Source of the DNA: Imbricaverruca yamaguchii
Lineage: Eukaryota > Arthropoda > Thecostraca > Neoverrucidae
Length of the DNA: 64,000 nucleotides
Direction: 5' to 3'
NCBI GenBank assembly: GCA_034440575.1
Contig: JAOTOL010001621.1
Coordinates: forward strand, 1,033,001-1,097,000
In this document: piece after piece, positions 1-64,000 of the stretch
Position numbering within the stretch: position 1 is the stretch's first letter
How the letters are laid out: the number at the start of each line of letters is the position of its first letter
Position numbers and translations under genes: made by a program
Notes under the pieces: generated by a model
Seen by the model: only the letters and a program-made list of their open reading frames with translations
Database searches by the model: none
What the model was told of the DNA's origin: nothing

Positions 1-2050
1 AAAAATATGCGGCTCAGACACGAAACGTTCATTGCTGATGGGGAGATATACCAAAAAAAAGCTAAGAAGGGTCAATTTTGAAGTGGGGACAGAGGAAGCG
101 TTCTGTAGATTCGACATAAGTATTAATTCCTGTCGACTGAGATATTCAAAGTCGGCCAGTCCATGACCATGGATCACGTTCGCAACACACATTGTTCGAT
201 CCGGTCCGACCATCACCAGGTGATGACACGACTCGCTAGTGCCCTCTGTGGTGCTTCGCAGCTACGCGAGATGCCCGCTCCCCACAGTGCTGCCATCTAT
301 GCAAAACTGTGGAAACATAACTCTGTGTGCCCAATGTGCGGTCGCAATTTCAGGAGGGAGCGAGATAGTATGATAGTCGCCACTTTTCAGTTACGGCGAC
401 CATATGGGGGTAACGTTGCAATGTGTCGAAAGTTGGAGAAGCTTGGTAAACAGTATGTTGATGAACGGTAAGTTATATATCAATTGAGTGAAAAATAAAT
501 ACGTTTAATAAAAAATTCAGACATTTCCCAACGTTTCGGCTTTATTGCCTTCATCAGGGAAATAATATGAAGCTTCCCCTAGCTGGGGAAGCTTCCGCTA
601 GCTTCCTCATTTTTTCCCGTTTCGAAAGTTTTTTTAATAAATATAAAAACATGTCGCAATGTACATACAAGGCTGCAGCGTCATCCCCAGTTAACGAGGA
701 AAATATTGGCCTTGCCTCATCAGTGGAATATTAAGCCAAAGCTCTTAGAGGATCTTGACAACCTCACCTGGTATAATATGATATGCGGTCTAACTGAGTT
801 TCAAAGCATAACGTATAATTCCTTAACGTAAATGTCCACTTGCCTGTACCTTGATCGTAACACTCGCATTCATAGATAAATATGTAACGTGTTCCTTTAA
901 AGGCGGCGCAAATGACCTTTATGGTCCGGCACGCCTAAAAAAATAACTCTCCCCCAATTCAGTTTGGCATAAGATACCGCCGGTGAAGTATATCGTGGCC
1001 ATGCTTGCCTGCATTAATTCATTTCTTTGAAATCAGATCTCAATAAATTGTCGATATTCTTTCCATTGAACTAGCCCTCAGGCATGGACTTAGAGGTCTC
1101 ATTTGGTGGTCACGAGATTGTTCGCCAAAGGATTCCCGAGCACTCTCTAACTAGAGTACGCTATGTAATTCCCACTTCAGCCGCTTGCTCTCGGGGAAGG
1201 CTCAACAACGGCAAATTGTTGATCGATGGTGGCTGCACACCCATAGGTGCCGCCACCCCTGGGGTTGGAGGAGGGTATCACTCAGTATTCCTTTTATTCA
1301 CAATTCCCATTATCGCGACGAAAGAGCTACATTCCTTTCATTTTATCAGTTCACATGCATAGCTCAATATTCCTATAAATCCTTAAAATTAAGATACGTC
1401 AATGGGTGTTGCAAAGACGACCACGCTTCTGAGTCGCAGCAATCTGTCAACTGATATGGTTACGTTTCCCTCGGTGAACCTCACTCGCTGTGAGTCTAAT
1501 GGACCACAACGTGTCACGTGGACAATCGGTTTATGCCAGAATACTTTGTGGATAGCCGGCTACTTTGCATCAACTGATTCCCGGACAAGAGAAGTGCATT
1601 TGGATATATTTCATACATAGAATGGTATCGAGATCAAATCGGCTTTACCCCAAAACTGAAGTAAACACACATGTAAAACCGAGGTCTTCCCCTTTCAATT
1701 TAAATCAACCACAATGACAACAGTGGCAATTTGACATTGCCTAATTGCAGTGTCTAATTACTCTGGATCGACATAAATCATCCTAAGCTAAACATCGCGT
1801 TTGTTAGCGCGATAGTGTGTTGCAATATTTCATCTTGTATTTGTGTTCTTCTCTGGTCATGAACAGTCGACATGAGCAAATTGAGCACGATCCGCTCTGC
1901 CGCGCCACTCGGAACGGCTCGTTTGAAAGGTTTCTGATCAGAACGATAACACAGGCAACTTCTGAGAAACGAGAAGCTGCATCCGCGAAATTTGTCACGG
2001 TATTCAAATTGTCCGTTGCGGTGTGCCAGCTGGTATGGTTTGGTGGTGAT
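1..2050. other. AT-rich stretch without a recognisable gene
   Basis: Only short open frames without family resemblance occur here. An 11-bp hairpin lies at 569-595 (arm GAAGCTTCCCC, loop TAGCT). The one structured item is the hammerhead-like motif at 523-563, described separately. A 102-codon open frame at 163-471 has a single CxxC pair and no match I recognise, so I do not call it a gene. Confidence 0.5.
523..563 (-). ncRNA. Hammerhead-ribozyme-like motif, Penelope-element type
   Basis: Read on the minus strand, the order is: stem I strand ATTTCC (558-563), core CTGATGA (551-557), a GGC/GCC stem II closed by AATAAA, core GAAA (534-537), a two-pair AC/GU stem III, cleavage triplet GTT, then the returning stem I strand GGGAAAT (523-529). 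This is the order of a type I hammerhead. The minimal stem III resembles the hammerheads known from Penelope-like retroelements. One unpaired A sits between CTGATGA and stem II, and stem I has a G-U pair and one mismatch. No Penelope reverse transcriptase is visible nearby, so this would be a solo terminal fragment. Activity is not shown. Confidence 0.5.
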
Positions 2051-2051
2051 C

Positions 2052-2552
2052 TCAGTAGCAGTTGAAGATCCTACAGCACACGTTGCGCCCGCAGATGCCC
2101 CAGCAGTACGGGCACGGCGGTCGTACAACACCGAACGTCGCAGTCTTAGCCGGCTTCAGGAAGAGCGCCTGCTCGATGTCGAGGCAGTGTTTTCCCAGCT
2201 TAAGGCAGGAGCAGGTGCGCTGCAGCAGACGACCCGGGCTGCAGCAGTGGCGCTTCCCGCAGGCGGCCCGTCGGAACACGACGCTGATGCGCCTGCTGAT
2301 GCTGCTGCCGATGCTGCTGCTCTCCAGCTGTGCAGGAACCAGTGAGAACACCTTCCCATCCGCTCCTAGCGTCGTCTTGGTGGTGGTGAAGTTGGGGGTG
2401 CTGGAGTGGGTAGCGACGACGCTGCTTGTGCCGAAGAGAAGATCGCTGACAAGCGCTGCGCTCGACTTGAGTTGGTTGGTGACGACAAGCGGGCGCGCCA
2501 AGACCTTCACAGTGGTGCCATTTTGGGACTGGCTGTGGGGGAGTGCGGAACC
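2052..2552 (-). CDS. Candidate last coding exon of an unidentified Cys-rich protein
   Basis: A GC-rich island in AT-rich DNA holds 166 codons open to TGA at 2052-2054. It is preceded by a good acceptor (TTTCCAG, AG at 2553-2554) in phase 0. The peptide starts with a Ser/Thr-rich segment (N-T-S-like sites, TTTKTTLG) and ends Cys-rich (CGKRHCC, then spaced C-x-C, then PPCPYCWGICGRNVCC). I do not recognise the family; a secreted or extracellular C-terminus is plausible. It lies on the same strand as, and far downstream of, the SORL1 gene. The exon at 9438-9585 ends in phase 0 and could belong to the same gene. A chance open frame in a GC island is the alternative. Confidence 0.4.
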   Translation of the reverse strand, partial: GSALPHSQSQNGTTVKVLARPLVVTNQLKSSAALVSDLLFGTSSVVATHSSTPNFTTTKTTLGADGKVFSLVPAQLESSSIGSSISRRISVVFRRAACGKRHCCSPGRLLQRTCSCLKLGKHCLDIEQALFLKPAKTATFGVVRPPCPYCWGICGRNVCCRIFNCY

Positions 2553-2841
2553 CTGGAAACATTATGTGATTGAAAATGGCGCTGAAATTGCATTTTCGTG
2601 ACATCAAGTACATTATTGAGCATCAGTAATGTATGAAATAGTAATCCAGATTACGTTTTCGTTATTTCACCACAAAATAGTTTACACACATCCAATATTT
2701 ATGCATATATGTCAGCTCCGCACCTTTCTCGTTGTACACAGGTTTGACATAAGTACGGCCCTTCAATCGGATAATATGATTTAGTATTACGCGGATCAAA
2801 GCTCGCGTTGATAAGCTACTCCTTCCACATACCAGGACAAA

Positions 2842-4400
2842 ATGTTTTCTGATCACATAAGTACTAGTGAAAGTCAAGTAGAATCAATTATTAAGAGCAT
2901 GAAATCTGTTGGAGGTGGCATAGATGGAATCAGCACAAAAATATTAATGCTTACATATAAAAGTATATTGAAGCAGATTACCCACCTCTTTAATCTTTGT
3001 CTGCATGGTGGAATATTTCCTGATGATTTTCAGAAAGCAGTTGTATTTATTTTCAAGGCAGGAGAACATCACAAATTCACAAATTATAGACTCATATCTT
3101 TACTCCCAATCTTTTCCAAAATTTTGGGAAAAAAATATTACATGCCTATCTTTCAGCATATTTGGAACAAAATAATGTATTAAGCCCTTTCCAATTTGGC
3201 TTCAGAAAAAAATCATAGTACATACATGCCCATTATGCATTCATATACTGAAATAACTAAGTCCATGGAAAATAAAGAAATTGTGTGTGGTTTATATCTT
3301 GATTTGAAATAGGCTTTTGACACAGTTAGCACAGAGAAATTAGTCAGAAAATTACGATGCATTGGACTTCAAGGACTCCTTCTTAGAATACTAAAATCAT
3401 ACTTTAGAAATAGATATCAGCAAACTAATGTACATGAAACTCTATCTGAACCAGAATTAATTTCTATGGGTGTTCCTCAGGGTACTATTCTGGGGCCATT
3501 ATTATTCATCATATATATAAACGACTTGCCCAGAATTTCCAATGAAGTAAATATGTACCTTTGTGTTAATGACACAGCAAATATTGTTAAGGCAAGAAGT
3601 ATAGATGAATTACGGAATAAAATTAATTGCATTGTTCCGGAGATAACACAATGGTTCCAAGCAAATAGGATGGCATTGAATGTAGGGAAGACAAATTACC
3701 AAATATATTCTGGAACTCCCATTAATGACATAAATATAATGATCAATTCTGTTAAAGTGAAAAGAAAACAACAAATCAAGTATCTTGGCCTGGTGTTGGA
3801 TGAAAAATTAACTTGGTGTGGGCACATTGATTATATAACATCCATCATTAGTAGAAACTTCGATATTATGGGAGGGAAAAATACTTCACAACAAGTCGTG
3901 AACTGAAGTATATATACAACTCTTTAATCCTTCCTTAATTAAATTACTGCGCTATGATTTGAGATAATGATTATCCCACCAGACTAAACCAAGTCATTAA
4001 ATCCCAGAAACGTGCCTTGCGAATTATTGATTACAGATGTTATACATATCCTACAAATTAATTATTTATCAAGTACAATATATTGAAGTTCACCTACATG
4101 GTGCAAGAACAAAACATATTAATTCTGCACAAATTTGTCCGTGACGCATTGCCACATGCTATGACTGACTTTTTTGTCTATATACAACACCTTCTAGTAC
4201 AAGAATCATTCAATATTTCTCTATACTATTTGCCTATCGACAACATAGGCTATATGCTATTACTCCCTCTGCTCCAAAATCATGGAACAATGTAATATAC
4301 AAAATATTTCCCAGTATTCAGCAAGTACCAAGGAGAAAAGATGTGCCAAAGAAATGTATTAGACGTCACTTTATGGAATTATATAAATCAAATGAAAACT
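2842..4400 (+). pseudogene. Decayed non-LTR retrotransposon reverse transcriptase
   Basis: Two open stretches (2842-3183 and 3466-3906) linked by frameshifted sequence encode RT fragments in order: an N-terminal region with GGIDGIS, GIFPDDF and NYRLISLLPIF; motif A as YLDLK-stop-AFDTVS near 3295-3330; motif B as GVPQGTILGPLLFIIYINDL; and the catalytic YADD-like site degraded to CVNDT. The downstream thumb-like part includes KYLGLVLDEKLTW. A CR1/L2/Jockey-like LINE is the best class. In-frame stops, at least one frameshift and the lost catalytic Asp show it is dead. A 3' continuation with stops reaches about 4400. Confidence 0.85.
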
Positions 4401-5277
4401 GAAGTCAGACTATAGCTTATACAATTCACAAAAGTAGCTTTAAAGGTTGCACACTGCTTTATTTGGTATCAGTGTTGATATGTGAAAATGTACAAATGTA
4501 TGTGATTGATTGGACTCTTTTGTGTTTCATTTTGTGTCAAAGGATATTGGTAGGCTGGTACACACCTATGTTATTCTGCATGAAACATCTCCATATGAAT
4601 CTGTTTTCAACATTTCTGTACTCCCCTAACATTTTCATCTTGTGACCCTGGGAACTCAGTGGGCGTTACTAGCTTGCTACCAGTTCGCGGATTTCCCAGG
4701 GTCGCATTTCCTTTCCACTAATTGGTGGTGGTCTATCTGCAAAATGAAAAGAAGGAAAAACGGATGGGATCCAAATTGTATTTGTATAATCACATCATTT
4801 TGCATTGTTCTTTGTATCCCGGGGCACACTTGTGTTGGCTGCCCTGATCTATGGGCAGCTCACCAAGGAATCCCACACACTGAAAGATCCAATGAAGGTG
4901 CATACAGCCAAAGGAGATAGGCTGCTGCTGCATCTGATATGGGGGACGACAATTGGAAAAAAAATTCAGCCTTGCACTTCGCATATTCCGACCACACCGG
5001 TTCGGAGTCCATCTGATCTGATCCAGCCCTGCGTAACATACCCGAAGTTTACCCATTCTAGTATTCTTAGCACAGACATTCTTCTGGCACTGCTGATACC
5101 TGTTATACCTGTGGTTATGTACATGTGTGTAGTTAGCGCTAACTATGAACTGTGCCTATATCGATGTGAGCGTTATATTGATTGCATAATCAGCACAGTG
5201 CACGGGGTATGGAAGGAGGTCCATTTATCCTTGTAATTCATTATTTGTATGTTATTTTAAAGTGATAATTCAAAATC
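4401..5277. other. Gene-free stretch
   Basis: Open frames here are short and overlap on both strands with no codon pattern or motif that I recognise. No repeat array, tRNA or splice-bounded exon was seen. Confidence 0.4.
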
Positions 5278-5590
5278 GCGGTGGTCGGTAGGTGTCTTGG
5301 TCCCCCACTTGCACGGTTTCGCAGTGGTCGGTAGGTGTGTTGTCTCCAAGTTTGCGCGGTTTCCCATTGGTTGGTAACTTTTTGTACGGATTCTAGTGGT
5401 CGGTAGGTGTGTTGTCTCCAAGTTTGCGCGGTTTCCCATTGGTTGGTAAATGTGTTGGTCTCCCACTTGTCACGGTATTCTAGTGGTCGGTAGGTGTGTT
5501 GTCTCCAACTGTGCGCGGTTTCCCATTGGTCGGTAAATGTGTTGGTCTCCCACTTGTCACGGTATTCTAGTGGTCGGTAGTTGGGGTGGA
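5278..5590 (+). repeat. Minisatellite, ~87-bp unit built from ~29-bp subunits
   Basis: About 3.6 copies of a unit opening with AGTGGTCGGTAGGTGTGTTG. Inside each unit, GGTCGGTA/GGTTGGTA and TCTCCAA/TCTCCCA recur, so the unit is itself made from shorter repeats. The first full unit is short by about 14 bp. The minus strand is open across it only because of the repeats. Confidence 0.85.
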
Positions 5591-5849
5591 TTCCAGGATA
5601 AATCGACCAAGCAAAGGGGTCATTGTCCACCCTCATGTCTCATATTTCTAGCGAAATTGGTGTATGGGGTTCTTATGCCCTGAATCCATCTGTGCAGATT
5701 TTGCTTCGATCAGGTCAGCGGTTCAGGAGTTATAGCCTAGATAATTTCTGGAAAGTCACTGTTCGACGGTTGATTACTAAGTTAATTATGAGTCAAAATA
5801 TAAATGTCTGGACATTTTTGAACCTGCAAAGACTCCGACCGGACCGAGA

Positions 5850-7230
5850 GTGAGCTGAGCCGTGAAAGCCGGCCTATGAGCCGACGGATGGGCCCTAGGT
5901 CAGACGTGCAGAGCCACTGGGTCGGCTTTGGCTCACGCTGATAGAGGGTCTCAGATCTGACAGTGGGCCTCAGGCCGATAGAGACCCCGAACTTCGGAGA
6001 CGATCCGAGCTGAAGCGGAGCTTTCCCGGTGCTACGTAATGGGCTCCTAAGCACATGTAGGGGCCGGGCTGCTACGCAGTTGTGGCGTTTCCAAGGGGTG
6101 AAGAGGTGCCCGCTCCCTGTCGGGTCCAATGGAGCCCACCAAGCGACCGTCCTGAGGGGCAGAAATATAACGGAAGAAATGCTTAGATACATTTAATAGC
6201 TTGTCTGGAAAATGTAATTGACACGTGAAGAGGTTCATCCTGAGGGTCAGCAAGGGCCGTGAAGCCAAGAGAGAACCTGGCCGAGAGCTAGAGTGCCTAC
6301 GCAAGATGGAAAGAGCAGTCTCAGCTGGAATTGACTCCTAACGGCTCAAGAATAAGCAGTCACGTGAGGGTCTGAGAAAACTGGGATACTCTTTGGGTCT
6401 GGAAGGGCATCTGAGGGATCAACAGGACCCATTCGGGCTGGAAAGGACTAGTAAGGAACCAGTTCAGATCTGAAGTTCCCCGAGATGACAGCTAGACAGG
6501 ACTATTTGGAACTATGATGGGCCCCTACAAGCAAGAGATGGCCTTGAGTGATGCAGAGGATCAACTGAGAGTCAGGGAGGACTGGAATGGGTTTCTTCTG
6601 ATGTTGAGAGAGGAATGGAATGGAATTGGAATAATGGAAAGGAAAAAGCCCTGTTGGCTGGTAATTGAGGGGAGGAATACCGAGAGCCAGCCTCCGAGCT
6701 AGAATGCTCTTGAAACCACGATAACTGTCGATAACTATGAAGGATCCCTAGCAGCCTGAAAAGGGTCAGTGAGGGCGAATAGATTTCCCCGAGAGCTTAG
6801 AAGAGTTCCTAGGTCAATCCCTAGGTCAGATTTTGAGAAATACTTAGGGCCATTGTCAGAGCTAGAAAGTCCGTGAAGGTAGAAAGACTGGCAAGGAAAG
6901 GGAAGGGCCCTAACAGCTGGAGAGGACCTCTGACGATTGGACGTGGTCACTGAGCGCTAACGGGGACTAGACTGGGATGCCCAAGAGGCTTGGAAGGGTC
7001 CCTATGAGCCAAACGGGGGCCCCTGAGATCCCAAAAATGTTTAAGGGCTAGCGATCGTTGTGAGGAATACCGAGAGCCAATTCCAGAGCTAGAATTGCCA
7101 GCCCGAAAAACTTGAAGAGTAGGGAGGTCCCGTGAGGGCTAAAGCAGACCGAACTGTAATGCTTCTGAGGCTTTGGAGAAACACTGGGGATGAACAGAGC
7201 CACTTAAGAGCTAAGGGGAGTTTCGAGAAC
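5850..7230 (+). repeat. Degenerate purine-rich repeat region
   Basis: Variants of GAGAGCCA, GAGCTAGAAT, CTGGAAAGG and GTGAGGGCTAA recur every few tens of bases. A clear pair is the AGGAATACCGAGAGCCA blocks at 6673 and 7061. This looks like an old, decayed tandem repeat. No coding exon is supported. Confidence 0.4.
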
Positions 7231-9437
7231 TGGCGATGTTTGCGATAAATTGTAAGGCTTGTCTCAGAGCTGCTTTTTCTCGGAAGAAGTGGTGGAGAAG
7301 TTCACTGCTAGCCTTGCAGTTCGCTTTACGAAAGCTCTCGCCGTCAAGGGAACACAAAACTCACAATTTCTCGCCTGTTCATGTTGCGACCGTTTTGGTA
7401 CATGAATTGTCGAACGGCGAGGATTGTGCCGTGAAAGTGTTACGATAGGTGGACCAAGACAAACTAGTCACGATACAGAAACAATTGATACACATATGAA
7501 ACATAGTTTGTTGCCGCAGCTATTTGCATACTGTCTTTGGGCATATAACAAAAACTTTGGATCGTTTCCATGTCCTCAAATATGCAAACGGTACTTCGAT
7601 GCACTTCTGACGGGACATGGTTGTGGTGTGATGATCCTCCTTATTTCCCAGTCGGATACATGTTTGTTCTAGACATGTAATGATTGTGTAGCCAAGGTGT
7701 ATACATTGCCCTTATGAATCCCTACGGGTCGTGTTTTCTGTGAGAATACAAGCATTGACAGATGTCAGGAAGTTTTCTCGGCGAACTAAATTGAGACCCA
7801 TTTACTCAGCGAAATAACTGGATATGGCAAAACACAATCTACTGGTGCTGACCACAGTTCAGTTGCGGTCAAATGCCACCTCTCACATCAGTAGGAGCCA
7901 TTTATCTTACATAGATAACTGGATATTGGATGTTAATAAGTACATTAAAAGACATAAATCCATACAAAGCCAGAGAACACGTTGCTACGTGTCGTCAAAC
8001 CGCATCTCGATTTTGGACGGAGAGACAGCCTAGTTAGTAGCCCAGTCTTCCAAAGACTTCAAATATGGTAAAGTTTCCGCTCCCCAAATAAGGATGTATG
8101 GGAAAAACGCTATTTTTGCTTGCTATATGTCAGCCCAAAACTTGGTCCGTCCATTCTGTCAATTAAGAAATAAAAATTTCACAGGCGTCGAGGTCACCGG
8201 AGGTCACGTGTCCTGAGGTCATGTGGTAACTCTTTTATTGTTCATCGCATATTACAAATATTGTCAGAATTAGAAACCTTGAATCTTTGTCGGTATAAAA
8301 AATGTCTGTATATTTTCCCCTAATAATTGACTTGGTTATCGGCCACCGAACATAACCATGCAAGGTGACCTTTTATAATTACCCGATGCTATAACTCCTG
8401 AACCGTTGACCGGATGGAAGTAAAATTTGTACAGGTGGATTCCGAGCATAAAATATCCTATAGACCAGTTTTTTCTTCAAAATCTGAGACATGAGGGTGG
8501 TGGGCCCTGGTCGATCTGCCGTGGAATGCCCCAGGCGTGTTGTCTCCCACCCGGGACAGTTAAGCAGCCCGATGTTTTTAAGGCGGCGTGTCCAATGCAT
8601 GCAACGTGTGCTGGACGTGTACTCTGGCGAATGCAGCAACACATTTTATTCTCGTTAAGAGGCCAAATAATTTAAGAACCTTTGCTCCAGTTTGTCCGCT
8701 GTTGGTCCCCCACTCCCGTTTACTGGCGCCAATACGACGAATGTGTTCCGAATATATTGGTCCCACACAGGGATTCTAAGAATAAATAATGGAAGATATA
8801 GATGTAGGGAAACAAATGTTTCGGAGGCCTGGCCCTCTCTCCAGATTTGTTGATTGGCCGCCAGCGACGGCAGTTGCCTGCTTCCTCCACGTTTGCCAGT
8901 TTTCCGAAGGAAAGGACGAGCAGAATAGAACACGAATATTCTAACGAAGTGACGCGAAGAGGAGCAATGCGAAGCTCCTTTCTAGTTGAGAAGAGGTAAT
9001 ACGGTGATGTATGGGAAAAGCCACACAAGACGCCATGAGGTTCTAAGTATTTATTAATTTTGTCTCGTTTAATAATGAAAAATCGCTTTGGAAGAAAACC
9101 CAGCCGTTCCATAGCTTTGATTCCAGTTGAGTTATGTTGACCTGTTATGAACTTTCCCTCCCTTCCCCACTGTCTTAACCAGTTTTATACCGAAGATGCA
9201 ATCTGTGGAGTCGGTCAGGTTTCTTCTCCTTTCTTGGCATCAGTAAAATCTTTGGAATTGTTTCTTAAAATAAGAATTTCTCCCACTTGCTACAAAATAT
9301 ACTCGTCTTTTTTCCGTCGTGGGTGCGACTTCATCGTCATTTGATATTATATGTGCAGTGTGCACTGTGTGTACCTACACCCCTTGCGTATACAGCCTGG
9401 TATGTATGTCCGTCGTATTTCGGAGCGCCGGTCCTAC
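7231..9437. other. Gene-free stretch
   Basis: AT-rich DNA with short unrelated open frames on both strands. No retroelement domain, array or supported exon was seen. Confidence 0.4.
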
Positions 9438-9585
9438 CTTGAAGGTCTCTGCCGCCGAACTCCAAAGGGTCAACGAAGCCAGCATCAGCTGGCAGGCCCG
9501 GACCGACATCGTCTTGGACCGTTCTGTCGGCGACGACCAGCCGTGGGGCAGACACAGCTCCTTCTGTTGCCGCAGCCAGCCCACG
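9438..9585 (-). CDS. Possible internal exon, unidentified
   Basis: On the minus strand an acceptor (GCTCAG, AG at 9586-9587) and a good donor (TTCAAG/GTAGGA, exon end 9438) bound 148 bases open in the frame with VGWLRQQKELCLPHGWSS. The out-phase is 0, matching the in-phase of the candidate exon at 2052-2552. The GC-rich island is also open on the plus strand (9319-9684), so direction is uncertain. No family recognised. Confidence 0.25.
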
Positions 9586-9589
9586 CTGA

Positions 9590-11375
9590 GCGAGTGTCAC
9601 CAGCGCCAACTACACGTGATGACCCCTGTCACAGCGTGTACTGCCCTCCCTCCCCCTCACGCTCCTCAGCCCGCACCTCGATGACCTTTACCGGCCGTAT
9701 GGGTGCCGGTCGTTACCACATCGGACTGGGTGGACAGGTGACAGAAGGTCAGTGGCCGGCGGCGTATAACCCGGTCGACATGTTTGACAAGAGGCAGCGC
9801 CCACGGCGGCGTCGCCCCAACTTCAAATCTAGGGGACCTGATGTGGGGCCGAAGGGAGATGTCTGCTCAGTAGTTATCGGTCGAGCCAAGCGTGTGAGAG
9901 GCAAACTGAGATCTAGATAAAATCGTGAACGTTGTTGAAGTCGCATGAGGTATCTATGTTGACCACAATACTTTTTTTGGTGTCAGGAGAATGGTGGAAA
10001 CACTCTTGAAACATCATGTTAACCAATAGAATGGGCTGCCCTAAATATTGACAACCAAAGAAGATAACAATGTGTTCAGACTCACCGTGGCTCTAGGGAA
10101 ATCAGGAGCCACGTGACGCCAGAAGGTGGCACATATATTGGTTAACAAAAGAATGTAAAGCTCAAATATACTTACTACTGCACTTGCAAGGCTGTGCTCC
10201 CTTGGGTGGATACAACCGGACAGACCTCTGTTGTGCAGAGGTGTACTGTCAGCAACGTGACGTACGATACCGAGGACATATGTGAACTTTGACGTCAGCA
10301 ACAAAGCCAGTCATCTCGGCTACTCGGGCACGTGCAGCCTCTGAAGATGGGTGTCGGGCATGCGCTGGTGATGTGTGTGCAGAGCATTTGTATCAGAAAA
10401 TGGCATACAGCCTGTACTGAGGTGTACAATCGTCTGGATTTGGGGTGGGGGGTGGAAATGCACGCCTGACACAGATTCCGACTCTTTTGGGTTATATGGC
10501 CAAGTGTGGTGCCCCATATGATCGTCAGGCACGTGCATGTTAAATCGATGGAGGCACCTTAGAGGTTCTAACTGCACGTGCGAATGCCACCAAATTTGGC
10601 GAACGGATAGCCTACCATGACGGCTATCCGGACTTGGTCAATGTTGTGTGGTGGGTGCCAGGGTGCGGCTGTGCTGTGCGAATTTCGCACCCCCTATCAA
10701 TCGGTGCAAAATGCCACATCAGAATGCTGCACACCATCCGAAAATTTGGCCACGGCAGACACTTCAGGCAAACTTACTGCTTTTGCGCTTGGCTGCGGTG
10801 TACCGTGTACTATTCAGGCACCTGCACTTGCTTTGAATCGAACACCCTCGTGGCGTACGCTACGGCCAGAGGTTTGATGGCCATTTGACACACGGCCATT
10901 CGAACATATATGACGTGCATGGGAAAGGTGACATGGGTTGCACGTGTGGTGTGCACGTATGCTCTGCACTCCTATTCCACGAGAGGGACCACAAACCATT
11001 CCACACGTTGTGCGTACCTCCGATTTTCTGAAGAGCATGCGATCTTCAGCCGCTGATGACGTTAGCGATAGGGCGAGATGTACCATGTGACCGTTCAGTG
11101 TGCGCGCGTTCTTCAGTTTTGGCGGGACCACCTCTGAGTTGCGGCGCAAGTGGTCAACACGCCAGGTGGGCTGAACGCCGCCAGGTTAGGGTATGCTAGG
11201 TAGGGTTAGAAAGACTACGTTGGGTCAGATCAAGTCAGATCAGGTCAGATCAGGTCAGATTACGTTGGCCCAGGCCGATGTTGACCTGGGTGACACCTGG
11301 GACACCTGGGAGTGCACCATCGTCTACGCTGCTGGCTATGCTTCCCGGAAGTTTTGGTGCCTCGGCTCAGTAGTG
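9590..11375. other. Gene-free stretch
   Basis: Several open frames of 60-110 codons overlap on both strands without convincing splice sites or domain motifs. Nothing can be called. Confidence 0.4.
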
Positions 11376-11379
11376 GGGA

Positions 11380-12115
11380 TGTTGTCACAACCGCTGATGT
11401 GAGCGTCCCCACCCATACAATGTGATGTCGTCACAACCCGCTGACGGGAGCGTCCCCACCCAGACCATGTGATGTCGTCACAACCCACTGATGTGAGCGT
11501 CCCCACTCAGACCATGTGATGTCGTCACAACCCACTGATGTGTCCCCCCAGACCATGTGATGTCGTCACAACCCGCTGATGGGAGCGTCCCCACCCAGAC
11601 CATGTGATGTCGTCACAACCCGCTGATGTGAGCGTCCCCACCCAGACCATGTGATGTCGTCACAACCCACTGATGTGAGCGTCCCCACCAGACCATGTGA
11701 TGTCGTCACAACCCACTGATGGAGCGTCCCACTCAGACCATGTGATGTCGTCACAACCCACTGATGTGAGCGTCCCCACTCAGACCATGTGATGTCGTCA
11801 CAACCCACTGATGTGAGCGTCCCCACCCAGACCATGTGATGTCGTCACAACCCGCTGACGGGAGCGTCCCCACTCAGACAATGTGATGTCGTCACAACCC
11901 ACTGATGTGAGCGTCCCCACTCAGACCATGTGATGTCGTCACAACCCACTGATGTGAGCGTCCCCACCCAGACCATGTGATGTCGTCACAACCCGCTGAC
12001 GGGAGCGTCCCCACTCAGACCATGTGATGTCACAACCAGCTGACAAGAGCGTCCCCATCCAGACCATGTGATGTCGTCACAACCCGCTGACGGGAGCGTC
12101 CCCACCCAGACAATG
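11380..12115 (+). repeat. Minisatellite, 47-bp unit, ~15 copies
   Basis: The unit contains GTGATGTCGTCACAACCC then GATGTGAGCGTCCCCAC and CAGACCAT. Variants swap TGATGTGAG for TGACGGGAG and CCACCCAG for CCACTCAG. Short deletions occur near 11541, 11690 and 11720. Not adjacent to a recognised exon. Confidence 0.95.
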
Positions 12116-12119
12116 TCGA

Positions 12120-13550
12120 TGCGCTTGATAAGCCAGGTTGGTCCGAGTGTACCCACCCAACAATGGCTGACCACCCTGAGGTAGATGGAGGCGGTATTCT
12201 TCATACGACATCAACTGCACCTAAACGGTCTACCACGCGCTCATGGTGCGACACGGGAACTCACGGACGAGCTTTGTCAGCAGTACCCTCAGTAAGACCC
12301 CCGGGTTGTCCGGCGAGTTTGTGCACCTTCATCCGGCCGGGGATGATAAACTGGACCGAGGAAGAAGCAAGCAAGGCTTACTAACTAAGCACATGGCGTG
12401 GCAATATGGAGGTCCAAATGTACATGATTCCTATTTAGTTTTGAACCCTAACCCTATTGTATTGCATCGCATGAAAATAATTATCTTCAGGATAACTAGT
12501 CCCCGCCTTTGGTCGGCACTGCGTGTGAGGGAGCTATCTCCGCGCACTGTGGCCTTCGATTGTGTCGCTGAATAATGTCTTCTTGGCGGATTGTTGCACA
12601 AGCCGCCGATATATATTGTCCCCAGACAGCCACAACGACGTTCATTGGTCCCCAGACAACTACGGATATGTTCCTTAGTCCCCGGCCAGTAGGGTGCCCC
12701 CCCCCCCAAACAAAAATGTTCTGATGAAACAGTAGGGTGATCGAACATTTGTCCCGATTTTTTTTTAGGGGCTGAAGGTTGCCCCTATTCGACTTCACCA
12801 GAAAGTAGTGCTGGCACGATTTTGAATGAATCTGAGTATGTTTAGAGGTCGCACCAAAATGCACTTTCTTTGCCATCCGGATGTAACAGACAGATGCATT
12901 AGTGAGCACTTTGATACATTACATAGGTACTTAAATGCATGTAAAGCAAGCTGATATTCATTAAATCTATCACGCTTGTGATATTGCATCGAGTATTGGT
13001 ACATACAATTTTGAGAACATTTTCATCTTAATACAATTACCAGTAAAATAGCGAAGTTAACGGCAGTCAAACATACAATGCAGAACTGAGGCAAACGAAA
13101 ACTGTTACTATGACAACCACATTGTTGTCATACATTATCGCAATGCGTTAGCCAAGAATGACAATGAAATGCAAAAAGCGAAGCAGGTGAGGACACAGAG
13201 TTCCTCCTCGGTGTTCCAATCGCAGCGGACAGTTTGGGACTCGAGGAAACTACGGGTGGCCTGTGAGAGCTGAAAGACCAAGGCCTTGATTACAGGACAG
13301 TGGCGCTCTTGTTCGACACGACAGTGGTCCACATCGGGATGATCCGAGGAACATGCATTCGCATCGAACACGATCTCCGTCGCGGCCTCCTGTGGCTGGC
13401 TTGCCGACATCATGTCTCAGAGGTTGTTCCTAGGATCGCGTTTGAAGTGTGTTTCGGAAAGTCCTTGGGTCCTGCTGTTGACATCTTAGAGGGTTCCCAA
13501 AAGAATTGGCGATGCATTAATCATACAGAGACCAGCACAGCCAACACATC
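12120..13550. other. Gene-free stretch with one ambiguous GC island
   Basis: The island at about 12160-12370 is open and splice-bounded in both directions (plus donor CCTCA/GTAAGA near 12294; minus donor CGTCC/GTGAGT near 12265), so it is not called. The rest shows nothing firm. Confidence 0.4.
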
Positions 13551-13552
13551 CA

Positions 13553-14603
13553 ACACAGCCAGCACGGCCAGCACGGCCAGCACGGCCAGCACGGCCAGCA
13601 CGGCCAGCACGGCCAGCACGGCCAGCACGGCCAGCACGGCCAGCACGGCCAGCACGGCCAGCACGGCCAGCACGGCCAGCACGGCCAGCACGGCCAGCAC
13701 GGCCAGCACGGCCAGCACGGCCAGCACGGCCAGCACGGCCAGCACGGCCAGCACGGCCAGCACGCCAGAGGCCAGCACGGCCAGCACGGCCAGCACGGCC
13801 AGCACGGCCAGCACGGCCAGCACGGCCAGCACGGCCAGCACGGCCAGCACGGCCAGCACGGCCAGCACGGCCAGCACGGCCAGCACGGCCAGCACGGCCA
13901 GCACGGCCAGCACGGCCAGCACGGCCAGCACGGCCAGCACGGCCAGCACGGCCAGCACGGCCAGCACGGCCAGCACGGCCAGCACGGCCAGCACGGCCAG
14001 CACGGCCAGCACGGCCAGCACGGCCAGCACGGCCAGCACGGCCAGCACGGCCAGCACGGCCAGCACGGCCAGCACGGCCAGCACGGCCAGACGGCCAGCA
14101 CGGCCAGCACGGCCAGCACGGCCAGCACGGCCAGCACGGCCAGCACGGCCAGCACGGCCAGCACGGCCAGCACGGCCAGCACGGCCAGCACGGCCAGCAC
14201 GGCCAGCACGGCCAGCACGGCCAGCACGGCCAGCACGGCCAGCACGGCCAGCACGGCCAGCACGGCCAGCACGGCCAGCACGGCCAGCACGGCCAGCACG
14301 GCCAGCACGGCCAGCACGGCCAGCACGGCCAGCGGCCAGCACGGCCAGCACGGCCAGCACGGCCAGCACGGCCAGCACGGCCAGCACGGCCAGCACGGCC
14401 AGCACGGCCAGCACGGCCAGCACGGCCAGCACGGCCAGCACGGCCAGCACGGCCAGCACGGCCAGCACGGCCAGCACGGCCAGCACGGCCAGCACGGCCA
14501 GCACGGCCAGCACGGCCAGCACGGCCAGCACGGCCAGCACGGCCAGCACGGCCAGCACGGCCAGCACGGCCAGCACGGCCAGCACGGCCAGCACGGCCAG
14601 CAC
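13553..14603 (+). repeat. Nine-bp satellite (CAGCACGGC)n, about 117 copies
   Basis: Nearly pure array of a 9-bp unit over 1.05 kb. Three interruptions break the register: an AGAGG insertion near 13764, a 2-bp loss near 14088 and a 3-bp loss near 14331. Because 9 is a multiple of three and the unit lacks stops, several frames on both strands stay open for 360-440 codons, encoding Ala-Ser-Thr, Ala-Arg-Pro, Cys-Trp-Pro or Ala-Gly-Arg repeats. Each is a by-product of the repeat; no gene context supports translation. Confidence 0.97.
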
Positions 14604-16770
14604 AACATAGGCCTGAATTTCTATCATTTTGATGCAAGAGATATATGCGATTTGTCCGACTCTGCGTACGGGCAGACTTGTAGCATGACAGCTGCATGAC
14701 AACGTCATGACAGCTGCATGGCGTTGGGTGACCGTGCAAAATGAATTGAATCAAAAGGTGCCCAAGGTGCTCATCTGAAGGTGCCGAACATTTCATCTCA
14801 ATATTCATAAACGTCCGAAGGCTGTGGCAAAAGAACCCTAGTGGCTGACATCTAGACGAGTCAACATGGCATGAAAAAGTGTCGGTAACTCTTTGACCTG
14901 ATTGGGCATATTACTTTGGTTTTGCCCACAAAAACAAATGCGGGAAATTGTTCTTCACCCAGGTATGGTGAATTAATTAGTTGAAGTGCTTGATGCATTT
15001 TATTGACAATAACGAACATAATGTTTGGATCAAACTCGATTGCAGCAATTCAAGAATATGTTGCAACCCGACATTATGTGTGGTATTTTGTACCTCACGT
15101 TCCTTCAGTGCTACATTGCTCTTTCTGCAACGTTACATGTGAAATGAAAACGAAGAAGTAACAGTTCTGGCACGTTTTGCAGCATCGGTACAAAACATTT
15201 TGATGAAATCAAAAATATAATTAAAGCAGCATACATGAAGTCACTTCAGAATAGCACTAAGCCTAAACTACATGGGCAATGGCTTTGATAATCTTAGTTC
15301 TTTCACATTGGCTTCTGCATATTCCCGGCTATGAATACAATCTGATTTTGGAAACTATACCACTTTGCAATTTTTTTTGTCACGGGGTGGAAGCGCACTT
15401 TGTGCTCCCTTTAGAAGAACTTTTCCGGCAAGCAGAGCCACCCCGCACCAGAGTTAAATATTAATATCAAGTTAAATATTAATTAGATGTCAATCACTCA
15501 CACGTGTTACAAAACTGATGCATCAAATGACCACACTGTAAGAAAAGGACAACTTTTGCAACTCTTCAGCACTTTTATATTCAGCACAAAGCGCACAACC
15601 TTCACAGTCATTTAGTGGGTGGATATTGATAGAGCGTAGATTTTCCAGGCCGAATGGCTTGTGCGAATTGTTAGATAGGTCACATAGTTCATTAAATCGA
15701 CATGTTGTAAGCACTTAAAAATAGCTCACATTATTTGCCCCTACCTATGATTTCAGCCTGCAGACAATCCCCAGAAGTGATTATCTTTCAAGAAACATCG
15801 AAGTGTAGAATAACTAATGCTGCATTGCAACCTGTTGCAGCAAACATAACTAATACCAAATGTTTCACGAGTTTATCGGTACTCGGCCAACCTCGCATTT
15901 GATGGCCCAATGGGCACATCCCCACTTTCGGAAAACAAATCAGGTTTGATGCGCGCAATATGATGTCATTCCAACGCAACGGTTCTCCCAAAATATGCCA
16001 TAGTGGAACTGCTTCGGCTGTATTTTTAGTGTCTCTGTAATGATGATAATCGAGGGGTGAACTTTGTGCATAAAGCAATTGGCCTACATCAGCAATTGTG
16101 CTGCAATTTGCTGAGAACAACCTGCATTTCTCAGTCCAATGGTGCATACTACGTTTAAGCCAAGGCTTGACTGTATTTGAATTCACAAAGCGATTCTCGA
16201 TTTTCGTGATGTAATCCTAGATAATGAAAATGTATTCACATTCTTCGTGGATTTATCTATGGACTTTGGTGACCCATGCAACACTACCCTGTCATCACCA
16301 AATGTTCGTTTAGACCACCAATATTTTCAGCATTTCTTATGAGGCGCAATTGTACACCACAATCGATCCGCACGCGGTCACTGCATCGATATATTTCCTC
16401 CAGTCCGAATGCTTGTCAGAATACGGCATCCTCACCACAAGAAGTATGCACCCGTAGAAGTATGTATGTGCGACCATTGCATTTCTCGAAACAATGGTTT
16501 GTAGGGTCGTGATGTGGGTGGAGTCAATAGATAAGCTCCGCCCAATTAAAGTCCCCACAAACCCGGTAATATGTGCATTTGCGATATCATGATGAAGAAT
16601 GGTGGTAAATGGTTCTTTCGGATGTTATGGCATGCATCAGAGGCTCCGTATGCCCAAAGACACGTTTTGTAGCTGAACTCAAATCAAAAGACACCGAAAC
16701 CTCAACCTACATTTTACATGTTGTGTCCTCACAAACCTGGATAGATTCGCATGTCCCCACAAACCAAATT
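14604..16770. other. Gene-free stretch, possible transposon relic
   Basis: Minus-strand open frames at 15788-16186 and 15523-15714 are separated by stops. The longer one has protein-like composition (PLRWNDIILRASNL, KLVKHLVLVMFAATGC). The shorter shares the CGATTTAATGA word with a fragment at 47246-47464. A dead DNA-transposon ORF is possible but I cannot name a family. Confidence 0.3.
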
Positions 16771-16775
16771 CAGAA

Positions 16776-16852
16776 GTGTGTGCGTGCACGTGTGCGTGCA
16801 CGTGTGCGTGCAAGTGCAAGTGCAAGTGCGCGTGCGCGTGCGTGTGCAACAG
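16776..16852 (+). repeat. Alternating purine-pyrimidine tract
   Basis: GTGTGCGTGCAC-type repeats giving almost uninterrupted alternation of purine and pyrimidine, a potential Z-DNA former. Confidence 0.7.
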
Positions 16853-17328
16853 CCAACCAGTGAAGCCAAAGAGAACCGAATCTCTTTCGCCCTCTCGCAA
16901 TCGCAACGAGACAACGGACAGCTGGCTGCAATACGACGTCGAGAAGCCGAGACGCCACCAAGGAGACTTCGACGCCGCAGGCACAGCAGAACGGTGAATT
17001 GCCACGTGCAACATAAAAAGCCGGGCTGTGCCGCAGGCGTGCAAACAAAGCCGCACCAACGCCAGCTATTCCACGACAGGAGACGCACAACGAACTCGAC
17101 AAGCCGCCAGACTAGCCTGCCATCAACTCGACTCCAACTTTTCACTTCTAGCTCAGCTCTACACTTCCGAGTTCCAGCCTACTCCGCACCTCTCAGCTTG
17201 ACTCCAGGTTGGTCCGGTGGTGCCGCCAACCCTCCCCCCCCCATACCGCCGATATCTGTAATCTGTAACCGTGTACACCTATCTGTCCTAACCCAACGCC
17301 GAACCCACAACCCTCTACAACACCAGAC

Positions 17329-18520
17329 ATGAACTCAGACACACTGGACACACCGACGGGCGACTTCTACCTCTGCCGCCGGGATGACGGGGAGCCCGTA
17401 GTCTCCCTTGATCCCTGGACGGTGGAGGAGGAGATCACCCGTCGGACACGACAGCCACTATATGCACACCAAATACGCCCAGGGGCACTCCTAATACAAT
17501 CATACACCTTCAATGACGCAGACATCTTGGCACACATCACTGACATCACCGGAATGCCTGTCATCATAACACCGCCCGCACATCTCAACAGCTCTCAAGC
17601 TCTCAGCTCGGAAGGCTACCTGGATGACGGAGGAAGAGCTGGCTATCGGTTTAGGAGCCAGTGAATCTCCTCCGTCTACAGGCCACCCGCCCCAGCACAC
17701 AAAGAAAACCCACACACACTCATGTTAAAGGTCAGCCTTCAACACCCGACAGCCACCCACACACGTTAAAGCCGGCTACATGAGGTACAAGGTCACGCCA
17801 CGAGCACCCCTCCCCCGACGCTGTCAGTACTGCCCGTGGTACGGACACTCGAGGGGGGATGCCATGGTACAACACCCACCTGCGCAAACTGCGCAGCATC
17901 ACACGACATAAGCACGTGCACCTCCAGTGCACAACGCTGGGTCAGTTGCGGCGGGAACCACGCCTCCCGGGACAGGGCCTGCCCTCGGTGGGCGAGGGAG
18001 AAGGAGATTCTCCCTCTCGTCCACCTAAAGGGCTGGACCCTGCCGCGGGCGAGGTCGTGGGTCAACGGCCAGCAGCCGACGCAACCCACACAACACCATA
18101 GCACATCCACACACTCGACACAGACACAAACATCACACACGACCTCACCATCAACCAAAGAAACGCCGACAGACCCAACAATCGTAATCAGGCCACAATC
18201 CAAAACAAGAAAACAAAACAAACCTCGATACCACTCACCCACCCACTCAACACAGGAACGACCCCCAGTGCCACAACGCGGATCACGAAACACATCGCCA
18301 GTCCCAGGACCATCAAGACCACCAGAACCACTACTAACACCACACGCAGTAAGCAAAAACCTACGCTTCCAGTCCGAAACACTCACAGACTCAGACGACA
18401 ACAACAGCTTTGAAACCACATTTACTACACAAGCACCTACAACAAGAACAAACCACAAACCAAACACCACCTCTACCAACAACAAAAAACACACCCGCGC
18501 CAAAACCTCTCGACACTAAT
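17329..18520 (+). pseudogene. LINE gag-like ORF1 with zinc knuckles
   Basis: ATG at 17329 opens a 111-codon frame, then frameshifts near 17620 and further on break it. The continuing sequence carries TEEELAIGLGASE, then YMRYKVTPRAPLPRRC followed by knuckles CQYCPWYGHSRGGC, CANCAASHDISTC and a third (SCGGNHASRDRAC), then WAREKEI. The tail to the stop near 18520 is Thr/Ser/Pro-rich. This is the layout of ORF1 of I/Jockey/R1-group non-LTR elements (RNA-binding, retrotransposition RNP). No ORF2 follows on this strand. Confidence 0.8.
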
Positions 18521-18719
18521 CAACATCCTAACAACAACTCCTTTCTTTTCATTTTTCTTTTTAATTAATTTAATCCGGGTTGTTGTTGGGGTGGCTTGAG
18601 GAGCCAGGGTTCTATTGCTAAGCAGAGCTTGTTGCGTGAACCATAGCCCCACCACCCGATCCATGAACTCCAGTTAAACGGCAGAATTTAGACCGAAAGC
18701 TTAACTTGCCGCCAATGCA

Positions 18720-18893
18720 CCGACACGGCCGCCCGGTAGCTTGTCCCCGGCCTTATCGGGCCAGCTGCCAACTGACACTCACGGCCGGGGGCTAAATGCG
18801 AGTGCGCGAGGCGACTCGAACCCTGTGTTGCCAGGACAGGAGTGACCAGTGCAGGTCAGCGCTCCAACCGACTGAGCTACCGGAGCGGCAAAT
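18720..18893 (-). mobile_element. tRNA-derived SINE-like element
   Basis: Minus strand shows a tRNA-like head: A-box TAGCTCAGTCGG then GTTGGAGCG, an anticodon-like arm TGACC/GGTCA, and B-box GGTTCGAGTC. The T-stem and acceptor stem do not pair, so this is not an intact tRNA gene. A GC-rich body (CCCCGGCCGTGAGTG) follows. Confidence 0.6.
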
Positions 18894-18998
18894 CTCTGAC
18901 CCAATATCTCCCTAAGTCTACCTATGTGTAAAGGAATACAGAGCAAAAAAAGAAAATATTACATCAAATAAAAAATAATAAAAAACAAAGAAAGAAAT

Positions 18999-19017
18999 AT
19001 ATGTGTGTGTGCGTGTA

Positions 19018-19074
<57 letters not shown>
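18999..19074 (+). repeat. (GT)n microsatellite
   Basis: GTGTGCGTGTACGTG passing into a pure GT run of about 50 bp. It lies among low-complexity AT-rich DNA. From about 19075 to 19900 there is nothing I can call apart from T-rich tracts at 19430-19530. Confidence 0.9.
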
Positions 19075-19077
<3 letters not shown>

Positions 19078-19899
19078 TTAGTTTTGTCAGCCTGCAACCG
19101 TGTGGTAATGTCGGCTGTTTCCGATTGTTAGGAGGAGGTGGGAGAGTGAGCAGCGTAGGGTAGGGGGATTAAATGGAGGGAGACCGGTTTAGTTGATCTG
19201 TAGAGCGATGCTAAAGTAGAGTTGGAGGCGTCTTGAAAAGTAGAGTTGAGTTGGTCCAGATCGCTTGAAGATGTAGAGATGGTGTAATAGAATTGTTTCA
19301 AAGCCGGATATGATGTAGTCGAGCAGATATGTCAGTCCGGTCGGTGCCACATTTTGGTATGGGGTGTAGTAGAGGGGGGGGTTGTCGGGTCATCGTGATA
19401 TATTTAACATTGCAAGAACGCGTGCTTTTCTTTTTTTGGAACGTGTCTTTTTTCCATTTTTCTTAGTTTTGTCCATTTCTCTTTCCTTTTTTTAACGTAT
19501 CTTTTCTTTTTTTTTTTTCCGTTCCTTTTTCACAATTGTTCTATTATGCGTGTGATATTGAAGAAATGGAAGAGGTGTTCGTGTAATGCTGGACGGTCGT
19601 CGTTGAGCGGCGTGGTGAGGTTTAGTGGGATGTTATGCTGTGTGTGGTGCAATAGTTTGTGATATGTTGTCTTTGGTTGTTGTATTTGGTGCAGTATATG
19701 AGTATGTGTTTAATTGTGGGGGTTCGTTAGCATGTTGTGCATTGTGGTCGTCGTTGATTTAGTAGGAGCTAGGAGTGTATGAGTGATGTGTGTCCTATCC
19801 GTAGTCGAGTTAGTGTCCGTTATTTGAGTCTGGTGTTTTGGTTAATGGAGTGCTGGTATTCGCGTTTGGTGTGTATTTCGTGAAGTTGTGTTGGTGTTG

Positions 19900-21262
19900 T
19901 ATCCCATGTTTATTGCATGTGTTTGTTGATGGCCTGGCGTATTGTGGGATGGTAATCGGATTGCGAATAGGGACATTGCGTGGTTTGTCGTAGTGTTGTG
20001 GATATGTTTGCTTCTGTGTTTGCGTGTTCGTTGCGATGCATGTTTGTGTGACTTGGGATCCAGAGAAGTAATGGGCTTTGTTGAATGGTTAGATTTGCAT
20101 GCATGTGTAGTATTTTGGGTATTTGGGCTTAAGGGCGCGCCGACTACGATGTCATTTAGCTATTTTGGGTATGAGGTGTTTGAATTTCGTGTAGGGTGTT
20201 ATGCTCTGTAGTGCTGACCTTGCGTCTGTCGCTATGATGCTTTGTCCCATTTTTTTTGTGTTGTAGATGGTGCAGTAGGCCGAGAAGATTGTGTATAATT
20301 CTGCTGTGTATATGGATGCTGTGTCGTGCAGGCGGGCACATAAGATGTCACGGGGCGGTGCTGGTGTAAATTCTCGACACAGGCTATTGTGGGTATGTAT
20401 GTGTGGTCCACGCGGTGTTGTAGGTGTGGAGTAGTGTATGTAGTGCTGATGTTGGTAGGTGTTTGAAGAATGAGTAGTGTATGGTCATACGCTTGCGTTG
20501 CATGTCTGTGCAATTGCTAATTATAGTTGTGTGTAAATCTATCGTTGTAAAGATGTGTGCGTTTGCCTGATTGGAGGTGGGAGGGGAGGTTCGTGAGTGT
20601 GGATGACCCTAAGATGAGCGGGAGTGTACTGGTGTGAATACGTTTGCTATTGTTTGTGGGCCTTTGTGGTGTTGTGTCTGAGTGTGATTGCTTTGTTTGG
20701 GGGTCTTTGTCGGTGTTGTAATGTTTTCAAGTGTTCAAATTTCGCCGAGAGGTGTAAATCTGTTAAATTGAGTGCCAAAATGTGTTCCGAGAGGTCTTCT
20801 TTGCCTTATTTATTGTTGTTTTACACTGCGTTCTGAGTGGTTTGCACATTGTGTTTCTGGTGTGCGATGTCCTTCGTATCTGTGTCTTGCATGGTTCCTC
20901 AAGCGGATCGCCCGGTGGCATTCGTCATTCCATCATGGAGCCGCGCGAGGTTTGTGTTGGTGCCGTGGTTGTGGTATGTGCTGATTGCTGTGGTGATGAG
21001 GATATCTGCGAATTGTGCTGGTGATAGTCGAAGATTGTGGGCTGTTTGGGCTGCTAATGATTCTGAGAAGTGGGTTCGGGAGGCTTTTTTGAGGTTCCAC
21101 CGGCCCGGCTGGGGATTGGGTGGGCCAGTTCTTTGGATTCGATTGAAGGTAATGGTGATGTGGTCGCTGAAATGTGAGTCGGTATCTGCTGCCCAGGATA
21201 GGGTGAGGTCTAGGCGTGAGGATGCGAGGGTTACGTCTGTGGTTCTAGGGGGTGGGAGCTAA
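19900..21262 (-). pseudogene. LINE relic: endonuclease end, EN-RT linker and RNase H
   Basis: Reading the minus strand downward from 21262: DVTLASSRLDLTLSWAAD then SDHITITF (end of an APE endonuclease), WNLKKASRTHF, then WNDECHRAIRLRNHARHRYE (EN-RT linker, first Trp now a stop). The reverse transcriptase proper is essentially missing. RNase H follows at about 20340-20160 (ASIYTAELYTIFSAYC, IIATDARSAL) and 20104-19925 (LLLWIPSHTNMHRNEHAN). This fits an I/Jockey-group element with RNase H. It has lost the RT and is interrupted by a mini-element at 20110-20170. Confidence 0.8.
20110..20170 (-). mobile_element. Mini retroposon copy 1, 11-bp TSD
   Basis: TSD TATTTTGGGTA at 20110-20120 and 20160-20170 flanks a 39-bp body containing GGGCTTAAGGGCGCGCC and ending TTTAGC on the plus strand. 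It sits inside the RNase H coding part of the LINE relic, so it inserted later. Drawn on the minus strand because its simple-repeat tail is the 3' end there. Confidence 0.85.
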
Positions 21263-22010
21263 TTGGGACGAGGTAGGCTGGTGTTCCGGTGTTGAGCATT
21301 GTGAAGCATTGTGCATTGTAAGCAAACTCACATGCTCAAGCATTGTGAGCAACACAGTTAATTATGTTCAAAACCCATCCTTACTTTTGAACAGCTGGAA
21401 TTCTGACCTGGTCTATTACGGCCCATCTCGGTGAGGGCGCGGCATAGATCAACGGCCTGGTCCCGCGAGCCGAATATTGTTCATCCTGCAGCAGCCGGCG
21501 AACACCGGTCTGACGTCACCTTCGGCCGGACCGACACCAAAACAAGTGTACAGGCAGCGCATCCGGTCTGCTTCGTGTTACTGGACCATTCGCAGTATGA
21601 GAAAACAAACCTTGAAACGCCGCGAGCCGCCCGAACGATAATGTATTTGCAAACTGGATTAAAACCGCGAACAAATGAGTACATGAGACAACGGGTATCA
21701 CTCGGCATGCAGCCAGCTACTGGAACGCATGTCACACGTACGTGAGGAGATACACTGCAACCACTCGGCGAAGCTAAAATATGGCTCCGGCTCCGAAACA
21801 ACCGGAAATAAATATGTCGCTACGCCGCAATATCACACGCGTCGGAATACCAATCGCGGACCCATCATTAGCCGATGAGCAATACATCCCCGCCAGCCGA
21901 GCTACCAACAGGACACTTGTCGGTAGCACAAGCACGTGCACTATACTCGGGCCACGCTCCACGCATGGCATCCGGACCGGCCACGGTGCTCGGGGAAACC
22001 CACACCGCAC
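21263..22010. other. Gene-free, 3' of the SORL1 gene
   Basis: Mixed-composition DNA with a short GCATTGTGA repetition near 21295-21345. No convincing exon, and no clear minus-strand AATAAA for SORL1 was found between 21300 and 23058. Confidence 0.4.
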
Positions 22011-22520
22011 CCGGACCACGGTGCACGGACGCCCACACCGTACCCGGACCACTGTGCACGGAGCCGCCCACACCGTACCCGGACCACTGTGCACGGAGCC
22101 GCCCACAGCGTACCCGGACCACTGAGAACGGAGCCGCCCACACCGTACCCGGACCACTGAGCTCGGAGCCGCCCACACCGTACCCGGACCACTGAGAACG
22201 GAGCCGCCCACACCGTACCCGGACCACTGAGCTCGGAGCCGCCCACAGCGCACCCGGACCACTGAGCACGGAGCCGCCCACACCGTACCCGGACCACTGA
22301 GCTCGGAGCCGCCCACACCGTACCCGGACCACTGAGCACGGAGCCGCCCACACCGTACCCGGACCACTGAGCTCGGAGCCGCCCACACCGTACCCGGACC
22401 ACTGAGCTCGGAGCCGCCCACACCGTACCCGGACCACTGAGCTCGGAGACGCCCACACCGTACCCGGACCACTGAGCTCGGAGACGCCCACACCGTACCC
22501 GGACCACTGAGCTCGGAGCC
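22011..22520 (-). repeat. Minisatellite, 36-bp unit, ~14 copies
   Basis: The unit reads CCACACCGTACCCGGACCAC then TGAGCTCGGAGCCGCC on the plus strand, with AACGG/CACGG variants. The 36-bp period keeps minus frames open (one gives a 12-residue GSELSGPGTVWA repeat within an open frame 21774-22862). It lies 0.5 kb beyond the SORL1 stop, probably in the 3' UTR or flank. Confidence 0.95.
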
Positions 22521-23057
22521 ACGTGCGACACCCATACCCAGTGGGGACACTGCTGACGGCAGGCCAGACGCCGAAGCCGAAGTGTGTCCCTCCTGGGGAC
22601 GGCGGCAGACGTGCGTATCGTTTCCAGACTGGAGGGCGAATCCACCCAGCTGGCGGGCGGGACGCGGCGCGCCGAAATGATCCCGTGACAAAACTGGCCT
22701 CCGCCGGCCGCTAATTCTGCGGCGGAACGTCGAGGCCGTGCCGCTACACCACGTGCACCAAAACGCCACTCGCGTGTGTCCGTGGGGTGAGGGGTGGGGA
22801 CACGATGACAAACTACATGAGAACATCCGGCCGCGCCGACGGCAAGATACCGCAAGCGACACCGCCTAATCTTTGGCAAAACAAATGCCTAAAAAGTGTC
22901 GGCATCGTCAGCGCAGTCCTGACGTCAACTTTGCCAGTGACGCCACAGTCCGTCACAGCCGTCACCTGCCACATCCACACATTGGCGCCAGTACTATTCA
23001 CAACGTGCCGGGTTCACGGCTCAGCTGATGGGCGTCAGTCAGCTGACTGCGGGGCGG
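22521..23057 (-). other. Probable SORL1 3' UTR/flank
   Basis: GC-rich sequence directly after the stop codon at 23058-23060. No polyadenylation signal was recognised, so the UTR end is unknown. Confidence 0.4.
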
Positions 23058-23119
23058 TCACGCCAGCACCAGAGGCTCGTCGTCGGCGAAGCCCCGGATG
23101 ATGGGCGTGTCATCATCGT
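23058..23119 (-). CDS. SORL1 exon 24: C-terminal tail and stop
   Basis: Acceptor CGTCGTCTGCAG, AG at 23120-23121, phase 1. It encodes [20 protein letters not shown] and TGA at 23058-23060. This lines up with the acidic cluster and the terminal GGA-binding signal (DDVPMVIA in human SORL1). Too short to be seen as an open frame by itself; it was found by its match to the SORL1 tail and the phase fit with the previous exon. Confidence 0.93.
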
Positions 23120-26100
23120 CTGCAGACGACGTGGGTCATCATCAGAGAGGTGGCTGCCGCTGTATGGGTAGGCTCAGGGAAATGAGGGGACACGATGCCG
23201 ACCGGGAAACGTTAGACTATTGTGCGCTAACGTGCGTCACTGCACCTCCGCGGCACCTACAAACACATTAGTCGGATGGCCAAGCAATCCCAAGGCTGGC
23301 GAAGTCACACCAGAGACCCGCCCACAGGTGGTCAGGTCAACGCCGATTATCAGAGGGACACGACCGAACATAGTTGCGCTTCAACCCCTGCAAGGCTACA
23401 GTAATCCCCACAGATGCAGCGATCATTTATGAATGGAGGGAGAGGGGAGAGCGGGAGCTCATTACACCAGGGCAGTGCTGCGAGGTACAAAATAATTACG
23501 ATGTGACCTGGGAATCTACAGTCAATTAAAAATTATCTTCACCCGTAAAACATGCATATACGTCTATGCATAGTGTAGAAATGTGCATCAATATAAATAT
23601 ACATATGCAGAGAGAAAGAGAGAGCGAGAGCGAGAGAGCGAGAGAGAATGCCAGAGTTTTTAATCACACTGGTAGAACTTCTCACCGAGTCGGCACTGAC
23701 CCAGTCCATGGCCGTTTGTGAACCTGGCGGCGGTAGGTCCAGAGCTGTAGGGGGTCGAGACGAACGCCAGGAGGCGGTGTCGCAGCCGCCGGCTCCGGTA
23801 CACCGTCACACCGACCACCGTCACCAGCACCACCACCAGCAGCACCACCGGCACCACCACGGACACCAGATGGATCTTCTTCACCGCCTCCACAGTGTCA
23901 TCTGCTCCGCGTGGGCCAGTGGGGTCATTGGGGAGCGCGAGGACAGCACGAGCTGGTTCGGGACAGATGGGGGTTGGTTGGTTATTTGGGCTTAGGGGCG
24001 CATCGACTGCTTCGGTCATACAGCGCCCGGGGACAGATGGGGGTAACGGTGGGGATCACGCATGGCCAAAGGCAGATGGCGGTAACGGTGAGGAGCACAA
24101 GATACTCGGGGCAGATCGTGGTGACGGTGGGGATCACGCAAGACTCGAGGTAGGTGATGGCAACGGTGAGGAGCACAAGGGACCCAGGGCAGATCGTGGT
24201 AACGGTGGGGATCACACGAAGCTTAGGGTAGATCGTGTAGCGATGGGGAGCACGGCAACGGGAGACCCAGAGCAGTTGGTGGCAACGACGAGGAGCATGG
24301 GCACGACATGGCCCCGCCTCGTAACACCACTGGCTTGGTGACGTTCCACGAAGCTACAGACACTGCCAGACGATCTATCAAAACCTCCCACCGAACGTGC
24401 AGCCTGGACATCCACAGGCCCTCTCGACACGTACAACATGGGCACCAACGTCCCCTTCGAACACACCTACAACATGGGCACCCACGTCCCCTTCGAACAC
24501 ACCTACAACATGGGCACCCACGCCCCCTTCGAACACACCTACAAAATGGGCACCCACGCCCCCTTCGAACACACCTACAACATGGTCACCCACGTTCCCT
24601 TCGAACACACCTACAACATGGCCACCCAGGGCACCTGCCGCCAGGTGTACTACGTACCAGGAGGCACGTGGAAGCTGGCCGCCGCCGACGACAGCGAGCG
24701 ACGGCCGTCGGATGTCAGCAGCTGCACCGTCGCGAAGTAGGTGGTGTCGGACTGCAGGCTCGGCGGCGCGTACCGATCTTCTGTTACCAGCACACTGCTG
24801 GTGTTCCACACAGCCGACAGGGACTTTGCCAGGTGCACCAGGTACGAGAACCTGAGGTCACGGGTCACACAGCGGTCACGCAGGTGCCTGGACACGGGGA
24901 CCTCTGAGGTTACAGGTCAGTCGGGGCAACACTTGTGCACCAGGTACGAGAACCTGAGGTCACGGGTCACACAGCGGTCACACGGGTGCCTGGACACGGG
25001 GACCTCTGAGGTTACAGGTCAGTCGGGGCAACACTTGTGCACCAGGTACGAGAACCTGAGGTCACGGGTCACACAGCGGTCACGCAGGTGCCTGGACACG
25101 GGGACCTCTGAGGTCACAGGTCAGTCGGGGCAACACTTGTGCACCAGGTACGAGAACCTGAGGTCACGGGTCACACAGCGGTCACACGGGTGCCTGGACA
25201 CGGGGACCTCTGAGGTTACAGGTCAGTCGGGGCAACACTTGTGCACCAGGTACGAGAACCTGAGGTCACGGGTCACACAGCGGTCACGCAGGTGCCTGGA
25301 CACGGGGACCTCTGAGGTTACAGGTCAGTCGGGGCAACACTTGTGCACCAGGTACGAGAACCTGAGGTCACGGGTCACACAGCGGTCACACGGGTGCCTG
25401 GACACGGGGACCTCTGAGGTTACAGGTCAGTCGGGGCAACACTTGTGCACCAGGTACGAGAACCTGAGGTCACGGGTCACACAGCGGTCACGCAGGTGCC
25501 TGGACACGGGGACCTCTGAGGTCACAGGTCAGTCGGGGCAACACTTGTGCACCAGGTACGAGAACCTGAGGTCACGGGTCACACAGCGGTCACACGGGTG
25601 CCTGGACACGGGGACCTCTGAGGTTACAGGTCAGTCGGGGCAACACTTGTGCACTGGGTGCGAGAACCAGTCGCCACGGGCTATACAGCGGTAAGGGTTA
25701 GCACGCTGACACTTAGGCCATTCACAAAATATATAACCAATAGTTTACTGATGAATTGAGGGGATATCGTCTTAAAACAGAACCTTGATCAATAATTCCA
25801 CAAAGAATAGCCAAATGCTTTGGTTCCTGCTCGCTCTCTGGTAAACCACAAAATTGCATCCTCATCCCTGCTCCATCTTTCAACCATGTCATATGCAACT
25901 AACGCCCTTTTCAAAGTTCAGAAATCAGGGACCAAATGTGATGCAAGCATGGGTGTAGGAATCGAAGGCCCAAGTATGGGTGTAGGAATCAAAAGACCAG
26001 GTATGGGTGTAGGAATCAAAAGGCATGGGCATGAGCGTAGGCCAGGTATGGGTGCAAGAATAAAAAGACCAGGCGTGGGTATAAAAATCAGAAGACCAGG

Positions 26101-29100
26101 CATCAGTGCAGGGATCCAAAGGCCAGGCATGGAAGCTTCAATGCCACTATCCTTAAATTTTAATGTGGGGCCAATGTCCCAATGTTAACAACAGGAACTA
26201 AATGGAAAGAAAGGCATCCTCACACCCTTTTCCCATGCCAGTAAATCCCTTGTTTCCACACACATGGTAGTAAGGTAGATAGATCGTCAAGTGTTTATGG
26301 GTGCCACATGTTCATCTTCACACCCCAAAACTACTGTTGTTGCCAAATCAAATTTTGAGTTCACTCTTTGCATACATCAACATAGCCTTAATGAGAAGCT
26401 TCGAATCATTGATGCTGCATTGGCAACACCAAAAATGCAGAAGGCTCTGCTCCTGCACGTGTTGTACACACCAGTATGTCTGCACTGAGTGCCCACAGTA
26501 TGGACCACCGGTCCACCCTACACACAGATCCTCATCCCACACCACATAGATACACACCACACAGACCCCAGTCCACACCACACACAGATCCTCAGCCAAC
26601 ACCACATAGATACACACCACACAGACCCCGGTCCACACCACACACAGATCCTCAGCCAACACCACATAGATACACACCACACAGACCCCGGTCCACACCA
26701 CACACAGATCCTCAGCCCACACCACATAGATACACACCACACAGACCCCGGTCCACACCACACACAGATCCTCATCCCACACCACATAGATACACACCAC
26801 ACACAGATCCTCAGCCAACACCACATAGATACACACCACACAGACCCCAGTCCACACCACACACAGATCCTCAGCCAACACCACATAGATACACACCACA
26901 CAGACCCCGGTCCACACCACACACAGATCCTCAGCCCACACCACATAGATACACACCACACAGACCCCAGTCCACACCACACACAGATCCTCAGCCAACA
27001 CCACATAGATACACACCACACAGACCCCGGTCCACACCACACACAGATCCTCAGCCAACACCACATAGATACACACCACACAGACCCCGGTCCACACCAC
27101 ACACAGATCCTCAGCCAACACCACACACACGACCTGGGCCCACACCACATAGATCCTCAGGCCACACCACATAGTTCCTCGGCCCACACCACCCACACAA
27201 TCTCGGCCCACACTACTGACCATTGGTCCACACCACAGATCCTCGGCCCACACTACTGACCATTGGTCCACACCACAGTTCCTCGGTCCACGTTACTGAC
27301 CATTGGTCTACACCACCCACAGATCCTCGGTCCACACTACTGACCATTGGTCTACACCACCCACAGATCTTCGGCCCACACTACTGACCATTGGTCCACA
27401 CCACACAGATCCTCGGCCCACACTACTGATCATTGGTCTACACCACCCACAGATCCTCGGTCCACACTACTGACCATTGGTCCACACCACAGATCCTCGG
27501 TCCACACTACTGATCATTGGTCCACACCACACAGACCCTCGGCCAACACCACACATGCCCTAGGTTCACACCACAACAGCACCTGACCACGCGTAGCCAA
27601 CTGCCGTCGAACTGGCGGCTGGCTTACTTGACGTCGTGCATCTCGGCCGGCAGCCGTCGGTGTTTCCAGTAGAGCTGCACGCCGCCGTCCGGGTGGACGA
27701 TCGGTCGCAACTGGTACGGCGCCGGTATGGGCGTGGCGTCGAACGCGACGGTGGGCGCCGCCCGCGACTGTAGCGCCGACGTGGTCACCGTCACCTGGTA
27801 GTGGCCGCCGTAGGCGGCCGGCGCCAACAGTTCCAGCCGGGCAGACGTGGTCGGATCTCTGCTGAGACGTTGTGGTGGGACGGGTGCGGGCACGTCCACC
27901 TCCTGCACAGTCACCTGGTCACAGACACACACCGGTTGGCAGCAGTGCGACTTTGCCGCCGCTCAGCTGAGCGACGTCATGCGCGTGGCTGAGTGGGGGA
28001 GTGACCTTGAGCCGGTAGGACACCTGGGAGATGGCGGTTCGAGTTCACGCGTCTGCCGGTTTATTTATTGGCAGAGGTACTACATCACGACCACGACGAA
28101 TATTTCCTTGGCGACAAATCTCCAATTCAGTACAGCGGTGAACTGTTGGTAATGTAAGGTGCAGATCTTGAAGAAAAAAACACAGAGCTGGGACGTACAC
28201 AGAACAAATACGTACCCACACTTCCAGTAAATCAGCCTTTTCGTACACCGGACAGCGATATTACCACTGTTGCCAGTTCACCTCCTGTCCATGTCCTTCG
28301 CGCGGGACAGTCACAGATACACCGCTGGAGTCGATGGACACAATGTAAGTGACATATCCGCCGCAGAGGCACTCACAGTATAACCGACCGGTCTCTCTAA
28401 GAGGGTACAGCTGGCCAACCAGGTGATGTTCATCTGCAGCCGCTGGCCTCGCAAGGCCGTCACCGTCACGTTCTTGGGCGGCGCGCGCAGGTCGAACCGA
28501 GTGCGCACGCGCTGCGGTGGTGCGCCGGCACCAGTTCCGGTCGGTCCGACCACGGCCACCATGATGAGGTAGTCCTCACAGGCGGCGAGCCCAGTTATCT
28601 GCACACAGAGGCACCTGGGCTCAGTGTTGTCACTACACAGGCGGCGAGCCCAGTCACCTGTACACAGAGGCACCTGGGCTCAGTGTTGTCACTACACAGG
28701 CGGCGAGCCCAGTCACCTGCACACAGAGGCACATGGGCTCAGCTACACAGGGCACCTAACAAGCACTGGCTCTCGTACTACCGCGAGCCCAGGCACCTGT
28801 ACACAGAGGCACATGGGCTCAGTCGTCACTACACAGGCGGCGAGCCCAGGCACCTGCACACAGAGGCACATGGGCTCAGTGTCGTCACTACAGGGCAGCC
28901 AGCACTGTAAGAGGCACATCGTAAACACGCCAGGCACCTGTACAAGAGGCACATGGCTCAGGTCGTCACTAACAGGCGGCGAGCCCAGCACCTGACACAG
29001 AGGCACGGGCTCACGTCACTACAAGCGAGCCGCACTGACAAGGCACTGCTCAGGTCGTCACTACACAGGCGGCGAGCCCAGGCACCTGTACGAGGCACAT

Positions 29101-32100
29101 GGGCTCAGTCGTCACTACACAGGCGGCGAGCCCAGGCACCTGACACAGAGGCACATGGGCTCAGGTCGTCACTACACAGGCGGCGAGCCCAGGCACCTGT
29201 ACACAGAGGCACATGGGCTCAGTGTCGTCACTACACAGGCGGCGAGCCGTCATCTGCACACAGAGGCACCTGGGCTCAGTGTCGTCACTACACAGGCGGC
29301 GAGCCCAGGCACCTGTACACAGAGGCACATGGGCTCAGGTCGTCACTACACAGGCGGCGAGCCCAGGCACCTGTACACAGAGGCACATGGGCTCAGGTCG
29401 TCACTACACAGGCGGCGAGCCCAGTCACCTGCACACAGAGGCACCTGGGCTCAGTGTCGTCACTACACAGGCGGCGAGCCCAGCACCTGTACACAGAGGC
29501 ACATGGGCTGTCACGGCGAGCCCAACTTCAAGGACTGGTCAGGTCACTACACAGGCGGCGAGCCCAGGCACCTGTACACAGAGGCACATGGGCTCAGTCG
29601 TCACTACACAGGCGGCGAGCCCAGTCACCTGTACACAGGCACATGGGCTCGTTTTCACAACGCGGCAGCCACACCTTACACGAGGCACTGGGCTCGTCGT
29701 CACTACACAGGCGGCGAGCCGTCATCTGCACACAGAGGCACCTGGGCTCAGTGTCGTCACTACACAGGCGGCGAGCCCAGGCACCTGTACACAGAGGCAC
29801 ATGGGCTCAGGTCGTCACTACACAGGCGGCGAGCCCAGGCACCTGTACACAGAGGCACCTGGGCTCAGGTCGTCACTACACAGGCGGCGAGCCCAGTCAC
29901 CTGTACACAGAGGCACATGGGCTCAGTGTTGTCACTACACAGGCGGCGAGCCCAGTCACCTGTACACAGAGGCACATGGGCTCAGGTCGTCACTACACAG
30001 GCGGCGAGCCCAGTCATCTGTACACAGAGGCACATGGGCTCAGGTCGTCACTACACAGGCGGCGAGCCCAGTCACCTGTGCACAGAGGCACCTGGGCTCA
30101 GGTCGTCACTACACAGGCGGCGAGCCCAGTCATCTGTACACAGAGGCACATGGGCTCAGTGTTGTCACTACACAGGCGGCGAGCCCAGTTATCTGCACAC
30201 AGAGGCACCTGGGCTCAGGTCGTCACTACACAGGCGGCGAGCCCAGTCACCTGTACACAGAGGCACCTGGGCTTAGGTCGTCACTACACAGGCGGCGAGC
30301 CCAGTTATCTGCACACAGAGGCACCTGGGCTCAGTGTCGTCACTACACAGGCGGCGAGCCCAGTTATCTGCACACAGAGGCACCTGGGCTCAGGTCGTCA
30401 CTACACAGGCGGCGAGCCCAGTCACCTGTACACAGAGGCACCTGGGCTCAGTGTTGTCACTACACAGGCGGCGAGCCCAGTCACCTGTACACAGAGGCAC
30501 ATGGGCTCAGGTCGTCACTACACAGGCGGCGAGCCCAGGCACCTGTCCATTAGGATGTCATTGAAGTACTTCTCCTTGAAAAAATACCGATGCCACATTA
30601 TGGTGCCTGTGTCATAGAAAACACCATTTATATCCACAAACACTGCACTTGAACGAGCTTTCAATTAGCATGATCCGGCTGGTTTTCCTTATACCATGGT
30701 CAGGAAGACACCTGCACGCCTCTGGTGACTATTTACGGAACTGAGTACACCACAAGACGAGTGTCTTAACCATTTTTGTGACGGTAAGGACCAGCCCAAT
30801 CAGCCCATGCACAAACACTGTACTTTACCATTTCGTTCCGGACTCACAGACCCCATATTTCACCAGGATTTCCACGGATAATATGCGATACTTTACTAGA
30901 CATCCAAACAGGATGTCTTGTACATCTGGAAACGATCGCGCTAATTAATTACAGGACCCTTACCAGTAAAACCCGTAAAACAGTTATCTGCATGTAGGTT
31001 TTCATCAGTGGTAGAAAGCAGTAAAAACAAGTTTCGTGGTAAAAACTGCTAAATCTGGTTTAGAAAGCACTTCCCTGCTTCTTCAAAGCACGGCAATTTC
31101 ATGTGAGCTTGCTTGTGCATCTGTAACGTGGGTGCACGTGCCTGTTTCATACGTCGACTGTTTTTTGAAAAAAAAAAAGTGAAAAATTCACAACTCTTCT
31201 TCAAAAAAAAACTGATCCCACACCACCACTGGCAGGGCAGCAATGACTTCCGCAGGTCAGTTACAGTGCCGCACGCCGTCCCGACCGAGCGTCGAGACTC
31301 ACCTCAGCGCGAGCTGTGTTGACACGCTGCCGTACGCCGGCCGAGTAGAGCTCTTCGACGGACGTGCCCCAGAACACGCCGTACTGCCAGCTGGTGGCGA
31401 CGCCGCCGTCGGCCGACGGCGGCGGCTGCCACTCCACATGGACGAGTGTGCCGCTGTGTGGCGACAGTGCCGCCGTCACGTTCCGGACCGCCGCGATCGG
31501 CGTGCCGTCCGTGACCACCTCGGTCACCAGTTCGGTGCCCAAGAACCGACCATGGAAGCCCTGCACTCGGACGACGTACTTGGTGCCCGGGGAGAGATCG
31601 TGCACTGCCGGCAGAGGTCGCACGTCACACTTTACGCTGAACACATGTTAGCACGCCACCGGGCGACATTCAGGTCACAACAGCCAACTAGATCGTAGGT
31701 GATGCTCGGGTCATAGTCGGACCACACGCGGCATATCAGTGGCATGTGCCGCGACCTTTCCTCGATGATCAGAAAATACAGTGAAAAGTTACCGTGATCT
31801 TGGTGTTTATTCGTGTACAACCTTCCCAGAACCACGCAACAAAATAAGCAATTCCATACATAGGCCAATTATCACTACAATACTTATCATTTCTGATATC
31901 ATGTCTTGTTAAGCACAGGCTTTCCAATACCCTCGCGTACTAGCAGTGGGAGCAAATGTGTATACGTGCTGGTCTTGTACTTAGGACGATTAAGGCGTCA
32001 TCGGAATCGGAATTATATGCTTAGCAAGACCTGGCATGACATAGATGATAAATTATGGCAGTGAGAAGTCGCCCTATAGGTGGAACTGTTTATTTTGTGT

Positions 32101-33582
32101 AGTTCAAGGAAGGGTTGTACACTAATATAGACTAAGAGTAGCATAACTTTTGACTGTATTTTCAAATCACCGAGGAAAAGTCTTGGCGTGATATAGATGA
32201 AACCTAGAAACAGTTCGCTTCTGTATTATTTTAGCTAGACAGTGCTTTAGCGAGGTACGTATTAAGTATACAAATATATCTTTTGACAATTTCATCGTAC
32301 GCAGAGTGGATATTTTTGAGTTTTCGTACCAAAAAATGATCAAGATAATACTTTTTATAGAACTAGGAACACTTTAAAGGCAGCAGTAGTAAGCGTTTAC
32401 GGACTGCCGCGACACGACACGTCTGGCACCACCTTGTCCCCGCCGTCACCTCGCGACGTGACGTTACGACGGCCGCCTCCCGGCCAGACGGCGAATCATC
32501 TCTCGGCGGCGTGACGGCCGCACCACTCACGGACAAGCCGGTTGTCTTCAGTGCGCCGCGAGCCGGCCGGCACGAGCCTGTTGTCGGCGGGAGCGTAGCT
32601 GACGACGAAGCCGGCGGCGGCCGCCATCGGCTGCCAGCTCACGGTGATGCTGTCCTCCGTGGCGAGCGCGCGGAATCCGACCACCGACCCGATCACGGCG
32701 GCGCCGTCGAACGTCACCAGCGTCGGGTGCGACATCTCGCTCAGGTACACAGCGTTCTCGGCCTGGACCTGCCGTCGGCAACATCGCGGTGACATCCAGG
32801 CGCCTCACAACATCCACAGTTCACAATGCCCACCGTTCAGTTCAACCAGCAGTCAGTAATGACCACTGACAGTTCAATAGACCCAGTGCAGTTTGTAATG
32901 ACCACGAGTCAGAGGCTTCCATTCCACAGGCACCACTATTTAAAAAACTCCACTTTACACAACTAGTGGTGTCTGCATCTTCAACAATTCACGAATTAAC
33001 AGATAAGACGCACACGATGAGCGGCTCGGTGTGGTGGAATATTGGGGTGAGAAAGCTACACCGCAGGTGCCGACATCTGCACGCCAGGCGGCGGCGGCGA
33101 CAAGGTGCCCGAGCCAGACCCAGGGGTATTTCGGCTGCCCGACTCGCACCGAGCTGGGACGTACATCGTCTGTGTCTATCACCATCCTCTAACTACCTCC
33201 AACCTCAGACTGCCATCAACCTCAGACTGCCACCATCCTCAGACTACCAGCATCCTCAGACTGTCACTATCGTCAGACTCAGGAAGGTGGCTGTGAGTTA
33301 GCACCTAATACAACGTTTTGTCTCATTTCTAACTAGACGGGCTTCGCACTCTTTAATGCAGATACACGACACATGCCCTCACATCATAGAATCGCAGTAG
33401 TATCGCATTCCGGATACTAACAGGAAACGTATAACGAACCAAACTGATCAGCTTAACTTTGAATAAACATTGGCCGGATCATTTCTACGAAGACATGGTA
33501 TTAAGAAGTCTGTGATGCCAACCTCTTACACATTAAACAATTTGTTCAGACGACACACCGAAATATACTACATTGTGAATAT

Positions 33583-33655
<73 letters not shown>

Positions 33656-36600
33656 CGTGTAGTAAGCATACGATAAAATGCCCACGATAATCCAAAACTC
33701 GCCACCTTATTTTTCACATCCCTGCAAGCTCCTTAGTACATCTTGTGCCCAGCATAATAAAAAAAACGCCAGTAACTGCCCACCTGGAACTTGTAGACGA
33801 CGCCCGGTCTGAAGTCCTCGACCACGGTGAAGTTAGTGTGGCGTGTGAGGAACAGCTGTGGCCGCTCCGGCGGTGACATGGACAGTCGGTAGTTGAGCAG
33901 GCGGCCGTTCATGTGCTTCGGCGGCCACCACGACACGTACACCGAGTTGTGGTTCAGCTGGGTGGCGTTCACCTGCCACGGCGGTGTCGGCTCTGCGAGC
34001 GGACACGGGCGGCTGCAGGTCAGCCGGGACGGCAGCAGTCGACACGGTGGCATAGCAGGTCAGGTCACACGCCCCGTCAACAGACCCAATAGGCTGGCGG
34101 AGAGGACATCATAGTCGAGTGCGATTGGGCTATACGGTCATGGTGAGGTAAGTATGGGGCCAGTGCGGCGGTTGAGATCATGTGGAGTTAAGAAAATGGT
34201 AGTGGCGAGATAACGTGGAGCAACAGAGAGCGAATGTAAGCAGGGCCGGCGTGTGTCATTGCAAAGTCCAAGTAGGTGGTGGGGCTGAAGACCCCGGACG
34301 TCATAAGCGAGTCAATGGGGCGGTGGTCACGAGGGCGAGTCAACAGGAGCCGTGGGGGTCAGCACGCCCGTACTTTCGGTGTGTGATGTTCAGCCAACTT
34401 GGAAGGCACACGCCTACCCATAACAGACCGAAACAAAGCGAGCTGCGGATCCACCCATCCTGTGCAGGCCAGAGATCAGCGAGCTCGGACAGCGTGAGAA
34501 TTGCCGGTACCCCGTCCCCCATTCTTCTCGAGTCGATGCGGACATTCAACTCTGCCTGACCACACTCAGTTCTGCTGAAATGTGATGACGAGGGTGCGCC
34601 GCTGACGACCCTCGAGACCACGGTCTGTATCAGTTGTCACCAGGCCACTCTAGGCGCGGCTGAGGTGACTCCGGTCACGTGTCCACCCGTCCACACAGTC
34701 CGGTACGCACGTGCGCCGAGGGTGCGCTGGGTGAAGTACTGGCTGGCCGGGTACACCTCCTGGCGACCATCGATCCGCACAAACACGGTGATGTTGTACC
34801 ACGTGTACGGCTCGAGCTGCCTGAACGTGTAGCCGGCGTCCGACACCCAGGTGGTGTTGATCCAGTGGCAGGAGCCGGGCTGGTACACGGCGCACAGCGA
34901 CGGCAGGTACCTGCGGCGAGCGACGCGTCACGGCTCCGTCCACTGGGCGGATCGACAGGAAACAAACACCCCCATGCAGCCAAGACTATGCCAAGGTTCA
35001 ATAGTACAAACAAATTTGTTGCACGTGGTACGTGAAAATTGTATTTAAAAAACGGGATTTTAATCGCTTTTCGCGATTGCGTTTGGTGATGGAAAACGTT
35101 TGGAGGCGGTGCAACGCCGTCATTTCCACTAACTTGAGACTCTATGCACCGACTACACATTTCCAATTGGTCATCGGCACCTGTTATGTAACGGTAGTGA
35201 CCTAGTGTGACATGATGAGGTACATGTTGCGATTCGTAAAACCGGCTATATTCCCACTTTATTGCGTCCGTATCACAGACGATTTTATGGTGGGAAGTCA
35301 AAAGTCCAGATGATCCGGGTTATTTTGTCGCTTACTGTATCTTTATATTTTATCTGCAACAAATGATTTGATTGCAACTGACAATCCTGTGCAGCTCCAA
35401 AGGACTTATTTGTAAGACATTATGACGTTCAAAGAAAGTCGACATGCATAGCCCAAATAAGAAACGCTTCAGATTATGTCATTATGTTATCTATGTCAAC
35501 CCATCGTTGATATAAAGGCAATGCTCCAAGCAAGATTCTACATATACATGCATTACATCCGCGGCGAAATATCGATTGATTTATTGATTATTTGGGTTTA
35601 AGGGCGCGCCGACTACTAGGTCATTTAGCGCCCATCGGCGAAACATCCATGCTAAAACTGCTCAGAGGCGAATTATGATGCATTATTTTATGACATTTTT
35701 ATTCCTTTCCAGTGTACTGTACATTTTACATTTCTGGAACACAAATATGCCCAGAGATATCTACATTTTTTCCCAAAATATATTTACACACGAGCATGTT
35801 CATTTTCCTCACATGCTATAGTTACGACGCTTTCCATGAGGATGGCATGCATGTCTAATTTTTTTTTTTTTTTTGGGGGGGGGCGAGGTTGGGCGAAGCC
35901 AAACTACACTTTCTAGGTTATTCTTACGTGTACATAAGTGATTTAATTTATTCATGTCTAGGCTATATTTTCCAACTTCTAAACAAAACGATAGAAAGCC
36001 TAACTGATGTATACTCGGATGAATCTCCAGAAAGTTCAGAATTATTTTTTCTTCAATAATTGAGAATATTGAGTGGTTTGAATATTGAATATTGAGTGGT
36101 GGGAAACATCCGTGCAGAAAAAGACGAGCAGTACTTTGAGAAAAGCTAAATTTCGATAAAGAACTTCTTGATGTACACATTACTTGTGTTGCGATTGTGT
36201 CCGATGAAGGTACTTACGTATATGTCAAGTGGAAGTTGAAAGTTCGCTTAGTGTCTCCCATGTGCTATTGGGATTCGTTCAATGTTCAGTGAACTGTTTT
36301 TGTAGTAAAGCTACTATATTTTTCGCATGCAATACATTTATCGTGTCATATGGTGTTTATATTTCCCATACAAGGGTTATTCAATTCTGGCTGAACAATT
36401 GCGCTTCCTTCCTTCATAATTATACACCGTGGAAATTATCCACAGGGAGTAGACGATTAACCGTAATGGATTTTCTATGAAGAATCTCTCGATACGAGAA
36501 CTGGTTGGTTGGTTGGTTGGTTGGTTGGTTGGTTGGTTGGTTGGTTGGTTGGTTGGTTGGTAATTGGAGTTTATTGGCGTATCGGATATGATGCTCGATG

Positions 36601-39600
36601 TATGTTGGGTGCCATCCGACATCACGTATTATCCCGGACATAAAATAAGAACATATTTCGCCGAGCTACTCACTGCAGCTTGGTCAGCGCGCTGGGACCA
36701 CGCGCATTCGTCTGCCAGCGGACAGTCAGCGAGTGTGACGTCAGCTTCTTGGTGTCCACCATGTAGCTGACCACCTGGTGGGCAGGACGGTCGGGTGGTC
36801 AGGGGCCCGCCCAGCCGACGGGCGTCTGGTGGGCTAGGGCACCACGTGTCCTGCGGGCTCGTGAGTGAGCAGTGAATAGTCACAACGTACCAGTCACGGC
36901 ATTCTGCCGCCGCTCCTGTACGGCCCCAAACCGACACGACACACACCTGCCACCAGCAGCACTGTCAGCCCGCTCAGAATAGACGACCCTTGCACGACAT
37001 GACACTGAAAATGCGGTGAAAAGCGCGATGACAAGAGAGTGACGGTCAACGGACACCCGAAAGCGGCAGAATTTACAGTGACTGGCATGGTCAGTGGCGG
37101 CAGTGCGGGGGAGTGGCACGGGACGCCGGCGGCGGCAGTGGGTGGGGGTGGCACGGGAAACCAGCAGCGGCAGCGGGGAAGTGGCACCGGTAGTCAGCGG
37201 CGGCAGCGTAATAAATAACGGTTTAAGGTGGAGCGGATGTGAACTATGCTGACCTGGAACACAGTGCTGTCGCCGCGGCAGTTGGACTCGTCGTAGCGGT
37301 CTGTGCAGTCACGGTGTCCGTCGCAGTACTTGTAGTAGGGCAGACAGGTGCGGTCGTCGCAGCGGAAGAAGCCCGACGGACAGGTGAACGGCCGCTTCGT
37401 GCTGACTGTAGTCGAGACAAGTGTCCGTATCAAACACGTAACTGACACTGGATACACATCGATGTTGAGGCCAAGCACGTGACACACACGGCACGTATGG
37501 CGATGTCGAGGTTAGACAAGTAACAGGCACGGAACATGTCTAGGCATTTTTATTAGAACGAAATAGTTTGAAATAAAAATGCCCTGGAGCATATTTGGTA
37601 GTCTCGTAATCGAGGGGATATTTCACCATAAAACACATGTGCGCACTTTTCGCAACAGGCTTTAAATTCATCCAGATGAATTTTCTTGAGATGATTGAGA
37701 TGTCCTTCCTCCTCCCACGTCAACCCTGGTCCTCCTCTTTCTGCCGAGTCATTGAGAGGGTACCGAACAATTATAATTATGCGGTTTACCACTTGACGCA
37801 CCCACCCTTCGTTCTCCCTCCCGCCATACTATGTGCACTTTGACACTTTCAAAATGAGAATGACAGAGTGCAATCTCTTCCTCTGTTTCTCGTGTCAACA
37901 CGGCGTGTACCCCCTTCCAGGTACCCACCAGGCGCGCAGCCCTCTTCGTCGGAGTTGTCGGCACAGTCGCGCCGGCCGTCGCACAGCTGGTCGCGGCCAA
38001 TGCATTCGCCTGACAGCAGACATCGGCTCTTGTCCGGCGGGCACAGTCCGCTGTCGCCGCAGTTGGCCTCGTCGTCGCCGGCGGGACAGTCACGCTGGCC
38101 GTCACACAGCCACGCCCGCCAGATGCACCGGCCTGTCGGCGGGACACACACAGAGGTGAGGGGTCACGCTGGCCGTCACACAGCCACGCCCGCCAGATAC
38201 ACCGGCCTGTCGGCGGGACACACACAGAGGTGAGGAGTCACGCTGGCCGTCACACAGCCACGCCCGCCAGATACACCGGCCTGTCGGCGGGACACACACA
38301 GAGGTGAGGAGTCACGCTGGCCGTCACACAGCCACGCCCGCCAGATACACCGGCCTGTCGGCAGTACACACACAGAGGTGAGGAGTCATGCTGGCCGTCA
38401 CACAGCCACGCCCGCCAGATACACCGGCCTGTCGGCGGGACACACACAGAGGTGATGGGTCACGCTGGCCGTCACACAGCCACGCCCGCCAGATACACCG
38501 GCCTGTCGGCGGGACACACACAGAGGGGTCACGCTGGCCGTCACACAGCCACGCCCGCCAGATGCACCGGCCTGTCGGCGGGACACACACAGAGGTGAGG
38601 GGTCACGCTGGCCGTCACACAGCCACGCCCGCCAGATACACCGGCCTGTCGGCGGGACACACACAGAGGTGAGGAGTCACGCTGGCCGTCACACAGCCAC
38701 GCCCGCCAGATACACCGGCCTGTCGGCGGGACACACACAGAGGTGAGGGGTCACGCTGGCCGTCACACAGCCACGCCCGCCAGATACACCGGCCTGTCGG
38801 CGGGACACACACAGAGGTGAGGGGTCACGCTGGCCGTCACACAGCCACGCCCGCCAGATACACCGGCCTGTCGGCAGTACACACACAGAGGTGAGGAGTC
38901 ACGCTGGCCGTCACACAGCCACGCCCGCCAGATACACCGGCCTGTCGGCGGGACACACACAGAGGTGAGGAGTCACGCTGGCCGTCACACAGCCACGCCC
39001 GCCAGATACACCGGCCTGTCGGCGGGACACACACAGAGGTGAGGAGTCACGCTGGCCGTCACACAGCCACGCCCGCCAGATACACCGGCCTGTCGGCGGG
39101 TACACACACAGAGGTGAGGAGTCATGCTGGCCGTCACACAGCCACGCCCGCCAGATACACCGGCCTGTCGGCGGGCACACACACAGAGGTGAGGAGTCAC
39201 GCTGGCCGTCACACAGCCACGCCCGCCAGATACACCGGCCTGTCGGCAGGACACACACAGAGGTGAGGGGTCACGCTGGCCGTCACACAGCCACGCCCGC
39301 CAGATACACCGGCCTGTCGGCGGGACACACACAGAGGTGAGGGGGTCACGCTGGCCGTCACACAGCCACGCCCGCCAGATACACCGGCCTGTCGGCAGTA
39401 CACACACAGAGGTGAGGGGTCACGCTGGCCGTCACACAGCCACGCCCGCCAGATACACCGGCCTGTCGGCGGGACACACACAGAGGTGAGGGGTCACGCT
39501 GGCCGTCACACAGCCACGCCCGCCAGATACACCGGCCTGTCGGCAGTACACACACAGAGGTGAGGGGTCACGCTGGCCGTCACACAGCCACGCCCGCCAG

Positions 39601-42600
39601 ATACACCGGCCTGTCGGCAGTACACACACACAGAGGTGAGGGGTCACGCTGGCCGTCACACAGCCACGCCCGCCAGATACACCGGCCTGTCGGCGGGACA
39701 CACACAGAGGTGAGGAGTCACGCTGGCCGTTACTGCAAGAGGTATTGCGGGAGTGGCCAGCGGTACATCGGTCATGGAAGTCAGAGCGGGCAGCGAAGGG
39801 CCAGGCAGATGACTCACCACTGTTGCAGCGAAACTGGTCCGTGGAGCACGTCTGGGCGGGCGACGGCGGTGGCGCGGGCGTGGACGAACCCGGATGTGGG
39901 GTGGACTTGTCGGCGCAGCCCTCCTCGTCGCTGTTGTCGCCGCAGTCGTCGGAGCCGTCGCACTTCCACCAGAGGGGAATACAGCGCGTGTTGGCGCAGG
40001 CCATCAGCTGACCGGTGCGGCCACACGTGCCCTGATGACGTCACACAACACCCGGGTCACCAGTGCACACTGCAAAGTTTACACCAACCCAGGGCTAGAT
40101 CAGCTCCAGTCAGATCAGAGCCAAAACAGGCCACACCGACCGGGGCCACGACGATCCAGTTGCGGATATGGCCTCCTCTAAATAATTTTTACTAGGTTGG
40201 ATGTTTTGCCCATACCTAATCAACAAAATATGGCGTCACCGGCGGATCTAGCCCACCTGTTTGGGGCGAGACCAACTTTAGGCGCGAAAAAAAACCCGCT
40301 AAATCTTATCCCCCAGTGGCGTACATTTGGTTTGCGCCATGGGAGGGGCAAAAGGATGTGGAGGGTGCCCAGCCTACCACTAGCCCTTTTAATTATTATT
40401 ACAAGAGCCCTTACAATCATCTGAACAAAAATAATCAGTAACCAACCTAATGTCCTGCCAACTTGCTACAATTTCCTCCTCCTGATAAAAAGGCACTGTT
40501 GCGAAAAAAAACCACTTCTGCTTCAGGAACGAAGGTAGCAACTAAGTAAACGAAGGTATAGTTTACTTGGTTCGGATAGAGGAAGCTCTTGGTTGAGATA
40601 GAGGAGGCCTTTGGTTGAAATAGAGGAGGCCCAACCATGATAGAGGAGGCCCTGGTTGCGGGTCTGGCCGACGCTGGCCAGACCCGCAACCAAGCCACGA
40701 TAGCATCAACACCGACCCAGGCGACGAGTCACTCAACTCCTGGACAGTTCAGATGGGCGATGGGGTAACCCCAGCCACCCATGATCGACAGTGAATGCCG
40801 GTCACAAACTGACCCATCCGATGTCGGCTCCACTCGCGCATTCGCGCATCTCAGCGTTCGTCCGAGGGACCTGGGAAACTGAGCGAACCAATACCCAAGA
40901 GGAGGGAAACGACTGAGCAGGGGAACGGGAACGGACCGGGAACGTCGTATGGGCGATACCAGGCAAGGTCGACAGGGTTCCTGTCTCGCCACGGGAGACC
41001 GCCGTGCCAAGGAGAAGGCGGCTGCAGCTCTACCGCCGTGGACGACGGTCGTCCATGGCGGTACTGCAGATGTGCCGTGGAGGGGGACCCCGTACCGAAT
41101 GACAGCCCCAACCCAGGCGAAGCACCAACGCACCGTGGGAAACGTGGGGCTGGGCGGCGTTGGCGGGGCGGCGGTGGTGGCGTTCTGACATTCCGCTTCG
41201 TCTGAGCCGTCGGTGCAGTCATCATCTCCGTCGCACACCCACTTGCGGTGGATGCACCTGCGGGCGGCGTGACACGACGCTGGTGTCACTTGTGTCGCAC
41301 TAGAGGTGCGTCAGTTGCCGCACATCTACTCAGTGTGCTAGCGCTTCCGCCCACACTGATCATCAGACAAACACGACAGCCGGCGAGGAAGACCCGATAT
41401 AACCAGAGCTCAGCACTGGGGAGCATTCTATGGTAACCCCGCATTCTCTTCCATCAATACTGGTTGTGTAATGTCCATAATTGCTTGTCAGTCGTATAGC
41501 ACGCCCTATCGACGATATTGAACATTTAGCTTCGCTTCTACAACGGCTTTCCTCACTTCACATTTGTTTTCCGAAGTGGAAAACGGATACATACTGATTA
41601 ATTACATCATCTATGACACACCGATATCATACGCGATGATTGACACGACGATAACGATCCAATTGTGGTGTTTTTGCGAACATATTTTCACGAAGTTATA
41701 CTACAGGTTGAAAGGATTAGATCAAATGGAAGTTGATTGGTTATTTGGGCTTTCGGGCGCTTCGACTGCTGTGGCCATATAGCGCCTGATCTAATGGAAG
41801 TGTCGCAAGTTGAAATGCAAATCTTTAACTTTAATCCCATTGTTTGGCCTATGAATACCCATTCACATTTGCCCATGGGTACCGTAATCGGTCGGCAGAC
41901 GTAAAACACCCGAGCCATATGGTGGGCGATGCCACCGACATGAAACCCTATAGCCGGAATTTATGTGAAATATGTGGGTCCTGTTCGGACCTATCTGTCC
42001 ATCTGTGTTCTATTCGGACCCAGGTGGGTAAGTGCACATTGTGCAGACCAATGTGGGCAGGCAGATTCTGTTCGGACAGGGTTAAGTCAATCGAATGCAC
42101 GCACCTTTTATTTGCACACTGGAACTCGCTGGTCAGACAGGTGTGGTTCTGGCATCTGACAGGGTCCTCGTCGTCGCCGTCGGGGCACTCTGGTGTTCCG
42201 TCACACACCCACGACATCGGAACACACTTGTTACTGTTGGCGCACGAGAACGACAGAGCTGAAACACAACATGTCAGTCAGCGCCGCTCGAGGTGACGCT
42301 CAGTTCGGTGCCCACTGGCAGGCATTTTCACCTGGGGCGAGTGTCATTTATCTATTGTCATATTTGCGTATCGATTAGGTCGGAGGGGCGCGAGCGCATG
42401 CACTACTATTTCGGCACAACTTGAAAAAATGAAACAAGCACGAGCTCAATGTATCCAGGCTGAACTGCAGTGAAGCTAGAAATAGGAACATGATTTCTAT
42501 ATAATCTGTGGGTGTTCATTCAATTGCACCCGCACAATTACGGCCACAGCTCAATGTCAATTCGAAAAAGAAAAAAACAAATATATCGGTACCGATCACA

Positions 42601-45600
42601 GATGTGCTGGCCCGCACCACTACAGTTCTCTCGCTAGAAGGTGAAATGGTGTCAAACAATGAAAGGGAACTAATTGTGCTTTGATAAAGAAACTCAAACT
42701 TCTGGGTTCTCGAACCTGATAACTCACACGCCAATAATAGTACTCTGTGTAGGAATTGGAGAAAATTATGACAACAAAGTATGTTCTTGCATATACTTTC
42801 TCCAACTGATTGCTCCGAGCCCAACTATTTATACAACAAAACCTAAAATTAGGGAGCTCGAGCTTCGAAAGCACAAAAACGAGTGTCTGATTTCAAAACA
42901 AAAGGGTCATACTCTCCAAACTTGTGCTGCGAAAATTAGCTTCTCCAAACCCAGCACTCCAAAATATAAATCCAACCCTGTTCATCACTGCTAACATCAC
43001 GATTGGCGTCAGTGTCCACATCACGACCGACATCACTTTCCGCATCACAACTGACGTCACAGCCAACATCACAGATGACACCACTGGTCCACCGATGTTC
43101 ATATCACAAATGATCCATCACTGCCCACACCACAATAGACCTGTCTGCCACCAAACGGGCGTGGTTAAAGGGCGGGACCGACTGCAAAACAGCTGCCGAC
43201 AGGTACCATCAGAGGGTCGGACCGACCTGTACAACAGCTGCCGACAGGTACCGTCAGAGGGCCGGACCGACCGTACAACAGCTGCCGACAGGTACCGTCA
43301 GAGGGTCGGACCGACTGTACAACAGCTGCCGACAGGTACCGTCAGAGGGTCGGACCGACCGTACAACAGCTGCCGACAGGTGCCATCAGAGGGTCGGACC
43401 GACCGTACAACAGCTGCCGACAGGTACCGTCAGAGGGTCGGACCGACTGTACAACAGCTGCCGACAGGTACCGTCAGAGGGTCGGACCGACCGTACAACA
43501 GCTGCCGACAGGTGCCATCAGAGGGTCGGACCGACCGTACAACAGCTGCCGACAGGTACCGTCAGAGGGTCGGACCGACTGTACAACAGCTGCCGACAGG
43601 TACCATCAGAGGGTCGGACCGACCGTACAACAGCTGCCGACAGGTACCGTCAGAGGCCGGACCGACTGTCAACAGCTGTGACAGGTACCGTCAGAGGGTC
43701 GGACCGACCGTACAACAGCTGCCGACAGGTACCGTCAGAGGGTCGGACCGACTGCCCAGCATGTGCACGGCGAGTCACCAGGCACAGGCCGGACCGGGCC
43801 GGGACTGTGTTCACACGCGTCACAGCAGGCACGGCCGAGGGCCAACTCACGTCGGCACGGCAGCGGCGTCGACGCAGTGCACGCCTGCTCGTCAGAGTTG
43901 TCTCTGCAGTCGTCCTCTCCGTCGCAGCGGTACTGCGAGCGGATGCAGCGCCCATTGGCGCACCGGAACTCGCCATCCGTGCAGTTGGGATACACTGGCG
44001 GCACGGCACGACACGTCACGTCATTCCACGTCCAGCTCATACCACACACCGCTCACGGCATTCTGGTACGACGGTGGGGCGTATGGAGAACTACGGCACA
44101 CATCATCATGGCATGTCGAGGGTAATGGCAGTGACACCGTCTAAAATTTACTGATGCACTTCTATCAAACACTTTTACATGGCTGTTCAGCTGAAATATA
44201 ACCCATCCTAGGCGATAATAGCCGCATGCGTACATTAAATGCGGAAATTATGGGCATAAGCCCACAAGAAAAGCAAACGACATGTACCCCAAATGGCGCA
44301 TGCATTAACGTGCGGACGAAACGGACGCAGCGTACGTGGGGAGAGCGGCGCCATGCTCGTGTTTGCAACCGTAGCCATCAATCACACGACATTACAGGAA
44401 ACATTGGACTCAAGAGCCGTTGTGTCGCCGCCTGCGTCATGAGCACTTCCTGGCCAGTCCTGGACACCGTGCATCAAGAACGCAACGGTCGGCGATCGGT
44501 TGCCAACCAACGGATGTTTCGGCCCAGCGGACGTCACGAGACTACATCCCGGCCTGGCGCTGGCCGAACCACAACTGTGCGTGCGTGTGCGTCCGACCGG
44601 GGCGGGGCAGGGCCTTACCGCAGTCGCGCTCGTCGCTGCCGTCACTGCAGTCGTTCTCGTAGTCGCATCGCCACGATCCGGTCACACAGCGTCCGTTATC
44701 GCAACGGAACTGCAGCTGCTGGCACGTGGTCTGCAACGGCACGGCGGTCAGACGAGCCGCCATTTGGCGGTGGCCGGACGTCGAGTCAGACCGGACCATA
44801 CGCTGGCACGGCGGTCAGACGAGCCGCCATTTGGCGGTGGCCGGACGTCGAGTCAGACCGGACCATACGCTGGCACGGCGGTCAGACGAGCCGCCATTTG
44901 GCGGTGGCCGGACGTCGAGCCAGACCGGACCATACGCTGGCACGGCGGTCAGACGAGCCGCCATTTGGCGGTGGCCGGACGTCGAGCCAGACCGGACCAT
45001 ACGCTGGCACAGCGATGGCCGCGGCCAGTGCAGCGATGCTAGCACATGTGCAAGCCATATCAGGTCGCTTACCAAGGTTAGGTCAAATGAAATCACTTCC
45101 CAACAATCTAGTTGAACACCTCTATGAATGTTCAATAAATTTGCTTTCCAGCAAAGCCAACTGGAGTGATGCACGTTAGGATGAAATCGCTTCTGCACAA
45201 CTAACTTATCATGATAATCGGAAAAGAGAACCGTAAACGTCTTGATTGATTGATTATTTGGGCTTAAGGGCGCATCAACTGCTACTGGTTATGTAACGCC
45301 CATCGTAAACGTCCTACGCAAGTTTAAAATCAGATGCAAAACTTTTCCGAACTGTTTTTTTTTTGTCTTGTTTGAAGAATAGCTGCATTCAAATGGACAT
45401 TTATACTAAAATAACTGTTGAAGGTTCTGTTTTCGATCATTGAGTCTTACATGGCTTACTATGTAATATTAATGTATATTCCACCTTCTTTGTCATAGCG
45501 CCAAGGTAGTTACATGTGTGGGTACCATTTATTTGCATATCTCGGACTTTTGAATAGGTCCAGGTCATTATCCAACTCGACAACGGTGCTATATTAACTC

Positions 45601-48600
45601 CTTTGAGGTATTTTCTTGTTCCCTGATCTAATGAAAATGTGTTTTGTATTTTAAATATTAATTACCAACATTTGCAATGGAAAACTGAACGCAATGACTA
45701 TATTTTTAATGAATTCAACTTGGACCTGACCCGTGAGGTGAGGTCACCTGCCTAAAAATGGCCATTTCGGTAAGATTCCTAATTATTGGTGTGCTATCAG
45801 TTGATGCCAAAAACCAACGAGACATAAGCTGCTCCTTCGTGTTCGTGCATGCATACTGCTAAAACAAGAGATCGCCTAGCTTTACTGGTGCTGACATCAT
45901 CGGTGAGCACACAGACCAAGTGTTTTCAAGAAATACAGTATGCACTGCTTGACGTTGTTAATTTCAGTTTGCGCACAGGAAGTGCGCCTTGGCAGTGTCA
46001 ACACGCAGTGATTACATCATTCCTGAAAATTGAATGTCCCGAATGATCCATCGAAATTCCAATTCATTTCGGTTGTACCCAGAGTATCAACAATTGTACA
46101 GTGGGTTGTGCCATCGACCCACTCTACAATTGAAGTAATCGCTGCAAAACATCATACATTTTGTAACGGCTGGCATGGTTACGGACAAACACATCAACCG
46201 AAACTGACCTTTCTAGGTAATCAGAGCCAATTTCACTAAAATCACAAGCTGTGTATTCACACAGAATTTCGTATGAATATGTTGTTATTCCTAAAGATAG
46301 CATTTCACTAACATCATGAGCTAACAAAAGCACACAATCAAAAGAATATCATTTGTTAAGCACAAACTACAGAAAAATGTGTGTTATTAATTGATTTATG
46401 TTGCATGAAGGTTATTAATTGTCACCAGCCGTGGTCAATACACCACTTTTGATAGCACATGTTCTAGGTGGTGTGCACTTTGATGGATGGTAGTGTAAGC
46501 CATGGCAAAATTGATGAATGCGTGTGCTGATGAATTTTGGTATGGGGTACATATGTGCTTGTGATATTTACTAAATGAATTTTAGCATTTTATGAATTTT
46601 AGCCTGTTTCCACATCGGTATTCATCTTGAACTGTCAGTGTCAATGTCAACATTTGAACGGTGTGGCGGTTGCGATGGAGTGCAGGTTCGTTTGTTTACA
46701 TTCCGAGCCCAGCTGATTTTCTTATCAAGGGTTAATGGAAATGGATGGCACGTTGTTCCAAAATAAATATGATGCTTTACATCATTTGGTCTCATGTGTT
46801 TTAATTATTCATGGTGTTATCAATTTGACAGTATTTTACGACTTAAATGCCGTTGGAAAAACATCATGTTATTGTGGAATATGTAGGTTGTTTTATCAAT
46901 GAAAAGCATAGTAAAACCCCATCGTTTGTAACGCAATCACAGAATCTTGTCTGAATTGCACTAGTTGTGGCTACTAACAAAAATCTTTGTGAAACGTAAT
47001 TTAGCACAGTTTGTGATTTATATCACAGTGGCTGTTCACAAGCTGTGCTAGTACAAAAACAATAGTGTAATTGGCCTCTGACCGAATAGTCAGTATCAGC
47101 AATGGATTTTTAATGGCACAGATAACAGAACGCTTTTTTTAAAAAACTGCACAGTGCAATGTTGACAATGTTTTTTGCTGATTACCTAAATGGACACTAG
47201 TCAAGCTAGAATATAAAAATTCGGTGGGTAACGCTGCACTTTCAGTCAATTCCGAACACTGCAGGAGTGAATCAATGGGCGAAGCTCGAACCAATTATGC
47301 TGCATATCCTTTCCAATGACCTTTTGCAAACGGTGCAATGATTTTTGCAACATGCCAATTACACGTAAATTTTGGTCGAGGAAAAAACCCAGAACATTCA
47401 TCAGCTCATTAAATCGACGGAGTGTTTGGTCCGATATTTTCGGCTGTTTTAGCTCCATGGACACCTACTTTTCAAAACCTAGTTGATAGCATGTGGTTCG
47501 AGGTCATTTTTGCATAATCTTCCCACATTGCAGATCCAATTTCGAAACTCAATTATCAGTAAAAGAAAAAGCATTACAAATTGGGAATTGTAATAGACAG
47601 TTACTTTTCTTTCGAGGACCATGCTAGCCAATTGGTGACAAGAGCACAAGTGTGCTTATTGCACGAACTCATTTCAGACACCTTGTGAACGCGCTGGTAG
47701 GTGGTGGCATTTGGTACGGTACGTCTACATATGGCACCTGTGGGAATATGCAGTAGCACCGCATACGAAAGCCGCACAACCTCTGTGGATGTGAACCTCT
47801 GTGGATGTGAATTAGTGGGATAAAATCGATTACACCTCGGAAGCATTGCAGGTGTTAAAATAGTAGCCACCAATTAAATGGTTGTTTATCATTAGTTTGC
47901 TCCCATAAAAATAGTTAGATATCCATAGCAGCCACGAGATATGGCGGAAGCATTCGTTTGAGTTACGGACACAATATGACGCACCTGGTGGCAGTAGTAC
48001 CCAATATGACGCACCTGGGTAATATGAGCACGGTGGTACCCAATATGACGCACCTGGTGGCAGTAGTCCCAATATGACGCACCTGGTGGCAGCAGTACAC
48101 CTGGTGGGCAGACCCAATATGACGCACCTGGTGGCAGTAGTACCCAATATGACGCACCTGGTGGCAGCAGTACCCAATATGACGCACCTGGTGGCAGCAG
48201 TACCCAATATGACGCACCTGGTGGCAGCAGTACCCAATATGACGCACCTGGTGGCAGCAGTACCCAATATGACGCACCTGGTGGCAGTAGTACCCAATAT
48301 GACGCACCTGGTGGGAGCAGTACCCAATATGACGCACCTGGTGGCAGTAGTACCCAATATGACGCACCTGGTGGCAGCAGTACCCAATATGACGCACCTG
48401 GTGGCAGTAGTACCCAATATGACGCACCTGGTGGCGGTAGTACCCAATATGACGCACCTGGTGGGAGCAGTACCCAATATGACGCACCTGGTGGCAGTAG
48501 TACCCAATATGACGCACCTGGTGGCAGTAGTACCCAATATGACGCACCTGGTGGCAGCAGTACCCAATATGACGCACCTGGTGGCAGCAGTACCCAATAT

Positions 48601-51600
48601 CGGCCAATATGACGCACCTGGTGGAGCAGTGACCCAATATGACGCACCTGGTGGCAGTAGTACCCAATATGACGCACCTGGTGGCAGCAGTACCCAATAT
48701 GACGCACCTGGTGGCAGCAGTACCCAATATGACGCACCTGGTGGCAGTAGTACCCAATATGACGCACCTGGTGGCAGTAGTACCCAATATGACGCACCTG
48801 GTGGCAGCAGTACCCAATATGACGTACCTGGTGGCAGTAGTACTCAATATGACGCACCTGGTGGCGGTAGTACCCAATATGACGCACCTGGTGGCGGTAG
48901 TACCCAATATGACGCACCTGGTGGGAGCAGTACCCAATATGACGCACCTGGTGGCAGTAGTACCCAATATGACGCACCTGGTGGCAGTAGTACCCAATAT
49001 GACGCACCTGGTGGCGGTAGTACCCAATATGACGCACCTGGTGGCGGTAGTACCCAATATGACGCACCTGGTGGCAGTAGTACCCAATATGACGCACCTG
49101 GTGGCAGCAGTACCCAATATGACGCACCTGGTGGCAGCAGTACCCAATATGACGCACCTGGTGGCAGTAGTACCCAATATGACGCACCTGGCGGCAGCAG
49201 TACCCAATATGACGCACCTGGTGGCAGTAGTACCCAATATGACACAATATGACGCACCTGGTGGCAGTAGTACCCAATATGACGCACCTGGTGGCGTAGC
49301 AGTACCCAATATGACGCACCTGGTGGCAGCAGTACCCAATATGACGCACCTGGTGGCAGTAGTACCCAATATGACGCACCTGGTGGCAGTAGTACCCAAT
49401 ATGACGCACCTGGTGGCAGTAGTACCCAATATGACGCACCTGGTGGCGGTAGTACCCAATATGACGCACCTGGTGGCAGCCTTGCTCATCAGAGTTGTCC
49501 CCACAGTCGTTGTCGCCGTCGCACAGCCAGTCACGATTGATGCAGATTTGCCGGTTTTGGCACGGGAAGTAGTCCGACGGGCAGGTGTGGTTCACTGCAG
49601 CAATTCGGGTCAGGTGAGGACAGGTCATGTCAAGCCATGTCCGGCCACGTCACGTCACGTTTCGTTTCCGTCATATTGCGCTACGTCAGGTCAGATCAGA
49701 TCTGATCACAAACGGAACGTCAACCTCTCACCACTAATGTGTCTTCGGACTGCTGGAGTCGGAAGGCACAAAACTAAGGAACAATATAAAGATGGAAATG
49801 AGGGTGGATGTTTCTTAAATATCATACTGCTTACAAACACAGCAATTATCACGCAGTTATTATGGCAGCAAAAGCAATGCATCAGCATACGGCACAATTA
49901 AGATGATAAGATGAGCGACTGTATGTGGCTGGCTATATTATTCCAAGATTGCGGGATCGGAGACTGCTGCGGACAGAACACCTACCGCAACAAGGCCCTC
50001 TCATTAGTCCGTGGGGACATACGGACACCGACGTTGTGTCAAATTACAGCTGGGAGCACAGGCATAGCAGAAATAAGCGTAACGAATTTCGAAGCAATGC
50101 GCTGCGATTTGAGACGCGTGCCCCATGTCCAGCAGAGCCGCGCAGCTTCTGAAACGATTCATCTCACTTCGACAGAAGCGCCTCCAAAACTAAGCGTCTT
50201 CAGCGGAAGTTAGCAACACACCTGCCGAAAATTAGCTCATCGGACGTATTTTCCACATCACGATTGCGTGCATTAACCGAGGCACCAGCTCGGCTGAGCT
50301 GCCGCGACACACTGCGGGGTGCGTCACGAGCCTTTCTGTCTTGCAGCTCCTTGGCGAACTTTACGCCACAAGCCGTTCCGGGCGGCGTCTCCCAGTACAC
50401 CGTCAGTGGGATGTTGGGCTGGTCAGCCACGGGATCCGAGGAGCACGAGGCATGGCGCAACTGCACAACTGATGGCCCACCGACCGGACCCTAGCCGGCG
50501 CAGACTGGCCGGACATCAACTAAGTTCCGGCATGAAACTTTTCTGTGAACCAAAAATGTGCGTGGTTCAAAGAAGACTGCGATGAAGTGAAAGTGGAATG
50601 AACTTAAAGCTGGGATAATTCTGAGCAAATGAATTAGCACTGAAGACACTGCACTGAAAAAAGTTCATATCGTTTCGAACGCCAGATGCTCGGAAGGAGA
50701 CTGGCCACCCAGATGAGCTTTTGTCGCATACACAAGAGTACAGACTTGCTCACTCGCAATGCTCATTCGGCGTGCATAGCTTTTCGGCACAGAAAACAAG
50801 CTACAGATCATGTTATGCTACCTATTGTACCCACATACCGTCATGTGCATGGGCCTCAGCTACGACATGCCAGCAGAATAGGTTCCAGCTGGAACTACTA
50901 CTATTAAAACCTCATAGGCAGGGCGGTCCAACATTGTCATAAACTCAACAATACCAAGAAACCATGCAATAAATGTTTTAGAAAAGTGGCAGCACTGCGT
51001 TGTAATAACATGAATTCTGGGAACGTTAACATCAGTTGCGATCATTTCGTTGAAAAAATAGCTTCGGGATTTGGACCCTAAAATAATGCCGCTATTGATC
51101 CATTCACGAATTTGTAATTGTTTGCTCCGAAATAAAGAAAACGGATCACGAATCTATCAAAGTCGCAGCACTGCCTTATACAATCATGAATGTGGCGACC
51201 AATAAGCTCAGTTGCGGTCATTTTCTTGAAAATTTGGTCCGATTTGAACCCCAAAACAATGTCGTCACTGATCAATACACGAATGTATAATTGCTTTCCG
51301 CAATATCAAGAAAACGGGCCACGAATCCCAAAAAGTTGCAGCACTGCGTTACGTCATGAATTCGGCGAACGTTAAGCTTAGTTGCGAGCATCTTCGACAT
51401 GCGAGCATCCATCAACGAGTTTGCAATTGTTCGCTGCGATATCAAGCAAACGGGTCATGAATCTCAAAAAGTTGCAGCACCGCCTTATGATATGAATTCG
51501 GCGAACATGTGCCACAAGTTTCAGCTGCACCTAGCTGCTCTAACACCGATAGTGATCAATTGTATCCCGACAGGCCGCGGTGCGGTCCGGTGGCCAGCTC

Positions 51601-54600
51601 GGACGGCACGGGGAAGCCCGAGCCGGACGCCGCGACGCGTCGGCTGGCGGGGTTTCTTGACCGGGTAACCAGATCCAGTGGTTACTATGCCAGAAAGTCC
51701 GCTAACTGACGAGGCGACCGAGGCGAGATAGGTCACGTACAGCGTCTCCCACGGCAGGGAAGCTGTCTTTGCCTGTAAGGTTCGGGTCATTGGGGTTGGA
51801 TTTTGCGTACAGTGAACATGGAGGTGCGCGTCAGCAGAGAATTGGTGGACTTGTTAACCAGTGCAAAATCGTCTGGGCGTGGGAACTATTATGTTCCTGT
51901 GTTCAATTATAGTTTGCAGTTGGCCATGGAGAAAATCCCTCAGGGATGCCTCCGAAGTAAGTCGTCGATTGTGGGCTTGAGAAAGGCGACCGACTTATCG
52001 CCAAAAACTTAAAAGGAATGTGGGCTAAGTGCATGCCAACCCAGAACAAATTCAGAAGTCAGTTTGCTACTAATCTTTCGGGAGACGAGGTGTTCTCCAT
52101 GTCCCTGAAGCATGGTGACCATGTCGTGAGGGATGATGAAGCCCTCGATGACGAGACCGTCAAGAGAGCACGAGGGCGACCAACTAGAATCTACGATCAC
52201 CTCAGCGCCCGTCCTCAGCGTCGGGCATCCTCAAGAACTGCTCAACAGCACAGTTCTATGCAGCTCGTGGAGGTTGCCAGGCAAAGTGCTCGTGGTGAGG
52301 GCATGCAGGACGCAGCTTTCGTGTTGCGATGGGTGGGGTCATCACCGAATCGGCCCAGCAAGATTCGCGGGGCTCTCGTTAGTTATTAGGGCTTTAGGGC
52401 GCATCGACTACATTGGTCATGTAGCGCCCAGTGGGGCTCTCAGAAGCTCTGAAGTGAGCCAACCTGAGTGCATATCTTAGTGATGTATTTTGGTGTAATT
52501 TCAGCCACTTAGGACAAGATCTTGGATCTATTTTGCGTAGCACTTATAAGGTCACATTTACACTGCACAATACTCGCATAACAAACGCTCACTAATAATC
52601 ATCCAATGTATGAGCGCCAACAGACTTCACTTATGACGTCATCATGATGTCATCATGGATGACCGGACGTCGATGTTCTAATACAAGGTACACTCATGTA
52701 GGTGTATGCACAATTTGAGCTATCTATCTCAATTGTTTCCTGAGGTATTTCGCGGAAGCGAAATGAGTGGAGCAGAATGCTCCGTTCCCTCTAGCAGGTA
52801 TAACCTCTGACATTCCTGGGTTAGGCAATACTTAAGACAACAAATCTTCCCCATATGATCCAAATTTTAAGCACTTTCAACTAAGACCAAAATCGCCCCG
52901 GTAACTAGCATGCTTTGTCCGCTATGATTTATGGCCAGTCTTTCCCTCGAGTTATCACAGTGTGCAGTGGTGCGACTAAAGCGGCTGCCGTGCCAATCTC
53001 TGCTGACCTTGGGGGCAGCTGCCGTCGGCGAGCGGGGCGCCGCCGCGCGGGCAGATGCACTTGTCGGCCTGGCGGTGCAGGCCGTCCGGGCACAGGCACT
53101 GGTGCTTGCCGCCCGGCCGCGGCGTGCAGATCCAGGAGCAGTCGGTGGTGTTGGTGCAGCCGCTGACACCCTGCTGCGACAGTTGGCCGAACACCTGCCA
53201 AGACACGGCGCCGTCACCACACACGCGCACGCACACGCATCTGTGATCGCATCTGTGATTTAATACTGATCTCCTGTGTCCAGGTAGTTCGGCCATGCAT
53301 TGTTAATGAACCGGATTCGCATTTGTGGACCTACTGAACAATGCACCTTTAAAGCTCCACCCTTGCATGTATTCAATGACCAGTTTGTCAAATATATATT
53401 CCACTTCAGCTCATTGCCAAATGGCATGAAATAGAAGAGCTCAGGTGAGAAAATCGGCAGTGAAAGTCGGTATGCCGCCGAGTGTACATCAAATCAGACA
53501 GAAAAGACATTAGGAAGCCACGGTGTCTCAAACCACCATAAGTCTGCACGTGTATTTCGTGCAAGTCACACACGCCTGCACGGCTTGTCAAGATGCAAAC
53601 TTACGAGCTTACAGAGAACATGAATTATTATGCAACGGCCGGAAACGGCTTTTCATTCCTATTGACAAGACCGCCATATCACAGCCTCAGTTGCAGTCAC
53701 CACCTTTTCTGTCATCCATACTTCACACATGTGTAGCGTGTGGTGCTGTTTCGTCATAACACCTGTCCAGGCTGGCATGATAGACAGAGGGGAAGTTTTC
53801 TGAGTCACAATGCCACGGCTATGCAATTCATCGGCAAATGCAGCTTACTGTAGCAGCGGAAGTTGTCAATGGTTACAACGAGCAGACGGGTCATCGCGGC
53901 CCAGTGGGCAGTAGACCACTGAAGATATGACTCGGGCGCCAGCACTTTGTACTGTCACACTGAAGGTCACGCAGCGCCCGACTTAGCGGCGTTGGTCGAC
54001 TGTTGCGTCAGCTATGCAACCAACAGCGCAAGCACCACCCAACAGATTGCGCGCACAGAATCACCTGGTCAGACGTTGGTTATTTGCGTGGGTTTTAGGG
54101 CACCTTAACTGCCACAGCCATGCCGCGCCCATAGCTCAAGACAGACATCGAAATAGGGTTGCATGCAAAAATAAAAATAGACTGGACTAATTCGAATCCA
54201 TTAAACTTGACATGTAAACCGTGGAAAACGGAGATAATAACACACTCAAATCATCCCGCGAAAATAGCATTTAATTCGTTGGCCGCTGGTTTTCACGAGT
54301 CGACTGCTGTGGTCAGACAGCGTCACCAGTCTATCAGGCGGATTGGTCGCGGGAGAAGAGCAGCAATAGGTGGGCCTCGAACCAACATTTCAGTTGGGAG
54401 AGGAGCATCCTACCGCTGAATCGTTCACTTCCAGACTGAATGGAGAAAGTGAGCAGAGGGCCAGTAAGACGACGGCCCCGCAGGTACCGGACACCCTGGC
54501 ATACTTGCATGCTTTGACGGCTGCTGCATGCACTATTGACCATGCCATGGCACAACACCATTCACCTACTGTTTGTCACTTACATTGCGAGCACAACTAC

Positions 54601-57600
54601 TGCTCTGGCGACTGTGAAGGCAAGGTTAGGTAAGGGTAGCGCATACAAAATGGTACATACCAAACATTAGTTAGTTGTTATTTTTACGACACATCGACAT
54701 TTGAGTCGTGTACCGTCGGCAATATCTCACGCCGATTGGTCGCGGGCGAAGAGTAGCGACAGGTGAGACTCGAACCCACAACCTCTCGATTGTGAGACGA
54801 GCAACTTACCCCTAGGCGACTCGTCCCCACATACCAAAGATGATAGACGTGCCAACAGGAAGAAGGTTCGATGAGTGACATGATGTACGTGTGCCAGATT
54901 ACAGCACGCACGTTACCGGCATGAGACAGGTTACGTGGATGACAAGAGGACATGAGCTACCCGGATTAGAGCACGCGCGCCAATCACGCCATGTTTTGCA
55001 AACATGGCTGCGACCGGTACAAACGGTAGGTTAACAGGGGACGGAAGTGTCGCACACATAGGCATCAAATGTGACGGAATATAAACTGTGGTGGATGATG
55101 CACTATACAGTGCTTCATTTCGTCACCCCTCTGAGACGTTCTCATTCCATGCCACGGTTAGTTAGTTATTTGGGCTTTCGGGCGCTTCGACTACTCTGGT
55201 CATATTCCATGCCACGGTCACACGCTTGGAAGGGGGAAGCGGCTGGCGGTGCGCTTTGGCGCGAGGAAGGCATGCGCGGCTGACTTGTAGTGCCGCCGAC
55301 CCGGATGACCCCGAATGATCTGACTGACCTTAACAGCAACGACGGTCGGCGAGTTCTCCAGCACCTTGACGATGTTTGCGGCCGTCAATTTGTGTGCCAT
55401 TAGCACGGCATCGCTCTCCCAGTCATTCCAGAACATCATGTCCTTGTAGACAAAAATGGAGAACGGGTGCCCACTGTGCTCCTGCGAAAAATCAGCCGTA
55501 TTCAGAACCACGTCAAAATTGACGGTTGGTGGTCCGCACCACGAACATCTGATGTGTGGTGTTTGTCTGATGTGTGATGGTCTGTACCACACGGACGGAG
55601 CCTCTTATGCGGAGATCGTCTTGTGTGCTATCGAGCACCGCATCTAATGTGATTTGAGTGATCTGATATCTGAGATGATTTGTGGCCGTCATCTGAAATG
55701 ACAGCCACACAAAACTGAAACTATGGCAACACAGTACGCTGGGCTCATTTGTGACGCACGCAGCCGTTACAAGCCCCGCGCGGCCTGGCTGCGGCGAGAC
55801 GGCAACGGCCCGCCTACAGCTGAGACGCACGACTTGTGCTGACGCGCCGCCCACCGTGTTGTCCAGCAGACGGTGGACATTGGCGCCGTCCAGGTCGGCC
55901 GACGCCACGTAGTTGAGGTCGGCGTCCACCCAGAAGATCCGGTCGTCCTGGTAGTCGATGCAGATGCCGTTCGGCCACGTCACCTGGCCGTGACCGGTGA
56001 TCTGGGTGTGCTTGGTGCCGTCCATGTAGGCGCGGTAGATGCCGGGCGAGGTGGCCGACCAGTCGGACCAGAACATGAAGCTGCCGGCGGACACGCATCG
56101 TCACAATGGCACAAAACTGAAGCCCAGCATCAACAAACCCACACAGAAACACAAACTGAACAAAAAAACATCGGTAACCCACGAATTTTTGTAGGTATTC
56201 GCGAAGCTTCAGTGCTTACCTACCTACCCGGTACCGAAACCTCAGCTTTAAAAAGCATTGGTGACCCACCCAATTGTTCAGGCCCATCAACATTATGCTC
56301 ACAGTCACTAGTTTACGAGAGCCCCATAACTGCTTGAAAGCATAGGCAAATTAAAGGATGCATTAGTGCATCACCCGTAATACCCACAACACATCTCCAT
56401 GTCACATTTCACAGCGCTTCCTCAACCACGCCACAATCTCCTCAAAAGAGTAATTGCTGTCAGCATCCCAATGGTTCGCATCAAGGCAGATGTGACGGTA
56501 GATCAATGAAACAAACCAAGTCGAAGACAAGCATTGTAGCACACGAAACATATGATAATAAATGAAATTAGAACACGCCGGCATGCATCACGCATGAAGC
56601 AATAGTAATAGCATAGGCATAGCGTACACCTACGTTATTCAATAGATAAATATTGAAAGAAGCCAACAACATCGCAGTTTAGCCGCGAGTGGTGTTAGTA
56701 TCGGGTGTATCACGCTTTGTTCGTTTAGGCGTATTGGCAAATGATATAAAGGCTGACCCAGACGGTCAAAGTGAAGAAATTGCAGTATAAGTAGATATTG
56801 GGTATATTTGAATACATAAATGAGATATGTGCTGCAAATCAAGGTTGCACATCCTTCAAGTTAGAAAAGAGGTGATATGATGAAAACCGCACCTACTTGA
56901 TGATGTACAGGCTAGCCGTCCTGGAAGGCTTCATTCAGTTTTACCTAAGTTATCATGTGTATTTTTTAAGAGGACTGTAAATTAATATATTTTGGGTCAG
57001 ATTTGGGCTATAAAGATTAGTTGGTTAGTTATTTGGGTTTTCTGGCGCATCGACTGCTAAGGTCATTTTGCGCCCATGGGCTATAAAGGAATACTGATGA
57101 AATAGTATATAATGCCTAGTCTAGCCACTCGTTCGAACAACTTATGGTTCATCGTCATGATTCTCACCAATTAATGTCATGACCGATTTATTGATTATTT
57201 GGGCCCAAGAGCGCGCCGATTACGAGGTCATGTAGCGCCCATTAATGTCATGATCAATTCATCGAAAATAGATATAGCAATATGAATGTGCACAGCTGCT
57301 GCTGCTGCAGCAAGCTGCTGAGGAGCCTAACTATGTGCACACTCTTTTCGCTTAAAATGTATCTAAACTGACAGCATGGCTAAAGCACTGGACATGGAGG
57401 AAGCAGAAAGGGCTGCTAAAATAGGTGATGCAAGGACAATTAGTAATGGATGTATATACGACATAACTTGGACGTCTGCAACAATATATGGCTTCCTCAC
57501 ATGACTAGAAAAAAATAATCGGTTATACATAGACAGAATAAGCTTAAAGCATCCTTTGTGTGGAACAAACCCAACGTCAGTTGACCTTGTTACCAGACAT

Positions 57601-60202
57601 CTGCCAGAAATCTGCTTGGCATTATGCAACAGCTTCTGTCATACACATTGAAGAGCTTGTGGCATTTCCCCCAAAAATTTCACACATATTTTACCAGGTA
57701 ATGATTTAGGACGTTTGACTGTAACAGTACATATTTGTCATATATCGAACATTTTGAAGCTATGTCCCAAAAAAATTAACAGATAGTTGACCAGGTAATT
57801 GTTTAGAAAAGCAATTCATCCAAGACAAGTGAATAACTTAGGCATATCATGAACAGAGATTGTCTACATTGGCAATCAATGTCCACATGTCCATGACAGA
57901 CTACGATACAACAGTTATGCCTGATACGCATACCAGCCTGTCAGTCTTTTGACCGCACGTGACGGCACATTTGACCGGGCTGCTCCAGCCTGACCTGATC
58001 ACAGCGGACCGGCTGCCCGTCTTTTGACCGCACGTGACGGCACATTTGACCGGGCTGCTCCAGCCTGACCTGATCACAGCGGACCGGCTGCCCGTCTTTT
58101 GACCGCACGTGACGGCACATTTGACCGGGCTGCTCCAGCCTGACCTGATCACAGCGGACCGGCTGCATGTTGGCCTCGGTCTCACAGTTCTGGCAACTCG
58201 CCACCTGAACTGCGAGGTATTGGCCATCTACAGCTGCGGCGACAGTGGCCGATGTTTGTGAGTCGAGGCGGCGCGCAGCGGCAGTTCAGACTGACCCGCG
58301 CGTCGGGTGGAGCGCCAGGCCTCGCGGGTTGTCCAGCACGCGGCTGTCGAGCAGCGTGGTGCGCATGTGTCCGGCGTGGCTGACGTCCGGCCGCACCAGC
58401 TGGATGGTGGCCGTGTCGGACTCGGTGAGGTACAGGTTGTTGGTGGTCCAGTCGAGCGCCAACGCCTCCACCGTGGACGCGTTGTGCGTCAGCAGCTCGG
58501 TGCGGCCCGAGCCGTCCATGCACTGACGCTGCGGACACGTCCGACACACAGTCAGCCGTCGTCGCCCAGTCGCAGAGTCGGTCAGAGACTGACTTGAAGA
58601 CGGACCAGATGACCGGCTCGCTGGGCACCCAAGAACCGCTGCTATACGGAGCGCATTATGGCGAAAATCGCACAGCCGGCCACTGAGAATCAGCATCAAG
58701 GTACGAGCCAAGTTCACACAAAGAGAGATGTTGGTCAATTGCGCCTTAGGGCACGTCGCAGGTTACTGTTATATGGCGCGCCAAAAATTAAGCCTATAAT
58801 TACACTCAAACAGGTCACATATTGATTCGCTCGGGTTCTGTCTTGCAGTTAGAATCCGAAGCCTGGAATCGCTTAACGGGATTTGAACGCCCCATCCGCG
58901 AAGAGAACACCCGCTCACACCGCAGACGTCTTCGCGTCACGCTACGTCAGTGCTGTAATGTGCGCCACCATCGGCACCGTGACAACGAGGGGCTGGTGAG
59001 CGTGGGCTGCCCGCTCCACTCACCAGGACCTTGCGCAGGGCAGTGTCGGACCAGTAGAGGCAGTTGCGGTGTACGTCGTACTCGAGGGCCACCACGCTGG
59101 CCACGTTGGTGAGCGGCAGCGGCAGCGGAGCCACGTCCGAGCCCACGTCCACCACGTCTAGCCGCAGGATGGCGTCGCGACGCGTCATCAGCAGGAAGTC
59201 GGCGCTGTCGCTGTCGACGGGACGCCGCATGGTCACGGGCCGAGCTTGTCTGGGTCTGACGCCGGTGACAGGGGCGACACACACCACAGCCGGGTGTGGC
59301 ATCAGCCAGCGGCGGCTGACGACACAGTGGAGAGACTGGCGGCGCATCAGGGCCGTCACGAGATCACGGAGGAAGCGACGGCAGATCACGGAGAGGTATC
59401 ACACAGCGAAGGGAGAGATGGCGCCAGAGTGCAGGAGGGCGCACCTCAGGGGCGTTACAAAATTACTGAGGTTGTGCCATCGTGTCAACAGACCACGATG
59501 GCACAACCAGGAGGGGTGATATCAGAGTAGTCGATCCTAGATAGGAAGGGACAGAGCTCTCCCAAGCAAAGGCGTTCCAATATCCCCTCAAATCCATGTG
59601 CTACATATATAAGCTCTAAAACGCCCTGCTCACTCCTGACACACTAATCACTTTTTACACATTTTATATATTTTATCCTTTCTAACTTGCTTTCTGGTCG
59701 ACTTCATTCAAGTCAAGTTCAAGTTCAAGTCGACTCCTTTAACTTTCGGTCTGCTTTACTTTTCATTCTTTTGATTTGTATCGCTTGGCCTTACATGCCT
59801 TCGACTCTTTACTATTATGGTTGGTTGCCCGTCCGACTGTCATCTGGTTGGGATTTTATCCCTTTCGGCTATTTTTTCTTCATTTCATCTTTCATACCTT
59901 CATTTTGTCCAGGTACCACCTCAACACTACGGGGAGCTGACAGCTCACAGCCGGCCGATAGAGGACAGACTGTGACGTGTGTAACTCACTTCAGTGGACA
60001 GGGCCGTCGAGCCGGCTCGTAGAGGACGGTGGCAGAAGCGCCAGGCACGCACACGTCGCCCGGCACGCGCGTGTACCCGCGGCTCACGTTGTAGTAGCCA
60101 CCATGAGGGCATCGCTGCGCGTCGTACGGGTTCGGTATGTGTGCCAGGGTTGGATCGCGCACGCAGTTGGTTGACGCCTGGTCTTCCTCGTAGCCAAAAT
60201 CA
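23058..60202 (-). CDS. Sortilin-related receptor SORL1/LR11 ortholog, 3' part (24 exons, 5' end outside)
   Basis: Type I membrane sorting receptor of the VPS10 family. In vertebrates it moves cargo such as APP between Golgi and endosomes with retromer and GGA adaptors. Twenty-four exons join in consistent phase and give about 1,503 codons: end of the VPS10 10CC module, five YWTD repeats, EGF-like module, nine LDLR class A repeats, six FN3 domains, transmembrane helix and a short tail. This order is unique to SORL1. Human SORL1 has eleven class A repeats, so two are missing or unseen. The tail keeps the F-x4-Y retromer-type motif (FVSTPY) and a C-terminal DDEPLVLA. The VPS10 propeller and signal peptide must lie above 64000. 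Introns are loaded with minisatellites, four of which copy exon edges. Confidence 0.95.
23686..23952 (-). CDS. SORL1 exon 23: transmembrane helix and proximal tail
   Basis: Encodes a linker, then a very hydrophobic helix ([20 protein letters not shown]), the stop-transfer YRSRRLRHR and the tail [18 protein letters not shown]. The F-x4-Y spacing matches the FANSHY retromer-binding motif of vertebrate SORL1. Donor CTCG/GTGAG, phase 1. Start chosen at CCCGAACCAG (AG 23953-23954); a second in-phase acceptor GGAGCAG would start the exon at 23901 and shorten only the linker. Copy 2 of the mini-element lies just upstream. Confidence 0.92.
23960..24044 (-). mobile_element. Mini retroposon copy 2, 15-bp TSD
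   Basis: TSD GGGACAGATGGGGGT at 23960-23974 and 24030-24044 encloses a body with TTGGTTGGTTATTTGGGC and CATCGACTGC and ending GCGCCC. It sits within 10 bp of the probable acceptor of the transmembrane exon. A nearby degenerate array contains similar GCAGATGG words, so part of the TSD could be array sequence. Confidence 0.75.
24030..24300 (+). repeat. Degenerate ~41-bp tandem repeat
   Basis: GGTAACGGTGGGGATCAC alternates with GGTAACGGTGAGGAGCAC, spaced by AGATGG/AGATCGTGG words, about six copies with drift. Confidence 0.75.
24433..24625 (+). repeat. Minisatellite, 36-bp unit, ~5 copies
   Basis: Unit AACATGGGCACCCACG then CCCCTTCGAACACACCTAC, in the intron between exons 22 and 23, ending about 30 bp from the exon 22 donor. 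Confidence 0.9.
24658..24851 (-). CDS. SORL1 exon 22: second half of FN3-6
   Basis: Acceptor GACCTCAG (AG 24852-24853), phase 2. Encodes [35 protein letters not shown] and SFHVPP, matching the C-terminal strands of the last FN3 domain of SORL1. Donor CCTCCTG/GTACGT, phase 1. The first 19 bases and the acceptor are copied in the 102-bp array that lies upstream in the intron. Confidence 0.93.
24833..25675 (-). repeat. Exon-edge minisatellite A, 102-bp unit, ~8 copies
   Basis: Eight regular units plus a degraded ninth. Each contains GTGCACCAGGTACGAGAACC followed by TGAGGTCACGGGTCAC on the plus strand, that is the first 19 exonic bases and the acceptor of exon 22, then intronic sequence (GGACCTCTGAGGTTACAGG). 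Units alternate two subtypes (CACGCAGG and CACACGGG). Upstream acceptor use would read into a TGA 12 codons later. Confidence 0.95.
25940..26130 (+). repeat. Degenerate 27-bp repeat
   Basis: ATGGGTGTAGGAATCAAAAG with drifting variants, about seven copies, in the exon 21-22 intron. The rest of 25676-26500 shows nothing. Confidence 0.7.
26515..27135 (+). repeat. Minisatellite, 60-bp unit, ~10 copies
   Basis: Unit made of ACACCACATAGATACACACC, ACACAGACCCCGGTCCACACC and CACACAGATCCTCAGCC. One copy near 26790 lacks the CAGACCC block. Long open frames here (His/Pro/Thr-rich on plus, Cys/Trp-rich on minus) come from the repeat. Confidence 0.93.
27170..27560 (+). repeat. Minisatellite, ~40-bp unit, related to the previous array
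   Basis: Unit CACACTACTGACCATTGGTC then CACACCACAGATCCTCGG, about eight copies with CCACCC insertions. Confidence 0.85.
27628..27914 (-). CDS. SORL1 exon 21: end of FN3-5, start of FN3-6
   Basis: Acceptor GTGACCAG (AG 27915-27916), phase 0. Encodes [15 protein letters not shown], then YGGHYQVTV, then the next domain start [13 protein letters not shown] and VQLYWKHR. The alternation of FN3 strands matches SORL1. Donor GTCAA/GTAAGC, phase 2, restoring Lys with exon 22. Confidence 0.93.
28377..28598 (-). CDS. SORL1 exon 20: end of FN3-4, start of FN3-5
   Basis: Acceptor CTGTGTGCAG (AG 28599-28600), phase 0. Encodes [21 protein letters not shown], then the linker [15 protein letters not shown] and MNITWLAS, ending ERPVGYT. 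Donor ACT/GTGAGT, phase 0. The first ~22 bases and the acceptor are the seed of the 58-bp array upstream. Confidence 0.93.
28599..30550 (-). repeat. Exon-edge minisatellite B, ~58-bp unit, ~30 copies
   Basis: On the minus strand each unit carries CTCTGTGTACAG (acceptor) followed by GTGACTGGGCTCGCCGCCTG, nearly identical to the start of exon 20, then TGTAGTGACGAC and the intronic remainder. Units near 28900-29060 and 29500-29700 are eroded. About 30 acceptor-like sites precede the true one. Reading a unit as exon quickly meets a TGA in many copies. Confidence 0.95.
30560..31302. other. Intron 19, plain part
   Basis: No array or element beyond the exon-edge minisatellite; only a poly-A/T-rich patch at 31155-31210. 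Confidence 0.5.
31303..31604 (-). CDS. SORL1 exon 19: end of FN3-3, most of FN3-4
   Basis: Acceptor CTGCCGGCAG (AG 31605-31606), phase 1. Encodes [36 protein letters not shown], then [25 protein letters not shown] and VNTARAE. Donor GCTGAG/GTGAGT, phase 0. An open frame continues upstream of this acceptor, but only this site fits the phase of exon 18. Confidence 0.92.
31605..32530. other. Intron 18
   Basis: AT-rich, nothing recognised. Confidence 0.5.
32531..32768 (-). CDS. SORL1 exon 18: end of FN3-2, start of FN3-3
   Basis: Acceptor CGACGGCAG (AG 32769-32770), phase 0. Encodes [20 protein letters not shown], then [37 protein letters not shown] and ends in NRLV. Donor TTGTCC/GTGAGT, phase 1. 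Confidence 0.92.
32769..33783. other. Intron 17
   Basis: Holds an 18-bp CAACCTCAGACTGCCAT-type repeat at 33190-33280 and an (AT)n microsatellite at 33586-33652. No exon seen. Confidence 0.6.
33586..33652 (+). repeat. (AT)n microsatellite
   Basis: Pure TA run of about 60 bp. Confidence 0.95.
33784..33992 (-). CDS. SORL1 exon 17: FN3-2
   Basis: Acceptor CCGCTCGCAG (AG 33993-33994), phase 1. Encodes [50 protein letters not shown]. Donor TTCCAG/GTGGGC, phase 0. The WxPPxxxNG loop and Y-x-F strand are typical FN3. Confidence 0.93.
33993..34710. other. Intron 16
   Basis: Moderately GC-rich, no array, no exon supported. Confidence 0.5.
34711..34910 (-). CDS. SORL1 exon 16: second half of FN3-1
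   Basis: Acceptor CTCGCCGCAG (AG 34911-34912), phase 2. Encodes [20 protein letters not shown], then [18 protein letters not shown] and YFTQRTLGA. Donor GGCGCAC/GTGCGT, phase 1. Confidence 0.92.
35562..35647 (-). mobile_element. Mini retroposon copy 3, imperfect 12-bp TSD
   Basis: CGGCGAAATATC (35562-35573) and CGGCGAAACATC (35636-35647) flank a body with GATTGATTTATTGATTATTT, AAGGGCGCGCCGACTAC and TTTAGCGCCC. The 5' plus end carries the GATT/TTGA simple repeat. Confidence 0.8.
36503..36561 (+). repeat. (TTGG)n microsatellite
   Basis: About 15 copies of GGTT. The motif is the same as the simple-repeat tail of the mini-elements, so it may have grown from such a tail. Confidence 0.95.
36674..36774 (-). 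CDS. SORL1 exon 15: first half of FN3-1
   Basis: Short exon found from the gap in the domain order. Acceptor CTGCCCACCAG (AG 36775-36776), phase 0. Encodes [20 protein letters not shown] then [13 protein letters not shown]. Donor CTGCA/GTGAGT, phase 2, completing Gln with exon 16. Confidence 0.9.
36775..37253. other. Intron 14
   Basis: Contains a ~40-bp degenerate GGCAGTGGG/GTGGCACGGG repeat (about three copies) at 37096-37207. Confidence 0.6.
37254..37405 (-). CDS. SORL1 exon 14: LDLR class A repeat 9
   Basis: Acceptor CGACTACAG (AG 37406-37407), phase 1. Encodes a full class A module: [37 protein letters not shown]. Calcium-site D-x-x-D-E residues are present. Donor TTCCAG/GTCAGC, phase 0, directly before FN3-1. 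Confidence 0.94.
37406..37928. other. Intron 13
   Basis: AT-rich, nothing recognised. Confidence 0.5.
37929..38132 (-). CDS. SORL1 exon 13: end of LDLa 7 and LDLa 8
   Basis: Acceptor CCGCCGACAG (AG 38133-38134), phase 1. Encodes [20 protein letters not shown] then EANC, and the next module [37 protein letters not shown]. Donor GCGCCTG/GTGGGT, phase 1. The first 44 bases with the acceptor are repeated about 21 times upstream; only this proximal copy continues into [11 protein letters not shown]. Confidence 0.93.
38133..39735 (-). repeat. Exon-edge minisatellite C, 74-bp unit, ~21 copies
   Basis: Each unit equals 30 intronic bases (TCCTCACCTCTGTG then TGTCCCGCCGACAG) plus 44 bases of exon 13, including codons for [13 protein letters not shown]. 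Copies differ mostly by GGGACA/GCAGTACA and GAGGGGT/GAGGAGT. Most carry TGT where the true exon has TGC (silent). Seventy-four is not a multiple of three, so use of an upstream acceptor shifts frame and reaches a stop. Confidence 0.97.
39818..40031 (-). CDS. SORL1 exon 12: LDLa 6, linker, start of LDLa 7
   Basis: Acceptor GACGTCATCAG (AG 40032-40033), phase 0. Encodes [37 protein letters not shown], a Pro/Ser-rich linker and [13 protein letters not shown]. Donor AACAGTG/GTGAGT, phase 1. LDLa 7 is split by the intron that holds array C. Confidence 0.94.
40032..41133. other. Intron 11
   Basis: Contains AGAGGAGGC repeats at 40575-40650 and a 17-bp perfect inverted repeat at 40653-40692. No exon seen. 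Confidence 0.6.
40653..40692. repeat. Perfect inverted repeat, 17-bp arms
   Basis: TGGTTGCGGGTCTGGCC at 40653-40669 and its exact complement at 40676-40692, loop GACGCT. Would form a very stable RNA hairpin in the intron. Confidence 0.95.
41134..41257 (-). CDS. SORL1 exon 11: second half of LDLa 5 and linker
   Basis: Acceptor GCCCGCAG (AG 41258-41259), phase 2. Encodes [23 protein letters not shown], then a Thr/Pro linker ([16 protein letters not shown]). Donor CCCACG/GTGCGT, phase 0. Confidence 0.93.
41258..42104. other. Intron 10
   Basis: Contains mini-element copy 4; otherwise AT-rich with nothing recognised. Confidence 0.6.
41720..41801 (-). mobile_element. Mini retroposon copy 4, 14-bp TSD
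   Basis: GATCAAATGGAAGT (41720-41733) and GATCTAATGGAAGT (41788-41801) flank a body with TTGATTGGTTATTTGGGC, GGGCGCTTCGACTGC and TATAGCGCC. One TSD mismatch. Confidence 0.88.
42105..42258 (-). CDS. SORL1 exon 10: LDLa 4 and start of LDLa 5
   Basis: Acceptor TGTTTCAG (AG 42259-42260), phase 1. Encodes [35 protein letters not shown], then [14 protein letters not shown]. Donor AAAAG/GTGCGT, phase 2. The first Cys of LDLa 4 comes from exon 9. Confidence 0.92.
42259..43180. other. Intron 9, left part
   Basis: Short ACATCACGAC/ACGTCACAGC repeats at 42990-43090; otherwise plain AT-rich DNA. Confidence 0.5.
43185..43755 (+). repeat. Minisatellite, 44-bp unit, ~13 copies
   Basis: Unit GGTACCGTCAGAGGGTCGG then ACCGACCGTACAACAGCTGCC. 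Contains a KpnI-like GGTACC and PvuII-like CAGCTG in nearly every copy. It ends 95 bp from the exon 9 donor but does not include exon sequence. Confidence 0.95.
43851..43994 (-). CDS. SORL1 exon 9: LDLa 3
   Basis: Acceptor CGTGCCGCCAG (AG 43995-43996), phase 1. Encodes [38 protein letters not shown] and the linker TASTPLPC that starts LDLa 4. Donor CCGAC/GTGAGT, phase 1. Confidence 0.93.
44619..44730 (-). CDS. SORL1 exon 8: LDLa 2
   Basis: Acceptor CCGTTGCAG (AG 44731-44732), phase 0. Encodes [20 protein letters not shown] then [17 protein letters not shown]. Donor GACTGCG/GTAAGG, phase 1. The 620-bp intron to exon 9 holds nothing recognised. Confidence 0.94.
44737..45012 (+). repeat. Minisatellite, 67-bp unit, 4 copies
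   Basis: Unit GGCACGGCGGTCAGACGAGC, CGCCATTTGGCGG, TGGCCGGACGTCGAG. It abuts the exon 8 acceptor (within 6 bp) but stays on the intron side. CCGCCATTTGGCGG is a perfect palindrome-like hairpin in each unit. Confidence 0.92.
45013..47965. other. Intron 7, left part
   Basis: AT-rich. Holds mini-element copy 5 and a minus-strand fragment at 47246-47464 (protein-like, [14 protein letters not shown]) that may be transposon relic. No SORL1 exon seen. Confidence 0.45.
45232..45313 (-). mobile_element. Mini retroposon copy 5, 10-bp TSD
   Basis: CGTAAACGTC at 45232-45241 and 45304-45313, perfect. Body with TTGATTGATTGATTATTTGG, AAGGGCGCATCAACTGC and ATGTAACGCCC. Confidence 0.9.
47970..49480 (-). repeat. 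Exon-edge minisatellite D, 30-bp unit, ~49 copies
   Basis: Minus-strand unit GGTACTACTGCCACCAG then GTGCGTCATATTG. CTGCCACCAG/GTGCGT is the exact end of exon 7 with its donor. About 49 donor copies therefore follow the true one. The 30-bp unit is free of stops in the SORL1 frame, so each added unit would add ten residues ([14 protein letters not shown]) without a shift. Breaks in register near 48000-48120, 48600 and 49245-49300. Confidence 0.97.
49470..49594 (-). CDS. SORL1 exon 7: LDLa 1
   Basis: Acceptor TTGCTGCAG (AG 49595-49596), phase 1. Encodes [41 protein letters not shown]. Donor CACCAG/GTGCGT, phase 0. The same donor word is repeated in array D, so the exact 3' end used in vivo is uncertain in steps of 30 bases. 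Confidence 0.92.
50983..51510 (+). repeat. Degenerate tandem repeat, ~134-179-bp unit, 3-4 copies
   Basis: GTTGCAGCACTGCGTTA-like starts at about 50990, 51169, 51340 and 51474, each followed by CATGAATTCGGCGAACG and, in the longer units, a GAAAACGG(A/G)(C/T)CACGAATC block. Strongly diverged. Confidence 0.75.
52369..52441 (-). mobile_element. Mini retroposon copy 6, 9-bp TSD
   Basis: GGGGCTCTC at 52369-52377 and 52433-52441. Body with TTAGTTATTAGGGC, GGGCGCATCGACTAC and ATGTAGCGCCC. Confidence 0.88.
53008..53194 (-). CDS. SORL1 exon 6: EGF-like module
   Basis: Acceptor GTCTTGGCAG (AG 53195-53196), phase 0. Encodes [38 protein letters not shown], then [18 protein letters not shown]. The Cys spacing follows the EGF-like module between the YWTD propeller and class A repeats in SORL1. 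Donor CCCAAG/GTCAGC, phase 1. Confidence 0.92.
54076..54132 (-). mobile_element. Mini retroposon copy 7, diverged
   Basis: TTGGTTATTTGCGTGGG, TTTTAGGGCACC and CATGCCGCGCCC match the family, but no clear TSD is left. Confidence 0.6.
54278..54424 (-). mobile_element. tRNA-derived SINE, diverged copy
   Basis: Minus-strand head GATTCAGCGGTAGGATGC (A-box region) and GGTTCGAGGCC (B-box); body CTTCTCCCGCGACCAATC; 3' domain whose plus strand reads GAGTCGACTGCTGTGGTC. This copy is intermediate between the SINE tail and the mini-element. Confidence 0.7.
54655..54839 (-). mobile_element. tRNA-derived SINE with perfect 10-bp TSD
   Basis: ACATACCAAA at 54655-54664 and 54830-54839. Minus-strand head GTCGCCTAGGGGTAAGTTGC (A-box), GTGGGTTCGAGTCTCACC (B-box), body CTCTTCGCCCGCGACCAATC and a 3' domain ending in AAAAATAACAACTAACTAA. 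Pol III promoter boxes look good, so recent activity is possible. Confidence 0.85.
55144..55218 (-). mobile_element. Mini retroposon copy 8, 15-bp TSD
   Basis: ATTCCATGCCACGGT at 55144-55158 and 55204-55218, perfect. Body with TTAGTTAGTTATTTGGGC, GGGCGCTTCGACTAC and GGTCAT; the GCGCCC end is missing, i.e. 5' truncated in the sense strand, as expected for target-primed copies. Confidence 0.92.
55329..55481 (-). CDS. SORL1 exon 5: fifth YWTD repeat
   Basis: Acceptor TTTTTCGCAG (AG 55482-55483), phase 0. Encodes [18 protein letters not shown] then [26 protein letters not shown] matches the last propeller blade of SORL1 (IYWDDW). Donor GTTAAG/GTCAGT, phase 0. Confidence 0.92.
55482..55854. other. 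Intron 4
   Basis: Short intron with CATCTGATGTGTGG-type words near 55540-55570; nothing else. Confidence 0.5.
55855..56080 (-). CDS. SORL1 exon 4: third and fourth YWTD repeats
   Basis: Acceptor TCCGCCGGCAG (AG 56081-56082), phase 2. Encodes [54 protein letters not shown] and HRLLDNT. Donor AACACG/GTGGGC, phase 0, chosen because it fits exon 5. Confidence 0.92.
57004..57088 (-). mobile_element. Mini retroposon copy 9, 12-bp TSD
   Basis: TGGGCTATAAAG at 57004-57015 and 57077-57088, perfect. Body with TTAGTTGGTTAGTTATTTGG, TGGCGCATCGACTGC and TTTTGCGCCC. Confidence 0.92.
57170..57253 (-). mobile_element. Mini retroposon copy 10, 13-bp TSD
   Basis: ATTAATGTCATGA at 57170-57182 and 57241-57253, perfect. 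Body with GATTTATTGATTATTTGGGC, GCGCGCCGATTACG and ATGTAGCGCCC. It lies only about 80 bp from copy 9. Confidence 0.92.
57947..58165 (+). repeat. Tandem repeat, 75-bp unit, 3 copies
   Basis: Unit CTTTTGACCGCACGTGACGG, CACATTTGACCGGGCTGC, TCCAGCCTGACCTGATCAC. Copies nearly identical, so young. It ends 130 bp from the exon 3 donor. Confidence 0.95.
58296..58528 (-). CDS. SORL1 exon 3: second YWTD repeat
   Basis: Acceptor GTGTCCGCAG (AG 58529-58530), phase 0. Encodes [53 protein letters not shown]. The YWTD core is NLYLTESD, so Trp is replaced by Leu. Donor GCGCGG/GTCAGT, phase 2. Confidence 0.92.
58529..59023. other. Intron 2
   Basis: GCGCCTTAGGGCACGTCGC and TATATGGCGCGCC at 58741-58782 may be a very diverged mini-element. 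Nothing else. Confidence 0.4.
59024..59210 (-). CDS. SORL1 exon 2: first YWTD repeat
   Basis: Acceptor GTCGACAG (AG 59211-59212), phase 2; a second in-frame AG six bases on is possible. Encodes [40 protein letters not shown] and TALRKVL. NCLYWSD is identical to the human blade motif. Donor GTCCTG/GTGAGT, phase 0. Confidence 0.93.
59211..59989. other. Intron 1 (window numbering)
   Basis: Contains a 15-bp perfect inverted repeat at 59470-59508; otherwise nothing recognised. Confidence 0.5.
59470..59508. repeat. Perfect inverted repeat, 15-bp arms
   Basis: GGTTGTGCCATCGTG (59470-59484) and its complement (59494-59508), 9-base loop. Confidence 0.95.
59990..60202 (-). CDS. SORL1 exon 1 of window: end of VPS10 10CC module
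   Basis: Acceptor CATTCCACAG (AG 60203-60204), phase 2, so the first codon is probably TG/T (Cys). Encodes [17 protein letters not shown], then [40 protein letters not shown]. This matches the end of the Cys-rich 10CC region of SORL1 (CDFGF, RGYRKISGDTC). Donor CTGAA/GTGAGT, phase 2. Confidence 0.94.
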
Positions 60203-60496
60203 CTGTGGAATGGGAGGTGCTTTAATATGGCGGCTGGGAGAGCAGCACTGTTTGATATTTTAATTAGGCCGACGGGCAGAATTGCTGCTATAGAGATATG
60301 TGGCACGGCCGACACCAATTCACACCAGCAATGTACATCGCAACATCCGAATAAAGACTGCTGCACTACATTGAAGCAACATACTAGCGGCACAACACCA
60401 GGTAACTACAGCAGGACGGGTACGTCATCGGGACACCGACACACCACACCAACAACACACCCACACACCACTGGCTCACCACAGACAGACAAATAA

Positions 60497-62280
60497 CGCA
60501 CCAGCGGCACGCCAACACCACTGGCTCACCGGAGCCAGGCAACACCACAGCAGCAGCACGCCAACACCACTGGCTCACCGGAGCCAGGCAACACCACAGC
60601 AGCAGCACGCCAACACCACTGGCTCACCGGAGCCAGGCAACACCACAGCAGCGGCACGCCAACACCACTGGCTCACCGGAGCCAGGCAACACCACAGCAG
60701 CGGCACGCCAACACACTCTGGACGCCAACACCACTGCTCACCGGAGCCAGGCAACACCACAGCAGCAGCACGCCAACACCACTGGCTCACCGGAGCCAGG
60801 CAACACCACAGCAGAGGCACGCCAACACCACTGGCTCACTAGAGCCAGGCAACACCACAGCAGCGGCACGCCAACACCACTGGCTCACCGGAGCCAGGCA
60901 ACACCACACCAGCGGCACGCCAACACCACTGGCTCACCGGAGCCAGGCAACACCACAGCAGAGGCACACCAACACCACTGGCTCACAGAGCCAGGCAACA
61001 CCACAGCAGCGGCACGCCAACACCACTGGCTCACCGGAGCCAGGCAACACCACAGCAGCGGCACGCCAACACCACTGGCTCACCGGAGCCAGGCAACACC
61101 ACAGCAGCAGCACGCCAACACCACTGGCTCACCGGAGCCAGGCAACACCACAGCAGCGGCACGCCAACACCACTGGCTCACCTGAGCCAGGCAACACCAC
61201 AGCAGCGGCAGCCAACACCACTGGCTCACCGGACCAGGCGACAACCACAGCAGCGGACGCCAACACCACTGGCTCACCGAGCCAGGCAACACCACAGCAG
61301 CGGCACGCCAACACCACTGGCTCACCTGAGCCAGGCGACACCACAGCAGCGGCACGCCAACACCACTGGCTCACCGGAGCCAGGCAACACCACAGCAGCG
61401 GCACGCCAACACCACTGGCTCACCGGAGCCAGGCAACACCACACCAGCGGCACGCCAACACCACTGGCTCACCGGAGCCAGGCAACACCACAGCAGCGAC
61501 GCCAACACCACTGGCTCACTGAGCCAGGCAACACCACACAGGGCACGCCAACACCACTGGCTCACCGGAGCCAGGCAACACCACACCAGCGGCACGCCAA
61601 CACCACTGGCTCACCGAGCCAGGCAACACCACACAGCGGCACGCCAACACCACTGGCTCACCGGAGCCAGGCAACACCACAGCAGCGGCACGCCAACACC
61701 ACTGGCTCACCGGAGCCAGGCAACACCACAGCAGCGGCACGCCACACCACTGGCTCACCGGAGCCAGGCAACACCACACAAGCGGCACGCCAACACCACT
61801 GGCTCACCTGAGCCAGGCGACACCACAGCAGCGGCACGCCAACACCACTGGCTCACCGGAGCCAGGCAACACCACAGCAGCAGCACGCCAACACCACTGG
61901 CTCACCGGAGCCAGGCAACACCACACCAGCGGCACGCCAACACCACTGGCTCACCGGAGCCAGGCAACACCACACCAGCGGCACGCCAACACCACTGGCT
62001 CACCTGAGCCAGGCAACACCACAGCAGCGGCACGCCAACACCACTGGCTCACCGGAGCCAGGCAACACCACAGCAGCGGCACGCCAACACCACTGGCTCA
62101 CCAGAGCCAGGCAACACCACAGCAGCGGCACGCCAACACCACTGGCTCACCGGAGCCAGGCAACACCACAGCAGCGGCACGCCAACACCACTGGCTCACC
62201 GGAGCCAGGCAACACCACAGCAGCGGCACGCCAACACCACTGGCTCACCGGAGCCAGGCAACACCACACCAGCGGCATGC
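60497..62280 (+). repeat. Minisatellite, 49-bp unit, ~36 copies
   Basis: Unit GGCACGCCAACACCACTGGC, TCACCGGAGCCAGGCAAC, ACCACAGCAGC, with CAGCAGC/CACCAGC and CCGG/CCTG variants and small deletions. It fills most of the intron upstream of exon 1. Does not resemble the adjacent exon edge. Confidence 0.97.
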
Positions 62281-62742
62281 CGACACTACCGGCTCACTAC
62301 ACGATGGTTCGGACACAAAATCGTCCACCTTCAAACCGCAGGTAAAGTGTCCAACTTCGACGTCCAATATTGGTTGAATCGAAACGTTTACATTCCCTAC
62401 GCACATCTTGCGAAAAGCTCACGGCTTGGTTTTGCGCAATCGTGAAAAATGCACGACTTGTACGCGTTTGGCTTGAAAAGGCAACATTTCCTGGTTCGCG
62501 TGCAATATAAGGAGACATTTTCCGAATGCGAAATAATGATGTAGAACTACAAGGTTGGTTTTCCTGGGTCCCATTTCGATGTTGCGCACTTTTATTTTCT
62601 CATGCCATGGTAGAGACGTCTCAATGCATAGCCCATATCTGGCATTCATTGCTGAATTATGAAAGGGCCAACCCTACATCGCCAATGTCAACACTGCGCC
62701 AGCTTGGTCATACGTGAGCTGTGAAAAAAGTTCAATAACCGG

Positions 62743-62895
62743 TGGTTATTGGTTTTACGACACGTCGACCGTCGAGTCATGTAGCATCACCAATCTCTCA
62801 CGCCGATTAGTACCGGGCGAAGAGTAGCGACAGGCGAGACTCGAACCCACAATTTGTATTGTGAGACGGACAACTTACCCCTAGACTACTCGTAC
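62743..62895 (-). mobile_element. tRNA-derived SINE copy
   Basis: Same family as 54655-54839: B-box GTGGGTTCGAGTCTCGCC, body CTCTTCGCCCGGTAC, 3' domain complementary to ACGACACGTCGACCGTCGAG, tail AAAACCAATAACCACC. Boundaries approximate, TSD not clear. Confidence 0.8.
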
Positions 62896-63496
62896 CCGAG
62901 AGCCTCATGACCACAACATTGCTCACGCACACAGACCGGTATTTATTGTCCAATTCCATCACTGATAACTTACAAGTAAAGTGGTATGGAGAATTTGAAA
63001 GCGTTTGCTTGATTCACGCATAATTCTGAGGACTTTTTTAGTTGGCTGCTACCATGTGTTTGAAATAGATGGGCCATGATGCGTGACATAAATGATGTGT
63101 GCCGAACGGCCCGGAGCGCGACAACTGTAGTATTGTCGGCTGACTACTACCCACCACTGCCAAGCTCACATGGGCGACGGGGAAGAACCAGGGCATGGAT
63201 AGAAGGGAAGTCAGATAATTCGCGGGTACTTCGGCATTCCTCATGTGTGCTAAGCACGAGTGAATGTCCGATGGAACCATTGGCGTCCATTGGTGTCTTG
63301 TCCAACGAGTTCGTAATGAAGAGGCTTTATCGTTCGTAATAATCAGCTTCAGCTGACTGAAGAGATGGATTTTTCACTCGATATGAGCCACTTCGAAATG
63401 AAGCTGTCCGATTTTGTTAAATTCAGCACCACCGGTGCACCCAGTTCACCGCAAGGACTGTTAACACCTGTATTTGACATGGTAGGCGCGATGCTG

Positions 63497-63620
63497 CCTG
63501 GTGCGGACACCGGTAAATATTTATGTTGCTTGGTGCCGACACCAGCGAATATTTATGTTGTTTGGTGCGGACACCGGTGAATAATTCTGCTGCTTGGTGC
63601 GGACGCCGGTGAATATTTCA
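63497..63620 (+). repeat. Tandem repeat, ~38-bp unit, ~3.5 copies
   Basis: GGTGCGGACACCGGTGAATA followed by TTTATGTTGCTT, with variants. Confidence 0.85.
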
Positions 63621-64000
63621 GCTAGATCAGCGAGCCACTATGTTGGCCCGCTTCTGACCCCACTACACGCTGGCTTGTGGTCACCGTACCGCGTTGGCCT
63701 GTTGGTGAAGTCACACACGTAATGACTGAATGAAAGAAGTACCTGATGATATCGTTATGCCACATAGCGCTGTTTGCAATTGCTCCGTTACTTGCGGCAA
63801 AATACACCATCACAGACAGCGAACTAAATATGTATAAGTGCATCCTAAACTATATTAAAACTCATCGGGGAAAAAACTGGTAGGAATCAGATTGTACTAG
63901 TTTGGTTTTTCCCCCCGAAAAACGCTAAACCAGCTGAACACACAGAATAATACGCTGATCGGTAGGCCAATCAGTCGGATGTCAGGACGCTCAAGAACAC

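Follow-up and report, generated by a model that had tools for sequence, protein, structure and literature searches.

Four minisatellite arrays (A to D) lie in one gene of the window, the whole stretch of 64,000 nucleotides under study, and arrays of this kind make it testable whether the birth of minisatellites is linked to exon edges or to GC alone. The host gene is a SORL1 orthologue, and the genome is barnacle-like and rich in short tandem repeats. For the gene model, exons were placed by tblastn and GT/AG phase fitting, using the SORL1 protein of Amphibalanus amphitrite (52% identity) as template. This gave 33 exons in total, open and colinear with orthologues, with the first exon or exons missing from the model. 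The template fit did not settle the exon at array C, which was set from frame and splice-site scores (PWM scores of 10.2 for acceptor 38132, 8.4 for donor 37929, and 10.1 for the upstream donor 39818). When the joined exons were used in a PDB search, LRP, LDL-receptor, and similar chains were listed, and SORL1 was not among them.

Table. Arrays and exons of the SORL1-like gene. Hugging arrays end near an exon edge.
Feature	Position	Strand	Details
Array A	24833..25668	(-)	TRF; 102-bp unit, 8.2 copies; 19 exonic bases and acceptor; 7 intact decoy acceptors
Array B	28577..30546	(-)	TRF; ~58-bp basic unit; 22 exonic bases; 25-26 intact decoy acceptors
Array C	38089..39730	(-)	TRF; 74-bp unit, 22.2 copies; 44 exonic bases; 21 intact decoy acceptors
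Array D	48098..49479	(-)	TRF; 30-bp unit, ~45 copies; 10 exonic bases; 44 intact decoy donors
Hugging array, 67-bp unit	44738..45077	(-)	stops 8 bp short of acceptor 44730; no straddle
Hugging array, 36-bp unit	24427..24628	(-)	TRF; end 30 bp from donor 24658
Hugging array, 35-bp unit	37092..37206	(-)	TRF; end 48 bp from donor 37254
Hugging array, compound 60/44-bp	26503..27575	(-)	TRF; end 53 bp from donor 27628
SORL1-like gene, part within window	23061..64000	(-)	reaches at least 93596 in window-extended coordinates
FN3 exon, acceptor edge in array A	24658..24851	(-)	tblastn/GT-AG model; first exon base 24851, last 24658
FN3 exon, acceptor edge in array B	28377..28598	(-)	tblastn/GT-AG model; acceptor 28598
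LDLa exon, acceptor edge in array C	37929..38132	(-)	frame and splice-site scores
LDLa exon, donor edge in array D	49470..49594	(-)	tblastn/GT-AG model; donor 49470

In each of the arrays A to D, the repeat unit crosses a splice junction of the SORL1-like gene, as the initial annotation had proposed and as TRF and the modelled junctions confirm. The exonic bases, equal in number to those first reported, are repeated inside the array at an identity of 19/19 (A), 22/22 (B), 44/44 (C), and 10/10 (D), against shuffle controls whose best of 200 (at up to 700 positions) reached 13, 16, 26, and 9, respectively. More copies of array D were found as far as about 47969. The arrays had been described as extending on the intron side only; this is true, but a gene that has kept its coding capacity could show such an array in no other way. 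The count of 21 decoy splice sites in array C was reproduced, whereas the claimed numbers for A, B, and D (about 8, 30, and about 49) came down to the intact sites given in the table.

The same architecture was found beyond these four arrays. In the 5' half of the SORL1 gene, which the initial annotation had not seen, 3 of 10 arrays straddle a junction (0.59 expected, P = 0.017). A dynein heavy chain gene has 7 straddling arrays out of 18 (2.36 expected, P = 0.0045); two of its 40 junction fits are low-scoring, and one of these supplies the donor of a straddling array. In a third, LDLa-rich gene, 6 of 44 junctions are straddled, its 22 exons having been set by pattern and best-scoring AG/GT, with junctions read by eye without a template check and two donors equal in score to their own decoy. 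Altogether, a straddling array is present at 20 of 189 junctions, which come from three genes, each on its own contig; the basic unit of a few compound arrays is a choice. We regard 16 of the 20 as firm, as their exonic bases are matched within the array better than by the best shuffle; the other four, which are short or diverged (74428, 93588, one dynein donor, and one LDLa acceptor), do not surpass that score. Tandem arrays are difficult to assemble, and reads could have been collapsed or duplicated at exon edges, but such an artefact is scarcely credible for an architecture shared by three genes on three contigs, with copies that bear their own mutations and straddling arrays that span 137-1970 bp. 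The idea of a mobile element that brings splice sites with it is disfavoured: when units A to D were sought in 347 kb, they were absent outside their own arrays except for one 24-bp match for A. They are mutually unrelated and look local.

Redundant splice sites or an in-frame exon extension could be useful to the cell, and the arrays might then have been selected for. AG or GT is indeed kept in 135 of 138 decoy copies from 14 SORL1 and dynein arrays, where the copy match includes the dinucleotide, and in 129 of 131 decoys of eight of these arrays when copies were found without it. Open frames run through array D (in the gene frame) and through one dynein array. Array A, however, has a stop in the gene frame, and the unit length is divisible by 3 in only 7 of 20 cases (6 with the alternative unit), on which ground frame-driven selection was rejected. 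Set against other adjacent base pairs of letters within their unit, the dinucleotides showed no consistent extra conservation, with 5/48 to 43/45 pairs as intact or more, and selection to keep or lose decoys was rejected because they are not consistently better conserved than the rest. We consider it very improbable that the arrays were selected for. In 8 of 8 arrays examined, the decoys agree more closely with the real exon in their exonic part than their intronic part agrees with its copy; this was not used as proof because decoy-decoy diversity is mixed. Copies farther from the one at the exon were not consistently more diverged (correlations of -0.30 to 0.89 in seven arrays), and in array 74428-75048 the exon copy clearly departs from the array consensus.

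We then compared the placement of arrays with that expected at random. Straddling is commoner than under uniform placement, as the initial annotation implied: 4 of 15 gene arrays straddle in the window (0.67 expected, P = 0.003) and 14 of 43 in SORL1 and dynein together (3.6 expected, P = 2.7e-6), and the third gene adds cases. These P values were dropped as a verdict because GC is a confounder. Arrays make up 17% of the 104-kb SORL1 stretch, 17% of the dynein stretch, and 32% of the third, a base rate that was not available to the initial annotation. Array ends are enriched at exon edges and array bases are not, the latter being scarcer beside junctions (10% of the first 20 bp versus 33-37% at 300-1000 bp). 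The edges of arrays in SORL1 and dynein are most frequent at exon edges and become sparser over 100-150 bp. Such a profile could arise if exon edges were the oldest DNA in introns turned over by transposons and had had the longest time to collect arrays, but straddling arrays are no more diverged than others (mean TRF match of 88.6% for straddling, 86.7% for near, and 84.2% for deep arrays), making a role of sequence age improbable.

The GC content is 65% in exons, 61% in SORL1 arrays, and 48% in non-array intron, and outside arrays it falls from 64% at 0-20 bp from an exon to 44-47% past 150 bp. In arrays lying over 150 bp away from any exon, the units contain 59% GC against a background of 47% (n = 17), and in a larger set of deep arrays the values are 59.5 and 48.3 (n = 104). 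Richness in G and C could by itself explain a large part of the surplus at exon edges. For SORL1 and dynein, the deep rate without any GC weighting predicts 1.5 straddling arrays; unit-GC weighting raises this to 6.8 (bootstrap 95% 3.0-11.7), an estimate calibrated on 17 deep arrays only. The 14 observed exceed it with P = 0.04, or about 0.14 with the 11 firm cases. Weighting by flank GC predicts just 4.3 straddling arrays, whereas calibration on the denser third region predicts 10.8-12.9. The unit-GC correction would be too generous if arrays gain GC after their birth.

The part of the excess that GC does not account for could reflect a mutational process in the junction zone, linked to transcription or splicing (R-loops, pausing, nucleosome edges), that raises tandem duplication further. 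The 14 straddling arrays against 6.8 or 4.3 point this way, as do the arrays whose nearest edge lies 50-150 bp from exons, about twice the prediction (10 versus 4.5, the observed being binned by nearest edge and the predicted by seed centre). Against this, the excess after GC correction is weak and is gone with the denser calibration, and the third gene agrees with the GC expectation (6 observed versus 4.8 predicted, assuming a junction GC of 0.64 and a 56-bp unit). Neither a fixed register nor an overall acceptor or donor bias is seen, the exonic part of straddling arrays ranging from 9 to 49 bp and acceptors and donors standing at 12:8 (P = 0.5; 6:1 in SORL1, 9:7 in the firm set of 16). We hold such a process to be unlikely. 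The initial annotation had suggested a process bound to the junction, for example through spliceosomal or R-loop-related breaks; the lack of a fixed register, the similar overall numbers of acceptors and donors, the surplus of arrays stopping 0-100 bp short of an exon (13, with about 8 predicted by unit-GC weighting), and the share of the excess that GC removes leave it unsupported, and a junction-specific break is not needed to explain the arrays. Somewhat less doubtful, yet still tentative, is the proposal that in this lineage the exon-edge zone, which reaches about 50 bp into the exon and 100-150 bp into the intron, acts as a tandem-duplication hotspot about twofold beyond GC. If so, about one splice junction in ten would carry a straddling array, and such genomes would keep dozens of surplus splice sites on hand at some junctions, from which exons could be extended and introns gained.

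The position of array edges relative to the exon was also considered. The straddling edge lies 9-49 bp into the exon in 20 of 20 cases, with none at 0-8 bp, and a few non-straddling arrays end 4-8 bp before the exon. A break placed precisely on the splice site was rejected, as array edges do not pile up at the junction. The exonic fraction of the unit is non-uniform (KS P = 0.016 with all 20 cases and 0.05 with the 16 firm ones). Among acceptor-type units, 12 of 12 have at least 18 intronic nt (8.7 expected, P = 0.02) and 11 of 12 at least 28 (6.8 expected, P = 0.008), both thresholds having been picked post hoc; setting one ambiguous unit to 154 bp, or keeping just the firm cases, gives P = 0.0085-0.015 at 28 nt and 0.03-0.09 at 18 nt. 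A minimum intronic length would be a requirement if the exon-adjacent acceptor is the one used. No comparable limit was seen in the eight donor-type units. Arrays entirely within modelled exons were not seen, against 9.5 expected at the GC-weighted rate (P = 0.002), although this absence is less sure than its P value since a model built on homology could take an exon-internal array for intron. The asymmetry fits the earlier suggestion that selection tolerates expansion away from the coding side.

Altogether, these results make it probable that the arrays, which are of the junction-straddling type called mirages, stem from GC-biased minisatellite birth that is purged within exons and tolerated across their edges. 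GC-rich minisatellites, mostly with 26-102-bp units, are dense in these genes and would be born often, as local segments of unrelated sequence are duplicated in tandem. Exons and the surrounding 100 bp form GC-rich islands within AT-richer introns, and many births would therefore land on exon edges. Births inside exons would be removed by selection, and those straddling an edge would persist, since they leave the authentic splice site in place: a complete site stays beside the exon, and each added copy is intronic. The array would then expand and mutate as intron, leaving up to dozens of intact decoys that are presumably unused. How the spliceosome chooses the authentic site beside up to 44 copies is a further question that these arrays make testable. 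They also bear on intron gain through tandem duplication, and repeat masking may trim exon ends in such genomes.

Introner elements likewise place many near-identical, splice-site-bearing sequences in introns, and these are dispersed copies of one family. Units A to D differ from them in being mutually unrelated and, as it appears, local. In the main text of three barnacle genome papers, "tandem repeat" and "minisatellite" occur 0 times. Literature searches on minisatellites and splicing yielded, on topic, the amphioxus globin, PGBD5, and human segmental-duplication papers. In the available parts of the report on human segmental-duplication genes (PMC2812944), variable internal tandem repeats of minisatellite scale are described at exon-intron boundaries, as here. 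Those repeats differ between recent paralogues and can make new introns or amino-acid repeats, whereas the present arrays lie in introns of conserved genes and leave the modelled protein unchanged. The potato RdRp case (PMC4974935), as far as the accessible text describes it, is an intron gain by tandem duplication and also involves duplicated splice signals, but with two copies, not up to dozens of intronic copies beside an existing junction. The closest likeness is with the mirages of amphioxus, described for Adh3, the globins BflGb6 and BflGb9, troponin C, and PGBD5 (PMC3087553, PMC3902484). The available portions of these papers report units of 10-160 bp, undisturbed splicing, and length instability, which is also somatic, and call the mechanism of origin unclear. 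Concerted evolution in which the boundary copies take no part is a further mirage trait. As in the barnacle-like genome, a minisatellite unit lies across the exon-intron boundary, 5' and 3' boundaries are both affected, and AG or GT is retained in many copies. Going by the same portions, mirages have so far been a lancelet curiosity of single cases in a cephalochordate, whereas here, in an arthropod, 20 of 189 junctions in three genes (about one in ten) are concerned, with up to 44 intact decoys in one array, and both the base rate and the GC expectation were measured. In architecture the arrays match the amphioxus mirage; the host, the frequency, and the measured base rate are new.

The window is C1388:1033001-1097000 of an assembly that comprises 767 Mb in 1430 contigs. 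It best matches, at 52% identity, the sortilin-related receptor of a barnacle, Amphibalanus amphitrite, and a gene model was built in which the exon of array C and the N-terminal exons were placed partly by splice-site score. The numbers of exonic bases that the initial annotation had ascribed to the units of arrays A to D were exact when compared with the modelled junctions. For A to C, these bases are repeated in their own array far above shuffled controls, and for D the recurrence barely exceeds the shuffle maximum (10 against 9). Decoys, that is, extra splice-site copies within an array, numbered 7 in A, 25-26 in B, 21 in C and 44 in D, with the AG or GT intact in all. In the 347 kb examined, no copy of these units was found outside their own arrays, except one 24-bp match of A in L021, a part of the C1363 stretch. 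Around array D, the SORL1 frame is open for 585 codons and a second frame for 542, and a single stop interrupts the third. With every 30-bp copy, ten residues would be gained, and use of a distal decoy donor would extend an LDLa domain by multiples of ten.

Features of the SORL1-like gene, the window and the other stretches (positions without contig name are those of the window, extended past 64000)
Feature	Position	Strand	Junction and exonic bp	Remarks
SORL1-like gene	23061 to at least 93596	minus		33 exons modelled
Array A	24833-25668		acceptor, 19	102-bp unit
Array B	28577-30546		acceptor, 22	~58-bp unit
Array C	38089-39730		acceptor, 44	74-bp unit
Array D	48098-49479		donor, 10	30-bp unit
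Open frames at array D	47895-49649	minus		
SORL1 straddling array	70797-70937		acceptor, 38	gene part outside the initial annotation
SORL1 straddling array	74428-75048		acceptor, 18	gene part outside the initial annotation
SORL1 straddling array	93588-93849		acceptor, 9	gene part outside the initial annotation
18-bp array	13532-14603			~1.07 kb, CCAGCACGG-like
Open frames sharing APLSPN	23663-24055, 44818-45288, 19845-20159	minus		
LINE-like open frames	19813-21258	minus		read by eye only
Dynein stretch (L029-L034)	C1365:591001-641000			50 kb
Dynein straddling array	25181-25610 (oriented dynein coordinate)		donor, 48	51-bp array
LDLa-rich gene stretch (L014-L028)	C1363:1410001-1560000			
Dynein motor match	C1340:1403647-1404630			inside an open frame of 4734 aa
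Dynein motor match	C1347:1728788-1729807			inside an open frame of 4283 aa

Other repeats were seen in the window. The 18-bp unit, made of two 9-bp units, lies outside the modelled SORL1 exons, and its array has long open frames on both strands. A short stretch, APLSPN, is common to three open frames, which suggests a dispersed repeat, and further open frames resemble part of a LINE-type element (reverse transcriptase/RNase H).

Straddling arrays, whose unit spans an exon/intron junction, were found in two more genes. In a cytoplasmic dynein heavy chain (41 exons modelled; best match in the barnacle Pollicipes pollicipes, 82%), 7 of the 18 arrays in the gene span straddle junctions, three at acceptors and four at donors, with 9-48 exonic bp. 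The best matches of SORL1 and dynein suggest that the DNA comes from a barnacle or a near relative of barnacles, other than A. amphitrite and P. pollicipes. The dynein array listed in the table continues in frame as VSAVDEASIAENLPEQE repeats, so an in-frame extension of the exon could occur. Most other genome matches of the dynein motor domain are short, exon-sized pieces; two lie inside uninterrupted open frames and may be retrocopies, paralogues poor in introns, or contamination. On contig C1363, 6 of 44 junctions of an LDLa-rich gene (22 exons) are straddled, as read by eye, the junctions of SORL1 and dynein being checked against a template. In total, 20 of 189 junctions are straddled. Four of these cases (SORL1 74428 and 93588, one dynein donor and one LDLa acceptor) are not above the shuffle maximum for exonic bases, and therefore 16 were called firm (SORL1 5, dynein 6, LDLa-rich gene 5).

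The initial annotation had proposed that exon edges repeatedly seed tandem amplification. Compared with uniform random placement, with straddling permitted, straddling arrays were in excess in the window (4/15 against 0.67 expected, P = 0.003), in the remaining part of SORL1 (3/10 against 0.59, P = 0.017), in the whole modelled SORL1 gene (7/25 against 1.25, P = 1.4e-4) and in dynein (7 against 2.36, P = 0.0045). For SORL1 and dynein together, 14/43 arrays straddle against 3.6 expected (P = 2.7e-6; P = 4e-4 with the 11 firm cases only). However, a good part of this excess, perhaps all, is taken away by base composition. The 17 arrays lying more than 150 bp from exons in these two genes, which served as the main calibration of birth rate, have a unit GC of 59% against a background of 47% (59.5% against 48.3% with the C1363 arrays added, n = 104), and the mean GC of junction windows is 64%. 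Births weighted by unit GC predict 6.8 straddling arrays in SORL1 and dynein (95% 3.0-11.7), giving P(>=14) = 0.04 and, for the firm cases, P(>=11) of about 0.14 by gamma approximation. A prediction of 4.3 comes from flank-GC weights, and one of 10.8-12.9 from a calibration pooled with the denser C1363 region. In the LDLa-rich gene, 6 were observed against 4.8 (2.6 unweighted). The share of sequence taken up by arrays is 17% in both the SORL1 and the dynein stretch and 32% in that of C1363 (106 arrays), and deep-array births per base are 0.00104 in C1363 against 0.00019 in SORL1 and dynein introns, about 5.5x, so the minisatellite load differs strongly among regions.

The enrichment concerns where arrays start, not the amount of sequence filled. 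In SORL1, arrays take up 10% of bases in the first 20 bp from a junction, 12% at 20-50 bp, 16% at 50-100 bp and 33-37% at 300-1000 bp; thus, a random intron position is likelier to lie in an array than an exon-adjacent one. The excess, such as it is, is spread over a zone of ~100-150 bp: in SORL1 and dynein, counts by nearest array edge, against unit-GC predictions by seed centre, were 14 against 6.5 (straddling), 6 against 5.1 (0-50 bp), 7 against 2.9 (50-100 bp), 3 against 1.6 (100-150 bp) and 3 against 2.9 (150-300 bp). The closest non-straddling arrays lie 8 bp from an exon in SORL1 and dynein and 4-7 bp in the LDLa-rich gene. In the 20 straddling cases, the unit takes in 9-49 bp of exon (median 22), and large values are missing from the exonic share of the unit (KS P = 0.016; 0.05 for the firm 16). 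With thresholds picked after looking, acceptor units hold at least 18 intronic nt in 12/12 cases (P = 0.02) and at least 28 in 11/12 (P = 0.008); alternative unit choices and firm cases only gave P = 0.03-0.09 and 0.0085-0.015, respectively. The eight donors have no comparable lower limit. At acceptors, the shortage of large exonic shares fits a need for a complete 3' splice signal in the unit.

No array lies entirely within the 33 + 41 modelled exons against about 9.5 expected at the GC-weighted rate (P = 0.002), a zero to be read with the possibility that a homology-based model misreads an exon-internal array as intron. The straddling ones would have survived: duplication would leave one entire splice site beside the exon, and no change of the protein would be required. 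The extension of arrays only to the intron side, pointed out by the initial annotation, would follow from this survival and should be seen in any straddling array of a gene that still functions. The AG or GT is intact in 135/138 decoy copies (129/131 where copies were located without the dinucleotide). Conservation of decoy dinucleotides is not consistently above that of the rest of the unit, and unit length has no frame preference (7/20 divisible by 3); these two measures give no clear sign of decoys being retained or purged.

Altogether, the explanation that we favour, and hold to be moderately probable, is that arrays are born with a GC bias, purged in exons and tolerated across exon edges. 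In the literature searched, whose coverage excludes most subscription journals, no report of mirages in arthropods was found. By architecture, the arrays of the three genes are filed with the mirages, the amphioxus minisatellites whose unit lies across an exon-intron boundary (PMC3902484).
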